NCBI RefSeq assembly: GCF_900187135.1
Contig: NZ_LT906443.1
Coordinates: forward strand, 2,356,001 to 2,420,000
DNA from: Corynebacterium ulcerans
GTDB taxonomy: Bacteria; Actinomycetota; Actinomycetes; Mycobacteriales; Mycobacteriaceae
Reading direction: 5' to 3'
DNA length: 64,000 nucleotides
The notes under the pieces were generated by a model. It saw nothing but the letters and a program-made list of their open reading frames with translations, was not told where the DNA came from and did no database searches. Below are positions 1 through 64,000 of the stretch, in pieces (the first letter of the stretch is position 1; each line of letters opens with the position of its first letter). A program made the translations under genes and the position numbers.

Positions 1-1
1 C

Positions 2-1060
2 AACGGGATTCGGATAACAGCTAACGAGGCAGTGGCTTCGGACTCTAGTCCTTATGAGGCTGCTATTCGGAAAAAGCAAGCACAGCATTCCGCACCATTG
101 CGTGTCGACGAATACGCTTCTTATTACTCCTCGCAACGGGGGAGGTTCAGCGAAATTAACGTCCTCCCTCCTAGTAAGAAGGTGGCAGATTCAGACTCTA
201 GGTTGTCGCTATTGGATTCCTTTAGCTTCTTTAACAATTGGGATAAAGAAATTTCTGTTTATGTGGTGACGCCATCAGTTATAAGCATGCTGGCCGACAG
301 CGAGCTGAAAACTCTCGATAAAAAAGTAATCGACCGCTTAGAACAGACAATTGCTCACGGCGGGGCAGTGGCCTTTAATCCGGATCTCGTTGAATCAGGA
401 AAAATCAATGTGGCCGTTAAAAGGAAAACGACTGACAAAGACGGCGACCATCACGAACTTCTTGCGATGGCTGTGCCAGGCGCCCATACTAACGCCGTGG
501 TCGTCTCTCCAGAGACCGCGCGATCTTTGGGCGTAGAAGCAGTATTCCGGGCTTCTTACTTAGTGGGTGGTTCGGAGCTTAGTTGGTGGGAGAAACTAAA
601 GCCAGGCTATTCCGGAGATGACTTTGCCAATGTCACGGTAACGAGGCTGTCGGCGTTACAAGATCGGTTTGAAGTGGCAGTAGTTTTGTTCCTGTCGTGG
701 GTGCTGTGCTTTGGCCTCATCCTTCTCCTAGTGGCGTTGGCCAGCTTTGAGACTCGTCGTGAAGTCACCACAATGTTCTCCCTAGGAGGGGAGAAGAAGC
801 TGATTCGACGATTCAGTGCGATGCAAGGACTATTCGTAGCCTTGACCGGCGCAGTAGGAACTATGGTTTGGCTGTTCGCGTTAGAGCGTGCAGAGCTGAT
901 CCGCTTACCTGTCGAAGATCATCCGTTCAGAGTGTTTGATATCCCTTGGATGATGGTTGCTGTCTATGCAGTAGGCGTGGTTTTTGTAGGGTGGCTAACG
1001 GGATATGCTTACGGGATAAAGCGGGGTCGTGATTATGATTCTTTAGTCCCTAGGAGATAG
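2..1060 (+). CDS. FtsX-like ABC transporter permease, C-terminal part
   Basis: The frame is open to the left edge, so only the C-terminal 350 or so residues are present; the GTG at 32 is probably internal. The first two thirds is a soluble, extracytoplasmic-looking region. Three hydrophobic segments follow, at about residues 214-238, 265-287 and 304-326 counted from the GTG, separated by a charged loop with FSLGGEKKLIRRF. This layout matches the last three membrane helices of MacB/FtsX-family permeases, in which a large periplasmic-type domain precedes the final helices. Such proteins work with a separate ATPase, which would lie to the left. Family assignment rests on topology and the loop sequence; the substrate is unknown. 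The gene ends in a terminator shared with the opposing operon. Confidence 0.65.
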   Translation, partial: NGIRITANEAVASDSSPYEAAIRKKQAQHSAPLRVDEYASYYSSQRGRFSEINVLPPSKKVADSDSRLSLLDSFSFFNNWDKEISVYVVTPSVISMLADSELKTLDKKVIDRLEQTIAHGGAVAFNPDLVESGKINVAVKRKTTDKDGDHHELLAMAVPGAHTNAVVVSPETARSLGVEAVFRASYLVGGSELSWWEKLKPGYSGDDFANVTVTRLSALQDRFEVAVVLFLSWVLCFGLILLLVALASFETRREVTTMFSLGGEKKLIRRFSAMQGLFVALTGAVGTMVWLFALERAELIRLPVEDHPFRVFDIPWMMVAVYAVGVVFVGWLTGYAYGIKRGRDYDSLVPRR

Positions 1061-1064
1061 AGAA

Positions 1065-1104
1065 AAAGCGAGGTCCTCACCAGTTCTGGTGAGGACCTCG
1101 CTTT
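1065..1104. terminator. Bidirectional rho-independent terminator
   Basis: A perfect 17-bp inverted repeat (arms 1065-1081 and 1088-1104) with a 6-base loop carries A and T runs at its outer ends. It lies between converging genes and can serve the permease gene on the plus strand and the protease operon on the minus strand. Confidence 0.9.
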
Positions 1105-1135
1105 ATGTGTGAGCTACAAACTAACCCGAGGAGTT

Positions 1136-1876
1136 TTAGTGGCTGTGGAAGGGGAGCGGGAAACTTGGAAGCGGAATGACGGTGGGGAAAGCGGTGGCGT
1201 CGATAAGCGGGCTAGGAGCGTCGGCGGCGGGCGGTTTGGACGCTCCGCTTATGGCTGAAATCCACTCGGTGTGCTCCGCAACAGGCGTGTACCAGCCGAC
1301 CGTACCTGTGTGACTGGTCATGCTGAGAACGCCGACCACAGCGTTGCCTTCCATCAACGGGCCTCCGGAATCGCCTTGGCGGAGGATTCCTTGGCTGATC
1401 CATTGCTCAATTAAGACGGCCTGGCGGTCGGGGCCGGGGACGTTGGTGACACGGCGCTGTGTTGTAGCCTCCGCCCACTGCGCGTGGCCGTGGGTGATCC
1501 CGCCCCAGCCTGCAGCGATGGTTTTTTCACCAAAAGACAGGTTGTTGCTGGAAAGCGTCATCGGCGCTGTGCCAGATGGTCGATCAAGCTTGATTAACGC
1601 GATATCTGCGGTGGGGTGGGGAATTTGTTCGACAGCGCGGAAGACTTGGCCGCCGACGCCGATAGTTGATGGTCCGGCGCCAAGGCAATGCCGAGCGCTC
1701 AATACCCATTCAGGAGTTACAAGAGCGCCTGTGCATTGCTGCTCTCCTAGTCCCACATAAGCGAGACTGGGTTGATTGGTTGCAGTGCCGCCGACGACTG
1801 CGTGACTAGGAGCAACTATTCCTAGCGAGAGAGCGACGGCGGTGGTGACAGCAGATAATCGGCGAAAAAGCCGCAT
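1136..1876 (-). CDS. Secreted trypsin-like serine protease
   Basis: A 246-residue chymotrypsin-fold (S1) protease. An N-terminal signal peptide (residues 1-26, ending PSHA) is followed directly by VVGG, the equivalent of the mature trypsin N-terminus. The triad is visible: His63 in SARHC, Asp91 in TADIALIKL and Ser170 in GDSGGPL; Cys48 and Cys64 are placed to form the usual disulfide beside the catalytic His. A proline-rich tail of about 35 residues follows the domain. The lack of an obvious pro-segment suggests that signal peptidase cleavage itself yields the active N-terminus, which is inference. It is the last gene of a four-gene minus-strand operon; its ATG touches the stop codon of the ArsC-like gene (TAA then ATG), so translation is probably coupled. 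The substrate is unknown. Confidence 0.88.
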   Translation of the reverse strand: MRLFRRLSAVTTAVALSLGIVAPSHAVVGGTATNQPSLAYVGLGEQQCTGALVTPEWVLSARHCLGAGPSTIGVGGQVFRAVEQIPHPTADIALIKLDRPSGTAPMTLSSNNLSFGEKTIAAGWGGITHGHAQWAEATTQRRVTNVPGPDRQAVLIEQWISQGILRQGDSGGPLMEGNAVVGVLSMTSHTGTVGWYTPVAEHTEWISAISGASKPPAADAPSPLIDATAFPTVIPLPSFPLPFHSH

Positions 1877-2221
1877 TTAGAGAATCTCCTCTATTACTTC
1901 CGTGGGACGTGCAAGGCGTACGCCTTTATCCGTGGATACGATCGGCCGTTGAATAAGCCGGGGGTGTTTTACCATCGTAGCAATGAGATCGTCGTCGGAA
2001 GTTTCTGGCGAGAGGCCTAGGTCTTGGTAGAGCTGCTCGTTTGTTCGTATTGCCTCGTGGGGGCTTAGCCCTGCTGTGCGTAGGAGGTCGCGAAGAGTGT
2101 CCTCGCTAGGAGGGGAAGAGAGGTAATTAATGACCTGCACATCATCATGCCCTCGATCCTGCACGAACTCCAGCGCCGCGCGCGACTTAGAGCAGTGTGA
2201 ATTGTGATAGATGGTGATCAT
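1877..2221 (-). CDS. ArsC/Spx-family protein (arsenate reductase-like)
   Basis: A 114-residue thioredoxin-fold protein of the ArsC/YffB group. The N-terminus MITIYHNSHCSKSR carries the single active-site Cys in the HCSKSR loop, and the C-terminal half has the RLIQRPIV segment typical of glutaredoxin-coupled ArsC, whose Arg helps bind arsenate or thiol substrate. The start at 2221 is chosen because it forms an ATGA overlap with the upstream stop and the domain begins there; a longer reading from 2254 would add an atypical N-terminus. It sits in an operon with a DUF402 protein and two exported proteins and has no arsenic genes nearby, so a general thiol-redox role is as likely as arsenate reduction. 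Confidence 0.85.
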   Translation of the reverse strand: MITIYHNSHCSKSRAALEFVQDRGHDDVQVINYLSSPPSEDTLRDLLRTAGLSPHEAIRTNEQLYQDLGLSPETSDDDLIATMVKHPRLIQRPIVSTDKGVRLARPTEVIEEIL

Positions 2222-2751
2222 GGTGCGGGCTCCAGTTTGACGGTGTCGGCCCATTCTAGGTCGTAGCCTAGGGAGGAGAGCCAGCTCATGGGATCGTCGT
2301 TGTAGCGGGTTATTCCTTCGACGGCGAGGAGGGTCGCGTCAATTGCACGTTCGGCTTCTTCTGCGGTGATGATGCCCGCTGAGGTTGCTGCTGCGAGCTC
2401 ATCGATGTCTACCACTTTGACGGGTTCCCCGGTTACGGAGATGAGGTCCACATACAAGTCGCGAGTGACCCACATGTTGTCTTCTCGGGAAATATCGGCG
2501 ACATCAAAGTAGAAATCCTGACGTTCGTCGACACCTTCACGGAAATGGAAGATATTGGCTCGCAATCCCAAGCTAGGCAGGAGCCATGACTCTAGGTAGC
2601 CGAATTTGGGATGGTCAGCACCACGGGCCATGTACAGGCCAAAATCGGTGGAGTGAAAGTCGTCTACGCGCCGCTGAAAACCTTTGGGGTCGATATTGGT
2701 CATCGACGATGGATCGAAGGTTTCCTTTTTCACTGGATGCAGGTCAACCAT
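2218..2751 (-). CDS. DUF402-domain protein
   Basis: A 177-residue soluble protein. The middle holds the DUF402 core: a beta-rich stretch ending in RDLYVDLI, then an acidic VVDIDEL, resembling the conserved acidic clusters of this family, which in characterised relatives bind a divalent metal and act on phosphorylated nucleotides or ribonucleotide conjugates. The C-terminal helix region (about 120-160) is also usual for the family. The gene overlaps its neighbours at both ends (TAATG at 2749-2753 and ATGA at 2218-2221), so it is co-translated with the secreted protein upstream and the ArsC-like protein downstream. The exact reaction is unknown. Confidence 0.75.
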   Translation of the reverse strand: MVDLHPVKKETFDPSSMTNIDPKGFQRRVDDFHSTDFGLYMARGADHPKFGYLESWLLPSLGLRANIFHFREGVDERQDFYFDVADISREDNMWVTRDLYVDLISVTGEPVKVVDIDELAAATSAGIITAEEAERAIDATLLAVEGITRYNDDPMSWLSSLGYDLEWADTVKLEPAP

Positions 2752-3461
2752 TATTTCACCTCGAAGAGTGCAGCCGTGGGTAGGAAAGTGCAGGGGCTTG
2801 CCTCTGTGGCAATAGTTCCCTCGATGAGTGCAATGACGCGTCCCTTCCCCGTATCAGCGGTTCCGGATACGGTGCTAGGGCCATCTGGGTTGATTCCGTG
2901 GCCGACGAGTCGAGTACTTCCGCCCTGCAACGTGGAAAGATTAAACCAGTGAACATTCATTGCTTGATGCTCATTGGGGGCGAGTTTTCCAGTTCCTAGC
3001 GCGGTGAAAACAAAGGCGGTTTCGCCTTCTTTTGCTCCTGGTGCTGGAATTTCTGCAGGTCCGGGAACGGCGATTGCTGACCCTGTGGCAGTCAGTTGCC
3101 CGCTGATGCAGCGTCCCGCGATGCTGGGCCAGAGGAACTGGTTGAACTGGGGACCATTGTCGGGGACTTTAATTTCCCCCTGCCCGGTCCCTTCTATGAA
3201 GGCCACGGCTGCGAGCAGTTGGTTGCGGATTGGTTCAGGCAGGGTGTTGGCAAAGTCTTTCGCTTTGCTGAGGGTTTCGGCATTCGGGCGTCCGAGTTGG
3301 TCCAGGGGGAGCCAGGAGGAGAGGTCAACCGTCGACGAGGACGACAAAAGCGGCGCTGCCGGCAGAGGTTGTGCAGGCATAGCGGTTGCACCACCGATTG
3401 AGGTGAGAGTGCAAGTAGCCGCGAGAAGCGTCGCGGTGATGGCGTGGGTAATTCGGCGCAC
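2751..3461 (-). CDS. Secreted protein of unknown function
   Basis: A 236-residue protein with a clear signal peptide: charged MRRITH, a hydrophobic core to about residue 24 and an Ala-rich cleavage region around residue 28. The mature part opens with a Pro/Ser/Ala-rich linker and then carries a predicted beta-rich domain with two cysteines (near residues 117 and 223) that could form a disulfide. I do not recognise a named family; similar exported proteins occur in mycolic-acid actinobacteria. It is the first gene of the operon ending in the trypsin-like protease, so the promoter for all four genes should lie in 3462-3832. Its co-transcription with a protease raises the possibility that it is a substrate or inhibitor, but nothing in the sequence proves this. 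Confidence 0.7.
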   Translation of the reverse strand: MRRITHAITATLLAATCTLTSIGGATAMPAQPLPAAPLLSSSSTVDLSSWLPLDQLGRPNAETLSKAKDFANTLPEPIRNQLLAAVAFIEGTGQGEIKVPDNGPQFNQFLWPSIAGRCISGQLTATGSAIAVPGPAEIPAPGAKEGETAFVFTALGTGKLAPNEHQAMNVHWFNLSTLQGGSTRLVGHGINPDGPSTVSGTADTGKGRVIALIEGTIATEASPCTFLPTAALFEVK

Positions 3462-3832
3462 GTACAGCCTTCCTAGCTATTGGATTTGCTATTGCCGTAT
3501 AGAGAGACGTGTTTATTGGGCGAGGGAAGCCAATAAATACAATAGCAAGTCACAATAATCACAAGAGTTTACTCGAATAACAGTAGTCACTGCTTTAATA
3601 GTGTCAAGGGTTACTAACTAATATTCTCAATGTGGGGGAACGGAAAAATTCCTCTCTTGATACACGTCGCTCATCGTGATCTTTTTGTTACATGTTGCTG
3701 TATCTACGTTTCTAACGTGCACAGTTGTGGGTAAGTGGAGTAATGTAACAGCGCTGTACTATGCGCCCGGACTCTTCGCATGATTCGGCGACGTGATTTT
3801 ACCAGGCGCATCCAATTTTTCAGGAGACACTT
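3462..3832. other. Divergent intergenic region between the secreted-protein operon and typA
   Basis: About 370 bases without a credible ORF, A+T-richer than its surroundings. It must hold the promoters of two divergent units. I could not place -35/-10 boxes with confidence. The only clear element is the ribosome binding site AGGAG at 3822-3826, which fixes the TTG start of typA. No riboswitch-like or strong hairpin structure was seen. Confidence 0.6.
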
Positions 3833-5743
3833 TTGACCCGTCCAGAGTTTCGCAATGTAGCCATCGTTGCGCACGTTGACCACGGAAAGACCACCCTTGT
3901 AGACGCTATGCTGCGTCAGTCAGGCGCCTTCGATGAACACGCAGAGCTCGTCGACCGCGTGATGGACTCTGGAGACCTAGAAAAGGAAAAGGGCATCACC
4001 ATCCTGGCCAAGAACACGGCTATTCGTCGTAAAGGCGCGGGCAAAGAGGGTAACGATCTCGTTATTAACGTGATCGATACTCCTGGCCACGCTGACTTCG
4101 GTGGCGAGGTTGAGCGCGCCTTGAGCATGGTGGATGGCGTCGTTTTGCTTGTCGACGCTTCCGAAGGTCCGCTACCACAGACCCGATTCGTTCTGGGTAA
4201 GGCGCTCGCAGCGAAAATGCCGGTGATCATCTTGGTCAACAAGACTGACCGGCCTGATGCGCGTATTGACGAGGTGGTCGAGGAGTCTCAGGACCTCCTC
4301 CTAGAGCTGGCCTCAGCTTTGGACGACCCCGAGGCTGCAGAAGCCGCAGAGCAGCTGCTCGACCTGCCGGTTCTCTACGCTTCTGGCCGTGAAGGCAAGG
4401 CGTCTGTGGAAAACCCCGGCAACGGCAACATCCCCGAGGCTGAAGATCTTCAAGCGCTTTTCGACGTTATCTACGACGTCATGCCAGAGCCCACCGTCAA
4501 TGTTGATGGGCCTTTGCAGGCGCATGTGACCAACTTGGACTCTTCCTCCTTCCTAGGCCGCATCGGCTTGATCCGTGTGCACTCCGGCACGTTGAAGAAG
4601 GGGCAACAGGTCGCTTGGATTCACTACGATGAGGACGGCAATCAGCACACCAAGAGCGCTAAAATCGCCGAACTGCTGCGCACCGTTGGTGTGACTCGCG
4701 TGCCTGCCGATGAGGTAGTGGCAGGAGATATTGCTGCTATCTCCGGCATTGATTCTGTGATGATCGGCGATACTCTCGCTGACCCAGAAAACCCTGTTGC
4801 GCTTCCACGTATCACCGTTGATGAGCCTGCGATCTCCATGACCATCGGTGTCAATACTTCGCCTTTGGCCGGCCGTGGTGGCGGCGACAAGCTGACTGCT
4901 CGTGTGGTGAAAGCACGCTTGGATCAGGAATTGATCGGTAACGTGTCCATCCGTGTCCTTCCTACTGAGCGTCCAGACGCATGGGAAGTTCAGGGCCGTG
5001 GTGAAATGTCGCTGTCGGTCCTCGTGGAGACGATGCGTCGTGAAGGCTTTGAGTTGACCGTCGGCAAGCCTCAGGTAGTCACGCAGACTATCGACGGCAA
5101 GCTCTACGAGCCCTATGAGCACATGGTCATCGATATCCCATCGGAGTACCAGGGCAACGTCACCCAGCTGATGGCTGCGCGTAAGGGGCAGATGCTGTCT
5201 ATGGACAACATCTCTGATGACTGGGTCCGCATGGAATACAAGGTTCCTGCACGCGGCCTGATCAGCTTCCGTACCATCTTCCTCACCGAGACTCGTGGTA
5301 CCGGCATTGCCAACTCCTACTCAGAAGGCATCGACGTATGGGCAGGTGAAATCAAGGGGCGTGCATCCGGCTCCCTCGTGGCGGACCGTTCTGGCCAGAT
5401 CACCGCTTACGCTCTCACGCAGCTTTCCGACCGCGGCAACTTCTTCGTCGAGCCAGGCATGGAAGCTTATGAAGGCATGGTCGTTGGTGCTAACAACCGT
5501 GATGAAGACATGGATGTGAACATCACCAAGGAAAAGAAGCTGACCAACATGCGCTCAGCTACTGCTGATGCCACCGTCACACTGGCCAAGGCACATGTGC
5601 TTTCCCTCGACGAAGCCATGGAGTTCTGTGGTCAGGATGAGTGTGTGGAAGTGACCCCAGACGTCCTACGCGTACGCAAGGTCATTCTCAATGCCACCGA
5701 GCGTGGCCGTGCCCGTGCACGTGAGAAAGCACGCAACAAGTAA
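3833..5743 (+). CDS. typA: Ribosome-associated GTPase TypA/BipA
   Basis: A 636-residue translational GTPase of the EF-G-like TypA/BipA family, which binds the 70S ribosome and helps 50S assembly and stress adaptation. The GTPase motifs are intact: AHVDHGKTT (residues 13-21), GITI (54-57), DTPGH (82-86) and NKTD (137-140). The EF-Tu-like domain II, two EF-G-like alpha/beta domains and the C-terminal BipA-specific domain follow, and the length is normal. The start is TTG at 3833, supported by AGGAG six bases upstream. It has few STAGGAR motifs, as expected for a well-expressed gene with strong codon bias. lpqW begins 10 bases after the stop, the same neighbour as in mycobacteria. Confidence 0.97.
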   Translation: MTRPEFRNVAIVAHVDHGKTTLVDAMLRQSGAFDEHAELVDRVMDSGDLEKEKGITILAKNTAIRRKGAGKEGNDLVINVIDTPGHADFGGEVERALSMVDGVVLLVDASEGPLPQTRFVLGKALAAKMPVIILVNKTDRPDARIDEVVEESQDLLLELASALDDPEAAEAAEQLLDLPVLYASGREGKASVENPGNGNIPEAEDLQALFDVIYDVMPEPTVNVDGPLQAHVTNLDSSSFLGRIGLIRVHSGTLKKGQQVAWIHYDEDGNQHTKSAKIAELLRTVGVTRVPADEVVAGDIAAISGIDSVMIGDTLADPENPVALPRITVDEPAISMTIGVNTSPLAGRGGGDKLTARVVKARLDQELIGNVSIRVLPTERPDAWEVQGRGEMSLSVLVETMRREGFELTVGKPQVVTQTIDGKLYEPYEHMVIDIPSEYQGNVTQLMAARKGQMLSMDNISDDWVRMEYKVPARGLISFRTIFLTETRGTGIANSYSEGIDVWAGEIKGRASGSLVADRSGQITAYALTQLSDRGNFFVEPGMEAYEGMVVGANNRDEDMDVNITKEKKLTNMRSATADATVTLAKAHVLSLDEAMEFCGQDECVEVTPDVLRVRKVILNATERGRARAREKARNK

Positions 5744-5753
5744 GATAGCTCGC

Positions 5754-7310
5754 ATGATGAACAAGCACCGCGTTTTCCTAGCAACAATCTCGGCCGCGGT
5801 GCTTGTGTCATGTTCGGCAAATCCCGGTCCCGCACCGGTGGAAAAAGAACCGGAATCTCCCCCTGTCAGTAGTGCTGCCAGCAGTACCTCGGCGGCACCA
5901 AAGCCGGAAAAGAAAACCAAAAAGTCGGTGTCGATAGGCATAGATCCGATTACCGGAGGATTGAATCCACACGTGTTGTCGGACGACTCTGTGTTTGTTC
6001 GTGCGCTTGCCACCCTCGTCCTTCCTAGCGCCTTCCTAGGAGGGGAGATTAATGCTGATCTTCTTACCTCCGCGCAGGAGATAGCTCCTCCTACTAGCAC
6101 GAGCGCTGTTCAGACGGTGCGGTATACCATTCGTTCGGAAGCTCAGTGGAGCGACGGAACCCCCATCACAGTGTCCGACTTCCAATATCTGTGGGAGGCG
6201 AAGTCGACAAACCCGGGCGTTCTGGGCGCATCGAAGTATCGAGCAATAGCTGGAATTCGCTCCTCTAATGGCGGTCGTACGGTAGACGTGGATTTCTCTG
6301 CCAAAGTAGCCGATTGGCGTGACCTATTTTCCGCACTCCTACCCAGCCACCTATTGCGAGATAGCGACGCTAGCTTCACCTCAGTAATGGCTCACAGCAT
6401 TCCGGCTTCGGGATGGAAGTATTCGCTGGCGAGCGTCGACAAACAACGAGGAATCCTCACGCTGAATCGCAATGATCGCTTCTGGGGCAAAAACCCTGCG
6501 AAGAATGAGACGATTACTTTCTCCGAAGTTCGCGATGTAACCCAGGGGGCGGAGATGCTGCGGACGGGGCAAATCCATTACCTTGACATCACTCCTACGG
6601 AGGTCGCCCGCGAGGCCTTCGAGTTGATGCCGAACACTCAGGTGCGCACTCAAGAAAGCCCCCTAACGCTCCAGCTGATCGCCAACCTTAATCTGAGCGA
6701 GGCCCAACGGGCCGAATTACGGTCGCTGGTGGACCGCCGACTAATTGCCAAGCTAGCTATGGGGCGTTCTAGCGACTTGGTGGTGGCGTCGGAAAGCTAT
6801 GAGCCCCATGCGGAGCTGCTTGCGTCCCTAGGAAGGGACGTGAGGATCGGCGTTGATCCCGCGGATCCACACGCAGAAAACGCCGCCCGCGCGCTCGTGG
6901 ATCTTCTTGCGCGCCATGGAGTAGGTGCGAAGCTCGTGACCACGGACACCGCCTCTCTCCTAGGCACGAAGCTTATCGACGGCAGCGTGGATGCCATCAT
7001 GACGTGGAATTCTGCGAACAATCTTGATCGCTACCAATGCTCACGGCCTAAACCGGCCACTAATTTCACCAACTGGTGCAACAAACAAACCGATGTTGAA
7101 ATCAGCGAAGTGCTCGCTGGTGTTCGCACGCCAGAGGACTTCAACGCGATTGCCTCCAACATCGAAACAAGCCAACACTTTACTACCGAGATCACCAAGG
7201 ACCTGCGCCTACAAGTGCGCGGCAGCGGTATCGTAGGACCGGACCCACAGCTAGATCAGTGGCCAGAAGACCTTGCAGCCCTGGCCACTTGGACACCCAA
7301 AGAGGACTAA
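5754..7310 (+). CDS. lpqW: Lipoprotein LpqW (solute-binding-protein family 5 fold)
   Basis: A 518-residue lipoprotein. The signal peptide ends in the lipobox LVSC (Cys20), followed by a Pro/Ser/Ala linker and a domain of the ABC oligopeptide-binding type (SBP_bac_5). No transporter genes are nearby. Position after typA and before mshB is the conserved place of LpqW, which in mycobacteria and C. glutamicum influences lipomannan/lipoarabinomannan synthesis rather than peptide import; that role is taken from those orthologues. The ATG at 5754 (or the adjacent 5757) is used because a longer reading would run into typA. The stop overlaps the mshB start as TAATG, so mshB is probably translationally coupled. 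The lipoprotein should face outward from the plasma membrane. Confidence 0.85.
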   Translation: MMNKHRVFLATISAAVLVSCSANPGPAPVEKEPESPPVSSAASSTSAAPKPEKKTKKSVSIGIDPITGGLNPHVLSDDSVFVRALATLVLPSAFLGGEINADLLTSAQEIAPPTSTSAVQTVRYTIRSEAQWSDGTPITVSDFQYLWEAKSTNPGVLGASKYRAIAGIRSSNGGRTVDVDFSAKVADWRDLFSALLPSHLLRDSDASFTSVMAHSIPASGWKYSLASVDKQRGILTLNRNDRFWGKNPAKNETITFSEVRDVTQGAEMLRTGQIHYLDITPTEVAREAFELMPNTQVRTQESPLTLQLIANLNLSEAQRAELRSLVDRRLIAKLAMGRSSDLVVASESYEPHAELLASLGRDVRIGVDPADPHAENAARALVDLLARHGVGAKLVTTDTASLLGTKLIDGSVDAIMTWNSANNLDRYQCSRPKPATNFTNWCNKQTDVEISEVLAGVRTPEDFNAIASNIETSQHFTTEITKDLRLQVRGSGIVGPDPQLDQWPEDLAALATWTPKED

Positions 7311-8194
7311 TGCGCGACCTTATCGGCAAAAAAGTAATAGCCGTTCATGCCCACCCCGATGATGAAGCCATCTGGACTGGCGGACTCATCGCAGAACTCT
7401 CGCTCCGTGGTGCTGACGTCACCGTGGTGACATGCACGCTAGGAGAGCAAGGAGAAGTTATCGGCGAACCCTACCAAGGGCTCGTCGCAGACTCGGCCGA
7501 TCAACTGGGGGGATTCCGGATTGGGGAGTTGTCACGCTCCCTCTCTCTCCTAGGCGCGCGCGGGGAACACCTTGGCGGGGCGGGATATTGGCGCGACTCA
7601 GGAATGGTCGGTGATAAAGCACATGAACATCCCCGCGCATTCGTCTCCTCTGGTGAGGAAGCAGTGGAGCAGCTCGTTGAAATTCTGGCGCGAATTAACC
7701 CCGACCTCGTGATCACCTACGGGCCCGATGGAGGATACGGACACCCAGACCACATTCAAGCGCACAAGATCACGCATGAAGCCGTCCGGCGTGTGCCCGT
7801 CGCCCGCATCATTTGGGCCGTCACAGATAAAACAGACCTTGACGCCGGACTCGATGCCATCAGCGCCGTTCCCGAAGCTTGGCGACGCTCGCGCCCAGAT
7901 GAAATAGCGTGCGTCGAGAGCGTCGACGTCCGTATCCTACTGAGCGATGAGGCCTTCGCTAGGAAAAAGGAAGCAATGAAAGCCCATGCCACCCAACTCT
8001 GGGTTGCAGACGGATCCACAACTGCGACCAACCCCCACGCCGCTATCGCTGGCGTTAGCGATCCGAATGCGGCGCCGGCTGTTTTTGCGCTAAGCAACCT
8101 GATCGCCCAACCTCTCCTACGCACGGAGTGCTACCAGATGGGCCAAGGCCCCCTTCCTAGTGGCCTCGACATCGTTGCAGAACTAGTGAGATAA
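7310..8194 (+). CDS. mshB: Mycothiol biosynthesis deacetylase MshB
   Basis: A 294-residue zinc deacetylase of the LmbE/PIG-L family. It removes the acetyl group from GlcNAc-inositol, the second committed step of mycothiol synthesis. The ligand motif AHPDDE near the N-terminus (His15, Asp18) and HPDH (His145-His148) match the zinc site of MshB. The start at 7310 is set by the TAATG overlap with lpqW and by the family's usual N-terminus just before IAVHAHPDDE. The order lpqW-mshB-small membrane protein-fdxC-dapC is the same as around mycobacterial mshB, which separates it from the paralogous mycothiol-conjugate amidase Mca. Confidence 0.95.
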   Translation: MRDLIGKKVIAVHAHPDDEAIWTGGLIAELSLRGADVTVVTCTLGEQGEVIGEPYQGLVADSADQLGGFRIGELSRSLSLLGARGEHLGGAGYWRDSGMVGDKAHEHPRAFVSSGEEAVEQLVEILARINPDLVITYGPDGGYGHPDHIQAHKITHEAVRRVPVARIIWAVTDKTDLDAGLDAISAVPEAWRRSRPDEIACVESVDVRILLSDEAFARKKEAMKAHATQLWVADGSTTATNPHAAIAGVSDPNAAPAVFALSNLIAQPLLRTECYQMGQGPLPSGLDIVAELVR

Positions 8195-8198
8195 AAGA

Positions 8199-8600
8199 GT
8201 GGCTGAGCACATAACAAGCGATGACAACCGCTCCTACGTGTACCAAGAATTCAGTAGGGGAGAAGCGGCATGGGGACTTTTCTGGCTCTCCCTAGGAGGG
8301 GTTATTTCCGTCCTCCTAGAAATCGTCTATCTCAACACTTGGGTCGGGCCCGTGCCTGTGCCGTATACCGTCGCAATCGCGTTCTTATTCAACATGGTTC
8401 TGACAAAAACAGCGAAGTTGTGGACTAAAAAATCAGCCATTGCGCTTGTTCCAATGTATGCGTGGGCGTTGGGATTCTTTGGGCTGATGGTGGCGGGAGG
8501 TGTGACGGGGGATCAGCTGCTTGGATCAAGCCTTCGCCCCCTCCTACTCATGATTGCAGGTTTTGTAGGAGGCAGTTGGCCTCTGCTGCGCGGAAAGTGA
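8199..8600 (+). CDS. Small four-helix membrane protein
   Basis: A 133-residue protein with four hydrophobic segments, at about residues 23-45, 53-73, 82-102 and 110-128, joined by short loops. It starts at GTG 8199, four bases after mshB, and is followed by the fdxC promoter region. An unnamed membrane protein occupies this place in mycobacterial genomes as well. No catalytic motif is visible. The conserved location suggests a link with mshB or envelope redox functions, but that is inference. Confidence 0.8.
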   Translation: MAEHITSDDNRSYVYQEFSRGEAAWGLFWLSLGGVISVLLEIVYLNTWVGPVPVPYTVAIAFLFNMVLTKTAKLWTKKSAIALVPMYAWALGFFGLMVAGGVTGDQLLGSSLRPLLLMIAGFVGGSWPLLRGK

Positions 8601-8648
8601 CATAATGAATCGAATCATCCGAATACGTGAAGTGGAGATCTATAAGCA

Positions 8649-8966
8649 ATGACGTACACAATCGCACAGCCCTGCGTTGATGTCATGGATCGAGCATGCG
8701 TTGAGGAATGCCCAGTCGATTGCATCTACGAGGGAAAGCGTTCCCTGTACATCCACCCCGATGAGTGCGTCGACTGCGGAGCCTGCGAACCTGCGTGCCC
8801 GGTCGAAGCAATTTTTTATGAAGACGACGTTCCAGATGAGTGGCTGGATTATAACGACGCCAACGCTGCATTTTTCGACGACCTCGGCTCCCCAGGTGGT
8901 GCGGCCAAACTCGGCCCACAGGACTTCGACGCCAAACTTGTAGCCGACCTCCCTCCACAGGCGTAA
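8649..8966 (+). CDS. fdxC: 7Fe ferredoxin FdxC
   Basis: A 105-residue seven-iron ferredoxin, a soluble electron carrier. Cys9, Cys17 and Cys50 fit the [3Fe-4S] site and Cys21, Cys40, Cys43 and Cys46 the [4Fe-4S] site, following the arrangement of bacterial 7Fe ferredoxins; Cys25 is extra. The C-terminal acidic, Ala/Pro-rich extension is common in actinobacterial FdxC. The gene has its own short upstream region (8601-8648) and is followed after 22 bases by dapC, the conserved neighbour in actinobacteria. The electron-transfer partner cannot be told from the sequence. Confidence 0.95.
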
Positions 8967-8988
8967 AAACATCTTCAAAGGACGGACC

Positions 8989-10083
8989 ATGAGCCGCAGC
9001 CCGCTAGGAACAAAGCTTCCCGACTTCCCCTGGAACTCCCTCGCAGAAGCAAAAGCCAAGGCGCAATCGCACCCAGACGGAATAATTAATCTATCTGTGG
9101 GCTCGCCTGTCGACGAAGTATCTCCAGGCATTTGCCTCGCACTAGCGGAGGCCGCTGCAGCTCCTGGCTATCCCCAGACTATCGGGACGCCCGAACTTCG
9201 CGATGCCATAGGAGCATCCCTAGCCAGGCGTTACAACGTCCCCTCCGTAGGAGGAGTGCTTCCGGTTATCGGAACAAAAGAAGCTATTGCGCTCCTACCC
9301 TCTCTCCTAGGGATTAACTCCACCGTAGTAATCCCCGAGGTGGCATACCCCACTTATGAGGTCTCCGCTCTTATTGCTGGTGCCACTCCCAAGCGCAGCG
9401 ATGCCCCCCACACCCTTCCTAGTCCCGAAGACATCGATCTCGTATATCTCAACTCCCCGTCGAACCCCACCGGCAAAGTCCTCAGTATCGAGACACTCCG
9501 AAAGATTGTGGAATGGGCGCGCGAAAACAATGTCATCATTGCTTCTGATGAATGCTATTTAGGGCTGACCTGGGAAGGTGAAGCGGTGTCTATCCTGGAC
9601 CCGCGCGTCAACGATGGGGACCAAACAGGTCTCCTAGCGATCCATTCGCTCTCAAAGACCTCCAACCTCGCTTCCTACCGAGCAGGTTTCTTAGCCGGCG
9701 ACGTGGAGCTTATCGCTGAGCTTACTGAAGTGCGCAAGCATGCAGGTCTTATGGTTCCTGGCCCAATCCAAGCCGCAATGACCGCCGCGCTCAACGATGA
9801 TGATCAAGAAACCTTCCAGAAGCTACGCTACGCACGTCGCCGCGCAACTCTCCTACGCGCGCTTGTCGACGCTGGTTTTACTGTCGAAAGCTCAGAAGCA
9901 GGCCTTTATTTGTGGACAACACGAGGAGAAAACTGTCGTACCACAGTGGAATGGTTTGCTAATCGGGGCATTCTTGTTGCGCCTGGAGATTTCTATGGCC
10001 CTAGCGCTGAAAATTATGTTCGTATTGCGCTGACAACCTCTGATGAACGAGTGGCAGCGTTTGCGGCGCGCTTGCAAGACTAA
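8989..10083 (+). CDS. dapC: Succinyldiaminopimelate transaminase DapC
   Basis: A 364-residue class I/II PLP aminotransferase. It converts N-succinyl-2-amino-6-ketopimelate with glutamate to N-succinyl-LL-diaminopimelate in the succinylase branch of lysine/DAP synthesis. The PLP Schiff-base lysine is Lys223 in SLSKTSNLASYRAGF; the substrate-carboxylate Arg lies in the C-terminal NYVRIALT region. The start ATG has AAAGGA just upstream. Assignment to DapC rather than another aminotransferase comes from the fdxC-dapC pairing and from dapD and dapE nearby. Confidence 0.93.
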   Translation: MSRSPLGTKLPDFPWNSLAEAKAKAQSHPDGIINLSVGSPVDEVSPGICLALAEAAAAPGYPQTIGTPELRDAIGASLARRYNVPSVGGVLPVIGTKEAIALLPSLLGINSTVVIPEVAYPTYEVSALIAGATPKRSDAPHTLPSPEDIDLVYLNSPSNPTGKVLSIETLRKIVEWARENNVIIASDECYLGLTWEGEAVSILDPRVNDGDQTGLLAIHSLSKTSNLASYRAGFLAGDVELIAELTEVRKHAGLMVPGPIQAAMTAALNDDDQETFQKLRYARRRATLLRALVDAGFTVESSEAGLYLWTTRGENCRTTVEWFANRGILVAPGDFYGPSAENYVRIALTTSDERVAAFAARLQD

Positions 10084-10230
10084 AGATTAGTGGCGCTGCT
10101 CTCGCTATCTTCTTGTTCCAGGGCACAGAACTAGGTGAGAAAACTTTTTAGTGTCCCATAGAAAAGTGTCTTTTACAGCCATTAGAGCGTTACATGACAT
10201 ACAGAGAGTTTATGAATCTTGTGTCGGGAG

Positions 10231-10259
10231 TTTTGAGAAGTTTCGATTACCGCTACAAT
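10231..10259 (+). promoter_or_regulatory. Candidate sigma-A-type promoter for the GtrA-like gene
   Basis: TTTTGA (10231-10236), 17 bases, then TACAAT (10254-10259). The -10 fits the corynebacterial TANAAT consensus. Transcription would begin near 10266, leaving a leader of about 30 bases that contains the AGGAGGAG site at 10281-10288. Confidence 0.5.
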
Positions 10260-10295
10260 CAACAAGGTTAATTGCCCACTAGGAGGAGAGACTCG

Positions 10296-10853
10296 GTGTC
10301 CGAGAATTCTAAAATACGGATGACTAGGAGCCTACGACAGTTCATCCAATTCGGAATCGTTGGCGGATCCGGCACCGTAGTAAACTTGGTGGTCACAGTC
10401 CTGGCCAAGAAAATTGCTTGGTGGGTAGGAGAGGTGTCCGAGCATGACGCCTTCTACAATCTTTTAGGCTCTTCTTTCCACGTTCGTTGGTACCACGTTT
10501 TTATGACGATTGCGTTTGTGGTCGCCAATACGTGGAATTATCAGCTGAATAGGATGTGGACGTTTAAAGCTGCCCATATGACGTCGTGGTGGCGAGGTTT
10601 TTTCCCCTTCCTACTCACGGGAGTAGGAGCGTTTTTTGTGAGCCAGGTGGTGGCCACATTGCTGATGAATCCGACGTCGCCGATTGCGTTGTCGCCAGTG
10701 ATTTTCGATGACTCTTCGGGATTGCGCACAAAGTTCTACTGGGCAAGTGCTATTTCGATTGTGGTGGCAATGCCAGTGAACTTTATTATCAACAAGGTGT
10801 GGACTTTTAGAAAGCCAAAGACGGTGGTCGTGCAGGTGGCTGAGCCGGTATAG
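10296..10853 (+). CDS. GtrA-like membrane protein
   Basis: A 185-residue protein with four predicted membrane helices (starting with the QFGIVGGSGTVVNLVVTVLA segment) and the family signature NYQLNRMWTFK, repeated near the C-terminus as NFIINKVWTFRKPK. GtrA-family proteins are thought to move polyprenyl-phosphate sugars across the membrane or to accompany cell-wall polysaccharide glycosyltransferases. The start is GTG 10296, because AGGAGGAG (10281-10288) is correctly spaced; a reading from TTG 10272 has no such site. The stop lies one base from the stop of the opposing HNH gene, with no terminator between. Confidence 0.88.
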   Translation: MSENSKIRMTRSLRQFIQFGIVGGSGTVVNLVVTVLAKKIAWWVGEVSEHDAFYNLLGSSFHVRWYHVFMTIAFVVANTWNYQLNRMWTFKAAHMTSWWRGFFPFLLTGVGAFFVSQVVATLLMNPTSPIALSPVIFDDSSGLRTKFYWASAISIVVAMPVNFIINKVWTFRKPKTVVVQVAEPV

Positions 10854-10854
10854 G

Positions 10855-12027
10855 CTAGACAGCTACCCCAAAATGCTGGCAGGCCCAATAGCGGCCAGAT
10901 TTTCTGGCAAGAGGCAGGATGCTGGCACGCGGTCGTGCAGTGGGGGATGGGGGTTGTAAGCCGGCTCGGCCGGTATGGGGCATGCGGATATAGTGTCCGT
11001 TGGTGGGTAGGAGAGGGTTGTCGTCGTTAAGCTTATTGTGCGTTGAGCAGCAAGCGACGAGGTTTTTGAGGTTTGTTTCTCCGCCGAATTGCCACGCTTG
11101 GAGGTGGTGAATTTCGCAGTTGTTAGCGAGCCTGTGGCAGCGTGGGTCGGCGCAGGTGAGTTGATCTGCGGTGAGGATGAGGCGCTGCTTTTTGTTGGCG
11201 TAGCGTTTGGTGCGGAAAAGGTCGACAGGCTCAGGGACGCCGTCCTGATTAAGTGCGTAGATGACGGCGTAGCCGAGATCCGCTAGGAGATGCTCTGCAA
11301 GGTCTTTAGCGGGAATGAGGGCGCCGTCCGTGGTGGCTAGCATGCCGTCGCCAATGTGTGTGAGACCATCAGCGGGTAGGAGGATGAGGCCTTCACGACG
11401 CGGAATGTTTGCAGCATCATGCTGCAATATGCTCTGTTTCAGCGCCAGCGCCAAGGCATGCGAATATGTGAGTGTGGGGTTATGGCGTCGTAAGTGCCGT
11501 GCCAGCGAGTTAAGTTTTTCGCTGATGGCGCTGGCATCGTCGTCGTGAAGCGAAGCATGCACATGGCGCATCCCATCTGCATCAGTGTTGCGCGATATGC
11601 GAGCAGCCGGCGTCTGCTGTGGTTTCCCGCATTCGCTATTGAGCGCGACGACTTGCGCCGCTGCCTCCGCTTTCGCTTCAAGCACAGTCTTGCCCCGAGC
11701 CCACCGATACAACCGCTTGCGGAGGGCCTCCCTGCTTATCGACGCCTCCCCGGACAGCTTGCTCAACGCAGCATTGGTAACTCGCAGGATCTCTATGCCC
11801 AAGTGATTGGCCTCAGCTATAGCAATAGCTTCCTGACGCTGTTTCGATGCCCTTTTCGCCCCAAACAAATCGCGGCCCAACTTCAGCACCGACCCTAGCC
11901 ACTGAGGATGGAAACCAAACTGTGCTGCGATATCTTCCTTGGACGTCGTCGCGCTCAGCTCAAATAGAAACTTGGCAATTTGAATGCCGCTGGTGGAATA
12001 GACGGAGAAAGCCCCTTCGATGTTCAT
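10855..12027 (-). CDS. DUF222 / HNH endonuclease-domain protein
   Basis: A 390-residue protein with an N-terminal helical DUF222 region (about 30-250) and a C-terminal HNH nuclease motif: CADPRCHRLANNCEIHHLQAW, then GGETNLKNLVACCSTHNK. The cysteines around the motif can hold structural zinc and the HH pair supplies the catalytic His. This architecture is typical of the multi-copy 13E12-like families of actinobacteria. The biological role is unknown; no restriction or transposition partner is nearby. A hairpin surrounds its start codon (12007-12059). Confidence 0.85.
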   Translation of the reverse strand: MNIEGAFSVYSTSGIQIAKFLFELSATTSKEDIAAQFGFHPQWLGSVLKLGRDLFGAKRASKQRQEAIAIAEANHLGIEILRVTNAALSKLSGEASISREALRKRLYRWARGKTVLEAKAEAAAQVVALNSECGKPQQTPAARISRNTDADGMRHVHASLHDDDASAISEKLNSLARHLRRHNPTLTYSHALALALKQSILQHDAANIPRREGLILLPADGLTHIGDGMLATTDGALIPAKDLAEHLLADLGYAVIYALNQDGVPEPVDLFRTKRYANKKQRLILTADQLTCADPRCHRLANNCEIHHLQAWQFGGETNLKNLVACCSTHNKLNDDNPLLPTNGHYIRMPHTGRAGLQPPSPTARPRASILPLARKSGRYWACQHFGVAV

Positions 12028-12059
12028 AGCGATGAGGCTAAAACATGGAAGGGGCTTCC
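12007..12059 (-). promoter_or_regulatory. Inverted repeat enclosing the start codon of the HNH gene
   Basis: Arms 12007-12022 and 12044-12059 pair at 14 of 16 positions, with a core AAGCCCCTTC/GAAGGGGCTT of 10 perfect pairs. The ATG (12027-12025) lies in the 21-base loop. In the mRNA one arm is the 5' leader and the other the first codons, so folding could block translation initiation. Confidence 0.55.
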
Positions 12060-12104
12060 CTCTTTCTCCTAGGGACTGAGCGCCGCAAACCTGTGGAATA
12101 TGGC

Positions 12105-13514
12105 TTAATTGGTCCCGATACCTGTGGAATTCTCGCCAGGCAGTTGCGCTTTTTCAAAAGGTCGTCTAACAGCAACCAAGCTCACTAGGAAAAGTACTGC
12201 GACCATCGTTAGCGCAGACAACAACTCAATCCGCGCATGTGCGTCGCTGAGCATAAGTGCTCCGAGGCCGGCAAGGATGATGAGGGTGAAGCTCGTTAAC
12301 CACGGGTAGGCCCACATCCTCACTCCTAGGGACGGAACCAAAGCCTCAAGCCTACGACGCAGCTTCAACTGGGAAACCGCAACGAACGTCCAAACCGTAA
12401 GCAACGATGCACCCGCAGCATTGAGTAGGAAAGAGAGCAACCAACCGGTATCGAGGTAGTTGAGCACCACCATGACAACACTGAGAATCACCGATAAAAG
12501 GATCGCGGTAGTCGGCACGCCACGTTTGTTCACCCGTGCAAACATCCGAGGCGCTTGTCGACGCTCCGCCAAAGACATCATCATCCTAGAGCTGGCATAA
12601 ATCTGAGCGTTGAACGCAGACAACAAAGCTAAAACAATGACAACTTCCATCGTCCCTACGACACCAGGGATGCCGGCGATCGCTAAAACCTGAGAAAACG
12701 GACTCTCAGCGGCGCTCTGAGCCTTTCCTAGCGATGAGTAGGGTAGGAGGAGGACGATCACGGCGACGGATCCAAGATAGAAAATACTGATGCGAGTAAT
12801 CGTGGTTCGTACGGCGTTGACCAAAGATCGTTGCGGATCTTCAGATTCAGCGGATGCAATAGCCACGACTTCGATGCCGCCAAAACCGAAAGCAACCGCT
12901 AGGAGAGCCGCAGCGATGCCACTGACGCCATTGGGCATAAACCCTTCGTTTTCGATCTGATTGAGTCCTACAAAGTCATGGCCGGGTAAAAGACCCGTGA
13001 CTAGGAGGAAGCCGACGGCCAAGAAAAGAACCAAGACTGCAACTTTGATAAAAGCGAACCAGAACTCGAATTCACCGAAGGCTCGTACGCGTAGGAGATT
13101 AATGGTGCCAAATACCAAAACAAAGAAAAGTGCTGGTAGCCAAGGTGACACTCCTAGCCACGATGCAACAAATCCCGCAGCACCGGTTATTTCTGCGCCT
13201 AGGACAGCGACGGTGGCGAGCCAATAAACCCACCCTTGGATAAAACCTGCCCAGTGGCCAATTCCAGCGTCTGCATATTCAGAAAAAGAGCCGGAAGCTG
13301 GTACCACGGATCCCATCTCGCCGAGCATGCGCATAATCATGACAGCGATAAATCCTGCGATGATATAAGCGACAATCACAGCGGGGCCCGCGGCTTTAAT
13401 ACCAACGCCTGTCCCTAGGAAGAGGCCGGCGCCGATTGTTGATCCAAGTCCCATCATTGTGAGATGTCGGACTTTCAGTCCACTTCCTAGTCGCGTGATG
13501 TTTTCGCTTGTCAT
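12105..13514 (-). CDS. Amino acid permease (APC family), copy 1
   Basis: A 469-residue transporter with about 12 hydrophobic segments. The N-terminal signature [15 protein letters not shown] is the unwound helix-1 substrate site of APC-superfamily permeases such as AroP and GabP, and SESEDP-type loop sequence (ASAESEDPQRS) is also typical. The ATG at 13514 is preferred; a TTG 24 bases upstream is possible. It is paralogous to the permease at 14595-15959 along its whole length, and each follows a dapD-type gene on the minus strand. The substrate is likely an amino acid, perhaps aromatic or basic, but cannot be fixed from the sequence. Confidence 0.88.
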   Translation of the reverse strand: MTSENITRLGSGLKVRHLTMMGLGSTIGAGLFLGTGVGIKAAGPAVIVAYIIAGFIAVMIMRMLGEMGSVVPASGSFSEYADAGIGHWAGFIQGWVYWLATVAVLGAEITGAAGFVASWLGVSPWLPALFFVLVFGTINLLRVRAFGEFEFWFAFIKVAVLVLFLAVGFLLVTGLLPGHDFVGLNQIENEGFMPNGVSGIAAALLAVAFGFGGIEVVAIASAESEDPQRSLVNAVRTTITRISIFYLGSVAVIVLLLPYSSLGKAQSAAESPFSQVLAIAGIPGVVGTMEVVIVLALLSAFNAQIYASSRMMMSLAERRQAPRMFARVNKRGVPTTAILLSVILSVVMVVLNYLDTGWLLSFLLNAAGASLLTVWTFVAVSQLKLRRRLEALVPSLGVRMWAYPWLTSFTLIILAGLGALMLSDAHARIELLSALTMVAVLFLVSLVAVRRPFEKAQLPGENSTGIGTN

Positions 13515-13609
13515 GACGGGGGGGTCTTTCCGAGGCAAGAGGGGAGAAGAATAGCGACGCCGCCGTTCTTTTCCCCTGCTAGATAGTCGTTAGGTGTGAT
13601 GCGGGAGGG

Positions 13610-14584
13610 TTAGTTTGAGTGCAAGTCAGTGTTGAGCTCGACTGCCTCAGTTTTCCACGCGGTCGCTTCAATAGCACCGCTGATGGAGTTGCGGCGGAAC
13701 AAAACGTTGTTTGCGCCTGCGAGTAGGAGGGCTTTGGTGCTGGCGCCGTCGTCAAGCTTCATCGCTTCAGCGACAGCACCGCGGACGATGACTTTGGAGC
13801 CTGCAGTGACGTAAAGGCCTGCTTCGATGACGCAGTCGTTGCCGAGCGGAATGCCGCAGCCAGAGTTAGCGCCTAGGAGGCAGCGTTCGCCGAGTGAGAT
13901 AACGTGCTTCCCTCCACCAGAAAGCGTTCCCATGATGGATGCGCCGCCACCGACGTCCGAGCCGTCTCCTACTACGACGCCCGCAGAGATGCGGCCTTCC
14001 ACCATGGACGCGCCTAGGGTTCCGGCGTTGAAGTTAACGAATCCTTCATGCATAACGGTGGTTCCTTCGGCCAGATGAGCGCCGAGCCGGACTCGGTCAG
14101 CATCACCGATGCGAACGCCGCTAGGAAGGACGTAGTCGACCATGCGTGGGAATTTATCCACAAGATGGACAGTGACTGGGCCTCGGGCCTGGAGCTTCGC
14201 ACGGGTCATCTCGAAGTCGGCGATCTGGCATGGACCGTAGTTGGTCCACACAACGTTGGTGAGGAGCCCAAAAATCCCATCAAGGTTTTGCCCGTGTGGC
14301 TTCACTAGTCGATGCGAAAGCAAATGCAGGCGCAGGTATGCGTCGTAGGCGTCGGTAGGAGGGGAGGAGAGATCTGAGATTCCGGTGCGGATCGCTTCAC
14401 GACGCACACCTCGATCCGCATCCTCACCAACGAGATCACGGAACTCAGCGGGAATATCGTCGCCCTGGAGCGTGACTGTTGTGGTATCGGTGGGAGCGTC
14501 GAGACGCGGAGCCGGGAACCATGCGTCTAGCACGGTTCCATCGTTGGTGATTGTTGCAAGTCCAATAGCTAGTGCAGAAGTCAT
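13610..14584 (-). CDS. dapD: Tetrahydrodipicolinate N-succinyltransferase DapD
   Basis: A 324-residue trimeric left-handed beta-helix acyltransferase using succinyl-CoA; first step of the succinylase branch of DAP synthesis. The hexapeptide-repeat C-terminal half contains [14 protein letters not shown] and [16 protein letters not shown], strongly conserved in actinobacterial DapD, and ends with the usual FRRNS and LNTDLHSN segments. The start is ATG 14584 (MTSALAIG); an upstream in-frame ATG would overlap the preceding permease gene. The permease-2 gene ends 10 bases upstream, so the two are probably co-transcribed. A divergent second copy lies at 16044. Confidence 0.95.
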
Positions 14585-14594
14585 GTGTGGGAGT

Positions 14595-15959
14595 CTACTT
14601 ACTCTTTTTCCTAGTGAGGAATGACAGGATAACCAGGGTTGTAAAGACAACGGCTACGGAGGTGATTTGGCTGCGGGAAGAGTCGTCGGAAAGCATGAGC
14701 GCGGTGAGTCCGATAAAGCCGACAACAGTAAACCAGCCGAGCCATGGATAACACCACATGCGGACCGTAGTGATCTCTTTCTTTTCCACGAGCTCAGGGT
14801 GCAGCTTGATGTAGGACAACGAAATCATGACCCAGATGACGATAAGGCACCCTCCTACTGCGTTGAGTAGGAAGCTGAGGAGGCCTGCGGGGTTCCAGTA
14901 CTGAAGCCCAACGGATGCGAACGCAAAAAACATACTGAGTAGCACTGCCGCAATAGGAACACCCTCGCGATTTGTCGACGCAAACATCCTAGGGGCGTTT
15001 CCTCGTTGCGCCATGGAATGGACAAAACGAGAGGTTGCGTAGATCTGCGCATTAAAAGCGGAGAGCAGAGCAACAACGATGATGGCCTCCATGAAACCAA
15101 CCACACCTGGAATATTGGCCATTCCCAGAATGATAGTGAAAGGCGACTGTGCCGCGGTCTGCGCCCCGCCGATTTGGTTGTACGGGAGTAGGAAGCTGAT
15201 GACGAGCACCGAGCCTAGATAGAACGTAGAAATTCGCCAAATGACTGATCGTACTGCCGTGGCAATGGCGGTTTTGGGATCTTCCGATTCTGCTGCTGCG
15301 ATCGTGACGATTTCGGTACCGCCGAACGCGAAAGCCACGGCTAGGAGACCAGTGGCGACTCCTGTGATTCCGTTGGGCATGAATCCGTCGCCAAGGAAAT
15401 GCTGCGTTCCTACGTAGTCGTGTCCCGGTAGGAGGCCAAAGATAAGCAAAATGCCAACGACGAGGAAAATGATGATGACCGCAACTTTGATAAACGCGAA
15501 CCAAAACTCGAACTCGCCGAAGCCGCCAACTTTGGCAAAGTTAATCACTGCAAAAAATACAACGCACACTAGCGCTGGGATCCATGGGTCGATACCAAAC
15601 CATTGACCCATAATCGCTGCCGCGCCGGTCATTTCTGCGCCGAGGACCATGGTGAGCATGAACCAATAAAGCCAACCTAGGCTGAAACCTGCCCAGTGGC
15701 CGAATGCCTGTTCCGCGTAGATGGAAAAGGAACCGGAGGCAGGACGTGCTGCCGCAAGCTCTCCTAGCATCTGCATCACAAAAACGACGAAGATACCGGA
15801 GATGATATAAGCGATAAGGACAGCAGGGCCAGCAGCCGCAATTCCTACGCCCGTCCCTAGGAAGAGGCCGGCGCCGATCGCCGATCCTAGTCCCATCATC
15901 GTGAGGTGCCGGGTCTTAAGTCCGCTTCCGAGCCCGGTCTCGGAGGTTGCTTCAGTCAT
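14595..15959 (-). CDS. Amino acid permease (APC family), copy 2
   Basis: A 454-residue APC-superfamily permease. It shares the N-terminus [15 protein letters not shown], the helix [15 protein letters not shown], the LLPGHDYVG loop, [11 protein letters not shown] and [11 protein letters not shown] with permease copy 1, showing that the two arose by duplication. It starts at ATG 15959 and is followed within 10 bases by dapD. Orientation and spacing suggest the order dapD2, permease 2, dapD, permease 1. The substrate is unknown; a role in lysine or another amino acid's transport is suggested only by its neighbours. Confidence 0.88.
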
Positions 15960-16043
15960 GAGAAGACCTTAACCCTACATGCGCTCGGAATATAATCAAT
16001 CACTAGTTAATTTTATGTCCCTACCCTCGTGCAGGTGCGCTGA

Positions 16044-16958
16044 CTAGGAGAAGGAGTGGATTACAGGCTCCGGATGTCCGAACTCCATCTGGACACAAAA
16101 ATTGGATTTTCCGCGCAGTGATTCGGCTATGCATCTCTGTTGTGAGGAGGCATCGTAGATTTGTGTTGCCGGGTCGAGCACGATGTTGTTGCAGATGGTT
16201 ACGTTGTCGCCAAGGTCGATCCCGATGACAGCAGCGCCAAGTCCGAGCTTGCAGTTATTTCCTACCCGGAGGCGTTTAGTGCTTTTGTCAGGGACTAGGG
16301 AAGCAGAGATCCCGAGGTCGAGGTCGTTGCCTACGACAGTTCCAGCGTAAAGACGACCTTCGACACGTCCTGGTCCCAGAGTTCCGGCGTTATAGGAGAC
16401 GTAGCCTTCGCGTAGAACTTTGGTTCCCGGGGCGAGGTGCGCTCCTAGCCGCACGCGTTCGGCTTCAGTAATTTCTATGCCGCTAGGAACGACATAGTCA
16501 ACCATGCGAGGAAGCTTATCGATCCCATAGACATGGATGAGCCCACGGGAGCGCAAGGACGTGCGGACATTTTCGAAATCATCAGGCAAACAAGGGCCTT
16601 TGTTTGTCCATGCGACGATCGCTAGGAGATCGGTGGCGTTGTCCATGTTGATGTCATGAGGTCGCACGATGCGGTGGGAGAGCAGATGGAGCCGGAGGTA
16701 GACGTCGTGAGCGTCGATAGGAGGGGAGGAAAGATCCGCGATGGTCGTGTGCACGGCGATTTGTTCGACGCGGCGGTCTTCGTCGATACGCACGAGATTG
16801 AGGAGCTTGGGGGATATGTGGTGCGCCCCTAGGCGGGTGGTGCCTGTGGGGTGCATAGGGGAGCTGGTGAGTCTGGGGGCGGGGTACCAAGTGTCGAGGA
16901 CTGTTCCGTCCATTGCGATATTTGCTATCCCTGTGGCGTCGGCGCCGTGGTGAATCAT
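16044..16958 (-). CDS. dapD2: DapD paralogue with degenerate C-terminal domain
   Basis: A 304-residue homologue of DapD. The N-terminal half follows DapD closely ([58 protein letters not shown]). In the beta-helix it lacks the [14 protein letters not shown] block and has LGLGAAVIGIDLGDN where DapD has [15 protein letters not shown]; the C-terminal FRRNS...LHSN ending is missing. C. glutamicum also carries a second dapD-like gene. It may have lost succinyltransferase activity or changed substrate. ATG 16958 is chosen because it aligns with the DapD start; GTG 16979 is the alternative. It shares a region of about 80 bases with divergent dapE. Confidence 0.85.
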   Translation of the reverse strand: MIHHGADATGIANIAMDGTVLDTWYPAPRLTSSPMHPTGTTRLGAHHISPKLLNLVRIDEDRRVEQIAVHTTIADLSSPPIDAHDVYLRLHLLSHRIVRPHDINMDNATDLLAIVAWTNKGPCLPDDFENVRTSLRSRGLIHVYGIDKLPRMVDYVVPSGIEITEAERVRLGAHLAPGTKVLREGYVSYNAGTLGPGRVEGRLYAGTVVGNDLDLGISASLVPDKSTKRLRVGNNCKLGLGAAVIGIDLGDNVTICNNIVLDPATQIYDASSQQRCIAESLRGKSNFCVQMEFGHPEPVIHSFS

Positions 16959-17040
16959 GGTGAAAAGATTAGTAGCCACGTCAACGTTTCACTAACTTCA
17001 TTGAGTCGCCTTGCCACGGCGGGCTGTATTCTGTGTAGTC

Positions 17041-18114
17041 ATGTTGGACTTGACTGCTAACCCCATTGAACTCACCCGCGCACTCGTGGATATTGAAAGC
17101 CCTTCTCATCACGAGAAGCACATTGCGGATCTGATCGAACAAGCCTTGAAGTCCATTCCTCACGTCGAGGTGCTACGACATGGGAACACCGTGGTCGCTC
17201 GCACGCATCGGGGACTAGGAAGCAGAGTTATCCTCGCCGGGCACATCGATACAGTCCCCACAGCAGATAACGTCCCTTCCACTCTCATCGACGACGTACT
17301 CTTTGGCTGCGGAACCGTCGACATGAAATCTGGCATGGCTGTATATCTGCACGCTTTTGCCACACTCGCCAACGCCGAAGACTTAACGCAAGACCTGACG
17401 ATCGTTTGCTACGAGGGCGAGGAAGTCTCCAGCGAATTCAACGGATTAGGCCATCTGCAACAAGCGCATCCTGAGTGGCTCCAGGGTGACATCGCGTTAC
17501 TAGGAGAGCCATCAGGTGCCGTCATCGAAGCCGGCTGCCAAGGATCCATCCGCCTCCGGATCACAGCACGCGGTGTGAGGGCGCATTCGGCACGTTCGTG
17601 GCTAGGAACGAATGCCATGCATCTCCTAGCGCCGGTTATCTCCCGCATCGCAGACTATGAAGCGCAGGAAAAGCTTGTCGACGCCTGCCTTTACCACGAA
17701 GGGCTCAACATCGTGCACTGCGAATCCGGTGTAGCCACCAACACCATCCCCGATGAAGCCTGGATGTTTGTGAACTTTCGTTTTGCTCCGGATCGCAGCC
17801 TCGATGAGGCGATGGCGCACTTGTTGGAAACCCTCTCCCTTCCTAGCGACGTCAGCTATGAGGTAGATGATGCGGTTCCAGGGGCGCGCCCTGGGTTGGA
17901 TCGTCCGGCCGCTGCTGCTCTCCTACGCGCAACAGGTGGAAAATTCCGTGCTAAATATGGTTGGACTGATGTGTCGCGTTTTTCTGAAATGGGAATCCCC
18001 GCAGTTAACTTTGGTCCTGGCGACCCTTCCTACTGCCATAAGAAGGACGAGCAGTGCCCGGTCCACATGATCACAGATGTCTCCAACACCTTGTTGGCTT
18101 ACCTACGCGCCTAG
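17041..18114 (+). CDS. dapE: Succinyl-diaminopimelate desuccinylase DapE
   Basis: A 357-residue M20-family metallohydrolase that releases succinate to give LL-diaminopimelate. The two-zinc site is visible: His68 and Asp70 in AGHIDTVP, bridging Asp94 in CGTVDMKSG, and Glu127/Glu128 in YEGEEV; the C-terminal His lies in SYCHKKDEQCP. The start is ATG 17041. No ribosome binding site precedes it, and a -10-like TATTCT lies at 17027-17032, so the mRNA may be leaderless (inference). It heads a unit with the LOG, folP2 and gpgS genes, the stop and the next ribosome binding site merging at 18110-18118. Confidence 0.95.
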   Translation: MLDLTANPIELTRALVDIESPSHHEKHIADLIEQALKSIPHVEVLRHGNTVVARTHRGLGSRVILAGHIDTVPTADNVPSTLIDDVLFGCGTVDMKSGMAVYLHAFATLANAEDLTQDLTIVCYEGEEVSSEFNGLGHLQQAHPEWLQGDIALLGEPSGAVIEAGCQGSIRLRITARGVRAHSARSWLGTNAMHLLAPVISRIADYEAQEKLVDACLYHEGLNIVHCESGVATNTIPDEAWMFVNFRFAPDRSLDEAMAHLLETLSLPSDVSYEVDDAVPGARPGLDRPAAAALLRATGGKFRAKYGWTDVSRFSEMGIPAVNFGPGDPSYCHKKDEQCPVHMITDVSNTLLAYLRA

Positions 18115-18122
18115 GAGAGAGA

Positions 18123-18914
18123 ATGAACGCAGAAAAACTACCCTCAGCAGAAAAACGCCGCCTCTTGCGCGGCCCCGTTTTGATCCGTGAATCCAAAGAC
18201 GAGCAAGCCGGGACCTACGATCAACGTCTCCTAGAGTTCCCTGCCAACAACAGCTGGCTTCACGACGACCCCTGGCGCGTCCTACGCATCCAAAGCGAGT
18301 TTGTCACTGGCTTCGATGCGCTTTCCCAACTGCCTCCCGCCGTGACGGTGTTCGGCTCTGCACGAATCGGTGCCGATCACCCTTACTACGACATGGGAGT
18401 GCGCCTAGGAAAAGAACTTGTCGCCGCCAACTACGCCGTCATCACCGGCGGTGGCCCCGGCCTCATGGAAGCAGCTAATAAAGGGGCCTGTGGGGCAGAC
18501 GGCCTCTCCGTTGGTCTGGGCATCGAACTCCCACACGAGCAAGGCATTAACAAGTACGTCGACTTAGGCCTCCACTTCAGGTACTTCTTTGCACGCAAGA
18601 CGATGTTCCTCAAATATTCGCAAGCTTTTGTCTGCTTACCCGGCGGTCTAGGGACACTCGATGAACTATTCGAGGTTCTCTGCATGGTTCAAACCGGCAA
18701 AGTGACCAACTTTCCCATCGTGTTACTAGGAGAGGGGTTCTGGGGCGGCATGGTCGAGTGGCTCAAAGACCGCCTCGTCGCAGAGGGAATGATCGCGGAG
18801 AAAGACGTAGACCTCTTCCTCGTCACGGACTCCGTGGAAGAAGCCGTCGCCCATATTGTCGGCACGCACACAACGCTATTTGAGCCTGTGAAGGATAAAA
18901 CTCAAGATGCCTAG
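18123..18914 (+). CDS. LOG-family protein (TIGR00730, lysine-decarboxylase-like fold)
   Basis: A 263-residue Rossmann-fold protein with both LOG motifs: GGGPGLMEAANKGA and PGGLGTLDELFE. Characterised members are cytokinin-activating phosphoribohydrolases or other nucleoside-monophosphate hydrolases, so release of a base from a nucleotide is the likely reaction. It starts at ATG 18123, 8 bases after the dapE stop, with TAGGAGAG as ribosome binding site (also a copy of the dispersed 7-mer). Its end overlaps folP2 by 8 bases. The mycobacterial orthologue occupies the same place. Confidence 0.9.
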   Translation: MNAEKLPSAEKRRLLRGPVLIRESKDEQAGTYDQRLLEFPANNSWLHDDPWRVLRIQSEFVTGFDALSQLPPAVTVFGSARIGADHPYYDMGVRLGKELVAANYAVITGGGPGLMEAANKGACGADGLSVGLGIELPHEQGINKYVDLGLHFRYFFARKTMFLKYSQAFVCLPGGLGTLDELFEVLCMVQTGKVTNFPIVLLGEGFWGGMVEWLKDRLVAEGMIAEKDVDLFLVTDSVEEAVAHIVGTHTTLFEPVKDKTQDA

Positions 18915-19764
18915 GAGCGCCTTCCTAGGCACTGAAGGCTTGGCCACGGTAATGGCGATCGTGAATAGGACGCCCGATTCCTTTTACGATCACGGTGCAA
19001 CTCATGCTTTCGACGCTGCAGTCGAACGCGCTGGTGCAGTGATTGCGGCCGGCGCCGGGATCGTGGACATTGGTGGGGTCAAAGCTGGACCGGGCGAATT
19101 CGTATCAATCTCTGAAGAAATAGACCGTGTAGTGCCGGTGATCGCTGCGGTGCATGAAGCCTTTCCCGATACGACCATCTCGGTGGACACGTGGCGCGCG
19201 GAAGTCGCCGAATTAGCTGTCGACGCAGGAGCGGCACTCATCAACGACACATGGGCAGGCCACGACCCAGAGCTCGTGGAGGTCGCTGGCGATCGCAGGG
19301 TCGGCTATGTCTGCTCGCACACCGGCGGAGTGATCCCTAGGACAAGGCCGTATCGCGTGCATTACGACGACGTGGTGTCCGCAGTTATCGACGAAACTAC
19401 GCGGCAAGCGGAACATGCAGTGTCCCTAGGAGTGCCAGAGGACAAGATATTCATTGACCCCACGCATGATTTCGGCAAAAACACTTTTCACGGGCTTGAA
19501 CTTTTACGCCGAATCGATGACATCGTGGCGACCGGCTGGCCAGTCCTCATGGCGCTGTCCAATAAGGACTTTATTGGGGAAACGCTTGCGCGGAGCGTCG
19601 ATAAGCGTGTCTCTGGAACCTTGGCGGCAACGGCGTGGTCTGCGGAACGAGGCGTGGCGGCGTTTCGTTCGCATCAAATAGAAGAGACAATCGACGTGAT
19701 TAGGATGACGGCGGCGATTCAAGGAACGATTCCTCCACTGAAAACAACCAGAGGTCTGGCGTGA
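18907..19764 (+). CDS. folP2: Dihydropteroate-synthase-like protein FolP2
   Basis: A 285-residue TIM-barrel protein of the dihydropteroate synthase family. The first motif NRTPDSFYDHG is DHPS-like, but where true DHPS has a GGESTRPG loop that binds the pterin and pABA this protein has GGVKAGPG, losing the Thr-Arg pair; the later SRK segment is SNKDFIG. The mycobacterial FolP2 at the same locus was reported not to act as DHPS, so this is probably also a non-canonical enzyme. ATG 18907 overlaps the LOG gene by 8 bases and the stop overlaps gpgS as GTGA. True folP would be elsewhere. Confidence 0.88.
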   Translation: MPRSAFLGTEGLATVMAIVNRTPDSFYDHGATHAFDAAVERAGAVIAAGAGIVDIGGVKAGPGEFVSISEEIDRVVPVIAAVHEAFPDTTISVDTWRAEVAELAVDAGAALINDTWAGHDPELVEVAGDRRVGYVCSHTGGVIPRTRPYRVHYDDVVSAVIDETTRQAEHAVSLGVPEDKIFIDPTHDFGKNTFHGLELLRRIDDIVATGWPVLMALSNKDFIGETLARSVDKRVSGTLAATAWSAERGVAAFRSHQIEETIDVIRMTAAIQGTIPPLKTTRGLA

Positions 19765-20495
19765 AAATCTCTGTGGTAATTCCTGCGCTCAACGAGGAAG
19801 CAACGGTAGGAGATGTCGTGCGTGTGGCTGCTGCAGCGCAACCATGGGAAATCCTCGTCATCGATTCTGATTCCACCGATGCAACTGCTGTCGAGGCGCG
19901 CCGGGCAGGAGCTCGCGTCCTGAACTGGAAAGAACCCGTGGCGCTGCCACCGCGAGTAGGAAAAGGGGAGGCCCTCTGGCGAGGAGTAGCCGCCGCCACC
20001 GGCGACGTCATCGTATTCCTCGACGCCGATTTAACAGAGATCGCTCCCACGATTGTGGCCGATCTGTCGGCCCCGTTACGTGACCCGGACATTCACCTAG
20101 TCAAGGCCGCGTACCAGCGGGCTTTCGCTTCCTCTCCTAGTGGCGGCGGGCGCGTCACTGAACTGACGGCAAAGCCACTGCTGCGCGCAGTGTTTCCGGA
20201 ACTTACGCGAATCACTCAGCCACTAGGAGGGGAATATGCGATCCGCGCTGACACTGCCCGCAGCCTGCCCTTCGTTGATGGTTATGGGGTGGAGGTCGGA
20301 TTGCTTATCGACGTCGCCCGCCTCCATGGCTCGGCCGCGATAGCAGAGGTGAACGTCGGCAGGCGTGCCCATCGCAATCGGCCGCTGGAGGAGCTTGCCC
20401 CGATGGCTGACGTCGTGGCGGAAACTATCCTGAGCCGTGCTGGTGTGGTGAAGCCGCGAGTAGGAGAGAGGCCTGCGCTAAAGTCCTTATCCTAG
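19761..20495 (+). CDS. gpgS: Glucosyl-3-phosphoglycerate synthase GpgS
   Basis: A 244-residue GT-A-fold glycosyltransferase (GT81 type). It transfers glucose from NDP-glucose to 3-phosphoglycerate, the first step toward glucosylglycerate and methylglucose lipopolysaccharide-type compounds. N-terminal VVIPALNEEATVGDV and VIDSDSTDAT bind the nucleotide, and FLDADL carries the metal-binding DxD. The family's usual length is a little over 300; this copy is shorter, mainly in the C-terminus. It starts at GTG 19761 within the folP2 stop, so it is translationally coupled. Confidence 0.88.
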   Translation: MKISVVIPALNEEATVGDVVRVAAAAQPWEILVIDSDSTDATAVEARRAGARVLNWKEPVALPPRVGKGEALWRGVAAATGDVIVFLDADLTEIAPTIVADLSAPLRDPDIHLVKAAYQRAFASSPSGGGRVTELTAKPLLRAVFPELTRITQPLGGEYAIRADTARSLPFVDGYGVEVGLLIDVARLHGSAAIAEVNVGRRAHRNRPLEELAPMADVVAETILSRAGVVKPRVGERPALKSLS

Positions 20496-20523
20496 GGAGC
20501 AAGTAGAAAGGACTCGTGCTGCT

Positions 20524-20811
20524 ATGGTGTCGTGGATTGTGCTCATAGTTTTATTAGTGATCTTCGTCGCTGTGTTGTCGTGGCTTCTGGGAATGTTGTT
20601 TGGGCGTGGGGAAGCCGTGGAGCCGTTGGCTGCGTCGTTAGGCTTGACGAGTCAGAATGTGGATGCTGTGCGCCGTGGCGACCTGGAATCGGTGCGATTT
20701 GATACGGTGCTGCGTGGGTATCGCCAAGATCAGGTGGATGCGGTGATTGGGGAGCTCGAGCAGCAGGTGAGAGAGCTGCGTAGTCGGGCACTTCCTAGGA
20801 GAAGCGAGTAG
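20524..20811 (+). CDS. Small membrane protein with DivIVA-like segment
   Basis: A 95-residue protein with one N-terminal membrane helix (residues 4-26) and, after a linker, FDTVLRGYRQDQVDAVIGEL, matching the start of the DivIVA domain, with a short predicted coiled coil. DivIVA/Wag31-like proteins mark poles in corynebacteria; this membrane-tethered fragment may dock to such a scaffold. It follows gpgS by 28 bases, as in mycobacteria. Confidence 0.8.
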   Translation: MVSWIVLIVLLVIFVAVLSWLLGMLFGRGEAVEPLAASLGLTSQNVDAVRRGDLESVRFDTVLRGYRQDQVDAVIGELEQQVRELRSRALPRRSE

Positions 20812-20889
20812 ACTGGTTGGATGTGATGATCGATAGTTTTTATCGACAAAGTTTTTCAATGCAATAGAGTGTAAGGGATCGGTGATTGC

Positions 20890-21057
20890 ATGGCAGCCAT
20901 GAAACCTCGTACAGGTAATGGGCCGATGGAAGCTGTTTTCGAGAGCCGCAAGATTGTGATGCGGATTCCTACCGACGGTGGTGGACGTTTGGTCATCGAG
21001 CTTAATAAGGAAGAAGCCGCCGAGCTTGGTGCTTTACTGACCGAAGTATCTCAATAA
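20890..21057 (+). CDS. DUF3117 family protein
   Basis: A 55-residue ORF starting at ATG 20890 and ending TAA at 21055-21057. It begins MAAMKPRTGNGPMEAVFESR and contains IVMRIPTDGGGRLVIEL and a Glu/Ala-rich end. This is the full-length DUF3117 protein, present in nearly all mycolic-acid actinobacteria and located just after gpgS in them. The function is unknown. It has its own 78-base upstream region. Confidence 0.93.
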   Translation: MAAMKPRTGNGPMEAVFESRKIVMRIPTDGGGRLVIELNKEEAAELGALLTEVSQ

Positions 21058-21086
21058 AAATTATTTGATCAAGGAGCCCATGTAGC

Positions 21087-21953
21087 GTGCTTTCACATGT
21101 CATTGATGTTCTTGCCGATCCTACTGACGGAACACCACTGAGCTTGGTCGACGACTCCACAAGGCTCGTGTCTGAATCAGGACACAGCTTTGATGTCGCA
21201 CGTCAGGGCTATGTGACACTTGCAGGAGGCGCTGGTCTGCGTTACTCCGGCGATGATACGTCGATGATACGTGCCCGCGAAACCTTCCTATCCAGTGGGC
21301 ACTTTGCACCATTCGTAGAAGCAGTAAGCGCTGCGGTGCATACCGTTCTCGACGAGGCTGGCGTTGCCGACGACGCCCGCCCCACGATCTGCGAGATCGG
21401 CGCCGGAACGGGATACTATCTAGCGCACACGCTTGACGACGTCGACAACTCCGTCGGGCTCGGCATCGACGTATCCGTCCCCGCCGCCAAACTTCTAGCA
21501 AAATGTCATCCGCGCGTAGGAGCTGTAGTCGCCGACGCCTGGTCCCGCCTTCCTATCCAAGACGCCTCTATAGACGCCATCACCGTCATCTTTGCGCCCA
21601 GAAATGCTTCCGAGTTTGCCCGTGTGCTTAAACCAGGTGGCCAAGTCATCGTGCTCACCGCCGATACCGGCCACCTCGGCGAGCTGCGCGATCCTCTTGG
21701 CATCATTGATGTGGAACAAGGAAAAGTACAAAGGATGATCGATCAGGCCGCCGGGCATCTTACGCCAGTAGGAGAGCCAGAGCCTGTCCAATTCACTATG
21801 CGCTTAGACCAGGACTCTATAGCCACCCAAATTGGGATGAGCCCCTCGGCTCGCCACATCCACCCAGATGTTTTGGCTGAGAGGATCGCAACGCTGCCAC
21901 CAGTGATGGACGTGACGGCGAGGGCTATGATTACTCGTTTCACAAAGGTCTAA
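21087..21953 (+). CDS. RlmA/TlrB-like methyltransferase
   Basis: A 288-residue class I SAM-dependent methyltransferase. The SAM motif is EIGAGTGYYLAHTLD (about 109-123), followed by LGIDVS and VVADAWSRLPI; the N-terminal HSFDVARQGYVTL matches the start of the 23S rRNA (guanine-N1) methyltransferase group RlmA/TlrB. The zinc-binding cysteines that open RlmA are absent here (DPTDGTPL in their place), as in many actinobacterial relatives. rRNA methylation is therefore likely but unproved. It starts at GTG 21087 with AAGGAG upstream and ends in a strong terminator. Confidence 0.82.
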   Translation: MLSHVIDVLADPTDGTPLSLVDDSTRLVSESGHSFDVARQGYVTLAGGAGLRYSGDDTSMIRARETFLSSGHFAPFVEAVSAAVHTVLDEAGVADDARPTICEIGAGTGYYLAHTLDDVDNSVGLGIDVSVPAAKLLAKCHPRVGAVVADAWSRLPIQDASIDAITVIFAPRNASEFARVLKPGGQVIVLTADTGHLGELRDPLGIIDVEQGKVQRMIDQAAGHLTPVGEPEPVQFTMRLDQDSIATQIGMSPSARHIHPDVLAERIATLPPVMDVTARAMITRFTKV

Positions 21954-21969
21954 CCTCCTTCCTACGGAC

Positions 21970-22016
21970 GAAAAAGCCGTCCCCAGGAATTCTTCATTCC
22001 CGGGGACGGCTTTTTC
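21970..22016. terminator. Bidirectional rho-independent terminator
   Basis: Arms 21970-21990 and 21996-22016 form a 21-bp stem with one mismatch and a 5-base loop, bordered by A5 and T5 runs. It separates the methyltransferase gene from the converging GH32 gene. Confidence 0.92.
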
Positions 22017-22027
22017 GTGCCGTGAGA

Positions 22028-23479
22028 TTAACGCACGGGTCCTTCCTCGTCTTCGTCTGTGAAAAGGACGCTCTTCATCGGACGGATTTCGTCGGTGTGA
22101 GAGATGCTTGCGCCCTCGCTAGGAACAACCGCGAACTCCTCGCAGTGTCCGTTGAAGTACACACGGCTGGCCATTGCCACCTGCCCTCCATCGGCGAAGA
22201 CCTCTACGGTGGACCCATCCACAATGATTGTCATCGAGTCTGTATCGCCTTCAGTCAGCGGAGCGATAGCAATATCATCGCCGAGATGCTGGGGGTTCAT
22301 AGACCTGTCTAATTCAAGTAAATCGCCACGGTGGGTGATCGTGGCTGCGACTTGGCCCGTGGAGTCATGCAACTCGATGGTAATTTCTTCTCCTTCAGGA
22401 ACATCCATGATGGACGTCCACATGGAGGCGTAGTCGGAGCTTTTAACGGCGCTAGGAAGGCCGGTTACTGGCGTGTGGTAAATCTTTCCGCCCTGCAACG
22501 TCATCTTCCTAGGGAAGGACAAACAGTTGGCCCACTTTTCTTCGATGAAGCTTAAGTGCTTGCTGGGGTCGTCGAGACGCCCGATTCCGTTCATGAGCCC
22601 AAACACATAAGCAGTGTCGTAGCGGTGCTCATCGAGGTCGTTGAGTGCCTCGGCGGTGTAGTTGGTGTTGCGTGGTCGGGTGAAGTCGTGCCCGTAGTCG
22701 AGTCGTTCAAAGGGCGAATCGACGGTGAAAATGCGGCCGCTGAGCGTTCCGACGAGGTACCCTGAGCGGTCGATACCGCCGGTTTCTACGGTAACGATGA
22801 GGATGTCGTAAATGTTGTTGTCGACTTCGTCGCGAAGCCGGATAATGCGTGGAGCTACGAGCCTTTCGCCCTCGACGCCAGAGTCTCCGACGATTTTTAG
22901 CGGACCGCGCAAGGACCAATCGACTCCGTCGCGTGAGTCAAGGATGGCAAGAGTAGGAGAGGCTACGTCGCCTGTCACGGCAAGCATGATCCAACCTTTA
23001 TGTCCCTCCTCGCGGTCGTCTTCGGTAGCCCAATTAGGGACCACGCAGGGGGAGCGGAAGTTGTTGAGTCCCTCGCGGTCATCGACCACCCTTCCTACGC
23101 GGCGCACATGCGGATCGATCATGGAAGGATCATCGCTGATGTCAGCGGCTGTACTGTCGATCTCTGCGATTTCTGCTAAATGAACGGAGTCGCCGCTAGG
23201 AGAGACAGAAGTGAAATAGAGATGGGCAGTGTTATCCGTAGACGTCACCGACCCGGCACGCACTCGGATTTCGTCGTTGTCAGGGGCTAGGACGTCGTCG
23301 CAAATATCCCAGTCGAAAGGAGTTTCGTCTGCCACAGTGTGAGCCCATCGAGCCCCGGAGTCTAATTTGGGGCGGAACTGGTGGAAGACATGCCACGTTT
23401 GGCCGTCGAAAAGTGCTCCCGCTGGAGCGTCGAGGACGCCTGTTTCCGGAGTGACATGTAGTTCGGGGCGGTGTGCCAT
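22028..23479 (-). CDS. GH32-like protein, catalytic residues apparently lost
   Basis: A 483-residue protein with the five-bladed propeller and C-terminal beta-sandwich layout of GH32 (invertase/levanase/sucrose-6-P hydrolase). GALFDGQTWHVFHQFRP, RWAHTVADE and VRAGSVTSTDNTAHLYFTS match conserved GH32 segments. The catalytic motifs are changed: the nucleophile motif NDPNG reads DAPAG (residues 17-21), FRDP reads FRSP, and the acid/base motif ECPD seems to be replaced by VAPR. It therefore looks like a binding protein or pseudoenzyme, or an enzyme with another mechanism. It follows budA by 11 bases and should be co-transcribed with it. Confidence 0.75.
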   Translation of the reverse strand: MAHRPELHVTPETGVLDAPAGALFDGQTWHVFHQFRPKLDSGARWAHTVADETPFDWDICDDVLAPDNDEIRVRAGSVTSTDNTAHLYFTSVSPSGDSVHLAEIAEIDSTAADISDDPSMIDPHVRRVGRVVDDREGLNNFRSPCVVPNWATEDDREEGHKGWIMLAVTGDVASPTLAILDSRDGVDWSLRGPLKIVGDSGVEGERLVAPRIIRLRDEVDNNIYDILIVTVETGGIDRSGYLVGTLSGRIFTVDSPFERLDYGHDFTRPRNTNYTAEALNDLDEHRYDTAYVFGLMNGIGRLDDPSKHLSFIEEKWANCLSFPRKMTLQGGKIYHTPVTGLPSAVKSSDYASMWTSIMDVPEGEEITIELHDSTGQVAATITHRGDLLELDRSMNPQHLGDDIAIAPLTEGDTDSMTIIVDGSTVEVFADGGQVAMASRVYFNGHCEEFAVVPSEGASISHTDEIRPMKSVLFTDEDEEGPVR

Positions 23480-23490
23480 GAATTATTCTC

Positions 23491-24231
23491 CTAGCTCTTT
23501 ACTTCCGTGGCATGAATTTGTTGGTCTAAGTCATCTGGTGCCAAGGACGCCATACTGAAATCGTGGGTGAGAGGAAGCCTGAGCTGTAGGTCAGTGCCAG
23601 GGCATACCTCTATGGTTCCATCGGTCATGGTGAAATCAAGGACGTGCCCGCCGGCAGTACGTGCATCGTCGACATAGTGGACATGGCAACCAGGGACACC
23701 GATGCCTTTTTCATAAACAGGAGTCCTAAATCCCGCGATAGTTCCGGTCGTGTCGTGGAATACAAGTTCGGCGTCATCGCAGGTTGCTTCCATCATGGGG
23801 CGGTAAGGGCGTTCCTGTTTGGTGACAGTTCTTACCGACACATGACTGAACGTTCCTGTGATGCGGACGGCGTACATGTAGTTCTCGCTAGGAAGGAGGG
23901 AAGAGATGAACCTGCTGAGCTCTTCCCGTTTCATCCCGTGTGGTGCATCTGCGCTGATGCGTGGCACAAAGTTGGTTGCTATGGCGAAAGGGCTGCGTTG
24001 ATCGAGCGTAGCTACGCGTGCTGAGCCATCTCCGCGTAGCTGGTAGCAGACCCCGTCTAGAATGACCATTTCTCCATCGAGTGCATCGAATGTGCCGATG
24101 CCAAAGTTTCCGTGGCCGAGAAGCTCGCTGATGGAGATTTCGCCGTCGTAGATGCCGTCGAGAAGCGCGGTCATCAGTGAACTCTGAAAAATAGTGTGGC
24201 GCTCAGTTAACAGAGCCTTATGGTCACTCAT
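23491..24231 (-). CDS. budA: Alpha-acetolactate decarboxylase
   Basis: A 246-residue zinc enzyme converting 2-acetolactate to acetoin. Family hallmarks are present: SSLMTALLDGIYDG, LLGHGNFGIGTFDALDGE, YQLRGDGSA, and the metal-binding region CHVHYVDDARTAGGHVLDF with its three His. Length fits the family. It is the first gene of a two-gene unit with the GH32-like protein. No acetolactate synthase gene adjoins, so substrate would come from branched-chain amino acid synthesis or overflow pyruvate metabolism (inference). Confidence 0.93.
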   Translation of the reverse strand: MSDHKALLTERHTIFQSSLMTALLDGIYDGEISISELLGHGNFGIGTFDALDGEMVILDGVCYQLRGDGSARVATLDQRSPFAIATNFVPRISADAPHGMKREELSRFISSLLPSENYMYAVRITGTFSHVSVRTVTKQERPYRPMMEATCDDAELVFHDTTGTIAGFRTPVYEKGIGVPGCHVHYVDDARTAGGHVLDFTMTDGTIEVCPGTDLQLRLPLTHDFSMASLAPDDLDQQIHATEVKS

Positions 24232-24279
24232 GCTCGCCTAGAATAGTCGCGCTTCCTAGATCTTGCAGGGGACGTGCGA

Positions 24280-25452
24280 CTAGGAGAGGGAACGGTAAAC
24301 ATCAATGGTCTGCTGCGCAATCGACGCCCACGAGAAATCATTGACCGCGCGGGTTCGTCCGATGCTTCCATATGCCTCGACTAGGTGGGGACGCGCGATG
24401 AGTTCGTTGACCGCGTGCGCTAGGTCGCGTTCAAAGCCCTCGGTGTCGGTCTCGTCGTAGTGGACTAGAGTTCCGGTGTGTCCGTCTACAACGACCTCGG
24501 GGATGCCCCCGACATCTGAGGCGATGACGGCTGTACCACAGGCCATGGCCTCTAGGTTGACGATCCCTAAGGGCTCGTAGATCGAGGGGCACACGAAGAC
24601 ATCCGCGGCGCTAAGAATTTCTTGGATCTTCTCCTTGGGCAGCATGTCCTGGACCCATATGATGCCGTCGCGTTCGCTTTGTAGCTTCTTGACGAGACCA
24701 CGGATCCGTGCAGCAATTTCCGGAGTATCGGGGGCGCCGGCGCAGAGGACCAGCTGAATCTCCGGGTCAAAATGGCGTGCGGCTTTGATGAGATGTTCGA
24801 CGCCTTTTTGCCGTGTGATCCTTCCTACAAAGGCTGCGATCGGGCGGTGGGGAGATACCCCAAGCTCCATCAGCACAGAGTTTTCTGCCTGGCTGAATGT
24901 GGGGCGAGGGCGCCACAGATCAGTGTCTATGCCGTTAAGAACAACTTTGACCTTGTCGGCGTCGATACGCGGGTAGGCCGCGAGCACTGATTCTTTCATT
25001 TTCGCGGAAACCGCGATGATGGCATCAGCATTTTCCATGGCGTTGCGCTCAGACCAGGAAGAGATGTCGTAGCCTCCTCCTAGCTGTTCGCGTTTCCACG
25101 GGCGGTCTGGCTCGAGCGAGTGGGCTGTGACCACGTGCGGGATGCCATTCAAAAGTCCCGCGAGGTGCCCTCCTAGTCCCGCATACCACGTATGAGAGTG
25201 GACAACATCTACGTCGCGTATTGCATTGGCCATGCGAAGCCCAGTGGATAACGTGGCAATAGCTGCGTTGGAATCAGCTAAAGCCTCGTCGACGCCGTGG
25301 ACGTAAACATCAGGTTCTGTTCGGGGTGCCCCCATGCAATGCACCTGGACAGGGACGATTTGGCGCATAAAACGGGTCAACTCGGCGACGTGAACGCCGG
25401 CGCCGCCGTAGATCTCTGGTGGGTATTCCTTAGATAACATCGCAACTCTCAT
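24280..25452 (-). CDS. glgA: Actinobacterial GT4 glycogen synthase GlgA/GlgM
   Basis: A 390-residue retaining GT4 glycosyltransferase. N-terminal [19 protein letters not shown] is the acceptor-side glycine loop and [14 protein letters not shown] is the E-x7-E donor motif. The actinobacterial enzyme uses ADP-glucose, in mycobacteria mostly to make maltose-1-phosphate, in C. glutamicum for glycogen. It is divergent from glgC, which makes ADP-glucose; the two share roughly 100 bases of upstream DNA. Confidence 0.92.
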
Positions 25453-25554
25453 ACTGTTGAGAGTAACTATGTCGCCGACATTTTGTTGAGTGTTATGTAT
25501 CCCAGTGCTGAAGATTTCCTGCGGAACTTATCATTTACCATTACATTGGGCAGT

Positions 25555-26772
25555 GTGAGGAGCCAACAGAACGTCTTAGCAATCGTGCTCGCCGGAGGAG
25601 AAGGCAAACGTCTTTATCCCCTTACAGAGGACCGGGCAAAGCCTGCAGTCCCATTCGGCGGCACCTACCGACTGATCGACTTTGTCCTGTCTAACCTGGT
25701 TAATGCGGGGTATCTGAAGATTTGTGTGCTCACGCAGTACAAATCGCACTCCCTTGACCGCCATATTTCACAATCGTGGCAGTTTAGCGGTCCAACCAGT
25801 CAATATATTGCGTCTGTCCCAGCCCAGCAGCGCTTAGGAAAACGCTGGTACCAGGGTTCGGCAGATGCCATTTTGCAGTCTCTGAACTTGGTGTATGACG
25901 AGATGCCGGATTACGTGATCGTTTTTGGAGCAGATCACGTCTACCGGATGGACCCTGAACAGATGGTGGCCGATCACATTGCGTCGGGCAAGTCTGTGAC
26001 AGTGGCCGGCATCCGCATCCCACGCAACGAAGCAAGCGCCTTTGGCTGCATACAGGCAGATGAAAACAACAACATCACGGAGTTCCTCGAAAAGCCCCAG
26101 GACCCGCCGGGGACCCCCGACGACCCAGAGATGACCTATGCCTCCATGGGCAACTATGTCTTTAGCACCAAAGCGCTTATCGACGCCCTCAAAGTGGACG
26201 AATCCAATGCTGACTCCGATCATGACATGGGTGGGGACATAATCCCGTACTTTGTGTCTTTGGGTGAAGCCAACGTCTATGACTTCAATAAAAACGTAGT
26301 CCCAGGGTCAACGGAACGCGACCGCGGCTATTGGCGAGACGTCGGAACGATCGATGCGTTCTACGAGGCCCACATGGACCTTATATCCGTGCATCCTATT
26401 TTTAATCTCTACAACCAGCAGTGGCCTATTCGCTCTACCGATCTTGGCGATCTCCCACCAGCGAAGTTTGTGCAGGGAGGAATTGCGCAGTCGTCGATGG
26501 TGGCACAGGGGTCGATTATTTCTGCAGCAACAGTGAGAAACTCTGTGTTGTCCACAGACGTTGTTATCGAGGAAGGCGCCACAGTCGAGGGGTCAGTTCT
26601 CATGCCGGGCGTAAGAATCGGAAAAGGCGCAGTGGTACGCCACTGCATCCTGGACAAGAACGTTGTGGTCTGCGACGGAACGCTTATCGGCGTGGACCGC
26701 GACCGGGACTCGCAACGCTTCCAAATCAGCCCCGGTGGCGTGGTCGTTGTAGGTAAAAACCAAGTGGTCTAA
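25555..26772 (+). CDS. glgC: Glucose-1-phosphate adenylyltransferase GlgC
   Basis: A 405-residue nucleotidyltransferase making ADP-glucose. N-terminal [30 protein letters not shown] signature (quoted core: [11 protein letters not shown]), [25 protein letters not shown] and YWRDVGT are typical; the C-terminus is a left-handed beta helix. GTG 25555 is chosen because it gives the family's normal 405 residues; a reading from 25483 adds 24 residues not usual in the family. TACATT at 25542-25547 lies the right distance upstream for a leaderless mRNA, and no ribosome binding site is seen. Confidence 0.93.
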
Positions 26773-26787
26773 AAGGCCGCCACACGG

Positions 26788-26821
26788 CTGGGTGTGCGAC
26801 TATACAAAGTCGTGCACCCAG
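26788..26821. terminator. Bidirectional terminator between glgC and the methyltransferase
   Basis: Arms 26788-26801 and 26808-26821 pair at 12 of 14 positions around a 6-base loop; TTACTTTTT follows. It directly abuts the stop of the converging gene. Confidence 0.75.
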
Positions 26822-27478
26822 TTACTTTTTGGTGACCAGCGTGATTCCGGCTCCTAACGGGAGGCGAGCGACGATCACGTTATCGAGGGAAGAAATGTAC
26901 TCGTCTGCTTCCCGCGCTGCGGCGGTATCCCGATCCTTCCTAGTCGCGTCGGCAAGCGTGCCGTCGAGAAGCGAATCAGCGAGCACCAGTACGCCGCCAG
27001 TGGCTAGGAGGGGGAGAGCAGCATCTGTGAAGGCCTTGAGGTCCACAGGGGAGACCTCGCCATAAACAATGTTGTAAGAATCTGCGGCCAATCGTCCCAT
27101 GACGTCGAGCGGGCGAGAGGGAAGGAAACGAATACGGGATGGCGAGTAGCCAGCGTCGCGGAACGTTTGTTTAGCTCGTTTTTGATGCTCCGGCTCGGGG
27201 TCAATACACGTTAAGATCCCGGAGTCGCTCAATCCTGCGAGAAGATGAAGCCCAACGACGCCCGCCGCAGGGGTGACAGCGATAGCCCCCTGTGCACGCG
27301 CGGTAGCGGCTAGCGTGGTGAGGAGAGCACCCGTCATCGTATCGGGAAGTGCGAGACCGAATTCTTGTGCATCCTCACACGCAGCGGCGAGGACATCGCC
27401 GACGATGGCGGTCGACTCAATGTAGTCGCGGAGGTAATCGTTAGAAGCATTCACAATGGTTAAGTCTAGGTAAAACAT
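26822..27478 (-). CDS. O-methyltransferase-like protein
   Basis: A 218-residue class I methyltransferase of the caffeoyl-CoA/catechol O-methyltransferase group (methyltransf_3). AIAVTPAAGVVGLHLL takes the place of the usual SAM-binding glycine loop (normally E-x-G-x-G), so motif I is weakened; LTCIDPEPEHQKRA holds the acidic ribose-binding residue. Convergent to glgC and divergent to sigE, as in mycobacteria. The start is taken at ATG 27478; a TTG at 27496 is possible. The substrate is unknown. Confidence 0.8.
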   Translation of the reverse strand: MFYLDLTIVNASNDYLRDYIESTAIVGDVLAAACEDAQEFGLALPDTMTGALLTTLAATARAQGAIAVTPAAGVVGLHLLAGLSDSGILTCIDPEPEHQKRAKQTFRDAGYSPSRIRFLPSRPLDVMGRLAADSYNIVYGEVSPVDLKAFTDAALPLLATGGVLVLADSLLDGTLADATRKDRDTAAAREADEYISSLDNVIVARLPLGAGITLVTKK

Positions 27479-27524
27479 CGGGGAAATAGTGCACAACGCG
27501 CAGGTTGTGACATCTGTGGCGTAT

Positions 27525-27587
27525 GGGAATTGTTACCAAAAGCCATGTTTGATTACATTTTGGGAAAGATTAGGTTTTGACAGCGTT
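27525..27587 (+). promoter_or_regulatory. Two candidate ECF-type (SigE/SigH-like) promoters of sigE
   Basis: GGGAAT (27525-27530) followed after 16 bases by GTT (27547-27549), and GGGAAA (27562-27567) followed after 16 bases by CGTT (27584-27587). Both fit the GGAA-N16-19-GTT pattern of SigE/SigH-group promoters in mycobacteria and corynebacteria and lie 50-110 bases before the sigE ATG, suggesting autoregulation or cross-control. Confidence 0.5.
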
Positions 27588-27639
27588 TTTCCAGTTTTCT
27601 AGCTGGTTTTCCCCAGAAGAGTCGGGCACAATACGTTTC

Positions 27640-28281
27640 ATGACATCGAACAGCGGTTCCCTTTCACTCACCTCAGGCCTGGATCAGACACATGAGACGG
27701 CTGAGCTGAATGGAACTGCTGCATTTGATGCTGGTACTGGGGCAATGCCTACGTGGGGAGAACTCGTTGCAGAGCATGCGGATAGTGTTTATCGCTTAGC
27801 GTTTCGACTCTCCGGTAACCAGCACGACGCAGAAGATCTGACACAAGAAACCTTTATGCGTGTCTTTCGCTCGCTGAAAAATTACCAACCAGGCACCTTT
27901 GAGGGATGGCTGCACCGGATCACCACCAACTTATTCCTAGACATGGTCCGGCATCGCTCCAAGATTCGGATGGAGGCTCTGCCTGACGATTACGAGCGCG
28001 TGCCTGGCACCGACATGACTCCCGAGCAGGCCTATAACATCTCCAACCTGGACCCAGCGCTGCAAAAAGCTCTCGATGATCTTGGCCCGGACTTCCGCGT
28101 CGCAGTGGTTTTGTGTGACGTCGTGGGCATGAGTTACGACGAAATCGCGGATACCTTAGGCGTGAAAATGGGCACGGTTCGCTCACGGATTCACCGCGGT
28201 CGTTCCCAACTGCGTGCGAGTTTAGAGGCTGCGGCGGCGACTAATGAGGAAGCCCAACTCCTCCTACCGATGTCTCACTAA
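27640..28281 (+). CDS. sigE: ECF RNA polymerase sigma factor SigE
   Basis: A 213-residue ECF sigma factor for surface and envelope stress. Region 2 contains [28 protein letters not shown] (core quoted: [16 protein letters not shown]) with the -10 recognition helix following in [15 protein letters not shown]; region 4 holds [20 protein letters not shown], the -35 helix-turn-helix. ATG 27640 gives the length of known corynebacterial SigE; a TTG at 27577 would extend into the promoter zone. The anti-sigma gene follows after 35 bases and tatB after that, the conserved actinobacterial order. Confidence 0.95.
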
Positions 28282-28316
28282 AAACAACGGTAGAGTACGA
28301 GGCGGAGGTGGAAAGA

Positions 28317-28748
28317 GTGAACCATGAACACCGCAACAGTAGGGTCGAAAAGATTCGGCACTTTGCCTCGGTTGAGCATCTTAACCCGGAAGCCGTAGCC
28401 GCGCTTGTCGACGATGAACTCAGCAGCGTCGCAGCCCATCGCGCAAAAATACATCTCGTGCATTGCAAAGAATGCCGCGATGAGGTAGATCGGCAGCGTC
28501 GTGCTGCTGACCGACTCCGCGGTTCCACGCATTCAGAAATGCGTGCTTCCTCTGATCTCCTAGCCAAGTTGCAGGGCATAGCTCACTCCTGCCCGGAAGG
28601 GCCCAACGCAGAGGACATGGTGGTTACCCCACAAACCTTCCTCGACAAGATTGACGGTATGGCCCGAAACATTAGGAAAACAAGCCAGAATCTGCGCAAC
28701 GCTCGAATGGCCGCACTGAAACACCTTGATGAGCCCAACTCCCGCTAA
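28317..28748 (+). CDS. cseE: Zinc-containing anti-sigma factor (CseE/RseA type)
   Basis: A 143-residue soluble anti-sigma factor. The ZAS zinc motif H46-x3-C50-x2-C53 (HLVHCKEC) defines the domain, after the helix HLNPEAVAALVDDEL that contacts the sigma factor. No membrane helix is present, unlike RseA of enterobacteria, so it should act in the cytoplasm, with release by redox, phosphorylation or proteolysis as in relatives. GTG 28317 is chosen because GGAGG (28304-28308) is 8 bases upstream. Confidence 0.92.
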   Translation: MNHEHRNSRVEKIRHFASVEHLNPEAVAALVDDELSSVAAHRAKIHLVHCKECRDEVDRQRRAADRLRGSTHSEMRASSDLLAKLQGIAHSCPEGPNAEDMVVTPQTFLDKIDGMARNIRKTSQNLRNARMAALKHLDEPNSR

Positions 28749-28757
28749 GGTATAAGT

Positions 28758-29192
28758 GTGTTTTCTTCCATCGGTTGGCCCGAGATCATCACTCTCCTAG
28801 TGCTGGGCCTCATCATCATTGGGCCCGAGCGTCTTCCCAAAGTCATCGAAGATGTTCGCGCCGCTGCCTATGCGGCAAAGAAGGCGATCAACAACGCCAA
28901 AGCCGAGCTCAACGGAGATTTTGGCGCTGACTTTGAAGAGCTTCGGGAGCCGATTAACAAATTGGCTTCTATCCAGCGCATGGGACCTAAAGCCGCTTTG
29001 ACAAAAGCGCTTTTCGACGGCGACCAGGAATTCATGGACACCTTTGACCCGAAAAAAATCATGGAAGATGGCACTGCAGGACAGGCGTACCGCGAGAAGC
29101 AGGGGGGCGTCGAAAAGCCTCAAACTCCGCCGCCATCAGAAACACAAAAAGCCCAGCCAAAGCAGGGCTTTAGCTGGGACGATATTACTTAA
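28758..29192 (+). CDS. tatB: Sec-independent translocase subunit TatB
   Basis: A 144-residue Tat component. The N-terminal FSSIGWPEIITLLVLGLIII, GPERLP hinge and amphipathic helix are diagnostic, followed by a Pro/Gln-rich cytoplasmic tail. TatB with TatC binds twin-arginine signal peptides. It starts at GTG 28758, 9 bases after cseE, and its stop overlaps the stop of converging mrp (TTAA at 29189-29192). Confidence 0.95.
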   Translation: MFSSIGWPEIITLLVLGLIIIGPERLPKVIEDVRAAAYAAKKAINNAKAELNGDFGADFEELREPINKLASIQRMGPKAALTKALFDGDQEFMDTFDPKKIMEDGTAGQAYREKQGGVEKPQTPPPSETQKAQPKQGFSWDDIT

Positions 29193-30331
29193 CCCTTCCT
29201 AGTGACTCCTAAGCCAAGGGACTTGCCGGCAAGGGATTCCCTTCGGACCACGAGTTTGTCTGCGATCGCATGAATCGCTTGCCCAGCGGGAGATTCTGGG
29301 TCTCCCAGAGCAAGAGGCACTCCTGCGTCTCCACCTTCGCGTAGTCGGGGATCGAGGGGCACGCTGCCTAGGAGAGGGACGGTTGCGCCAGTGAGCGTCC
29401 GCAGTCGTTCGGCCATTGCTTCGCCGCCGCCACTACCGAATACATCCATGACAGTGCCGTCGGGAAGCACCATGGCAGACATATTCTCGATGACTCCAGC
29501 GATACGCTGATGCGTCTGGATACTTATCGACCCAGCACGTTCAGCCACCTCCGCCGCAGCCGCCTGCGGTGTGGTGACGACGAGAAGCTCGGCGTTAGGA
29601 ACGAGTTGGGCCACCGAGATGGCGATATCACCTGTTCCTGGGGGGAGATCGAGTAGGAGAATGTCCAGATCGCCCCAGAAAACATCTGCTAGGAACTGCT
29701 GTATCGCACGATGCAGCATAGGGCCACGCCAAACCACTGGGGCGTTTCCTTCCACGAAGTGGGCAATCGAAATCAGCTTCACTCCATGAGCCTGTGGCGG
29801 CATGATCATGTCGTCCACAGCATGCGGACGGTCTTCAGAGCCCATCATGCCGGGGACAGAATGACCGTAGATGTCTGCGTCGAGAACACCTACTTTTAAG
29901 CCTTTCGACGCCAAAGCCGTGGCAAGGTTCACCGTCATAGACGACTTTCCTACGCCGCCCTTGCCGGACGCCACTGCGAAGACTCGGGTAGTCGAGTCCG
30001 GTTGTGCGAAGGGAATGACAGGTTCTTCGGTGCTGCCGCGCAGCGTTTGGCGAAGTTCCCGGCGTTGGTCGTCGGACATGACGTCGGTGCTGACACTCAC
30101 CTCTCCTACTCCCCGAAGCTCCTCAAGAACAGCGCGAGTATTTTCAGTGAGAGTGTTTTTCATCGGGCAAGCGGCGATGGTCAGATAAATCTCGACATGT
30201 ACGTCGTTCCCGTTGATTGCAATGGATTTCACCATTCCGATCTCAGTGATGGGACGACCAATCTCGGGGTCTTCGACACGTGCGAGGGCTGCGCGCACGG
30301 CGGATTCAGAAAGGTTATGTTGAGTAGTCAT
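29189..30331 (-). CDS. mrp: Mrp/ApbC-type iron-sulfur carrier ATPase
   Basis: A 380-residue protein. The N-terminal MIP18/DUF59 domain (about 8-85, with the conserved AACPMKNTL) is followed by a MinD/ParA-like ATPase with the deviant Walker A GKGGVGKSSM, the switch LLDLPPGTGD and VLDADIYGHS. The CxxC pair present in many Mrp proteins after IENMS is not seen (IENMSAMVLPDG), as in other actinobacterial Mrp, so cluster binding may differ. It is last in a unit after the MgtE-like and DUF1003 genes (5-base gap). Confidence 0.92.
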   Translation of the reverse strand: MTTQHNLSESAVRAALARVEDPEIGRPITEIGMVKSIAINGNDVHVEIYLTIAACPMKNTLTENTRAVLEELRGVGEVSVSTDVMSDDQRRELRQTLRGSTEEPVIPFAQPDSTTRVFAVASGKGGVGKSSMTVNLATALASKGLKVGVLDADIYGHSVPGMMGSEDRPHAVDDMIMPPQAHGVKLISIAHFVEGNAPVVWRGPMLHRAIQQFLADVFWGDLDILLLDLPPGTGDIAISVAQLVPNAELLVVTTPQAAAAEVAERAGSISIQTHQRIAGVIENMSAMVLPDGTVMDVFGSGGGEAMAERLRTLTGATVPLLGSVPLDPRLREGGDAGVPLALGDPESPAGQAIHAIADKLVVRRESLAGKSLGLGVTRKG

Positions 30332-30336
30332 TGTTT

Positions 30337-30936
30337 TTATTTGTAGTCGTTCTTCTCGTCGTCGTAGAGATCGCCTTGAGTAGGATCAGATATTTCCTCG
30401 TGGCCGGTGTCGTTGAGCTCGTGGATGAGAGCGATGCGGGAGGCGGCTTCGTCGTCAAGCTTTGCTTCAAGGCGTTCGAGCATGTTGTGAAGATCTTCAA
30501 GCTCGTGTCTTAAATAATCGCGGGAGACCATGTCGCCAACTGCTAGACGCAAGCCCGCAAGCTCTCGTGTGATGAACTCGGTATCGGCTTTTGTTTCGAA
30601 AGCTCGCCGACGATCTTCGTTCAACGACACGCGGTCCCTATCTTCTTGCCGATTCTGCGCTAGGAGGATGAGTGGGGCCGCATACGCAGCCTGCGTAGAA
30701 AACGCGAGATTGAGCAAGATGAAGGGATATGGGTCCCATTGCCAGACAAAGACTCCGCAGTTGAGCACCACCCAGACAGCAACGAAGATGGTTTGCCACA
30801 TGAGATAGGTGCCGGTTCCGAAGAACCGTGCGACTTTTTCGGCGTACGCACCGACGGTGTCGTCATCAAGTTTGAAGAATCTGCGGCGCTTCTTTAAAAA
30901 GGGCGTGTCAAGGTCAGACCGATTGTATTCTGCCAT
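30337..30936 (-). CDS. DUF1003 membrane protein
   Basis: A 199-residue protein with two membrane helices (about 44-64 and 70-92) joined by WDPYPFILLNLAFSTQAAYA, the DUF1003 signature, then a charged cytoplasmic coiled coil (about 140-175). The function is unknown. Gaps of 3 and 5 bases to its neighbours show an operon with the MgtE/CBS-like protein and mrp, an order kept in mycobacteria. Confidence 0.85.
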   Translation of the reverse strand: MAEYNRSDLDTPFLKKRRRFFKLDDDTVGAYAEKVARFFGTGTYLMWQTIFVAVWVVLNCGVFVWQWDPYPFILLNLAFSTQAAYAAPLILLAQNRQEDRDRVSLNEDRRRAFETKADTEFITRELAGLRLAVGDMVSRDYLRHELEDLHNMLERLEAKLDDEAASRIALIHELNDTGHEEISDPTQGDLYDDEKNDYK

Positions 30937-30939
30937 GTG

Positions 30940-32232
30940 CTAGCCCTCCTTAGAGCTTGGTGCTACGGGACGGATACCGGTTTCTCGCCAGTCATCCGGT
31001 AGGAGGTGGTCGAGAAGGTCATCGACGGCCACTGCGCCTAGGAGGTGGTTTTCGTCATCAACCACCGGGCCGCACACCAAGTTATATGTGGCGAAGTAGC
31101 GTGCGGCAGTTTCCTGCGAATCGCTGGCGTAGAGTGGCGGGAGATCCGGATCGAGGATGCCGGAGATCAGGGCGCTGGGGGGTTCTCTTAAGAGTTTTTG
31201 CAAGTGCACGCACCCTAGATATTTTCCGGTGGGCGTGGCAGTAGGAGGGCGGACGACGAACACCAAGGATGCCAAGGACGTCGGAAGATCGGGGTTCCGT
31301 GCAAGAGCGAGAGCTTCGGCGACTGTCGTTTGGGGAGCAAGAATCAGCGGCTCGGGAGTCATAAGAGCGCCCACAGTGTCGGGACTAAAACTCATGAGTC
31401 GGCGAACTGGAGCAGATTCTTCTGGATCCATGAGTTCCAGGAGCACATCGGCCTTGTCATCGGGGAGTTCGCCTAGGAGGTCTGCGGCGTCGTCAGGATC
31501 CATCTCCTCAAGAACGTCTGCGGCACGTTCGATGTCTAGGGTCTCAATTAGCTCGGCTTGTCGATCTTCCGACATTTCTTGGAGCACGTCGGCGAGGCGA
31601 TCGTCGTCAAGCTCACTAGCCACAGTGACACGCTGGCGCTCGGGGAGCTTATAAAGCACCGTGGCGACGTCCGCAGGGCGCATGTCCTCAAAGCCCGCTA
31701 TGAGCTCGGCCGCGGCATCGGAAAGACCAACACCGGCAGCGGAGATGCCGTGTACGTGGGACCACGGGACGGTAAACAGATCAGGTCGGCGGCCAAACTT
31801 AGGACGCTCTCCAATCACCGCGACACGCGAGATAGCCCAGTCACGCGTTCGTGTGCGTTCTAACTCTACGTCGGCGACTTCAACAGGGCGCCCATGTAAT
31901 TGATCAAGCTCGGGATCGTCAACATGGATTTTGGAGCCGATGATGTCACCAACCACCGCTACTTCACCATGCCGAGGCTTATAGCCACGCAGTGAAACCG
32001 AACCAGAAACAAGATTGATCTCTTGAGGCTCGATAGCCGCGACGCGCAGCATGGGCAGAAAGATTCTTCGATTATTCATCATTTCCACCACAAGTCCCAG
32101 GACTCGTGACATCTGGCCGCTAGGACGAACATTAACGACCACGTCACGGACTCGACCAATAACATCTGTGTCTGGTCCGCGCACTACCATTCCGGCGAGG
32201 CGGCCGGCGTACACTCGTGTCACTTGACTCAT
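30940..32232 (-). CDS. MgtE N-domain / CBS-domain protein without transport domain
   Basis: A 430-residue soluble protein. A PRC-barrel-like N-terminus (about 1-170) precedes a superhelical MgtE N-domain with repeats such as LADVLQEMSEDRQAELIE and LEEMDPDDAADLLGEL (about 190-290), and a CBS pair (about 290-420). The membrane domain of the MgtE magnesium channel is missing, so it resembles only the cytoplasmic magnesium sensor. It could regulate a separate channel or the co-transcribed DUF1003 protein; this is inference. The same truncated form occurs in mycobacteria. Confidence 0.85.
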   Translation of the reverse strand: MSQVTRVYAGRLAGMVVRGPDTDVIGRVRDVVVNVRPSGQMSRVLGLVVEMMNNRRIFLPMLRVAAIEPQEINLVSGSVSLRGYKPRHGEVAVVGDIIGSKIHVDDPELDQLHGRPVEVADVELERTRTRDWAISRVAVIGERPKFGRRPDLFTVPWSHVHGISAAGVGLSDAAAELIAGFEDMRPADVATVLYKLPERQRVTVASELDDDRLADVLQEMSEDRQAELIETLDIERAADVLEEMDPDDAADLLGELPDDKADVLLELMDPEESAPVRRLMSFSPDTVGALMTPEPLILAPQTTVAEALALARNPDLPTSLASLVFVVRPPTATPTGKYLGCVHLQKLLREPPSALISGILDPDLPPLYASDSQETAARYFATYNLVCGPVVDDENHLLGAVAVDDLLDHLLPDDWRETGIRPVAPSSKEG

Positions 32233-32292
32233 GGTTTACCAGTCTACGTGCTTAAACGAAGTCGACAACTTCAAGGGTGCTCTACGCTTCTT

Positions 32293-32368
32293 GTGACTAG
32301 GAGAGGGGTGGGGCTGGGATATTTACTAAAGCAAGCTAAACTCTCCCAAAGCCCCCTTTCCTAGTCAC
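32293..32368. repeat. Imperfect inverted repeat upstream of a lipoprotein gene
   Basis: GTGACTAGGA (32293-32302) and TCCTAGTCAC (32359-32368) are exact inverses; pairing continues inward into GGGGCT/AGCCCC with small gaps. Each arm contains the dispersed 7-mer. It lies between divergent genes, 26 bases before the lipoprotein ATG, so it could be an operator or a large hairpin. Confidence 0.5.
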
Positions 32369-32394
32369 GTGGATGAAAGGCACCCTGAACAGAT

Positions 32395-33057
32395 ATGAGC
32401 CGTCGAGCAGCATTAATTGGATCGCTACTGGTGGGTGTTATCGCCTTAACCGGATGCGCCCGTTTTGAACCGACCGCAGATCCTATACCGGACCAGCATA
32501 AAGTGATAGTGATTGCCGTCGATCCTGGCTCTTGGGAACAAGTAGTGCTGGGGGAAGCTTATAGTCAGGCGCTTCAGCATGCTGGACGAGAAGCTGTGAT
32601 TAGGGTATCAGCGACTACTTCTCAGACGGATCCGCTTAGGTCGATTTCACAGGGGGAAGCGGATTTGTATATTAGCTGTACTGGAAAGATTCTTACCTTA
32701 GCTAATTCGCATCGGGCACGGGAGCTTTCCAACGAATACGTCAAAGACAAAGCGGCCGCCACTGCAGATCAGTGGCGAGAAACTGTGTACTCGGAAATGA
32801 TGGCGTCGCTAGGAAATAATGTGAATGCCACCGATCCTAGTAACACGATTGGTTGCGAGAGTGAAACCCTAGAGCTTCCTCAGAATCTTGTCCCGGTGTA
32901 CCGCGAACCAGTGTTTACGAGGGACAACCGTAACATTTTGAATCTAGTTTCGGGTTCGCTGTCTACGAGCAAATTACAAAAGCTTGTCGAGGAAGCAGAA
33001 CAAAGCATGAGTGCTTCAGCGCCAGTGGAAAAATTCCTCAAAGACGCCAAGCTTTAG
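32395..33057 (+). CDS. Lipoprotein resembling glycine-betaine-type binding proteins
   Basis: A 220-residue lipoprotein: signal peptide with lipobox LTGC (Cys21), then KVIVIAVDPGSWEQVVLGEAY, which recalls the first strand and helix of OpuAC-type substrate-binding proteins, and GEADLYISC later. It is shorter than typical members and no transporter genes are adjacent. The ligand is unknown. Expected on the outer face of the plasma membrane. A strong terminator follows. Confidence 0.65.
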   Translation: MSRRAALIGSLLVGVIALTGCARFEPTADPIPDQHKVIVIAVDPGSWEQVVLGEAYSQALQHAGREAVIRVSATTSQTDPLRSISQGEADLYISCTGKILTLANSHRARELSNEYVKDKAAATADQWRETVYSEMMASLGNNVNATDPSNTIGCESETLELPQNLVPVYREPVFTRDNRNILNLVSGSLSTSKLQKLVEEAEQSMSASAPVEKFLKDAKL

Positions 33058-33070
33058 ACCAAAAACAAAC

Positions 33071-33108
33071 ATAAGGGGTGAGGTACAACGTTGTACCTCA
33101 CCCCTTAT
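33071..33108. terminator. Bidirectional terminator, perfect 38-bp palindrome
   Basis: A fully self-complementary 38-base palindrome centred on AACGTT, GC-rich in its outer arms, between the lipoprotein gene and converging odhA. Confidence 0.85.
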
Positions 33109-33120
33109 TGTGTTTTGCAG

Positions 33121-36100
33121 CTAGTCGGCGAATGCTTCGTCGAGAAGCTGGCTTTGCTCAACTGCATGGACTTTGTTCAATCCAGTTGCCGTTGATGCCT
33201 GAGCGCGACGGGAGACTCGCTTCATTGGGGGCATGCCTGGGATGAGCTCAGGAAGATGCTCGTGAAGGAATGGCCACGGTCCCTGGTTCGCGGGCTCGTC
33301 CTGGCAGAAGCGGATTTCTTCGGCATTCGGGTAGTAGTTGAATGCGTCGCGGAGACGGTTGAACGGAATCGGGTGCAGCATTTCGATGCGGACGATTGCC
33401 ACGTCTTCGCGCTTGTCCTTTTCAGCGCGCTTGTCCAGGTCGTAGTAGAGCTTGCCGGACACCAGCATGATCTTCTTGACCTTGGATGGATCAAGGTTGC
33501 CATCGGTAAACCGTGGGTCGTTGATCACTGACTGGAATTTCTTTACCTCGGTGAAATCGGAGACATCAGAGGTAGCGGCCTTCATACGAAGCATGGACTT
33601 GGGGCTGAACACGATCAAAGGACGCTTAAGTCCGCCAAGTGCGTGGCGACGCAGGAGGTGGAAATAGTTAGCCGGGGTAGTCGGCTGGGCTACGGTCATG
33701 GTTCCTTCGGCGCTGAGCTGCAGATAGCGTTCGATTCGCGCAGAAGAGTGATCTGGACCTTGGCCCTCGTAACCGTGCGGGAGTAGGAGGATCAATGAGG
33801 ATGTTTGACCCCACTTTGCCTCACCTGAGGAGACGTACTCATCGATGATGGTCTGTGCACCGTTAGCAAAATCGCCGAATTGCGCTTCCCAGGCGACTAC
33901 TGCTTCGCCGTTTCCTACGGAGTAGCCATACTCAAAGCCCATACCTGCGAATTCGGTGAGGGCGGAGTTATAGACGAGGAACTTGCCGCCGTTACCCTTA
34001 CGCTCAGCTAGCTCATTGAGCCCGTTGAATTCTGTGCCGTTGCGGGGGTCGGAGACCACTGCGTGACGCTGGGTGAAGGTGCCACGTCGGGAATCCTCAC
34101 CTGTCAACCGCACAAATTTTCCGCCGGCGGCGAGGGAACCGAAGGCGATGAGCTCTGCCCAACCCCAGTCGATTCCACCGTTGTGCGCAGAGTCCAGGCG
34201 CTTTTGGGCTACTGGTGCCACGCGCGGGTGGAACTCAAAGCCCTCTGGCGCGGTGGCGTAGGCCTGCGCGATCTCCACGAGGTCTTCGCGCGAGATATTG
34301 GTTTCCAAGCCGTGGGGAACCTGCTGAGAAGAGGTAATACCCGCCTGTGCCTCAAAGGGCTTCTTCTCAGATTCTTTGACATCGTTGAAAATGGATTCCA
34401 TCTGGTCGTGGAAGTCACGCTGGACCTTTTCTGCGTCCTCGGCGGTGAGTTCGCCGCGGCCAAGAAGATTTTCCTTGTACTGCTCACGGACGGTCTTGCG
34501 AGCGTCGATAAGCTTGTACATCTCTGGCTGCGTCATCGATGGGTCGTCGGCCTCGTTGTGTCCGCGCCGGCGGTAGGAGATCATGTCGATGAAGACGTCT
34601 TTGCCAAACTCGCGACGGTATTCGGTAGCCAGCTTGCCCACCCAGACGACTGCCTCGGGGTCGTCGCCGTTAACGTGGAAGACGGGGCAGCCATAGGCTT
34701 TAGCCAAGTCCGTGGCGTAGTGGCTGGAACGTGCGGAATCTGGCGTGGTGGTGAAACCGATCTGGTTGTTCACAACGATGTGAACGGTGCCGCCGACGGT
34801 GTAACCGCGCAGTTGTGCGAGGTTCAAGGTTTCCTGAACAATGCCAAGGCCTGCAAAAGCTGCATCACCGTGGAGCATCATGGGCATGACGGAATATCCG
34901 TCCTTGCCCTTGTCTAGGATGTCTTGCTTGGCGCGGGCGATTCCTTCCAAAACCGGATCGACGGCTTCAAGGTGTGAAGGGTTGGCTGCAAGCGAGACCT
35001 TGATCTCGTTGTCGCCAAACATCTGGATGTGGTTGCCCTCTGCCCCAAGGTGGTATTTGACGTCACCGGAACCACCGGCAGCCTTAGGCTCGATGTGCCC
35101 TTCGAATTCGGTGAAGACAGTCGCGAGCGGCTTTCCAACTACGTTGACGAGGACGTTGAGGCGGCCACGGTGTGGCATGCCAATAACGACTTCGTCCAGG
35201 CCCTGGCCCGCAGCGGTGTCGATAGAGGAGTCCATGAGCGGGATAAGAGCTTCTGCACCTTCGAGGGAGAAGCGCTTTTGTCCGACGTACTTGGTTTGTA
35301 GGAAATCCTCAAAGGCCTGTGCAGCATTGAGCTGCTGCAATATGTATTTCTGCTCCGGCTGGGTGAACTTAGGCATGCCGGCTTCGATGCGATCCTGGAG
35401 CCAGAGGCGCTCGTCGCGATCAAGGATATGGGTGTACTCGGACCCAACTTTGAGCGTGTATGCGGCGTGTAGCTTGCTGAGCACCTCACGCAGCGTCATG
35501 CTTTCCTTGCCGCCGAAACCGCCAACATTGAATGTGCGGTCGAGGTCCCACAACGTGAGTCCGTGGGTAGCAATATCTAGATCGCGGTGATCTGGTACTG
35601 GCATACCCGGCTGGTGCCAACGCAGTGGGTTCGTGTCTGCGATGAGGTGACCGCGGGAACGGTATGCCTCGATAAGCTGCATAACGCGGGTGTTCTTGTC
35701 CACGCCGGTGTTGGGGAGATCCTGAGCCCAGCGCATAGGGGAGTAGGGGATGCCTACGGACTCAAAAATGCTGTCCCAGAATGCATCGTCGATAAATAGC
35801 TGGCTTAGCGTACGGAGGAATTCACCGGACTCAGCGCCCTGGATGATGCGGTGATCGTACGTGGATGTAATAGTCACGAGCTTGCCCACACCAAGCTCGG
35901 CGAGGCGATCTTGGGAAGCTCCCGCAAACTCTGCTGGGTAGTCCATTGAGCCAACGCCGATGATCGCGCCCTGTCCTTGCGTGAGACGAGGCACAGAGTG
36001 GCGGGTACCAATTCCACCGGGGTTAGTCAGGGAGATCGTCACACCGGAGTAATCATCCATGGTGAGCTTGCCCACACGAGAGCGTGCGACGATGTCCTCA

Positions 36101-36807
36101 TATTTGGCGACGAACTCAGAGAAGGAGAGCTTCTCTGCCTCCTTGATAGCTGCTACGACGAGTGCACGCGTGCCATTCTTTTGCTGCACATCGATGGCGA
36201 GACCCATATTGATGTGTTCAGGCGTATGCAGCGTGGGCTTGCCATCAACAACTGAGTAGTAGTTGTTCATATCGGGATGAGCCATGGTCGCCTTGACCAC
36301 CGCATAACCGATGATGTGTGTGAACGAGACCTTTCCGCCCTTGGTGCGCTTGAGGTGCTCATTAATGATTGCCCGGTTTTCAAACATGAGCTTGACAGGC
36401 ATATCGCGAACCGAGGTTGCCGTGGGAACCTCGAGCGACTCATCCATGTTTTTGGCAATAGCCTTGTAGATGCCTTTTAGCGTTTGTTCGCCGGCTTGGG
36501 GCATCTCACCTGTGCGCTCCAAGGGGGAAGGTTGAGTTTTCTTCACTTTTTTCTCGGGCTTAGGGTCTTTAGCAGCCGCCTGAGCTGGTTTATTCTCGCT
36601 CTTAGCTGCGACTTCGGCGGATTTCTTCGCCGAAGGGGTGGGCTGAGTGGACGTGTTCTCTGTGGGAGTGCCCGATTTCTTGGGTGCACCCTGCTCTTCA
36701 AAAAGTTCGCGCCATTCCTTATCTACGGACTGCGGATCCTTCTGGAACTGCTGGAACATCTCGTCTACCAGCCAATCATTCTGGCCGAAAGTACTAGCGC
36801 TGCTCAC
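33121..36807 (-). CDS. odhA: 2-oxoglutarate dehydrogenase E1 with fused E2 acyltransferase domain (OdhA)
   Basis: A 1228-residue TCA-cycle enzyme of corynebacterial/mycobacterial type. After the ASTFGQNDWLVDEMF N-terminus and an Ala/Lys/Pro linker comes an E2-like succinyltransferase domain (about 100-330) with DHRIIQGAESGEF carrying the catalytic His; no lipoyl domain is present. The thiamine-diphosphate E1 follows, with GDAAFAGLGIVQETLN and NNQIGFTT. In C. glutamicum OdhA joins a mixed complex with pyruvate dehydrogenase E2 and Lpd and is inhibited by OdhI. GTG 36807 is chosen to match the known OdhA N-terminus; ATG 36825 is an alternative. STAGGAR motifs are rare here. Confidence 0.95.
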   Translation of the reverse strand: MSSASTFGQNDWLVDEMFQQFQKDPQSVDKEWRELFEEQGAPKKSGTPTENTSTQPTPSAKKSAEVAAKSENKPAQAAAKDPKPEKKVKKTQPSPLERTGEMPQAGEQTLKGIYKAIAKNMDESLEVPTATSVRDMPVKLMFENRAIINEHLKRTKGGKVSFTHIIGYAVVKATMAHPDMNNYYSVVDGKPTLHTPEHINMGLAIDVQQKNGTRALVVAAIKEAEKLSFSEFVAKYEDIVARSRVGKLTMDDYSGVTISLTNPGGIGTRHSVPRLTQGQGAIIGVGSMDYPAEFAGASQDRLAELGVGKLVTITSTYDHRIIQGAESGEFLRTLSQLFIDDAFWDSIFESVGIPYSPMRWAQDLPNTGVDKNTRVMQLIEAYRSRGHLIADTNPLRWHQPGMPVPDHRDLDIATHGLTLWDLDRTFNVGGFGGKESMTLREVLSKLHAAYTLKVGSEYTHILDRDERLWLQDRIEAGMPKFTQPEQKYILQQLNAAQAFEDFLQTKYVGQKRFSLEGAEALIPLMDSSIDTAAGQGLDEVVIGMPHRGRLNVLVNVVGKPLATVFTEFEGHIEPKAAGGSGDVKYHLGAEGNHIQMFGDNEIKVSLAANPSHLEAVDPVLEGIARAKQDILDKGKDGYSVMPMMLHGDAAFAGLGIVQETLNLAQLRGYTVGGTVHIVVNNQIGFTTTPDSARSSHYATDLAKAYGCPVFHVNGDDPEAVVWVGKLATEYRREFGKDVFIDMISYRRRGHNEADDPSMTQPEMYKLIDARKTVREQYKENLLGRGELTAEDAEKVQRDFHDQMESIFNDVKESEKKPFEAQAGITSSQQVPHGLETNISREDLVEIAQAYATAPEGFEFHPRVAPVAQKRLDSAHNGGIDWGWAELIAFGSLAAGGKFVRLTGEDSRRGTFTQRHAVVSDPRNGTEFNGLNELAERKGNGGKFLVYNSALTEFAGMGFEYGYSVGNGEAVVAWEAQFGDFANGAQTIIDEYVSSGEAKWGQTSSLILLLPHGYEGQGPDHSSARIERYLQLSAEGTMTVAQPTTPANYFHLLRRHALGGLKRPLIVFSPKSMLRMKAATSDVSDFTEVKKFQSVINDPRFTDGNLDPSKVKKIMLVSGKLYYDLDKRAEKDKREDVAIVRIEMLHPIPFNRLRDAFNYYPNAEEIRFCQDEPANQGPWPFLHEHLPELIPGMPPMKRVSRRAQASTATGLNKVHAVEQSQLLDEAFAD

Positions 36808-36968
36808 TGCAGGTGCTCGCCTCATTTCTTTGTGAGATTACTTACGTCTATTCACACTGTAATAGCTTTTATATAGGCTAACCGGTTTCTCCCCCCAACG
36901 ACGAAATCCACAGGAAAGTTTTTCGTTCTTAGGAGGAAACTGCTGGAAAGTTCACCGCATAAAGGCCT

Positions 36969-39900
36969 CTAACTGCGCAATTCTCCTTCGCCATGCGCCC
37001 ACATTCGGGAGTAAATACCCCCAAACGTGCGGAGTTCTTCGTGGGTTCCTTTCTCCACAATTGTGCCCTTGTCAACAACTAATATCTGGTCGGCCTTTGC
37101 TGCCGTCGCAAGGCGGTGCGCGATGACGATGGAGGTTCGGTTGCGAGTAAGGCGTTCCGACGCTTTCAGGATCGTTGCCTCCGACGCCGGATCTAACGTT
37201 GCGGTTGCTTCGTCGAGGAGCAAGACGTCAGGCTCGATCATCTCTGCGCGTGCCAGTGCGATGAGCTGACGTTGTCCAGAGGACAAACCTCGCCCTCGTT
37301 CTCCTACGCGCGCGTGGAAACCTCCCGTGATGGCGGCAATTGCGGTGAGTGCTCCCACCCGTCGTGCCGCGTCGGTGATCTCTTGTTGTGATGCGTCGGG
37401 ACGCCCGTATGCGATGTTATCGGCCACTGTTCCTGTAAAGAGATGCGCTTCTTGGGGAACAAAGCCCACTCGTTGCCGCCATTGGGCAAGCGGAAGTTCC
37501 CGCAGATCAGTCCCCGAGGAAGAGACGGATCCCCGGGTGGGATCATAAAACCGTTCCACTAATTTGATGGCTGTGGATTTACCTGCTCCGGTCGGCCCGA
37601 CCACAGCGACTGTGCTTCCTGGCTCAAAGCGAGCATGAAAATTACGTATGACCTCAGTATCTGGCGAGTAGGAGAAAGAGACATCAGAGAACTCGATCGG
37701 CCCCGCCGCCGCGACGCGCTGATCCCCTCCTAGCGACACAGATGGTTGTGTCGCTAGGAGGGAGGAGATACGACGAAAACCAACTTGGGCCTGCTGATAA
37801 GAATCAAAGACCTGTGACAAGTGCTGGATAGGTGTATAAAGCCTGTCCAGGTAGAGCAGGAAGGCAACAAGTACTCCAGCCTTGATCTGTCCACTCACAA
37901 CAAGCTGCGTACCTACCGCAAGAACGGTTGCCTGTAAGAGTTCGCTGACCGCATTGATGCCAGGAAAATAGACGGCGACGGCAGCTTGCGCCTGGACGCG
38001 GGTGCGTCGATACGCTGCTGCACGACGGGCAAAGCACGCAATGGTGTATTCCTCCATGCCTGCCATCTGGGACGCTTTGAGGCCGTTCATGGCTTCCTGG
38101 AACATGGCGTTGACGCTGCTGATTTCCTCGCGTGCCCTGGTGTAGAGGCGTGACGAGATGCGTCGGAAGAAGAACGTGGCGACGGCCACCACCGGCACTC
38201 CTACTAACGCGATAAGAAAGAGCGTGACGTTGGTGAATCCCAGTAACACGAGGATCCCTATCAGCGTGGTCAGCGAGACGACAGTCTGCGCCAAACTAGT
38301 CTGTAGGAAAGAATTGAGCGCGTCGATGTCGGTGGTCATCCTCGTCATGATGGTTCCCGACATCGTGGTCTCGTAGTAATCCATCCCCAGTTTTTGCAGG
38401 TGTGCGTAGGAGCGGACCCTGAGGTGGTACAGAAGCCGTTCTCCCGTACGTGCGGTAAGAATCGTGGTGGCTCTATCTGCACCCCACGCAATAACGACGA
38501 CCGTGAGACCAATTGCGATGATGTCCCAGAGCACGCTCGCATTACCCTGGGTCACGCCATCGTCGATAGCTCGGCGCACCAGCGTCGGAATAGCAAGGCC
38601 CGCGGCAACCCCGACGACATAAAGCCCAATAACAAGGAGGATGAGCATCTGCACCGATCCAAAAAGGTGATGTGCAGACACCTCGCTTAGTTCTTCCGTA
38701 GGAGGGGGACCGGGGCTTTCCGACGCCCGCGGCAACGCATCAACTCGAGCAAGCAGCTCCGGGGTCGCTGGCATAGATGCTGCAGCAGATCGGCCCCCTC
38801 TGCCTCCTGGCTTAGCCCCTGCTGAGGAAGCAGCAGCGCGAATAGCCGAGGAGCTCATCGTCAAACGTGCATCTGTCTCTGCCGCGGGGACCGGCCACAA
38901 TGAATCCCAGTGAGGCTCAGCGCCGGAATCAAAGGGAACACTACCCTCCTCGCCGCTTTCGTCCGTAGGAGGGGAGAGATCCATCAAATGCGCAAACTGC
39001 GGATCCTCGCGCATGTCCTCCCCATCTCCTACGCGCGTAACCCGGCCATCTTCCACGAGTGCGATGCGATCAGAAAAAGACAGAGTGGAATGGCGATGCG
39101 CCACCGTAATAATGGTGGTGTCGGGTAGTTCTGTGCGGATGGCCTGGAAGACTGCGCGTTCTGTAGAAGCGTCGATGGCCGACGTGGCGTCGTCGAGAAT
39201 GAGCACGCGTGGGCGGGTGGCCAAGGCGCGGGCTATCGCAATGCGCTGTCGTTGCCCACCTGATAGCGTCAGGCCTCGTTCGCCGACAACCTGGTCAATG
39301 CCTTGGGGGAGCGCGGAAATGAAATCTTCCGCCTGAGACCATCGAATTGCTTGGAAGATGTCCGCATCGCTTAACCCACGTCCCATGTCGATGTTCTCGC
39401 GGATGGTTGCAGAATAGAGGAAAGGTTCGTCAAAGACGCAGCCTATGGCGGCGCGGAGGTCTGAACGGGAAATGGAAGAATAATCCACCCCTCCTACTCG
39501 CAGAGATCCGACGGCGGGCCTATAGAAACCTGTGAGTAACTGGACAAGCATCGTTTTACCGGACCCCGGGGGACCGACTAAAGACACCGTTTCTCCGGCA
39601 GCCACAGACAAGGAAAAATCTTTGAGAATCCCATCAAAACTAATGGACTCGCACTCTATCCCTAAGGGTCCCTCGGGGACAGCAACGGGGTGATCCGGCT
39701 CCGCGACTTCCGGCTTTAAATTAATAACGTCCATCACTCTGTCAAAAGAGCTAAGTCCAAGTTGGACCTGGATCACCATTCCTGCAAGCATGGACACGAC
39801 TGCGGTCATGGACGTCAGATAAGCGCTGAACGCGAGAAAAGATCCGATAGTGATGTGACCACGCAACGCGAGGAAACCGCCGAGACCAATGCCTAGTACT

Positions 39901-40661
39901 AGCGCGATGTTGGGGAGCTGTTGGACGAGAGGTTTAAAGCGAGCAGTGAGGCGGGCAGAGCGCATTTGCTCGGAATAAACCCTCCTACTCAGCGCATCTA
40001 AGGTGGCGACTTCGCGGTCTTCTTGTGCAAAGGCTTTGACCACGCGAACACCCGTGACAGTTTCTTCTATGTGCGTGGCCAAGTTTGCCATCGATTGTTG
40101 TGCTGACCAGGTCGCGGCAAAAAGCGTGGAGCGGGAGCGAAGCGACAACCAAATCAGTGGAGGAATGGATACCACAGCGATAAGCATCAGCCACGGGTTA
40201 ATCCACGCCAGGATGATTATGGTAAGAGCAATCTTGAGGAAGTGGCCAAGGAGAATGGGAAACATGGCCACCATGGCTTGCACCAGGTTGAGGTCCGAGA
40301 TGGATCGAGAAACCACTTGCCCGGTGATGAGTTGGTCTTGACGGGGGCCGTCGAGAAGCTGAAGCGAGCGCAGCACATCGATGCGGAGACCGTGCTGGAC
40401 AGCATTGGACAGAACACCCGCAAAATAACGGCGGCCGAATTGGAATACGTACCGAGATAACGCCACAGCAACCAAAATCCATACGACCGCAGACACAGAG
40501 TGTCCTGCGGAGCCCGTAGCTGCATCGACTGCAGAGCCGGCTAGGAGGGGGATGGTGGCGTCGAAAAGCGTAGTAAACACCGTCGAAAGGCTCGCCGCGA
40601 CCACAACGACGGGTTGACGCCACAACGTGGCTAGGAGAGTGCGGCCAACGTTGGGCGTCAT
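36969..40661 (-). CDS. Fused double ABC exporter (TMD-NBD-TMD-NBD)
   Basis: A 1230-residue type IV ABC exporter with both halves in one chain. NBD1: Walker A GPPGSGKTM, signature LSGGQRQRIAIARAL, Walker B VLILDDATSAID, where Asp replaces the catalytic Glu. NBD2: GPTGAGKST, LSSGQRQLIALARA and VLLLDEATATLD with the Glu intact. So site 1 is probably non-hydrolytic and site 2 active, as in asymmetric heterodimeric exporters. Similar pairs are separate genes in many bacteria. The 143 bases before odhA contain no gene. The substrate is unknown; lipids or drugs are typical. Confidence 0.92.
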   Translation of the reverse strand: MTPNVGRTLLATLWRQPVVVVAASLSTVFTTLFDATIPLLAGSAVDAATGSAGHSVSAVVWILVAVALSRYVFQFGRRYFAGVLSNAVQHGLRIDVLRSLQLLDGPRQDQLITGQVVSRSISDLNLVQAMVAMFPILLGHFLKIALTIIILAWINPWLMLIAVVSIPPLIWLSLRSRSTLFAATWSAQQSMANLATHIEETVTGVRVVKAFAQEDREVATLDALSRRVYSEQMRSARLTARFKPLVQQLPNIALVLGIGLGGFLALRGHITIGSFLAFSAYLTSMTAVVSMLAGMVIQVQLGLSSFDRVMDVINLKPEVAEPDHPVAVPEGPLGIECESISFDGILKDFSLSVAAGETVSLVGPPGSGKTMLVQLLTGFYRPAVGSLRVGGVDYSSISRSDLRAAIGCVFDEPFLYSATIRENIDMGRGLSDADIFQAIRWSQAEDFISALPQGIDQVVGERGLTLSGGQRQRIAIARALATRPRVLILDDATSAIDASTERAVFQAIRTELPDTTIITVAHRHSTLSFSDRIALVEDGRVTRVGDGEDMREDPQFAHLMDLSPPTDESGEEGSVPFDSGAEPHWDSLWPVPAAETDARLTMSSSAIRAAASSAGAKPGGRGGRSAAASMPATPELLARVDALPRASESPGPPPTEELSEVSAHHLFGSVQMLILLVIGLYVVGVAAGLAIPTLVRRAIDDGVTQGNASVLWDIIAIGLTVVVIAWGADRATTILTARTGERLLYHLRVRSYAHLQKLGMDYYETTMSGTIMTRMTTDIDALNSFLQTSLAQTVVSLTTLIGILVLLGFTNVTLFLIALVGVPVVAVATFFFRRISSRLYTRAREEISSVNAMFQEAMNGLKASQMAGMEEYTIACFARRAAAYRRTRVQAQAAVAVYFPGINAVSELLQATVLAVGTQLVVSGQIKAGVLVAFLLYLDRLYTPIQHLSQVFDSYQQAQVGFRRISSLLATQPSVSLGGDQRVAAAGPIEFSDVSFSYSPDTEVIRNFHARFEPGSTVAVVGPTGAGKSTAIKLVERFYDPTRGSVSSSGTDLRELPLAQWRQRVGFVPQEAHLFTGTVADNIAYGRPDASQQEITDAARRVGALTAIAAITGGFHARVGERGRGLSSGQRQLIALARAEMIEPDVLLLDEATATLDPASEATILKASERLTRNRTSIVIAHRLATAAKADQILVVDKGTIVEKGTHEELRTFGGIYSRMWAHGEGELRS

Positions 40662-40681
40662 AGGCGTGGGTCCTTTGTGCG

Positions 40682-41509
40682 CTAGTCCTTCAACGCCGCA
40701 GCTGCAATTTCTGTGGGTTCTGGAACTGAATCTTTGCTCGGAGCAGGTGAGCTAAAAGTCGCGGGGAGCGGTCCCAGAGACTCATTGGTGTTATTTACCA
40801 CTTTGGAAGCAAGTTTGCGATTAGCCACGGTGCCAAGTACCGCTCCTACACCCATGGGCATGATCTTTCCGATCCATGCTGTCCTGAGCCGTTTGGATAC
40901 CTGGTTAAGAGCCATGCGCAGAAGTTGATTGTTCACTTCTCCCAGGTTGCGAACCGATAAGCGCGAGATTGCGGCGACGGAGTTACCGGCATTGATGGAG
41001 GCGTCGGCAAGGGCAGAACCTGAAGAGCCCAGGATCGCTACGAGGATAAGAGCTTTTCGACGTTCAGGATCGCGGATATCGCCGCCGCGCAAGTATGCGG
41101 ATGCCACAGTGTAAAAAGCAGCTGCGTCGAGGAAAACGAGCGATTCCGCACTCACTGCCACCGCTCCAGTGATAAAACCAATGCCCGGAACAGCGGCTGC
41201 GGTTCCCGCACCGGCCCCAGTGCCAGTCGCGAGCCTCATGAAGTGCTTATCCATGAGACGCTGAATCTCTTGGGGACTTGCCTCAGGGTTACGTGAGCGC
41301 AGCCAATCTACATAGCCAGTAATAGCCGAGGACTGTAAGTGCACCGCTTTGTCGAGGGTCTTAATGAGGACGCGTCCTGCGGGGCCGGCTTCGCTGGCCA
41401 AGGCTTGGGGATCGGAGCCATAAGTATCAGTGATCGGCTGGTCGCTATCCTTACCTCTGAACAGCACCTTATCGGTGACAGAAGTAATGGCTTTGTTCAC
41501 AATTCCCAT
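40682..41509 (-). CDS. Conserved protein with hydrophobic centre, unknown function
   Basis: A 275-residue protein with a soluble N-terminus, a Gly/Ala-rich hydrophobic region (about 100-135, GAGAGTAAAVPGIGFITGAVAV) and another near 150-175, then an amphipathic tail ending in a Pro/Ser linker. It resembles the conserved membrane protein next to the 2-oxoglutarate dehydrogenase gene in mycobacteria. ATG 41509 is preferred over TTG 41518, with AAGGA upstream. It precedes the ABC exporter by 20 bases. Confidence 0.7.
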   Translation of the reverse strand: MGIVNKAITSVTDKVLFRGKDSDQPITDTYGSDPQALASEAGPAGRVLIKTLDKAVHLQSSAITGYVDWLRSRNPEASPQEIQRLMDKHFMRLATGTGAGAGTAAAVPGIGFITGAVAVSAESLVFLDAAAFYTVASAYLRGGDIRDPERRKALILVAILGSSGSALADASINAGNSVAAISRLSVRNLGEVNNQLLRMALNQVSKRLRTAWIGKIMPMGVGAVLGTVANRKLASKVVNNTNESLGPLPATFSSPAPSKDSVPEPTEIAAAALKD

Positions 41510-41690
41510 TGATTCCAATCCTTACAATATATGGGCGAAATACGGATTAAGTATTCATTGTTTTTAACGACCAGCGCAGCGAGATGTTCCAAAAACTAGG
41601 TCACGATATAGCCACAATTGGGACAGAAACCGTTACCTGCACATGAGAGTGGCTACGTATGGCCTGAAAGTACGTCGCTTGCAAACACCA

Positions 41691-42506
41691 TCAGGCAGGC
41701 GACTGTGCGTACCGTTCGGCCTCTTCAACTTCTGCCAAACTCGGCTGGATTCCCGTGTATAGAGCGAACTGTTCGGCAGCCTGAAGCGCGACCACCTCGC
41801 CGCCGTTGATTACTTGCTTTCCTAGTCGCTGTGCAGCGAGCACTAGAGGGGTCTCAACCGGATAGGCAACGACATCAAAAATAAGGGAGGCGGCACTGAT
41901 TTCCTCATCAGTGAAAGCTTGTACATCGTGGTCGTCGCCCGTCATCCCCAGCGGTGTCACATTAACTAGCATCTCGCTATCGTGCGGAACACTTTCGGCA
42001 TAGCTCCATCCGTATTGCTGAGCGAGAGCCTCGCCAGTGACAGGGTTACGCGCGACTACGGTACCCACCATGCCATGATCAGCAAGAGCAGCAACAACAG
42101 CATTAGCCATACCGCCAGAGCCTCGGACAGCTACCGACAAACTAGGAGAGACTTCGTGCGAACGCAGCAATGACGCGACCGCCACATAGTCGGTGTTATA
42201 GCCGGTAAGAACCCCGTTGTCGTTGACGATGGTATTAACTGCATTGATGCGCTCGGCGGATGGGTGGAGAGAATCAATAAGCGGAATGACATCTTGCTTA
42301 TACGGCATAGATACACCCGCCCCACGAATATCAAGACCCCGGATACCGGCCACAGCAGCAGTAATATCCAAAGGAGCTATCGCCTTGTACACAAAGTTCA
42401 GCCCCAACCGCTCATAAAGCCAGTTGTGGAATCGCACACCGTGGTGAGACGGACGCGCAGCGAGGGAAATACACAGTTTTGTATCGCGGTCGACGTGATT
42501 AACCAT
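41691..42506 (-). CDS. Shikimate-dehydrogenase-like protein (SdhL / HI0607 type)
   Basis: A 271-residue two-domain oxidoreductase. It has VSMPYKQDVIPLID with the catalytic Lys, NTDYVAV with the catalytic Asp, RGSGGMANAVVAAL as the NADP-binding loop and a C-terminal LQAAEQF. The shikimate-binding Ser-x-Ser motif of AroE is replaced by LAARPSHHGVRFHN, which matches the SDH-like (HI0607) subfamily; those enzymes turn over shikimate only slowly and their true substrate is unknown. ATG 42506 is used because the domain starts there; a longer reading overlaps the esterase gene. Divergent esterase ATG is only 19 bases away. Confidence 0.85.
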   Translation of the reverse strand: MVNHVDRDTKLCISLAARPSHHGVRFHNWLYERLGLNFVYKAIAPLDITAAVAGIRGLDIRGAGVSMPYKQDVIPLIDSLHPSAERINAVNTIVNDNGVLTGYNTDYVAVASLLRSHEVSPSLSVAVRGSGGMANAVVAALADHGMVGTVVARNPVTGEALAQQYGWSYAESVPHDSEMLVNVTPLGMTGDDHDVQAFTDEEISAASLIFDVVAYPVETPLVLAAQRLGKQVINGGEVVALQAAEQFALYTGIQPSLAEVEEAERYAQSPA

Positions 42507-42525
42507 GTCCCCTACTGTAGAACAT

Positions 42526-44124
42526 ATGAGTGCAGCCAGCGCCCAGCGTCTCCGAGTCGATGTTTCCTCCGGAACGATTATGGGAACAACAACCATCGGT
42601 GTGGAAGAAGGGACGGGCGTGTTGACATGGCGCGGTGTGCCTTACGGAAAAGCCGAAAGATTCCGTGCACCTCGACCAATGGACTCGTGGACAGGGGAAC
42701 GCGAATGTGTGGCTTATGGCAACGTCGCTCCGCAACCAACGTACGGTCCCTCGGATAAAATTCGAGGCGACGAAGATTGCCTCAACCTCGATATCGTTCG
42801 TCCTGACTCTCCACAGGTGCTCCCCGTAGTTGTCTACCTGCACGGCGGATCGTTCATCGTAGGGTCCTCCCACGAACAACTTCTAAGAGGACACGTCCTC
42901 GTCCAATCCATGAACGTTGTCTATGTATCCATCAATTTTCGCTTAGGTGCTTTGGGATACCTCGATATGCGGTCGCTAGGAGACGATTGCGTTGCCAACC
43001 CCGCAATATTGGACCAGCTCCTTGCCCTGAAATGGATCCGCCACAACATCGAACGCTTTGGCGGCGACCCCAACAACATCACGCTTATGGGGGAATCCGC
43101 AGGCGGAGCAGCAGCGCTGACCCTCATGTGTGTGCCGTCGGCAGCTGGACTCTTTCACCGAGTAATCGCACAATCTCCTCCTATCGCCGCCATACATTCA
43201 CGCGCCCAGTCCGTCCTATGGGCAAACGAACTTGCTTCGCGACTAGGAGGGGAAAAGACCCTCGCTAGCCTGCGACAGCGACCAGTCGCCGACATCGTGC
43301 GCGCCGGGCAATCCATGATGTGGCGAACGAGGGAGCTTTTTTATCTCAATTCTTGTTACGCGCCCACTGTCGACGGAACTACGTTGTTTGCACACCCTCT
43401 GGACGTTTTTGCTTCAGGGCAACAACATAAAGTTCCTTTGATCGTCGGAACGAATGTGGACGAAACCTCTTTTGCTAAAGGTTTCTATCTGCGGTCGACG
43501 GCACGCGCCCGAGCAGCTGACCGCTTCCTACGCGTTTTCGATCCTCAAGGTGCCGATGCAGTCCTTGCTGCATACGATTACGGGGCACGCCGCAGTGACT
43601 TTGCTCGTTTGCTTGCCGACGGCGTCTTCTGGGCGCCCAGCCTGCGGGTAGCAGAGACACATCAACAGGTGGCCGCTACGTGGATGTATCGTTTTGATTT
43701 CGCTCCGGCACTTTTACGCTGGTTGGGGTTGGGAGCCATGCACTCGAGCGAGCTCACATCTATTTTCGGGGATACTAGCGCCTCAAGGATGTCAGGTCTT
43801 ACTGTGTTTACCCCACGTGCAGAAATAGAGGCTCTACGGGATCACATGCAAACGATGTGGGGAAATTTCATACATCAAGGTGACCCCGGAGCTACATGGC
43901 CGCAGTACCGTCTTGCCGGAGATCATTTACCAGGGCGCGCCACTATGGTTTTTGACCGAGAAAACCGACTGATCTATGACCCGGAACAGAACTATCGGCA
44001 AGCATGGTCCGGATACGATATGACCGAGTGGGGAACTGGCCGGCCTGATCTCTTGCACGCTCTGGGTTTGGACACAGGTCCTACGCGCTTGGGCCCGTTG
44101 GAAATAGAAGGAGGAACGCTGTGA
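42526..44124 (+). CDS. Type B carboxylesterase
   Basis: A 532-residue alpha/beta hydrolase of the carboxylesterase/cholinesterase family. FRAPRPMDSW, EDCLNLDIVRPD, GESAGGAAALTL (nucleophile Ser), the acid region NVDETSF and His in GAMHSSELTS make up the usual motifs. No signal peptide, so it acts in the cytoplasm. The start at 42526 gives the family's N-terminus VDVSSGTIMG. Its stop overlaps the next gene as GTGA. The substrate is unknown. Confidence 0.9.
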   Translation: MSAASAQRLRVDVSSGTIMGTTTIGVEEGTGVLTWRGVPYGKAERFRAPRPMDSWTGERECVAYGNVAPQPTYGPSDKIRGDEDCLNLDIVRPDSPQVLPVVVYLHGGSFIVGSSHEQLLRGHVLVQSMNVVYVSINFRLGALGYLDMRSLGDDCVANPAILDQLLALKWIRHNIERFGGDPNNITLMGESAGGAAALTLMCVPSAAGLFHRVIAQSPPIAAIHSRAQSVLWANELASRLGGEKTLASLRQRPVADIVRAGQSMMWRTRELFYLNSCYAPTVDGTTLFAHPLDVFASGQQHKVPLIVGTNVDETSFAKGFYLRSTARARAADRFLRVFDPQGADAVLAAYDYGARRSDFARLLADGVFWAPSLRVAETHQQVAATWMYRFDFAPALLRWLGLGAMHSSELTSIFGDTSASRMSGLTVFTPRAEIEALRDHMQTMWGNFIHQGDPGATWPQYRLAGDHLPGRATMVFDRENRLIYDPEQNYRQAWSGYDMTEWGTGRPDLLHALGLDTGPTRLGPLEIEGGTL

Positions 44125-44915
44125 CGCCATCGGTGAGTAGGAAGGTGGAGGGGGCGATTGACCGAATCTGCGCCGAACACCCTAGGCTCATTCCTTCCGT
44201 GACTCCGACAGAACACCAGATCACGTTTTCTGAATTATGCTCGCCATCCACTGTGTGTGACGCATTAACTGCAGCTAAAGACATTTTTACGCTTACAACA
44301 CCCAAGCACTGTGGGCAGCTATGGCTTTATACATTGATGGGGGACATAGTGGCCCCTTCAGTGATGATGATGGTGTCTACAGGCATGGCGGTGAACTTGG
44401 AACCAGATAGTGGCATTCTTTTTCGCCGTGATGACCCGGAGTTTGCACCGGGCTATTGGTATGGGTGGCGCCCTCAGACATGTACGGAAAGTTATCGCGC
44501 GGCGGGTGCAGCGCTAGGAAAAGCGGTAGCTCCGCTCGTCGACACGCTGTGTCAGCGCGCCGAGCTACGTCCGGCGCCTTTGTGGGCGGTGATTGCTGAC
44601 GGTCTGATACAACCAGCTATGACTGTGGGAAACGATGAACTGGAAACACGTCGTGCGGTGGCCATAGCTACGGAATTAGTAGCGGGACTCAGCGAGGGGG
44701 CAGGAGTTGTTGTCCCGGCTGTGCGAATAGAACAGATTGTGGATAGTCAGATCTGCTCGCTAGGAGAGGAAGAGCCAGAGTATCTGGTAGCCCACAGAAG
44801 TTCCTGTTGCATGATCTTTCATTCTCCCATCGCAGGGATGTGTACCTCGTGTCCACACCACAACAAAAACGAGAGAGAAGCTGCTCTGGTCGCTGCAGCG
44901 GAATTCTTTAGCTAG
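44121..44915 (+). CDS. FhuF-like 2Fe-2S protein
   Basis: A 264-residue protein whose C-terminus carries Cys229-Cys230-x10-Cys241-x2-Cys244, the exact cluster pattern of FhuF, a ferric-siderophore reductase with a [2Fe-2S] centre. The rest is weakly conserved, with GQLWLYTLMGDIVAPSVMMM resembling the family's central helix. It starts at GTG 44121 inside the esterase stop, so the two are translationally coupled; esterase plus ferric reductase would suit iron release from an ester-type siderophore, which is inference. Confidence 0.75.
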   Translation: MTPSVSRKVEGAIDRICAEHPRLIPSVTPTEHQITFSELCSPSTVCDALTAAKDIFTLTTPKHCGQLWLYTLMGDIVAPSVMMMVSTGMAVNLEPDSGILFRRDDPEFAPGYWYGWRPQTCTESYRAAGAALGKAVAPLVDTLCQRAELRPAPLWAVIADGLIQPAMTVGNDELETRRAVAIATELVAGLSEGAGVVVPAVRIEQIVDSQICSLGEEEPEYLVAHRSSCCMIFHSPIAGMCTSCPHHNKNEREAALVAAAEFFS

Positions 44916-44948
44916 GCTTGGAGCAAGTTCAGAAAGGTGGACCAATAC

Positions 44949-45737
44949 ATGAGCTTTTTCGAGGATATTGCTGCGGCCCTAGACAAAGAGGGTTTGGAGT
45001 CTCGAGTACATGACGACGTCATGTTTGTACCAATTACCTCCGATCTGGAGATTCAGTTCGTTGAGATTGATCCGCTAATGCCAGCAGCCAACGTGTATAT
45101 TGCTGCAGCGGATGTTGATGAGGACGATGAGAACTTTGAAGCGGCTCTTGTCTCTGTTGTCTTTTCCGTCAAGGACGCCGTAAAAACTGTGGCTGAGCAT
45201 GTTGCTACCGATCAGATCGTTACTGTTTTGCGTGATCTGCTCGATGCAACAGATGAGCGTATTGAGGACCTTGACTTCTTCCAAAATCCTCAAAACCCCC
45301 ACATGGTTCATGCGGAAGTCGCTGCAAATTCTGAGCTTCAGGTGGTTGTTGAAGTCGTTGACGGCGAGCCGACAGCCATGGTGACATTCGTTGCCTTCGG
45401 CGAGAGCTTTGATGAGCTCGTAGACCAAGCCATCGAAGAGCTGTGGAGCCCGAATGGCGAAGATGCTTTGTCCGAGGAAGACCACGAGCGTCTCTTTTTC
45501 GACGTTGCTGCTGAACTAACTGAAGAAGCTAGCGAAATACTCGAGTTGGGTACATTCACCGACTTTGACAAGCTTTTCGACGTTCTTAGCCTTGCTGCCG
45601 ATCAAGCCGATGATTGGGAAGAACAATTGGTACCACTCGATGACGAAGAAGCGGACAGCGTAGATGTGTATGACATTTTTACGGAAGAAGACGATGAAGA
45701 ATTTGATCTCGACGACTCCGACGCTGCCGACGACTAA
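44949..45737 (+). CDS. Acidic protein of unknown function
   Basis: A 262-residue protein with very many Asp and Glu, especially the last 40 residues (EEDDEEFDLDDSDAADD). Two similar alpha/beta halves are visible (about 5-110 and 115-215), suggesting YbjN-like folds, but I cannot confirm a family. No signal peptide or membrane helix. ATG 44949 is chosen with AAGGTGG 9 bases upstream; the in-frame GTG at 44937 lacks such a site. Confidence 0.7.
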   Translation: MSFFEDIAAALDKEGLESRVHDDVMFVPITSDLEIQFVEIDPLMPAANVYIAAADVDEDDENFEAALVSVVFSVKDAVKTVAEHVATDQIVTVLRDLLDATDERIEDLDFFQNPQNPHMVHAEVAANSELQVVVEVVDGEPTAMVTFVAFGESFDELVDQAIEELWSPNGEDALSEEDHERLFFDVAAELTEEASEILELGTFTDFDKLFDVLSLAADQADDWEEQLVPLDDEEADSVDVYDIFTEEDDEEFDLDDSDAADD

Positions 45738-45786
45738 TCGGGATACCGTTTCCTTTCCTAGCAAATAGTTGCAGGGGAATAGCTAT

Positions 45787-46356
45787 CTACGCTGCTTTCG
45801 ACTCGCCTTGAAATATGGAGGCGGGAGAAAGCATCGGTTGAAAGTCGCCGTCAACGATCCATAGGAAAGTGGGAGCTGCTTTTTCAGTGAGTTCATGCAC
45901 ACATGCAATGCATTCGGGTGGGATAATGGCTCGAATCCACCCCTCTGCAACCTCGGGCGGAACAAGAAAACCCTGCGGGTTGGTAATACGTACCTGAACC
46001 AGATATGCAGGAGATTTTGGTGCGCCATAGCTCTGCAAAAGGTCGCGTGCTCGTGGTCCTACGCGGTGACGCGTGACTGCTATATTAAGTTCTTTCTCTT
46101 CCAGGGGGCTGGTGGCCTTGGTTGCTCCGGCACCGATGGCCTTGATCGAAGGCGGCCTCCAGGAAGGTAATGATCGAGCTAGAGACCGCGGGTGTCGGAT
46201 AGTGCTACGGATGGCGGCTAGCGTCTCGGGGTGGGAATGCCTTATATGCACTGCTCGCTGTTCGGCGGAGTAACGAGACGTTGAAATCGATGCGGGGATC
46301 ATACGAAGGCGGGGGAGTTTCATGTGGGCAACATTATTAAGGTGTGGGAACATCAT
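45787..46356 (-). CDS. Hypothetical basic protein
   Basis: A roughly 189-residue protein, Arg-rich in the first half (IRHPRSLARSLPSWRPPS), with a beta-rich second half containing AYLVQVRITNPQGFLVPPEV. I do not recognise a family. ATG 46356 follows TATCTT by seven bases, so the mRNA may be leaderless; ATG 46314-region and 46323 are alternatives. It converges on the acidic-protein gene. Confidence 0.55.
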   Translation of the reverse strand: MMFPHLNNVAHMKLPRLRMIPASISTSRYSAEQRAVHIRHSHPETLAAIRSTIRHPRSLARSLPSWRPPSIKAIGAGATKATSPLEEKELNIAVTRHRVGPRARDLLQSYGAPKSPAYLVQVRITNPQGFLVPPEVAEGWIRAIIPPECIACVHELTEKAAPTFLWIVDGDFQPMLSPASIFQGESKAA

Positions 46357-46537
46357 AACTCGCAAGATAGCACACCTGTTCTAATTTTGAATAGGGGGTA
46401 TTCGCTTTTATTTTCCTTGAGTGAAGAATATTGTTTTCTCCGCTCTCTCCTAGGCTCGGAAGCGTGGCAGCGGTAAGTAATCGAGTAATGACAAGGTCTT
46501 GCTGAACATGGAAGGGCGTGTGACAACACAAATAACG

Positions 46538-46642
46538 ATGCTTGACAAGGTCTCAAAGCTTAAACAAATGAAAGGAAAGACATACGGATCACACGGGGAA
46601 AACCTATTCGGGGGAAAAACTAAAAAAGTGATTGACGGGTGA
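46538..46642 (+). CDS. Possible 34-residue small ORF upstream of galM
   Basis: ATG 46538 to TGA 46642 encodes a Lys/Gly-rich 34-residue peptide beginning MLDKVSKLKQMKGKTYG. No convincing ribosome binding site is seen, although TATA-poor upstream sequence could give a leaderless start. It may be a small basic protein, a leader peptide for the galactose operon, or chance. Family unknown. Confidence 0.25.
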   Translation: MLDKVSKLKQMKGKTYGSHGENLFGGKTKKVIDG

Positions 46643-46660
46643 TTGCGCCGGCGGTAACTC
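46632..46660 (+). promoter_or_regulatory. Candidate promoter of the galactose operon
   Basis: TTGACG (46632-46637), 17 bases, TAACTC (46655-46660). The -35 is good, the -10 weak. It would give a leader of about 33 bases before galM. Confidence 0.35.
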
Positions 46661-46699
46661 TGGAGATAGAACAGTCGCTTAGCGAAAGGGGGGATCCTC

Positions 46700-47587
46700 A
46701 TGTCAGGAGGTAGTTCTGACCGCTGCGAGGTCCTTACTTTTTCACAGGGTCGTTATAAAGCAGAGATAAACACCTTTGGCGGTGGGATTAAGTCTTTGTC
46801 TTTTGACAACAAGCCCCTTACTGAGACCTATTCCGATAGTGATAACCCTCCGTTGTCTTCCGGGGTTGTCTTAGCACCGTGGCCAAACAGAACAGCTGAC
46901 GGAGCTTTCGTTTATGCGGGACAACGGTATCAATTAGAGCTCACTGAGCCGGCGCGTAATAACGCTATACATGGGCTTGTTCATAATCGATTATGGACTA
47001 TAGCGAAGCATTCGCAGGACGGCGCAGTGCTAAAAATTTCGCTTGGAACGGGCCAAGGCTGGCCTTGGCCCGTGGAGATAGAAGCAGAGTATCTGTTAAA
47101 AGATGATGGATTACATGCGCATTTTAGAGCGTTCGGAACTGGTCCATTTGGGTGGGGATGGCACACATATCTTTCTCCGCTAGGGGAGGAAGTAGACCGT
47201 GCAGTGCTCACCCTAGGCGTGGATCAAGAACTTCCGCTTGGAGAGCGCAATCTTCCTGTTGGAGAACGTACATCACTATCGCTTCCTTTAGGTACCGGGG
47301 TGCCCATTGCCGGTCACCTTTTGGATAACTGCTATTACGCATCCAGTGGTCCTGTTCGCGCAACCGTTGCGGTTGATGGGCGTGGCGTAGTCATGGAATG
47401 CAGCGATAATGTGCGCTGGTTTCAAGTGTTTACCCCTGATTCTGCCTGGGGGATGCCCTATCCCGGACGAGATCGGGCAATTGCCATTGAACCAATGACG
47501 GCTCCGCCCAATGCTTTGAATACAGGTATTAATTCCATCGACGTGCATGAGCATTTTGAGTGCTCGGTGCGAATTTCAGCTTTATAA
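46700..47587 (+). CDS. galM: Aldose 1-epimerase
   Basis: A 295-residue galactose mutarotase-like protein converting beta- to alpha-aldose so that galK can act. APWPNRTADG holds the conserved N-R pair, NNAIHGLVHNR the catalytic His, and GWGWHTYLSP the second His; the general-base Glu lies in the C-terminal AIEPMTAPPNALNTG. First gene of the galactose operon, with a strong AAAGGGGGG ribosome binding site. Confidence 0.92.
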   Translation: MSGGSSDRCEVLTFSQGRYKAEINTFGGGIKSLSFDNKPLTETYSDSDNPPLSSGVVLAPWPNRTADGAFVYAGQRYQLELTEPARNNAIHGLVHNRLWTIAKHSQDGAVLKISLGTGQGWPWPVEIEAEYLLKDDGLHAHFRAFGTGPFGWGWHTYLSPLGEEVDRAVLTLGVDQELPLGERNLPVGERTSLSLPLGTGVPIAGHLLDNCYYASSGPVRATVAVDGRGVVMECSDNVRWFQVFTPDSAWGMPYPGRDRAIAIEPMTAPPNALNTGINSIDVHEHFECSVRISAL

Positions 47588-47626
47588 AATTCTTCCCTCA
47601 TTTACTACGAACAAAGGATACCCATT

Positions 47627-49285
47627 ATGGAATCCGCATTGAGACTAGACGCGAGTTGGGTCGACTACTCCCTCGTAGCGATGTACTTCGTTTTCGTCCT
47701 AGGCATTGGTTGGGCCGCAAAGGCTCGAGTTTCCTCTTCCATCGATTTCTTCCTTTCTGGCCGGGGGTTACCGGCATGGGTGACAGGTCTAGCTTTTGTC
47801 TCCGCCAACCTGGGAGCGGTTGAGATTATTGGTATGTCTGCCAACGGTGTCCAGTACGGATTCCAGACCATGCACTACTTCTGGATCGGCGCTGTTCCCG
47901 CGATGGTGTTCCTAGGCATTGTGATGATGCCGTTCTACTACGGTTCAAAAGTTCGTTCTGTCCCTGAGTTTATGAGGCGTCGTTTTGGCGATGCTGCGCA
48001 CCTTGTCAATGCGTTGTCGTTTGCTCTTGCTCAGCTACTGATCGCTGGCGTAAACCTCTTCTTACTAGCAAAGGTGGTTAATGCATTACTTGGCTGGCCG
48101 TTATGGGTAGCGCTTGTGCTTGCAGCTGTGATCGTACTGTCCTACATCACTTTGGGAGGCCTATCTGCGGCAATTTATAACGAGGTTCTTCAGTTCTTTG
48201 TTATTTTGGCTATGCTTCTTCCGATCACGATCATTGGGATGAATCGCGTTGGTGGTTGGCAGGGCCTTAAAGGACTGATTACTGCGGAAACACACTTCCA
48301 TACATGGCCCGGTGTAGAAATCTCAGGATTCCACAATCCGATTATTTCAGTTTTAGGTATTACGTTTGGTCTGGGTTTCGTTCTTTCCTTTGGCTATTGG
48401 ACGACCAACTTCGTAGAAGTGCAACGCGCGATGGCATCAGAATCTCTTTCGGCTTCTCGCAAGACTCCGATCATCGGAGCTTTCCCCAAGATGTTTATCC
48501 CATTCCTAGTGGTCTTGCCCGGAATGGTTGCTTCTGTGACAGTTGCAGAACTAATGGGAGACACTCCCGCGGGTAAGCCTAACGACGCCATCTTGTACCT
48601 GATGCGTGATCTCTTACCTAACGGTCTTCTTGGCGTTGCGATCGCAGGTTTGTTGGCCTCGTTTATGGCAGGCATGGCAGCAAATATTTCTGCATTTAAT
48701 ACTGTTATCTCGTATGACATCTGGCAGACCTATGTGATTAAAGATAGAGAAGACGACTACTACCTCAAATTCGGTCGGCTTGCCACGGTGGCAGCAACAT
48801 TGATTGCCGTGTTTACTGCGCTTCTTGCACAGAACTTTGGCAACATCATGGACTACCTACAAACCCTCTTCGGATTCTTTAACGCCCCATTGTTTGCCAC
48901 TTTTATATTGGGAATGTTCTGGAAGCGTATGACTCCTCACGCTGGTTGGTCGGGATTAGTGGCAGGAACGGCATCTGCAATCATCTATTGGTATCTGGCT
49001 ACATTTACCGATTCCACCGCCACACTTTTCAATCTTCCGGGTCAAGGAACCGCCTTTGTAGCAGCAGGCATCGCCTTTGTGATGGACATACTCGTATCCG
49101 TTATCGTCACATCCTTTACTCAGCCTAAACCGGACGCTGAGCTCGTGGGATTTGTAAAGTCGGTCACTCCAAAGGACCACTTCCAGGATGATTCGGAAGA
49201 AAACCAACCATGGTATCGCCGTACTGTTCCTTTGGGAATAGTCTGTTTAGTCCTTGTTGTTGCCCTCAACGTCGTCTTCGCGTAG
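47627..49285 (+). CDS. Sodium/sugar symporter (SSS family), probably galactose uptake
   Basis: A 552-residue sodium:solute symporter with 13-14 predicted helices. The family core is clear: GRGLPAWVTGLAFVSANLGA, GLSAAIYNEVLQFF, and the FMAGMAANISAFNTV sodium-site helix. It is closer to sugar (SGLT-like) than to proline transporters, and its place between galM and galT makes galactose the likely substrate. The next small membrane-protein gene begins 32 bases downstream. Confidence 0.9.
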   Translation: MESALRLDASWVDYSLVAMYFVFVLGIGWAAKARVSSSIDFFLSGRGLPAWVTGLAFVSANLGAVEIIGMSANGVQYGFQTMHYFWIGAVPAMVFLGIVMMPFYYGSKVRSVPEFMRRRFGDAAHLVNALSFALAQLLIAGVNLFLLAKVVNALLGWPLWVALVLAAVIVLSYITLGGLSAAIYNEVLQFFVILAMLLPITIIGMNRVGGWQGLKGLITAETHFHTWPGVEISGFHNPIISVLGITFGLGFVLSFGYWTTNFVEVQRAMASESLSASRKTPIIGAFPKMFIPFLVVLPGMVASVTVAELMGDTPAGKPNDAILYLMRDLLPNGLLGVAIAGLLASFMAGMAANISAFNTVISYDIWQTYVIKDREDDYYLKFGRLATVAATLIAVFTALLAQNFGNIMDYLQTLFGFFNAPLFATFILGMFWKRMTPHAGWSGLVAGTASAIIYWYLATFTDSTATLFNLPGQGTAFVAAGIAFVMDILVSVIVTSFTQPKPDAELVGFVKSVTPKDHFQDDSEENQPWYRRTVPLGIVCLVLVVALNVVFA

Positions 49286-49317
49286 TGCTGCGAACAAAAT
49301 AGCTTAAGGAGAATTCA

Positions 49318-49626
49318 ATGTCACAGAATACTTCGACTCCGCGTACGCCGAAGGCAACGAGTCAACATCTCGCCGGAGCTTTTGATATCCGTAACGTTAT
49401 TGGTGCTCTTATTGGCCTTTATGGGCTTATCCTCGTCATATGTAGCTTTGCTCTCGACCCAGGTATTAACCCGGATACTGGCGTGGCAAAGAGTTCCCAA
49501 GACAACTTATGGTCAGGTCTGGCCATGCTTCTTGTCGGGGCTATTTTCTTCCTATGGGCGAAGCTGCGTCCGATTGTTATTGATGAAACAAAAATAGATG
49601 AGTCGGCTCTTCCCGGTGGTCATTAA
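49318..49626 (+). CDS. Small two-helix membrane protein in the gal operon
   Basis: A 102-residue protein with two hydrophobic segments (about 24-44 and 62-80) and hydrophilic ends. I do not recognise a named family. It lies between the symporter and galT, with a TAATG overlap to galT, so it is translated as part of the operon. A partner or stabiliser of the symporter is the simplest guess. Confidence 0.75.
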   Translation: MSQNTSTPRTPKATSQHLAGAFDIRNVIGALIGLYGLILVICSFALDPGINPDTGVAKSSQDNLWSGLAMLLVGAIFFLWAKLRPIVIDETKIDESALPGGH

Positions 49627-50741
49627 TGAACATCATTGAGTCCAAGCTTGCCGACGGCCGCGACATCATTTATTACGATGACCACGAGGTACGCACTGGC
49701 GAACGGGTTCTGCACGATCCCCGTGACCTCCCCGTGGCACAGCCCTTGTCTGAGATACGTCGGGATCCTTTGACCGGAAAATGGGTGGCATATGCAGCTC
49801 ATCGGATGAATCGCACTTTCATGCCTCCGGCTCATGAGAATCCGCTGGCCCCCTCGCTGCCGGGAGAAAATCCCACAGAAATTCCTTCCCCTACCTATGA
49901 TGTCGTTGTCTTTGAGAATAGGTTTCCTTCTTTCTCTATGAATATCGAAGTGGGGGAGGACTGGGAGTATTCCGTTGACGGGATCGATATTTTCCCACGA
50001 AAACCAGCGCTTGCGCGTTGTGAGGTTGTTTGTTTTACAGAGGACGCGAACACATCATTCAAAGATTTACCGGTTAAACGGATCCGGACAGTCATAGATG
50101 TGTGGGCACATCGAACAGCGGCTTTATCTGCTTTGCCGACGGTTAAACAAGTTTTCCCCTTTGAAAATAGGGGAGAAGAGATAGGCGTGACGCTGCAGCA
50201 TCCCCATGGGCAAATTTATTCGTATCCATTTTTGAGCCCGCGTGTTGCAGCAATAACGGAACAAGCACGTGATTTTGCCGGTAAGAACCCCGGCAAAGAG
50301 CTTTTCGCAGAAATTCTTTCCGCTGAAAGGGCGGCCCAGACTCGGATTATCACGGAAACGGAATATTTCACGGCTTTTGTTCCTGCAGCAGCTCAATGGC
50401 CTGTGGAGGTTATGGTGTGGCCTAACCGGCATGTAGCTGATTTTACTGAGCTAACAAGTGTGGAACGTGACGATCTAGCTGTGTTGCTTAAGCGGTTGTA
50501 CGAGTCTATCGACAGGTTTTTTGATGGAGTAGAAAAGACTCCATATATCGCTGGGTGGAATCAAGCGCCGGTAGATCCCGGTCAACGCAGCTTAGTCCGC
50601 TTGCATCTACAACTATTTTCTTTGATGCGGTCCCCGCACCGCATGAAATTTTTAGCTGGCAGTGAGTCGAGTCAGGGTGTATGGATTAACGACACCACGC
50701 CAGAACGAATCGCCGAAAGATTCAGAGAGGTTTGGGATTAA
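49626..50741 (+). CDS. galT: Galactose-1-phosphate uridylyltransferase
   Basis: A 371-residue HIT-superfamily enzyme exchanging UMP between UDP-glucose and galactose-1-phosphate. The active-site motif is LQHPHGQIY, His-Pro-His with the nucleophilic His; the earlier RRDPLTGKWVAYAAHR matches the family N-terminus. The ATG overlaps the preceding stop (TAATG) and galK starts right after the stop. Confidence 0.96.
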   Translation: MNIIESKLADGRDIIYYDDHEVRTGERVLHDPRDLPVAQPLSEIRRDPLTGKWVAYAAHRMNRTFMPPAHENPLAPSLPGENPTEIPSPTYDVVVFENRFPSFSMNIEVGEDWEYSVDGIDIFPRKPALARCEVVCFTEDANTSFKDLPVKRIRTVIDVWAHRTAALSALPTVKQVFPFENRGEEIGVTLQHPHGQIYSYPFLSPRVAAITEQARDFAGKNPGKELFAEILSAERAAQTRIITETEYFTAFVPAAAQWPVEVMVWPNRHVADFTELTSVERDDLAVLLKRLYESIDRFFDGVEKTPYIAGWNQAPVDPGQRSLVRLHLQLFSLMRSPHRMKFLAGSESSQGVWINDTTPERIAERFREVWD

Positions 50742-51965
50742 ATGTCAGAGCTACGTTGGGTCCAGACTCGAAGTCCGGAACATATTGCTCAAGATGCAAG
50801 ACAATTGTTCCGGACGCATTACCACTACGATCCTGCAGGAGTATGGGGAGCGCCAGGGCGCGTCAACGTGATTGGCGACCATGTGGATTACGCGGGAGGT
50901 ATTTCTATCCCCTTCGCACTGGAGCAGCTTACTGCTGTTGCGATGTCTCCGAACACCACCGGAATGTTTAACCTGGTGTCTTTGGCACCAAACGGAGAAA
51001 CATTCACCAAAATTGTCAGCGTTGATGCAGTAGGCCCACTCAACCCTAACGATTGGGCCGGTTACGTTGTGGGCGCCATATGGGCTGGCACCGAGTCGGG
51101 TGTTATCCACAAAACTCAGGGATATGACATAGCTATCGTTTCCGACGTTCCCTTGGGTTCGGGGCTTTCTTCTTCGGCGGCTTTGGAATGTTCCACCGCA
51201 GTAGGTGCGTTTGAACTCGCTAACGGCAGGCCTCCTAGTCATGAGGAGTTGCCACAGCTTGTCGACGCCTGTGTGAGGGCCGAGAACGATGTTGTTGGGG
51301 CATCGACCGGAGGCCTGGATCAGCGCTCTAGTTTGTTTGGTCAGCAGGGCAAGGCGCTTGTGATTGATTTCCGTTCAGGGATAACCACGCCAGTGCCCTT
51401 TGATTTAGCGTCCAAAGGGCTAGCCCTTTTGATTGCAGATACCAACGCGCCACACACGCTTAATGATGGACAGTATGCGTCCAGACGTGGCCTGATCGAC
51501 ACCGTGACTGCCGCGTTGGGCGGTGCCGGCGAGACACTGCGCGATATTAGTGATGCCCCTACTCGGGCGCGTCAGTGGGCAGAAGACAACGGTTTAAATG
51601 GTGAGGAAGCATACCGGCGTGTCAATCATGTTGTGGAGGAAACTCTACGCGCACAGCAGGCTGCCGCCGCTCTTGAAGAAGAAGATATGGATGCTTTCCG
51701 CCGCTTGATGCAGGAGTCGCATGAGTCTCTCAGGGATCAGTATGAAGTAGTCACTGAGGAGCTGGAATCTGCGTTCCAAGCAGCTGGGTGTTACGGATCA
51801 CGTATGACTGGTGGGGGATTCGGTGGCAGTGTTATTTCCCTTGTGGACGCGGACAAAGTTACCGAGACCGCAGAACAGATAGCAAAAGCTGCTTGTCAGC
51901 GCAGCTTTCCCTCTCCTACCTTCCTTATTGCTCGGCCAGGTGAAGGGGCTAGGAGGCTGCTATGA
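50742..51965 (+). CDS. galK: Galactokinase
   Basis: A 407-residue GHMP kinase phosphorylating galactose with ATP. GRVNVIGDHVDYAGG is the galactokinase signature (normally GRVNLIGEHTDY, here Asp for Glu and Val for Thr), VPLGSGLSSSAALE the ATP loop, and GGLDQ the catalytic Asp. MTGGGFGGS near the C-terminus is the third GHMP motif. Last gene of the operon; galE is not in the window. Confidence 0.95.
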   Translation: MSELRWVQTRSPEHIAQDARQLFRTHYHYDPAGVWGAPGRVNVIGDHVDYAGGISIPFALEQLTAVAMSPNTTGMFNLVSLAPNGETFTKIVSVDAVGPLNPNDWAGYVVGAIWAGTESGVIHKTQGYDIAIVSDVPLGSGLSSSAALECSTAVGAFELANGRPPSHEELPQLVDACVRAENDVVGASTGGLDQRSSLFGQQGKALVIDFRSGITTPVPFDLASKGLALLIADTNAPHTLNDGQYASRRGLIDTVTAALGGAGETLRDISDAPTRARQWAEDNGLNGEEAYRRVNHVVEETLRAQQAAAALEEEDMDAFRRLMQESHESLRDQYEVVTEELESAFQAAGCYGSRMTGGGFGGSVISLVDADKVTETAEQIAKAACQRSFPSPTFLIARPGEGARRLL

Positions 51966-51985
51966 GCAAGGAAAGGAAGGTGGCC

Positions 51986-52003
51986 GGGGCTGGTTAGAGC
52001 CCC
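51986..52003 (+). terminator. Weak stem-loop after galK
   Basis: GGGGCT/AGCCCC (51986-51991 and 51998-52003) with a 6-base loop, without a T-run directly after. It may end the galactose operon. Confidence 0.35.
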
Positions 52004-52167
52004 CCTCAAGTTAGGAAAACTTTTAAAAAAGACAAAGATTGTGGGAGGTATTTATCTAATTATGAACTTAAGTGACAGTGGTCGCATCTGGCGAAATCGG
52101 CTATAGTTATCACCTTTGGGCGTATAACTAGGAAAATCGTGCTGCGTAGCGTAAGTTTAACTGAGCA

Positions 52168-54192
52168 ATGAGCATTACCGATGACGCCACCGGCGGCGCT
52201 AACGAGCCGGATGAGAAGATTTTGTCGGAATCTCAGGACAATTCGCAGGTAGACGAAGGCGGCATCACACTTGATGATGTTATTGCCGATGTAGACGACT
52301 CCAGGGTTGCGAACACTTCTGAGGACACCGGCTCCGCACAAGAAGCGGACAGTGACAGTAACGATGGCTTTGAGGCTTTGGGCCTCCCAGACGCAATCCT
52401 TAAGGCAGTCGCCAAGGTTGGCTTTGAAACGCCGTCGCCTATTCAAGCGCAGACCATCCCAGTCCTCATGGAGGGACACGATGTGATGGGTCTGGCACAG
52501 ACGGGTACGGGTAAGACCGCTGCGTTTGCCCTCCCGATCCTTTCCCGTATCAATGTGAAGAAGCGCCACCCGCAGGCGCTGGTCCTTGCTCCTACTCGTG
52601 AGCTTGCACTTCAGGTTGCTGACTCTTTCCAATCATTTGCAGACCACCTCGGTGACATTCATGTCCTACCGATTTACGGTGGGCAAGCATATGGTATTCA
52701 GCTGTCAGGCCTCCGTCGTGGTGCGCAGATTATCGTGGGTACTCCAGGTCGTGTTATTGACCACCTGGAAAAGGGATCACTCGATATTTCCAACCTGAAC
52801 TATCTCGTTCTTGACGAGGCAGATGAGATGCTCAGCATGGGCTTCCAGGAAGATATTGAGCGCATTCTTGAGGACACTCCTGCTGACAAGCAGGTTGCTC
52901 TGTTCTCCGCAACGATGCCTAATGGCATCCGCCGTTTGAGCAAGCAGTACATGAAGGATCCTCGCGAGATTCAGGTGAAGTCCGAGACCCGGACCAACAC
53001 CAACATCACGCAGCGATTCCTGAACGTTGCTCACCGCAACAAGCTAGATGCTTTGACTCGTATCCTTGAGGTTACAGAGTTTGAAGCCATGATCATGTTC
53101 GTGCGTACAAAGCACGAAACTGAAGAGGTCGCAGAGAAGCTGCGAGCTCGTGGTTTCTCTGCCGCTGCCATCAATGGTGACATCGCGCAGGCACAGCGTG
53201 AACGTACTGTGGACCAGCTTAAAGATGGTCGACTAGACATTCTTGTGGCTACAGACGTAGCAGCGCGTGGTCTAGATGTTGAGCGTATTACTCACGTGTT
53301 CAACTACGACATTCCTAATGACACTGAGTCTTATGTTCACCGTATCGGACGTACTGGCCGTGCCGGACGTAGCGGTGAGGCGATTCTCTTTGTTACCCCA
53401 CGCGAGCGTCGTATGCTGCGTTCCATCGAGCGCGCTACTAACGCAGAGCTCATCGAAATGGATCTTCCTACGGTCGATGAGGTCAACGAGTCCCGTAAAG
53501 CAAAGTTTGCAGACTCGATTACGGAATCGCTAGAAGATTCCCAGGTTGCGATTTTCCGGAATCTGATCAAGTCCTACGCAGAAGAGCATGACACTCCGCT
53601 CGAAGACATTGCTGCTGCTTTGGCTACTCAGGCCCGTGCTGGTAGTGAGTTCTTGATGAAGGAACCGCCACCAGAGAAGCGTCGTGAGCGTCGTGATCGC
53701 TTTGACCGTGATGATCGTCGTGGTGACCGCCGCGATCGCGGTGAGCGTCGTGACCGCGGTGACCGTGGCTCTCGCTTTGAGCGTTCCGGCGATATGGCTG
53801 TGTACCGCCTTGCGGTGGGCAAGCGTCAGCACGTTCGACCAGGTGCTATCGTTGGTGCACTGGCAAACGAGGGTGGACTCAGCAACAAGGACTTTGGCCG
53901 TATCACCATTGCTGTGGATCACACTTTGGTGGAGCTTCCTAAGGGGCTTCCACAATCCGTCTTTGATAATCTGCGCGACACCCGTATCTCGGGTCAGCTG
54001 ATTAACATCGAGAAGGACAACGGACGTCCGGGCCGTCGCGATGACTACCGTGGTGGCGACGACCGTCGCGGTGGAGATCGCAGAGACGACCGTCGTGGTG
54101 GCTACCGTCGTGATCGCAGGGACGACCGCCGTGATGATCGTCGTGGCGACCGTCGTGATCGCGGTGATCGTCGTGACCGCTACCGCGGCTAG
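52168..54192 (+). CDS. deaD: DEAD-box RNA helicase (DeaD/CsdA type)
   Basis: A 674-residue RNA helicase. An acidic N-terminal 75 residues precede the Q-motif and helicase core: AQTGTGKTAAF (motif I), PTRELALQ, VLDEADEML (DEAD), FSATMP, and YVHRIGRTGRAGR (motif VI). The DbpA-type RNA-binding domain (about 545-620, YRLAVGKRQHVRPGAIVGAL) is flanked by two Arg/Asp/Gly-rich tracts of RRDRxD-type repeats that likely bind RNA nonspecifically. DeaD assists ribosome assembly and cold adaptation. Few STAGGAR motifs. A strong terminator follows. Confidence 0.93.
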   Translation: MSITDDATGGANEPDEKILSESQDNSQVDEGGITLDDVIADVDDSRVANTSEDTGSAQEADSDSNDGFEALGLPDAILKAVAKVGFETPSPIQAQTIPVLMEGHDVMGLAQTGTGKTAAFALPILSRINVKKRHPQALVLAPTRELALQVADSFQSFADHLGDIHVLPIYGGQAYGIQLSGLRRGAQIIVGTPGRVIDHLEKGSLDISNLNYLVLDEADEMLSMGFQEDIERILEDTPADKQVALFSATMPNGIRRLSKQYMKDPREIQVKSETRTNTNITQRFLNVAHRNKLDALTRILEVTEFEAMIMFVRTKHETEEVAEKLRARGFSAAAINGDIAQAQRERTVDQLKDGRLDILVATDVAARGLDVERITHVFNYDIPNDTESYVHRIGRTGRAGRSGEAILFVTPRERRMLRSIERATNAELIEMDLPTVDEVNESRKAKFADSITESLEDSQVAIFRNLIKSYAEEHDTPLEDIAAALATQARAGSEFLMKEPPPEKRRERRDRFDRDDRRGDRRDRGERRDRGDRGSRFERSGDMAVYRLAVGKRQHVRPGAIVGALANEGGLSNKDFGRITIAVDHTLVELPKGLPQSVFDNLRDTRISGQLINIEKDNGRPGRRDDYRGGDDRRGGDRRDDRRGGYRRDRRDDRRDDRRGDRRDRGDRRDRYRG

Positions 54193-54216
54193 GATAGACG
54201 TTTAAGGTCTAGTACA

Positions 54217-54255
54217 AATAGGAGGGTACGGAATATAGTTCCGTACCCTCCTATT
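54217..54255 (+). terminator. Rho-independent terminator of the helicase gene
   Basis: A perfect 17-bp stem (54217-54233 with 54239-54255) and a 5-base loop, ending in an A/T-rich stretch. Confidence 0.88.
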
Positions 54256-54279
54256 GTCTTACATATCGGAGCTTCCGCT

Positions 54280-54699
54280 ATGAACAGAAACTTCCTAGCC
54301 GTGCTTTTTGTGGTGACTACGTTGGTTATCCTTGGTGTTTTTATGGTATGGCTTGTGAAAAATGACTTGCTAGAGCAAGCGCTGAAAAACCAGGAATCGC
54401 CTGTGACCATTGATGTTCATGACACTTTTGGCGATGAATGGCAATATCTTGCTGCTGTCTGCCCTGGTGATACCCGAGAAGCTGCGGAGAAAAGGCTAGG
54501 GCTTCCTTCCCTGGATACTCCGGAAAAAGGTCCTGAACTAGGTGACAATTACCTCGTGCTGCTCGACGGCAAGGGCGCATATGAGTCTAAAAAGTATCAC
54601 CGCGCCGCCATTGATTTGTGCAACCGAAAAGTCGAACCTGCTTCCCACGCTACCTTCGCTAGGAAGGGGGAGGGGTGGGAATTAGCGGCCACTCACTAA
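54280..54699 (+). CDS. Small membrane-anchored protein
   Basis: A 139-residue protein with one N-terminal membrane helix (about 5-27) and an extracytoplasmic domain holding two cysteines (near 62 and 110) that could pair. WQYLAAVCPGDTREAAEKRLGL suggests a small alpha/beta domain. I do not recognise a family. Confidence 0.65.
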   Translation: MNRNFLAVLFVVTTLVILGVFMVWLVKNDLLEQALKNQESPVTIDVHDTFGDEWQYLAAVCPGDTREAAEKRLGLPSLDTPEKGPELGDNYLVLLDGKGAYESKKYHRAAIDLCNRKVEPASHATFARKGEGWELAATH

Positions 54700-54729
54700 C
54701 TCTGCGCCTTCCTCAACTGCGTAAGGCGT

Positions 54730-55167
54730 ATGATTACCCACATGATTGCTGATGTGACACCATACAGACATTTCCGCGGACAAGCGAAGGAAGCTCTCGA
54801 ATTTTATCGAGATGTTTTTGGCCTTGACCTAACACTGATGACCTACGGCGAATCTGGTTTCGCAGAGCAAGCAGGCGGCAGCGAATGGTCCAGCGACTGG
54901 ATCATGCACGGTGAGCTTCGCGACGCCGGCAGGAAAGTGCTTTTCGGCGCAGATGTGCCCCCAGAGCGCGAGCTCGTCGCGGGTGACGATACTGTCGTCG
55001 CACTTACCGGAGGCGCTGACGCCCGCACCGAGATTGAGGGTCAATGGGAGGCGCTTTCGCAGGGCGCCGAGATCCATATGCCGCTAGAAACCGCTCCGTG
55101 GGGAGCATCCTTTGGACAGCTGCGCGACCGCTTTGGCACGTTGTGGATGTTTAATATCGATGGATAA
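54730..55167 (+). CDS. VOC-family protein (PhnB/glyoxalase-like)
   Basis: A 145-residue protein of the vicinal oxygen chelate superfamily, PhnB-like subgroup: YRHFRGQAKEALEFYRDVFG at the start and LRDRFGTLWMFNI at the end are typical. Of the metal ligands usual in glyoxalases only some positions could be matched, so metal binding is uncertain. ATG 54742 is a possible shorter start. Confidence 0.82.
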   Translation: MITHMIADVTPYRHFRGQAKEALEFYRDVFGLDLTLMTYGESGFAEQAGGSEWSSDWIMHGELRDAGRKVLFGADVPPERELVAGDDTVVALTGGADARTEIEGQWEALSQGAEIHMPLETAPWGASFGQLRDRFGTLWMFNIDG

Positions 55168-55170
55168 AAG

Positions 55171-55218
55171 ATAAGAAGGCGGGTCTCACATGAGCTCATG
55201 TGAGACCCGCCTTCTTAT
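55171..55218. terminator. Bidirectional terminator, perfect 48-bp palindrome
   Basis: Arms 55171-55194 and 55195-55218 are exactly complementary, without a loop base in the primary sequence. It separates the VOC gene from the converging DUF2269-like gene. Confidence 0.88.
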
Positions 55219-55227
55219 GCGTTGTGT

Positions 55228-55698
55228 TTAAAGAACCATTAAGACGGCGATAATGACCCATAGTAGGGAGAAAATTCCGCCGAACATGGAGAGCTGGCCT
55301 TTAGCCTTATTCCAGTCTGCGACTTCAAAATTTCCAGCTTCAAGTTCGTCGGCTTCAAGGAGCCCGAGAGCACCAGCGAGTTTCTTTTGACGAGGCATAA
55401 TAAGGAAAATCAAGACAGCCCAAGCGACGACCGCCAGGGCAATTGATGCATGGAAGCGTCCATCTGCCCAGTAGCTATCGTTGGTGAACATCACGGCGAA
55501 ACCGATCAGCGGAACCAACAACGAGAGCATGCCGTAGGTTTGCGTGATCTTATAGAGTGTTAGCGCAGATCCTTGAGCCGTAGCGTTTCCGTTGTGAGCT
55601 TCTACAGCACGAGACTGGAAAGAAGAAACTGCGACAGTAACAGGGCCGAGGAAGAGAACGGCCGTGAGCACGTGGAGAATAATTAGTAGAGTTCCCAC
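55228..55698 (-). CDS. DUF2269-like integral membrane protein
   Basis: A 156-residue protein with four membrane helices (LLIILHVLTAVLFLGPVTVA, then near 60-80, 90-110 and 135-155). LHVLTAVLFLGP fits the DUF2269 group of predicted membrane proteins. GTG 55698 is chosen because AAAGG lies at correct spacing upstream; the longer reading adds a hydrophilic segment. The function is unknown. Confidence 0.72.
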   Translation of the reverse strand: MGTLLIILHVLTAVLFLGPVTVAVSSFQSRAVEAHNGNATAQGSALTLYKITQTYGMLSLLVPLIGFAVMFTNDSYWADGRFHASIALAVVAWAVLIFLIMPRQKKLAGALGLLEADELEAGNFEVADWNKAKGQLSMFGGIFSLLWVIIAVLMVL

Positions 55699-55738
55699 TG
55701 GAAGCCTTTCGCAAAAAAATTGGGTGAGAAATACCACA

Positions 55739-56326
55739 CTAACATTGTCTACGCATCACCGAGACATCCGACCGGCTAAGCGGCAACTGGTATTTCTGCG
55801 CGACCGCCGCTAATCGACGTACGTACCAGCATCGATGACCTCGTTGAGTAGGAAGCCATTCTGAGGGTAATTTGTCTGATTTCTGCTGGTTCTGTTCTTT
55901 AGAGGCAACCACAAGATTTAGCGGATCATTAGCAAAGACAAGACGCTGTTCTGCAGTCCATGCGTGGGCACCCATGTCCCATGCTGCGGATAGTGGGAAA
56001 ACGTGATCGAGCTCGATGGGCTCTGCGGTGCCGTCAACAGAGATTTTTCGTCCAGAATAAGGGTCGAGAGTCCATCCCGAGCTTAACGAGCATGAATTTG
56101 TGAGGTGGGCGTCGTTAAGCGTGGCGGCTAAAACCGCGACTCTCGTGTTGCACCGTGAATGAGGGGCGGGTCCCCATGAGGCACCAAAATACTCTCGTTT
56201 GTAACCGAGAACCGTCGTTCTTTGTTTGACGGTGGGGAGATCTGCAAATTCCCGCGAATGGGGAATCGTGAAAGCGATCAGCAATAGTGTGGCTGTCGCT
56301 AGGAGAAAGAAAAGAAGGCGCCGCAT
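55739..56326 (-). CDS. Secreted or membrane-anchored HNH nuclease (DUF1524)
   Basis: A 195-residue protein. An N-terminal hydrophobic segment (residues 4-21) serves as signal or anchor. The catalytic core is ELDHVFPLSAAWDMG with the HNH-type His, then NDPLNLVVASKEQNQQKSDK and the terminal cysteines. This matches the DUF1524/GmrSD C-terminal nuclease family found as exported nucleases in actinobacteria. ATG 56326 is used because the signal segment starts there. Likely degrades extracellular DNA; inference. Confidence 0.8.
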   Translation of the reverse strand: MRRLLFFLLATATLLLIAFTIPHSREFADLPTVKQRTTVLGYKREYFGASWGPAPHSRCNTRVAVLAATLNDAHLTNSCSLSSGWTLDPYSGRKISVDGTAEPIELDHVFPLSAAWDMGAHAWTAEQRLVFANDPLNLVVASKEQNQQKSDKLPSEWLPTQRGHRCWYVRRLAAVAQKYQLPLSRSDVSVMRRQC

Positions 56327-56360
56327 TCCTTTTAGACGGAACGCGGCGCTCGTTCGGTTC

Positions 56361-57920
56361 CTACGCAGAGGCGGAGTAGGAGGCGGCCGGGGTGGAGCTT
56401 TCTTCGGTTTCGGTTGTGAGGTCTCTGGCCTTATCAAACGTGGACAGCACCTTAGCCTGTGGGGGAGGCGTTGCAAGGGATACCACAATCATGACGATTC
56501 CTCCGCCAAAGAAGCCTGGGACGATTTCGTAGAGGGCATCTCCTAGCGACGACATTCCCCATGCGAAGCACACCACAGCGCCTGTCACCATACCGGCGAT
56601 TGCGCCTGGAACATTGAGGCGTCGCCAATAAAGCATGCACAAGACAAGGGGGCCAAAGGCTGATCCAAAGCCTGCCCATGCAAAGCCTACGAGACCGAGA
56701 ATGGAATCGGAAGGGTTAATGGCAAGTACTCCGGCGACAATGGCAACCCCAACCACTGCAGTGCGAGACAGGTTGATCATCACTGACTCACTAGGAAGGG
56801 TTTTTTTGAACGCCTTGAAGAGGTCTTCGATCAAAGACGTAGACGTGACCAAAAGCTGTGAAGCAATCGTAGACATGATGGCGGCAAGAACGGCTGTGAG
56901 GATGAGACCGCCGATGAGCGGGTGGAAGAGCACGCGACCCATGTCGAGGAAGATTGTCTCGTAGGACTTCTGATCCACGATGGAGAAGTTTTTGTTCTGG
57001 CCAAAGAATGCTGTGCCGATTATTGCCGTGAACGTGGCTCCAGCGATGGACAGCACCATCCAGCCCACGCCGATCCAACGGGCGCGTCGTGCGTCGGAAG
57101 GCGTCCGTAGAGCCATAAAACGGACGATGATGTGCGGTTGCCCGAAGTATCCCAATCCCCAGGCCAGGTTGCCGATTAAGGCGGCCGCTGACACACCGGA
57201 GATCATAGAAAAGTAGTGGGGATTGCCGATGCCATCGGTGTGCGGACCGTAATCATTATGAGATGCCCATGTCCACATCGAGGAGGGGTCGTCTAGGTAG
57301 ATAAGCGCCATAACCGGGACGATGACCAGCGAGACAAACATGATGGTTCCTTGAACTGCGTCTGTATAAGAAACCGCAAGGAAACCGCCGACGAAAGTAT
57401 AAACAACCGTGATGCAGGCGACGATCATCATGCCGTCGATATAGGCACTTCCAAAGGTGGACTCAAAGTAACGTCCCCCCGATACCATCCCCGAAGATAC
57501 GTAGAAGGTGAAAAATACGATAATAACGATGGAACTGACAATGCGTAGAACGCGGGATTGATCCATGAGACGGTTCTCAAAGAACGAAGGCAGCGTGATG
57601 GAATTGTTAGCAACCTCGGAATATGCGCGTAGTCGCGGGGCAACCCATCTCCAGTTAGCCCACGAGCCGATGAGTAGTCCCACTGCGATCCATAGTTCAG
57701 ACATACCCGTTACAAACAAAGCTCCTGGCAAGCCCATGAGTAGCCAGCCAGACATATCTGAGGCGCCAGCTGATAAAGCTGCTACAAAGGGGTTAAGATC
57801 GCGCCCGGCTAACACAAAGTCGTCGTATTGGTCAGTTTTTTTATAACTCCAATAGCCAATCGCGAGCATCGCGCCCATATATATCATGATGGCAACGATG
57901 AACCACGTATGTTCAGACAC
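56361..57920 (-). CDS. putP: Sodium/proline symporter
   Basis: A 519-residue SSS-family transporter with 13 predicted helices. DFVLAGRDLNPFVAALSAGASDMSGWLLMG is the PutP helix-1/2 region (core ASDMSGWLLMG), and the STIASQLLVTSTSLIEDL helix matches the second sodium-site Ser/Thr pair. GTG 57920 is chosen with GGAGG 5 bases upstream. It is divergent from the SNF2 gene. Confidence 0.92.
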   Translation of the reverse strand: MSEHTWFIVAIMIYMGAMLAIGYWSYKKTDQYDDFVLAGRDLNPFVAALSAGASDMSGWLLMGLPGALFVTGMSELWIAVGLLIGSWANWRWVAPRLRAYSEVANNSITLPSFFENRLMDQSRVLRIVSSIVIIVFFTFYVSSGMVSGGRYFESTFGSAYIDGMMIVACITVVYTFVGGFLAVSYTDAVQGTIMFVSLVIVPVMALIYLDDPSSMWTWASHNDYGPHTDGIGNPHYFSMISGVSAAALIGNLAWGLGYFGQPHIIVRFMALRTPSDARRARWIGVGWMVLSIAGATFTAIIGTAFFGQNKNFSIVDQKSYETIFLDMGRVLFHPLIGGLILTAVLAAIMSTIASQLLVTSTSLIEDLFKAFKKTLPSESVMINLSRTAVVGVAIVAGVLAINPSDSILGLVGFAWAGFGSAFGPLVLCMLYWRRLNVPGAIAGMVTGAVVCFAWGMSSLGDALYEIVPGFFGGGIVMIVVSLATPPPQAKVLSTFDKARDLTTETEESSTPAASYSASA

Positions 57921-57961
57921 CACAACCTCCAAAAATTATTCTCTCAAACACTACCTGACCG

Positions 57962-57991
57962 TTACGGAATATCTTCACAAGCTGGTAAGAC
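57962..57991 (+). promoter_or_regulatory. Candidate leaderless promoter of the SNF2 helicase gene
   Basis: TTACGG (57962-57967), 18 bases, TAAGAC (57986-57991); transcription would start at or next to the ATG at 57999. No ribosome binding site precedes that ATG. Confidence 0.4.
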
Positions 57992-57998
57992 TAAGTAG

Positions 57999-60900
57999 AT
58001 GACTACCCACCTGCTCCATGGACTTTGGCTCAAGGCCTCTGGTCTGCATTTGTGGATAGAACAGGTGGAAGGCCATAAAATTGTGACGGCTGATTCTGTG
58101 CCGGAGGGGACATTTCCCCCGCAAATTATGGGGATTCTTGCAGGAAAACGCTTTAACCATAGGGTGCGTACTACCTTGCTTACACCCAAAGGGCGGGAGG
58201 TTACTCTTCCTCTTCCTACTGTGGCGTTTACCCCCGAACAAGCGGTGAGCGTTTTAGCGACCATCGCTGCAGTTACCCCCATGACGGCTACTGTGGATCA
58301 GCGCTCAAGTATTGCTCCCGACCTTGTGTGGTTAGTCCGTATGTATGAAGGACTGACGCAGTTTGTCAGAGCTGGGCGAGTTACCATCAAGATGAGTTTT
58401 GCCGACCACCAGTGGTGGCCCATGTGGCAGCTTTCTTCTGGGCTTTCAGAACGCGGATGGATAGCACAGATGACAGCGGCGGCGCCCGGTGTATTAGTGG
58501 CAAACGGCGGAACTGCGGTTGCTGAAGATATTGCAGATGAGCTTCCCCATTGGATTGCGCATTCGCTGTTGCAAGGACTAGCTGCTGAGCCGCGGCCCAC
58601 AGAATGGCACAATTTTTCTAGTGCCCTGCTCCACAGCACGGCGCTGCGTAAAGGGACTGCCCAGTTGGTTTCTGCGCTTAATTCCTGGAAAGACTCTATT
58701 GCCTCTGTAAATCTACAGATCGTTTTCCTCGTTGAGGAGCCACCTAAAGAAGACGACTCTGTCATGGATCCCATAGACATCCTCTGGCCAGTGCGCGTCC
58801 AAGTTCGGTCTGGCGTAGATTCTCCGCAACCCATCGTGGTCAGTAAGTTCGATCGAGCTACGGTGGAAAGACTCCAGGCGCTTTTGCGGGAAGCGATTGT
58901 GGTTACGCCTCTGCTAGATCCGACGAGGGAACACACAAACTCTCTTCAACGGTATGTGCTTCAACGGGCGGACAACGCAGGGGACTGGGATTGTTACCTT
59001 TCTACGGACGAGCTAGTCGAGTTCATCGGTTCCGCTGTGAGCACGTTGAAGTCTCGGGGTTTTGCCGTTATGTTGCCCAGGGCATGGAGCCAGCAGGAGA
59101 CAAAAGCTCATATCGCCATCGGAGATCCTGCAGAATCATCGACGCAGGCCAAGATCGGCCTAGATAAAATCGTTGACTATAACTGGCGTATTTCTGTGGG
59201 AAACGTTGAGCTCAGCGATGAAGAAATGAATGAGCTGGTGCGTTCTAAATCCGGGCTTATTCGTCTTCGCGGCGAATGGGTCATGGCAGACACCGCGGCA
59301 GTGAAACGAATCAGCGAGTACATGTCCGAGCTGGCTGCGCAGTCTCGGAAACGAAAACGCGCGGAGCTGGATCATGCAATGATGGTGGCTCAGCTAGCTA
59401 AAGCGAATGATCAACCTGGGTGGCAGCAGTTGGAAGCCCATGCTGAAACCCTTGCCGAACGCTTTAACAACGAATTCGCCGATTTCGGGCAGGTGACTCT
59501 CGCTGAGCTACGCGAAATCGCTATAAAAGCTGCGGAAAAAGAACCAGTCGAGTTTCAGGGATCAACGTGGCATACAGCCCTGGTTGGTGGACTTGTTTCT
59601 CAGGACATCCCAGCGCCTCAGCGTATTGAGCTACCAGACACTGTGCATGCGACCTTGCGCGAATACCAACGCAGGGGCGTCGATTGGCTAGCGTGGATGT
59701 CTAGCAACGGCCTTGGCGCTGTGCTTGCCGACGACATGGGGTTGGGCAAAACACTACAGTTGCTGTCCCTGGAGGCCGCGGAGCGGGCAGAACAATCAGA
59801 AGGGCAGCGCGGTCCTACACTCGTCGTAGCTCCCACATCAGTAGTGGGAAACTGGGCTCGGGAAGCTCACAAGTTTGTTCCTAGTCTGCGGGTTCTTGTT
59901 CATCACGGTTCATCCCGTTTGCGCGATGCGGCCTTCCTAGAAAAAGCACAGGCAAGTGACATCGTGGTGACTAGTTATGGAACGATTGCACGAGATCATC
60001 AGCTTCTTTCCCACATACAGTGGGAGCGTGTGGCCTTAGATGAGGCACAGCAGATTAAAAACTCGGCGACTAAAGTTTCCAAAGCTGTACGAGCGATGCC
60101 GTCAAAGCACAGAATCGCATTGACCGGAACCCCGGTGGAAAACCGTCTTTCTGAGATGCGATCAATTCTTGATTTCTGCAATCCGGGTGTCCTAGGCTCT
60201 GCGTCCTTCTTCCGAAACCACTTTGCCAGGGCTATTGAGCGTGAACAAGATGAGGCTATGACGGAGCGGCTCCGTGCATTGACTGCGCCCTTTGTCCTGC
60301 GGAGATTGAAAACCGATCCTAGTATCGTCGATGATCTGCCAGAGAAGACCGAAATTATCCTGACTGTGGACATGAAACCCGAGCAAGCCGCCTTGTATCG
60401 GGCTTATGTGGAAGACATACAGAAACAGATTGACCAGGCAGAGGGGATCTCTAAACGCGGTTTAGTGCTGTCTGCTTTGACCAAAATTAAGCAGATCTGT
60501 AACCATCCGGCGCATTTTTTGGGTGATGATTCCGATGTCACTGTAAAAGGTAAGCATCGGTCGGGAAAAGTGGAAGAACTTATGCGTCTGGTCTCGGACG
60601 CCGTGGAATCGGAACAGAAGCTCCTCATATTCACACAGTATCGGGTTTTTGGAGAGATTCTTGCTCCGTATCTTTCGGATTACTTTGGCACGCAGATTCC
60701 TTTCCTCCATGGCGGTGTAAGCAAGATCGGGCGTGATCGCATGGTAGAGAATTTCCAGAGTCCGGAGGGGCCGCCGGCTATGATTTTGTCTCTTAAAGCA
60801 GGCGGCACCGGTTTGAACCTTACGGCTGCCTCCATAGTCGTTCACATGGATCGTTGGTGGAATCCTGCAGTAGAAAACCAGGCAACTGACCGTGCCTTCA

Positions 60901-61094
60901 GGATCGGGCAGCGCAAAGACGTCACCGTTTATAAAATGATTACCGCAGGCACGTTGGAAGAATCGATTCAGGATATTCTCGATGGCAAAACTGAACTGGC
61001 CTCCGCCGTTGTCGGCGAGGGGGAAGGCTGGCTAACAGAACTTTCTCCTGAAGAACTCGCCATGCTCATGAGTTATAGAGGAAGGGACACCTAA
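57999..61094 (+). CDS. SNF2/HepA-type DEAD/DEAH helicase
   Basis: A 1031-residue superfamily 2 ATPase. A long N-terminal region (about 1-540) resembles the bacterial SNF2 N-domain; the motor has DDMGLGKTLQLL (Walker A, about 577-588), LDEAQQIKN (motif II as DEAQ), LTGTPVENR, and in the second lobe FTQYRVFGE, GGTGLNLT and DRAFRIGQ. It is followed within 2 bases by a SWIM zinc-finger gene, a pairing common in actinobacteria. It may remodel nucleoprotein or assist repair or transcription recycling; the role is not established. Confidence 0.92.
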   Translation: MTTHLLHGLWLKASGLHLWIEQVEGHKIVTADSVPEGTFPPQIMGILAGKRFNHRVRTTLLTPKGREVTLPLPTVAFTPEQAVSVLATIAAVTPMTATVDQRSSIAPDLVWLVRMYEGLTQFVRAGRVTIKMSFADHQWWPMWQLSSGLSERGWIAQMTAAAPGVLVANGGTAVAEDIADELPHWIAHSLLQGLAAEPRPTEWHNFSSALLHSTALRKGTAQLVSALNSWKDSIASVNLQIVFLVEEPPKEDDSVMDPIDILWPVRVQVRSGVDSPQPIVVSKFDRATVERLQALLREAIVVTPLLDPTREHTNSLQRYVLQRADNAGDWDCYLSTDELVEFIGSAVSTLKSRGFAVMLPRAWSQQETKAHIAIGDPAESSTQAKIGLDKIVDYNWRISVGNVELSDEEMNELVRSKSGLIRLRGEWVMADTAAVKRISEYMSELAAQSRKRKRAELDHAMMVAQLAKANDQPGWQQLEAHAETLAERFNNEFADFGQVTLAELREIAIKAAEKEPVEFQGSTWHTALVGGLVSQDIPAPQRIELPDTVHATLREYQRRGVDWLAWMSSNGLGAVLADDMGLGKTLQLLSLEAAERAEQSEGQRGPTLVVAPTSVVGNWAREAHKFVPSLRVLVHHGSSRLRDAAFLEKAQASDIVVTSYGTIARDHQLLSHIQWERVALDEAQQIKNSATKVSKAVRAMPSKHRIALTGTPVENRLSEMRSILDFCNPGVLGSASFFRNHFARAIEREQDEAMTERLRALTAPFVLRRLKTDPSIVDDLPEKTEIILTVDMKPEQAALYRAYVEDIQKQIDQAEGISKRGLVLSALTKIKQICNHPAHFLGDDSDVTVKGKHRSGKVEELMRLVSDAVESEQKLLIFTQYRVFGEILAPYLSDYFGTQIPFLHGGVSKIGRDRMVENFQSPEGPPAMILSLKAGGTGLNLTAASIVVHMDRWWNPAVENQATDRAFRIGQRKDVTVYKMITAGTLEESIQDILDGKTELASAVVGEGEGWLTELSPEELAMLMSYRGRDT

Positions 61095-61095
61095 C

Positions 61096-61881
61096 ATGCC
61101 TCAGCGTCCTTCCAAAGATAACGTCATCTATGCAAACTTCGGGGCAAAGAAGCGAGTATCTTCTCCCGAGGAGCTACCGGATTTGCGGGAAACCACGCAA
61201 TTTAACGCTGTGGCACGCAAAGTACGCGATCTTGTGCACCACCATACAGACCAAGGGCGTCTGAAAAGAGGGCGCGATTACGCTAGAAATAACAGTGTTC
61301 TTAACTTGAAACTCGATGGCTCGGCGATTTCTGCTGATGTGGTCGGGTCTCAGAATGAGCCATTTCGCGTGACTATTTCTCTGCCGTATCGCGATACAGA
61401 TGATTTAGCTGCTGTTACTGCCGAGCTGGCTGAATTACCTAACGGAATTAAGCGGGCAAAAGAGGGAAAACTCAGCGAGGATGTGGCCGAGATCTTGATC
61501 GGGTCACATGCACAGTTTTGGTGTGATTGCCCCGACCATGTGGTGTGTTGCAAACATGCTGTGGCAGTGGCCTACGCTGCGGCGGATCGGCTGGAAACAG
61601 AACCGCTGTTAGCTTTTGAAATGCGCGGTTTGGACTTACTCAAATTAGAGCAGTCGCTCACGATGCAAGCGCGTTCCATCAGCGAACGCGACGTGAAAAG
61701 CCATTTTTGGGACGGAAAAACCTTGCCAGACCTTCCTACTCCTAAAAAGGCACCAGCTTTAGAGGACTCGGACGAATCTTTGTTGCGCAAAGCCATGCGT
61801 TTAGTGTCTTTGACCTCTATTGACGAGCTCAAGGCCGTCGCGGATATCGAAGACCTGTACTATCATCTCACCCGCGAGTAG
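61096..61881 (+). CDS. SWIM zinc-finger protein
   Basis: A 261-residue protein with one SWIM motif, CxC...CxH: Cys143, Cys145, Cys152 and His154 in WCDCPDHVVCCKHAV. The region before it (about 70-130) is beta-rich and the tail is helical and charged. Its start is one base after the SNF2 stop, so the two are co-translated and very likely form a complex. Confidence 0.88.
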   Translation: MPQRPSKDNVIYANFGAKKRVSSPEELPDLRETTQFNAVARKVRDLVHHHTDQGRLKRGRDYARNNSVLNLKLDGSAISADVVGSQNEPFRVTISLPYRDTDDLAAVTAELAELPNGIKRAKEGKLSEDVAEILIGSHAQFWCDCPDHVVCCKHAVAVAYAAADRLETEPLLAFEMRGLDLLKLEQSLTMQARSISERDVKSHFWDGKTLPDLPTPKKAPALEDSDESLLRKAMRLVSLTSIDELKAVADIEDLYYHLTRE

Positions 61882-61929
61882 GGGTGGCTGGGTGTCTTTG
61901 GTGTTGAAGGAGCATGGTAGACAAAGTTC

Positions 61930-63048
61930 ATGACCGTCACCTTTTTGCACACCTCAGATCTTCAGATCGGAATGATCAGGTGGTTCCTTGATTCCGATGC
62001 TCAGGCGCGTTTCGACGATGCCCGCATCAACGCCATCACTCGTCTAGGGGCCATTGCGGAGGAGATGAACTGCGAGTTCATTGTGATGTCAGGGGATGTT
62101 TTCGAACACAATTCTTTGGAGAAGAAAACATCAGGTAGGGCCTTGGAAGCATTAAAGAAACTTCCGGTGCCCGTATATCTTTTATCGGGAAATCACGATC
62201 CACTTGTCGCAGATTCCTTGTTTTATCAGGCGGAAAATATGGAAAACGTCCATGTTTTATCTGACTCCAGCCCTGTTGAGGTTCGCAGAGGCGTTGAGAT
62301 TGTGGGCGCACCGCTGACAACCAAGCGTGCTACATATGACGTTCTGGGCGGTGCGTTAGGAGCGCTGACACCTACTGATGCCATTCGAATCGCAGTCGGA
62401 CACGGACAAACTGAAGCGAGAACGAATGACATCGTTCCCGATTTAATAAACCTAGATTTAGCGGAAAGTAAACTTGCTGATGCGTCCGTGGACTATATTG
62501 CGCTGGGTGATACGCACTCAACCCAAGCAGTAGGGGAGACCGGTCGAATGTGGTACTCGGGAGCTCCAGAAACCACTGATTTTTATGAAGTAGCAACTGG
62601 TGGCGGTGAAACTGATTCTGGAAATGTATTAGTGGTAACGGCAGGCAAAGGTACCGCCGAGGTTGCAAAAATTCCCTGTGGAGCGTGGATTTTTGAGGCG
62701 CTTACTGTATCTATCAACTCCCAAGAAGAAGCGGAAGCTTTCATCTCAACGCTTGAGACATATCCAGACAAGTCCACGACCGTCATCAAATATGCGCTGC
62801 AGGGCACTGTTTCACTGGCCACAATGAAGTATCTTGAACAGGAGATAGCACGGCTCCAACCCATCTTTGCAGCGTTATATGAGAGGCCTAGGCTCATGGA
62901 TTTTCATGTCGAGCCATCCGATGAAGAACTCTCTGATTTAGGCCTTTATGGTTTTGCCAAAACTACGTTAGAAGAACTCGCAGCAGCGGATAACCAGACT
63001 GCTCGCGATGCGGTCAATCTGTTATTCCGGCTGAGCAAGGAGCAATAA
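61930..63048 (+). CDS. SbcD/Mre11-like phosphoesterase with altered metal ligands
   Basis: A 372-residue metallophosphoesterase of the DNA-repair exonuclease group. Motifs: HTSDLQIG (residues 7-14), SGDVFEHN, SGNHDPL, VGHGQTE and ALGDTHSTQ. Compared with Mre11/SbcD the DxH motif reads D10-L-Q12 and the GHxH motif reads GDTH, so two metal-ligand His are replaced by Gln and Asp. Either the enzyme holds one metal differently or belongs to a divergent clade. The Rad50-like gene follows 6 bases after the stop. Confidence 0.85.
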   Translation: MTVTFLHTSDLQIGMIRWFLDSDAQARFDDARINAITRLGAIAEEMNCEFIVMSGDVFEHNSLEKKTSGRALEALKKLPVPVYLLSGNHDPLVADSLFYQAENMENVHVLSDSSPVEVRRGVEIVGAPLTTKRATYDVLGGALGALTPTDAIRIAVGHGQTEARTNDIVPDLINLDLAESKLADASVDYIALGDTHSTQAVGETGRMWYSGAPETTDFYEVATGGGETDSGNVLVVTAGKGTAEVAKIPCGAWIFEALTVSINSQEEAEAFISTLETYPDKSTTVIKYALQGTVSLATMKYLEQEIARLQPIFAALYERPRLMDFHVEPSDEELSDLGLYGFAKTTLEELAAADNQTARDAVNLLFRLSKEQ

Positions 63049-63054
63049 TTCACG

Positions 63055-64000
63055 ATGCGTATTCATAACATACAAATCCAGGATATGCGTTCCATTGATC
63101 ATTTGGAATTGCGTGATCTCCCGGAAAAAGGCGTTATCGTGATCGCTGGTGATAATGAGTTGGGCAAGTCCACCATTATGGAGGCGATCTCGATAACTCT
63201 GGGGGAGCAGTACTCTACGGGTAAAAAGAACATTCGTGACATTAAACCTGTGGATAAGGATGTCCCTACTAAAACTTCTTTGACTGCCACCATCGGTCCA
63301 TACACTTTTACAATTTCTAAGACATGGAATAACTCTCGGGCCGCTGAACTTGTGATTCATGCTCCCATTCCTGGAAACTATGCAGGTAGGGAGGCTGAAA
63401 ATAAGCTTTCTGCGATTCTTGATGAGCATCTAGACGTCCATTTACGTGATGTTTTGTTCATGGAACAAGGAAAGTATGACGTTACATTTGCTGCTGCAGG
63501 CATTCCTTCACTAAGCGCTGCACTAGGAACTGGGGAGTCAATTAACAAAGCTGAAGATAATGAACTGATTTCTGCTGTTGAAAAGGAATTCAAACGCTAT
63601 TATTCGGGACAGAAAATAAAGAAAAATGGTGAGTTAGATAAAGCTCTCAATGAGCTGGATAAAGCACAGGGTGCCCTTGACGAGGTTACTCGTAGAAGCA
63701 TTGAGCTCGAAGGACGAGTTAGCCGTATTAGTGCCATCACTCAGCGGAAAGCTATAGCGGAGGAGCAGCTTCCTCACGCGAAAAAAGAATGTGCAGAAGC
63801 ACAAGAAAAGTGGGAAGCGGTACAAAAGCGCATACAAGAGGTTGCATTGGTGCAATCAGAAGTTGATCGCTTACTTGAACAGGTTGAATATAGTGAGCGT
63901 TTACTTCTTCAGCGGAAAGAGAAGACGGAGCACCAAGCAACTGAAGAAGCTGAGTTGGCTGCGTCGAAGCAAAGTTTAGTGGAGGAACAAGCCAAGGCTG
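63055..64000 (+). CDS. SbcC/Rad50-like SMC ATPase, N-terminal part
   Basis: Runs off the right edge; about 315 residues are visible. MRIHNIQIQDMRSIDHLEL is the usual start of SbcC/RecF-type ATPases, GDNELGKST the Walker A, and FMEQGKYD the Q-loop region. From about residue 190 the sequence becomes a heptad-like coiled coil. Signature and Walker B motifs would lie beyond the window. ATG 63055 is 6 bases after the SbcD-like stop. Confidence 0.9.
   Translation, partial: MRIHNIQIQDMRSIDHLELRDLPEKGVIVIAGDNELGKSTIMEAISITLGEQYSTGKKNIRDIKPVDKDVPTKTSLTATIGPYTFTISKTWNNSRAAELVIHAPIPGNYAGREAENKLSAILDEHLDVHLRDVLFMEQGKYDVTFAAAGIPSLSAALGTGESINKAEDNELISAVEKEFKRYYSGQKIKKNGELDKALNELDKAQGALDEVTRRSIELEGRVSRISAITQRKAIAEEQLPHAKKECAEAQEKWEAVQKRIQEVALVQSEVDRLLEQVEYSERLLLQRKEKTEHQATEEAELAASKQSLVEEQAKA

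What the first reader, a model, noticed from the sequence alone, without database searches (positions are those of the whole stretch)
1..64000. STAGGAR 7-mer is strongly over-represented and declines across the window
Seen directly: (C/G)TAGGA(A/G) and its reverse occur about 190 times by hand count, against about 31 expected with equal base frequencies. Per 10 kb the counts are about 44, 56, 33, 25, 15 and then about 14. Both orientations are common, several codon phases are used (Leu-Leu, Leu-Pro-Ser, Leu-Gly, Pro-Ser-Tyr), and copies occur in non-coding DNA, so a protein-level cause is unlikely. It contains CTAG, a tetramer avoided in many bacteria. It is rare in typA, odhA and the DEAD-box helicase gene. 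It could be a chromosome-architecture signal, a binding site for an abundant nucleoid protein, an uptake-like tag, or a mutational product. A strict FtsK-type polar signal fits badly, because orientation follows no constant strand.
Basis: partly seen in the sequence, partly recalled or inferred. Interest (0 to 1): 0.75.

Follow-up and report, generated by a model that had tools for sequence, protein, structure and literature searches.

The report
Nuclease gene ringed by its motif
The short DNA word spotted in this window is not spread over the whole genome: it forms a dense, strongly conserved cloud around one gene for a presumed DNA-cutting enzyme, and most of the related enzymes tested in other corynebacteria sit inside clouds of their own, often different, words, which points to an undescribed kind of gene that keeps a territory around itself.

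Summary
In detail: 193 STAGGAR sites in 64 kb. The reading as a genome-wide signal is not: whole-genome density is ordinary (1504 sites in 2.45 Mb, mirror control 1583). The window holds most of a two-sided peak (0.4/kb far away, about 6/kb at the centre). The exponential fit centres it 0.8 kb from the midpoint of an HNH-endonuclease gene, window 10855-12027, minus strand. Of 21 HNH loci of the genus that could be scored, 13 exceed all 59 pseudo-centres and 18 their 95th percentile. Orthologues share a word; clear paralogues in one genome differ. Where the gene occupies different places in two species, the cloud goes with the gene. Sites are conserved far above control, most near the gene. Two models show a ParB/Noc-like DNA-binding domain in front of the HNH domain. 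Best reading: the motif is the nuclease's own binding site, kept in cis so that the enzyme holds its neighbourhood. How that pays (recombination bias, decoy or structure) is inferred.

The parts
10855..12027 (-). HNH endonuclease gene (390 aa, P0001) at the centre of the motif cloud
   Evidence: exponential fit of STAGGAR density is centred 820 bp from its midpoint; C292, C297, H307, H308, N322, C327, H330 invariant in 17 homologues and the block conserved in all 25 HNH proteins aligned; weak NCBIfam hit to the IscB HNH region; Pfam HNH PF01844 in 14 of 17 members of A1, not in P0001 itself
11635..12015 (-). predicted ParB/Noc-like DNA-binding domain of the HNH protein (residues about 5-131)
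11020..11154 (-). HNH catalytic / zinc block of the protein (residues 292-336)
1..64000 (.). motif cloud: 193 copies of STAGGAR (core of about TSVSTAGGARRGGG), both strands, coding and non-coding; densest about window 6-20 kb; the left half of the cloud lies outside the window

Best explanation
The motif is the binding (half-)site of the HNH endonuclease encoded at window 10855-12027, and the cloud is a cis-acting territory of that gene. Step 1 (shown): a STAGGAR cloud is centred on the gene, and most homologous HNH genes tested in the genus are centred in clouds of their own words. Step 2 (strongly supported): the HNH protein reads the motif, because motif and protein change together across ortholog groups and the cloud goes with the gene; its N-terminal ParB/Noc-like domain is the likely reader. 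Step 3 (shown as excess conservation): sites are kept by selection or biased conversion, most strongly near the gene. Step 4 (inferred, about 0.45): bound to many sites around its own gene, the nuclease acts on recombination intermediates or incoming DNA in that neighbourhood, by nicking or cutting, so that exchanges keep or spread the haplotype with the gene; a site is worth keeping in proportion to how often an event there would also decide the fate of the gene, which gives the decay with distance. The stated confidence is for steps 1-3 together; the first two rivals below are rivals of step 4 only.
For: Centre: free-centre fits put the motif peak within 2.6 kb of the HNH midpoint at 11 of 11 loci fitted, in wide clouds (decay 9-25 kb; 8 loci) and narrow ones (about 2 kb; 3 loci); the weakest gain over a flat model is 5.0 log units, at the G000 793-kb copy with the pattern RYGGGGA. 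Calibration: 13 of 21 scored HNH loci exceed the maximum of 59 pseudo-centres, 18 of 21 the 95th percentile. Ortholog groups share words across species and clear paralogues in one genome differ: TAGGARRGGG, AAGTTAGGAGGG, CGTGGGGAA, CTAGATATAT, TGAAGGG, CCGGGAGTG, TCTGCACA. Cloud follows gene: the 57%-identical CGTGGGGA-type HNH genes of G039 and G000 are not syntenic; within 10 kb G039 has 21 CGTGGGGA sites, the syntenic HNH-free place in G000 has 2, and G000's own copy elsewhere has 33. At the dap locus STAGGAR within 10 kb of the centre is 101, 102, 97, 78 in four genomes with the gene and 1, 2, 8, 2, 5, 3 in six comparison genomes. Within 10 kb the HNH gene is the only family shared by more than 3 of 8 ortholog groups. 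Selection: STAGGAR kept in 94/101, 76/86, 53/69 cases with distance in G149 against 0.64, 0.62, 0.62 for permuted patterns; 84/101, 49/67, 51/80 in G139 against 0.49, 0.45, 0.39; second cloud 48/50 and 45/51 against 0.60 and 0.38. ParB/Noc-like domain in two models; recognition helices vary with words, imperfectly; several clouds contain inverted repeats: AAGTTAGGA arms at one fixed distance 9 times against 0.01 expected in each of two species. Synonymous G+C near the gene is higher than further out in 15 of 17 cloud loci, mean +0.03, a weak hint of local recombination.
Confidence: 0.85

Rival explanations
1. Decoy or antidote cloud. The nuclease is harmful; nearby binding sites trap newly made protein before it reaches the rest of the chromosome, and losing the locus (gene plus sites) frees it, so the cloud lowers toxicity or makes the locus addictive.
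For: Explains why the resident chromosome is rich in sites, why either orientation and coding or non-coding placement will do, why half-sites suffice, and a heavy-tailed distance law (power law with exponent 1.13 plus background, AIC 8841.7; two exponentials 8839.5; one exponential 8858.1), as might be expected for a protein made at one place.
Against: Does not need, though it allows, full conservation of the catalytic block in 25 of 25 proteins. Deleting the gene would be a simpler cure for the host. Does not predict the slightly raised local G+C.
Confidence: 0.28
2. Local chromosome structure. The protein works like Noc or ParB: it gathers or loops its surroundings through many sites and the HNH block is secondary.
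For: ParB/Noc-like domain and palindromic or half-palindromic sites around the gene; parS and NBS consensus (passages of PMC7383237) resemble two cloud words in layout; a heavy-tailed distance law resembles contact decay (recalled).
Against: HNH block conserved in 25 of 25; many unrelated positions on the chromosome, up to three cloud-bearing loci per genome examined; peak away from dnaA and putative dif.
Confidence: 0.15
3. Mutational product. Cutting or nicking near the gene followed by error-prone repair writes the motif into nearby DNA, without any selection for it.
For: Would give a gene-centred decay without fitness effects.
Against: Sites are far more conserved than permuted patterns, most near the gene; a hot spot predicts faster, not slower, turnover; motifs are 7-12 bp words or inverted repeats in varied contexts.
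Confidence: 0.05
4. Ordinary causes: codon usage, foreign DNA with another composition, polar segregation signals (FtsK/KOPS), uptake tags, or a signal of a neighbouring gene.
For: The region is slightly richer in G+C (about 0.54-0.57 against about 0.53), and GTCGAC is also enriched there.
Against: Codon nulls; dap loci of comparison genomes and a collinear HNH-free place lack the cloud; no orientation polarity; no genome-wide excess comparable to the peak; no other gene family shared by more than 3 of 8 ortholog groups.
Confidence: 0.02

Closest known systems
ParB/Noc family (ParB-parS, Noc-NBS, KorB, SopB)
   Same: Predicted DNA-binding domain fold; several clouds contain palindromic or inverted-repeat sites of similar layout (parS TGTTTCAC-GTGAAACA, NBS TATTTCCC-GGGAAATA, passages of PMC7383237; the CGTGGGGAA and CCGGGAGTG clouds are the nearest); sites lie around the protein's own gene, as parS often lies near parAB (recalled).
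   Different: No CTP-binding domain was found, an HNH block is attached, about 100 sites lie within 20 kb, the place on the chromosome varies, and there are several paralogues with different words in one genome.
Free-standing HNH homing endonucleases and intronless homing (T4 Seg/Mob; PMC2988022, passages seen)
   Same: Free-standing nuclease gene without intron; local action around its own gene with decay over distance would be the footprint of co-conversion.
   Different: In the T4/T2 case of those passages the cleaved sites lie in the other genome (that they are few is recalled); here the carrier's own neighbourhood is enriched many-fold in the motif, and whether the site is cut is unknown.
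DUF222 / 13E12-type HNH proteins of actinobacteria
   Same: Multi-copy HNH proteins; PF02720 matches 2 of 17 members of A1.
   Different: 15 of 17 members, including P0001, do not match DUF222 at E 0.01; no motif cloud is mentioned for that family in the listings and passages seen.
Genome-wide oligonucleotide signals (KOPS, Chi, matS, DNA uptake sequences; recalled)
   Same: Short over-represented words in coding and non-coding DNA.
   Different: Gene-centred, non-polar, local, with different words for different ortholog groups.

Membership tests
ParB/Noc family | ParB/Noc-type DNA-binding domain fold | tested here: met
ParB/Noc family | N-terminal CTP-binding (ParB/Srx) domain | tested here: not met
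   the DNA-binding domain starts at about residue 5; no ParB N-domain among Pfam matches of P0001 (E 0.001) or of the 17 members of A1 (E 0.01)
ParB/Noc family | palindromic cognate sites | tested here: inconclusive
   clear inverted repeats in the AAGTTAGGAGGG cloud, palindromes in the CTAGATATAT and CGTGGGGAA clouds; the window's own cloud is mostly half-sites, 4 inverted pairs at distance 15 against 0.26 expected
Free-standing HNH homing endonuclease | HNH catalytic block | tested here: met
Free-standing HNH homing endonuclease | cleavage site rare, and absent or protected in the genome that carries the gene | tested here: not met
   motif enriched around the gene in the carrier genome, if the motif is the cleavage site; protection by modification was not testable
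Free-standing HNH homing endonuclease | biased inheritance of the gene | not testable with these tools
   needs crosses or population data
DUF222 family | match to PF02720 | tested here: inconclusive
   2 of 17 homologues, not P0001
Restriction-modification or known defence system | partner methyltransferase or a PADLOC model | tested here: not met
   0 PADLOC families for P0001; no family besides HNH shared by more than 3 of 8 ortholog groups within 10 kb; none of the window proteins scanned was named a DNA methyltransferase
FtsK/KOPS-type polar signal | orientation polarity towards dif | tested here: not met
   both orientations on both sides; peak at about 2.367 Mb, putative dif at 0.205 Mb
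DNA uptake sequence | strong genome-wide over-representation | tested here: not met
   1504 STAGGAR against 1583 mirror pattern in the whole genome; weak excess over a codon null far away, 66 against 40.6 +- 6.6

The most novel reading that the evidence does not exclude
A new class of selfish gene, a territorial endonuclease: an HNH nuclease with a ParB/Noc-like domain that maintains around itself a decaying cloud of its own recognition word, which differs between ortholog groups, inside ordinary housekeeping genes, and uses it to bias local recombination (or to make its locus indispensable); several such territories with different words coexist in one chromosome and shape synonymous sites over tens of kilobases.
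Probability: 0.5. Interest if true: 0.95.

Novelty: categorically new. Interest (0 to 1): 0.88.

Why it matters
A gene that is followed by, and apparently maintains, a territory of its own recognition word across tens of kilobases of unrelated housekeeping genes is not among the systems I know of, and the rows shown by ten searches of the held open-access library list nothing of the kind (several lists were capped, and subscription papers and preprints are mostly not covered). It would mean that synonymous sites of essential genes are under selection imposed by a neighbouring nuclease, and it offers a ready-made test set: several paralogues with different words in one genome. It also gives a way to read DNA specificity of uncharacterised HNH proteins straight from genomes.

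Tried and rejected
Rejected: genome-wide signal; oriC or dif centring; polarity; codon usage; fixed spacing as the organising rule in the window's own cloud (21 gaps under 30 bp against 22.9 expected; a small excess of inverted pairs at 15 bp); single exponential law; simple mutational hot spot. The broken-HNH natural experiment in G149 was uninformative, because the cloud is still conserved. Aligned-column comparison of CGTGGGGA sites between G039 and G000 was uninformative, because only 2 of 21 sites lie in aligned columns. Divergence along the region shows no clear trend around the gene. Foldseek against PDB gave nothing at E <= 0.001; the solved-structure sequence search gave 4 marginal hits: one to ribosome-recycling factor (E 0.0059), taken as chance, and three to a Cas8f-HNH fusion over 29 positions of the HNH block (E 0.063-0.074).

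Failed or unused computing: searches (EM motif finder drifted for G039, G138 and G060; only the G000, G149, G139 and 793-kb matrices agree with the simple word counts; time limit; script error), redone. In the inner/outer test the contrast is small because wide clouds fill the tested stretch; searches use same-genome backgrounds instead. In one search, 5 of 25 HNH loci and 4 of 8 controls had no same-genome background, and words made of masked letters at one locus were dropped. In one search the background of G039_788k contained its own cloud through an overlapping region, so its score of 5.5 is too low, and some pseudo-centres lie in the tail of a wide cloud. In one search palindromic words were counted twice and no calibration was made. 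The gene caller used is home-made and missed the HNH gene at some loci (G060, G014, G090). Cloud labels were set by me.
Full report
What is there. The window holds 193 STAGGAR sites. It is 2,356,001-2,420,000 of a single-contig genome of 2,453,761 bp, of a Corynebacterium close to C. silvaticum: G149's contig of 341,059 bp has the length of NZ_SDQO02000004.1, C. silvaticum KL0182, its HNH protein is 97% identical and the aligned region 91.5% identical; the species name of the window itself is not known to me. Genome-wide the word is ordinary (1504 against 1583 for the mirrored pattern). With 160 kb fetched on the left and 34 kb on the right, STAGGAR forms a two-sided peak: 27 in the best 4 kb, and 0-9 per 4 kb more than 70 kb away. 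Ten control stretches of 20 kb hold 5-22 each, the 22 being the stretch nearest to the peak on the right. Including far stretches, density falls from about 6/kb to 0.4/kb with a heavy tail.

Centre. Four peak models put the centre at window 9.2-14.9 kb, that is within 3.5 kb of the midpoint of the HNH gene; a plateau model is worse (AIC 6195.6 against 6173.2 for the exponential). The exponential centre lies 820 bp from the midpoint of the gene at 10855-12027 on the minus strand, which encodes a 390-aa HNH protein.

Motif. In the core the word extends to about TSVSTAGGARRGGG. Sites occur in both orientations on both sides of the gene, in coding and non-coding DNA, and exceed two codon nulls many-fold.

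Other clouds. The HNH protein has relatives in 218 of 242 genomes of the genus searched. I examined 25 HNH-centred regions of 60-258 kb, chosen mainly from the best matches, not at random. STAGGAR is centred on the 97% and 91% identical orthologues, a near variant (TCTAGGAGGG) on the 55% identical one, and other words on more distant ones. With same-genome background the best word in the central 24 kb reaches -log10 p of 51 (G000 main), 32 (G000 copy at 793 kb, CGTGGGGA), 47 and 44 (G139), 38 and 16 (G039), 40, 17 and 12 (G138), 47, 13.5 and 15 (G060), 45 (G090_178k), 25 (G005_499k), 24 (G028_1463k), 9.3 (G014_1249k), 9.3 (G005_1300k), 7.3 (G014_1593k), 7.3 (G028_1236k) and 4.7 (G090_2001k), against 7.8, 4.8, 5.3 and 5.0 for four HNH-free controls; 5 of 25 HNH loci and 4 of 8 controls had no same-genome background. 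A calibrated version with the central 12 kb: 13 of 21 scored HNH loci above the maximum (11.9) of 59 pseudo-centres, 18 of 21 above their 95th percentile of 6.85; 4 further loci lacked background. At 2 of the 18 (G060_112k, G028_1236k) the top word is not one seen in an orthologue. One of the 4 unscored loci, G040_1872k, shows CTGACT 4, 6, 8 per 5 kb from -10 to +5 kb and 0-1 elsewhere. Orthologous pairs are not independent; at least seven different words are involved. In 25 of the 29 loci of named records (4 short or partial ones left out), two clear clouds (C. silvaticum, C. pelargi) and several weaker, uncalibrated candidates (HS2168, 122RC1, C. tapiri and others) were seen; loci of three high-GC genomes show nothing clear.

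The cloud follows the gene. The CGTGGGGA-type gene lies in non-syntenic places in G000 and G039 (57% identity, 0 flanking ORFs matched), while G039 728-853 kb is collinear with G000 2.220-2.353 Mb. The place in G000 that matches G039's gene position lacks it and has 2 CGTGGGGA within 10 kb; G039 has 21; G000's own copy elsewhere has 33. At the dap locus four genomes with the gene (about 5 kb from dapE) have 78-102 STAGGAR within 10 kb of the gene, six comparison genomes 1-8 within 10 kb of dapE. Of these six, G011 and G012 have no HNH match at all; for G060, G138 and G001 the listed copies lie elsewhere, but not every match was listed, and the single weak match of G018 was not listed. Within 10 kb the HNH gene is the only family present in more than 3 of 8 ortholog groups.

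Selection. Aligned to G149 (91.5% identity), STAGGAR sites are intact in 94/101, 76/86 and 53/69 cases at 0-10, 10-25 and 25-45 kb; 300 sampled permuted patterns, STAGGAR itself excluded, give 0.64, 0.62, 0.62. For G139 84/101, 49/67, 51/80 against 0.49, 0.45, 0.39. For G039 (72.8%) 25/86, 10/57, 8/30 against 0.13, 0.17, 0.15, so the middle bin shows no excess there. For the CGTGGGGA cloud, within 20 kb, 48/50 and 45/51 against 0.60 and 0.38. This is purifying selection or an equivalent biased process, and speaks against a mutational hot spot and against a neutral relic.

How it may work. The carrier is rich in sites, the opposite of the T4/T2 homing case, where the cleaved sites lie in the other genome (PMC2988022, passages). 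Therefore either the nuclease acts only on special DNA (incoming, single-stranded, mismatched, D-loops) near its tethering sites, or the sites are decoys, or the role is structural. Synonymous G+C is higher near the gene in 15 of 17 cloud loci (mean +0.030; 4 of 8 HNH loci without a cloud label, -0.010; 5 of 8 controls, +0.008; Mann-Whitney p 0.02, orthologues not independent), a weak hint of local recombination that is absent at the window's own locus. The heavy-tailed distance law fits a locally made protein or a mixture of tract lengths, not one tract length. I put about 0.45 on a role in local recombination, 0.28 on a decoy or antidote cloud and 0.15 on chromosome structure.

Literature. 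The rows shown by ten searches of the held library (several lists capped) include nothing on motif clouds around HNH genes. The DIVE paper mentions REP13E12/HNH/DUF222 only as repetitive elements (passages of PMC10589994). Subscription journals and preprints are mostly outside that library.

Noticed in passing
window 1-64000, and L115-L120 (G138): The palindrome GTCGAC is also enriched near the HNH gene (58 against 19.5 expected in the 40 kb core on a two-strand count; fitted peak 2.3 kb from the gene in G000, 1.2 kb in G138, but 7 kb in G149), beside the main motif; cause not found.
   Followed up: partly
G149:C1:209606-210740 (L223-L224): The C. silvaticum copy of the second HNH gene (CGTGGGGA type) is split and carries stops, while its motif cloud is still intact.
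   Followed up: partly
window 13610-14650 and 16044-16979: Two DapD-type genes (N-succinyltransferase) lie close together; the second scores below the family cut-off.
   Followed up: no
window 12105-13538 and 14595-15959: Two GABA-permease-like amino-acid transporter genes alternate with the two DapD-type genes, suggesting a duplicated pair.
   Followed up: no
window 21087-21953: rRNA methyltransferase-like gene similar to 23S G748 methyltransferases (Erm32, MyrA) but far below the cut-offs of those models; probably a housekeeping enzyme (inference).
   Followed up: no
G090:C1 about 179 kb (L175-L177) and G005:C1 about 500 kb (L172-L174): Clouds of CCGGGAGTG are much narrower (decay about 2 kb) than those of the window's group (9-25 kb), and the motif occurs 6 and 5 times within 600 bp of the HNH midpoint.
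   Followed up: partly
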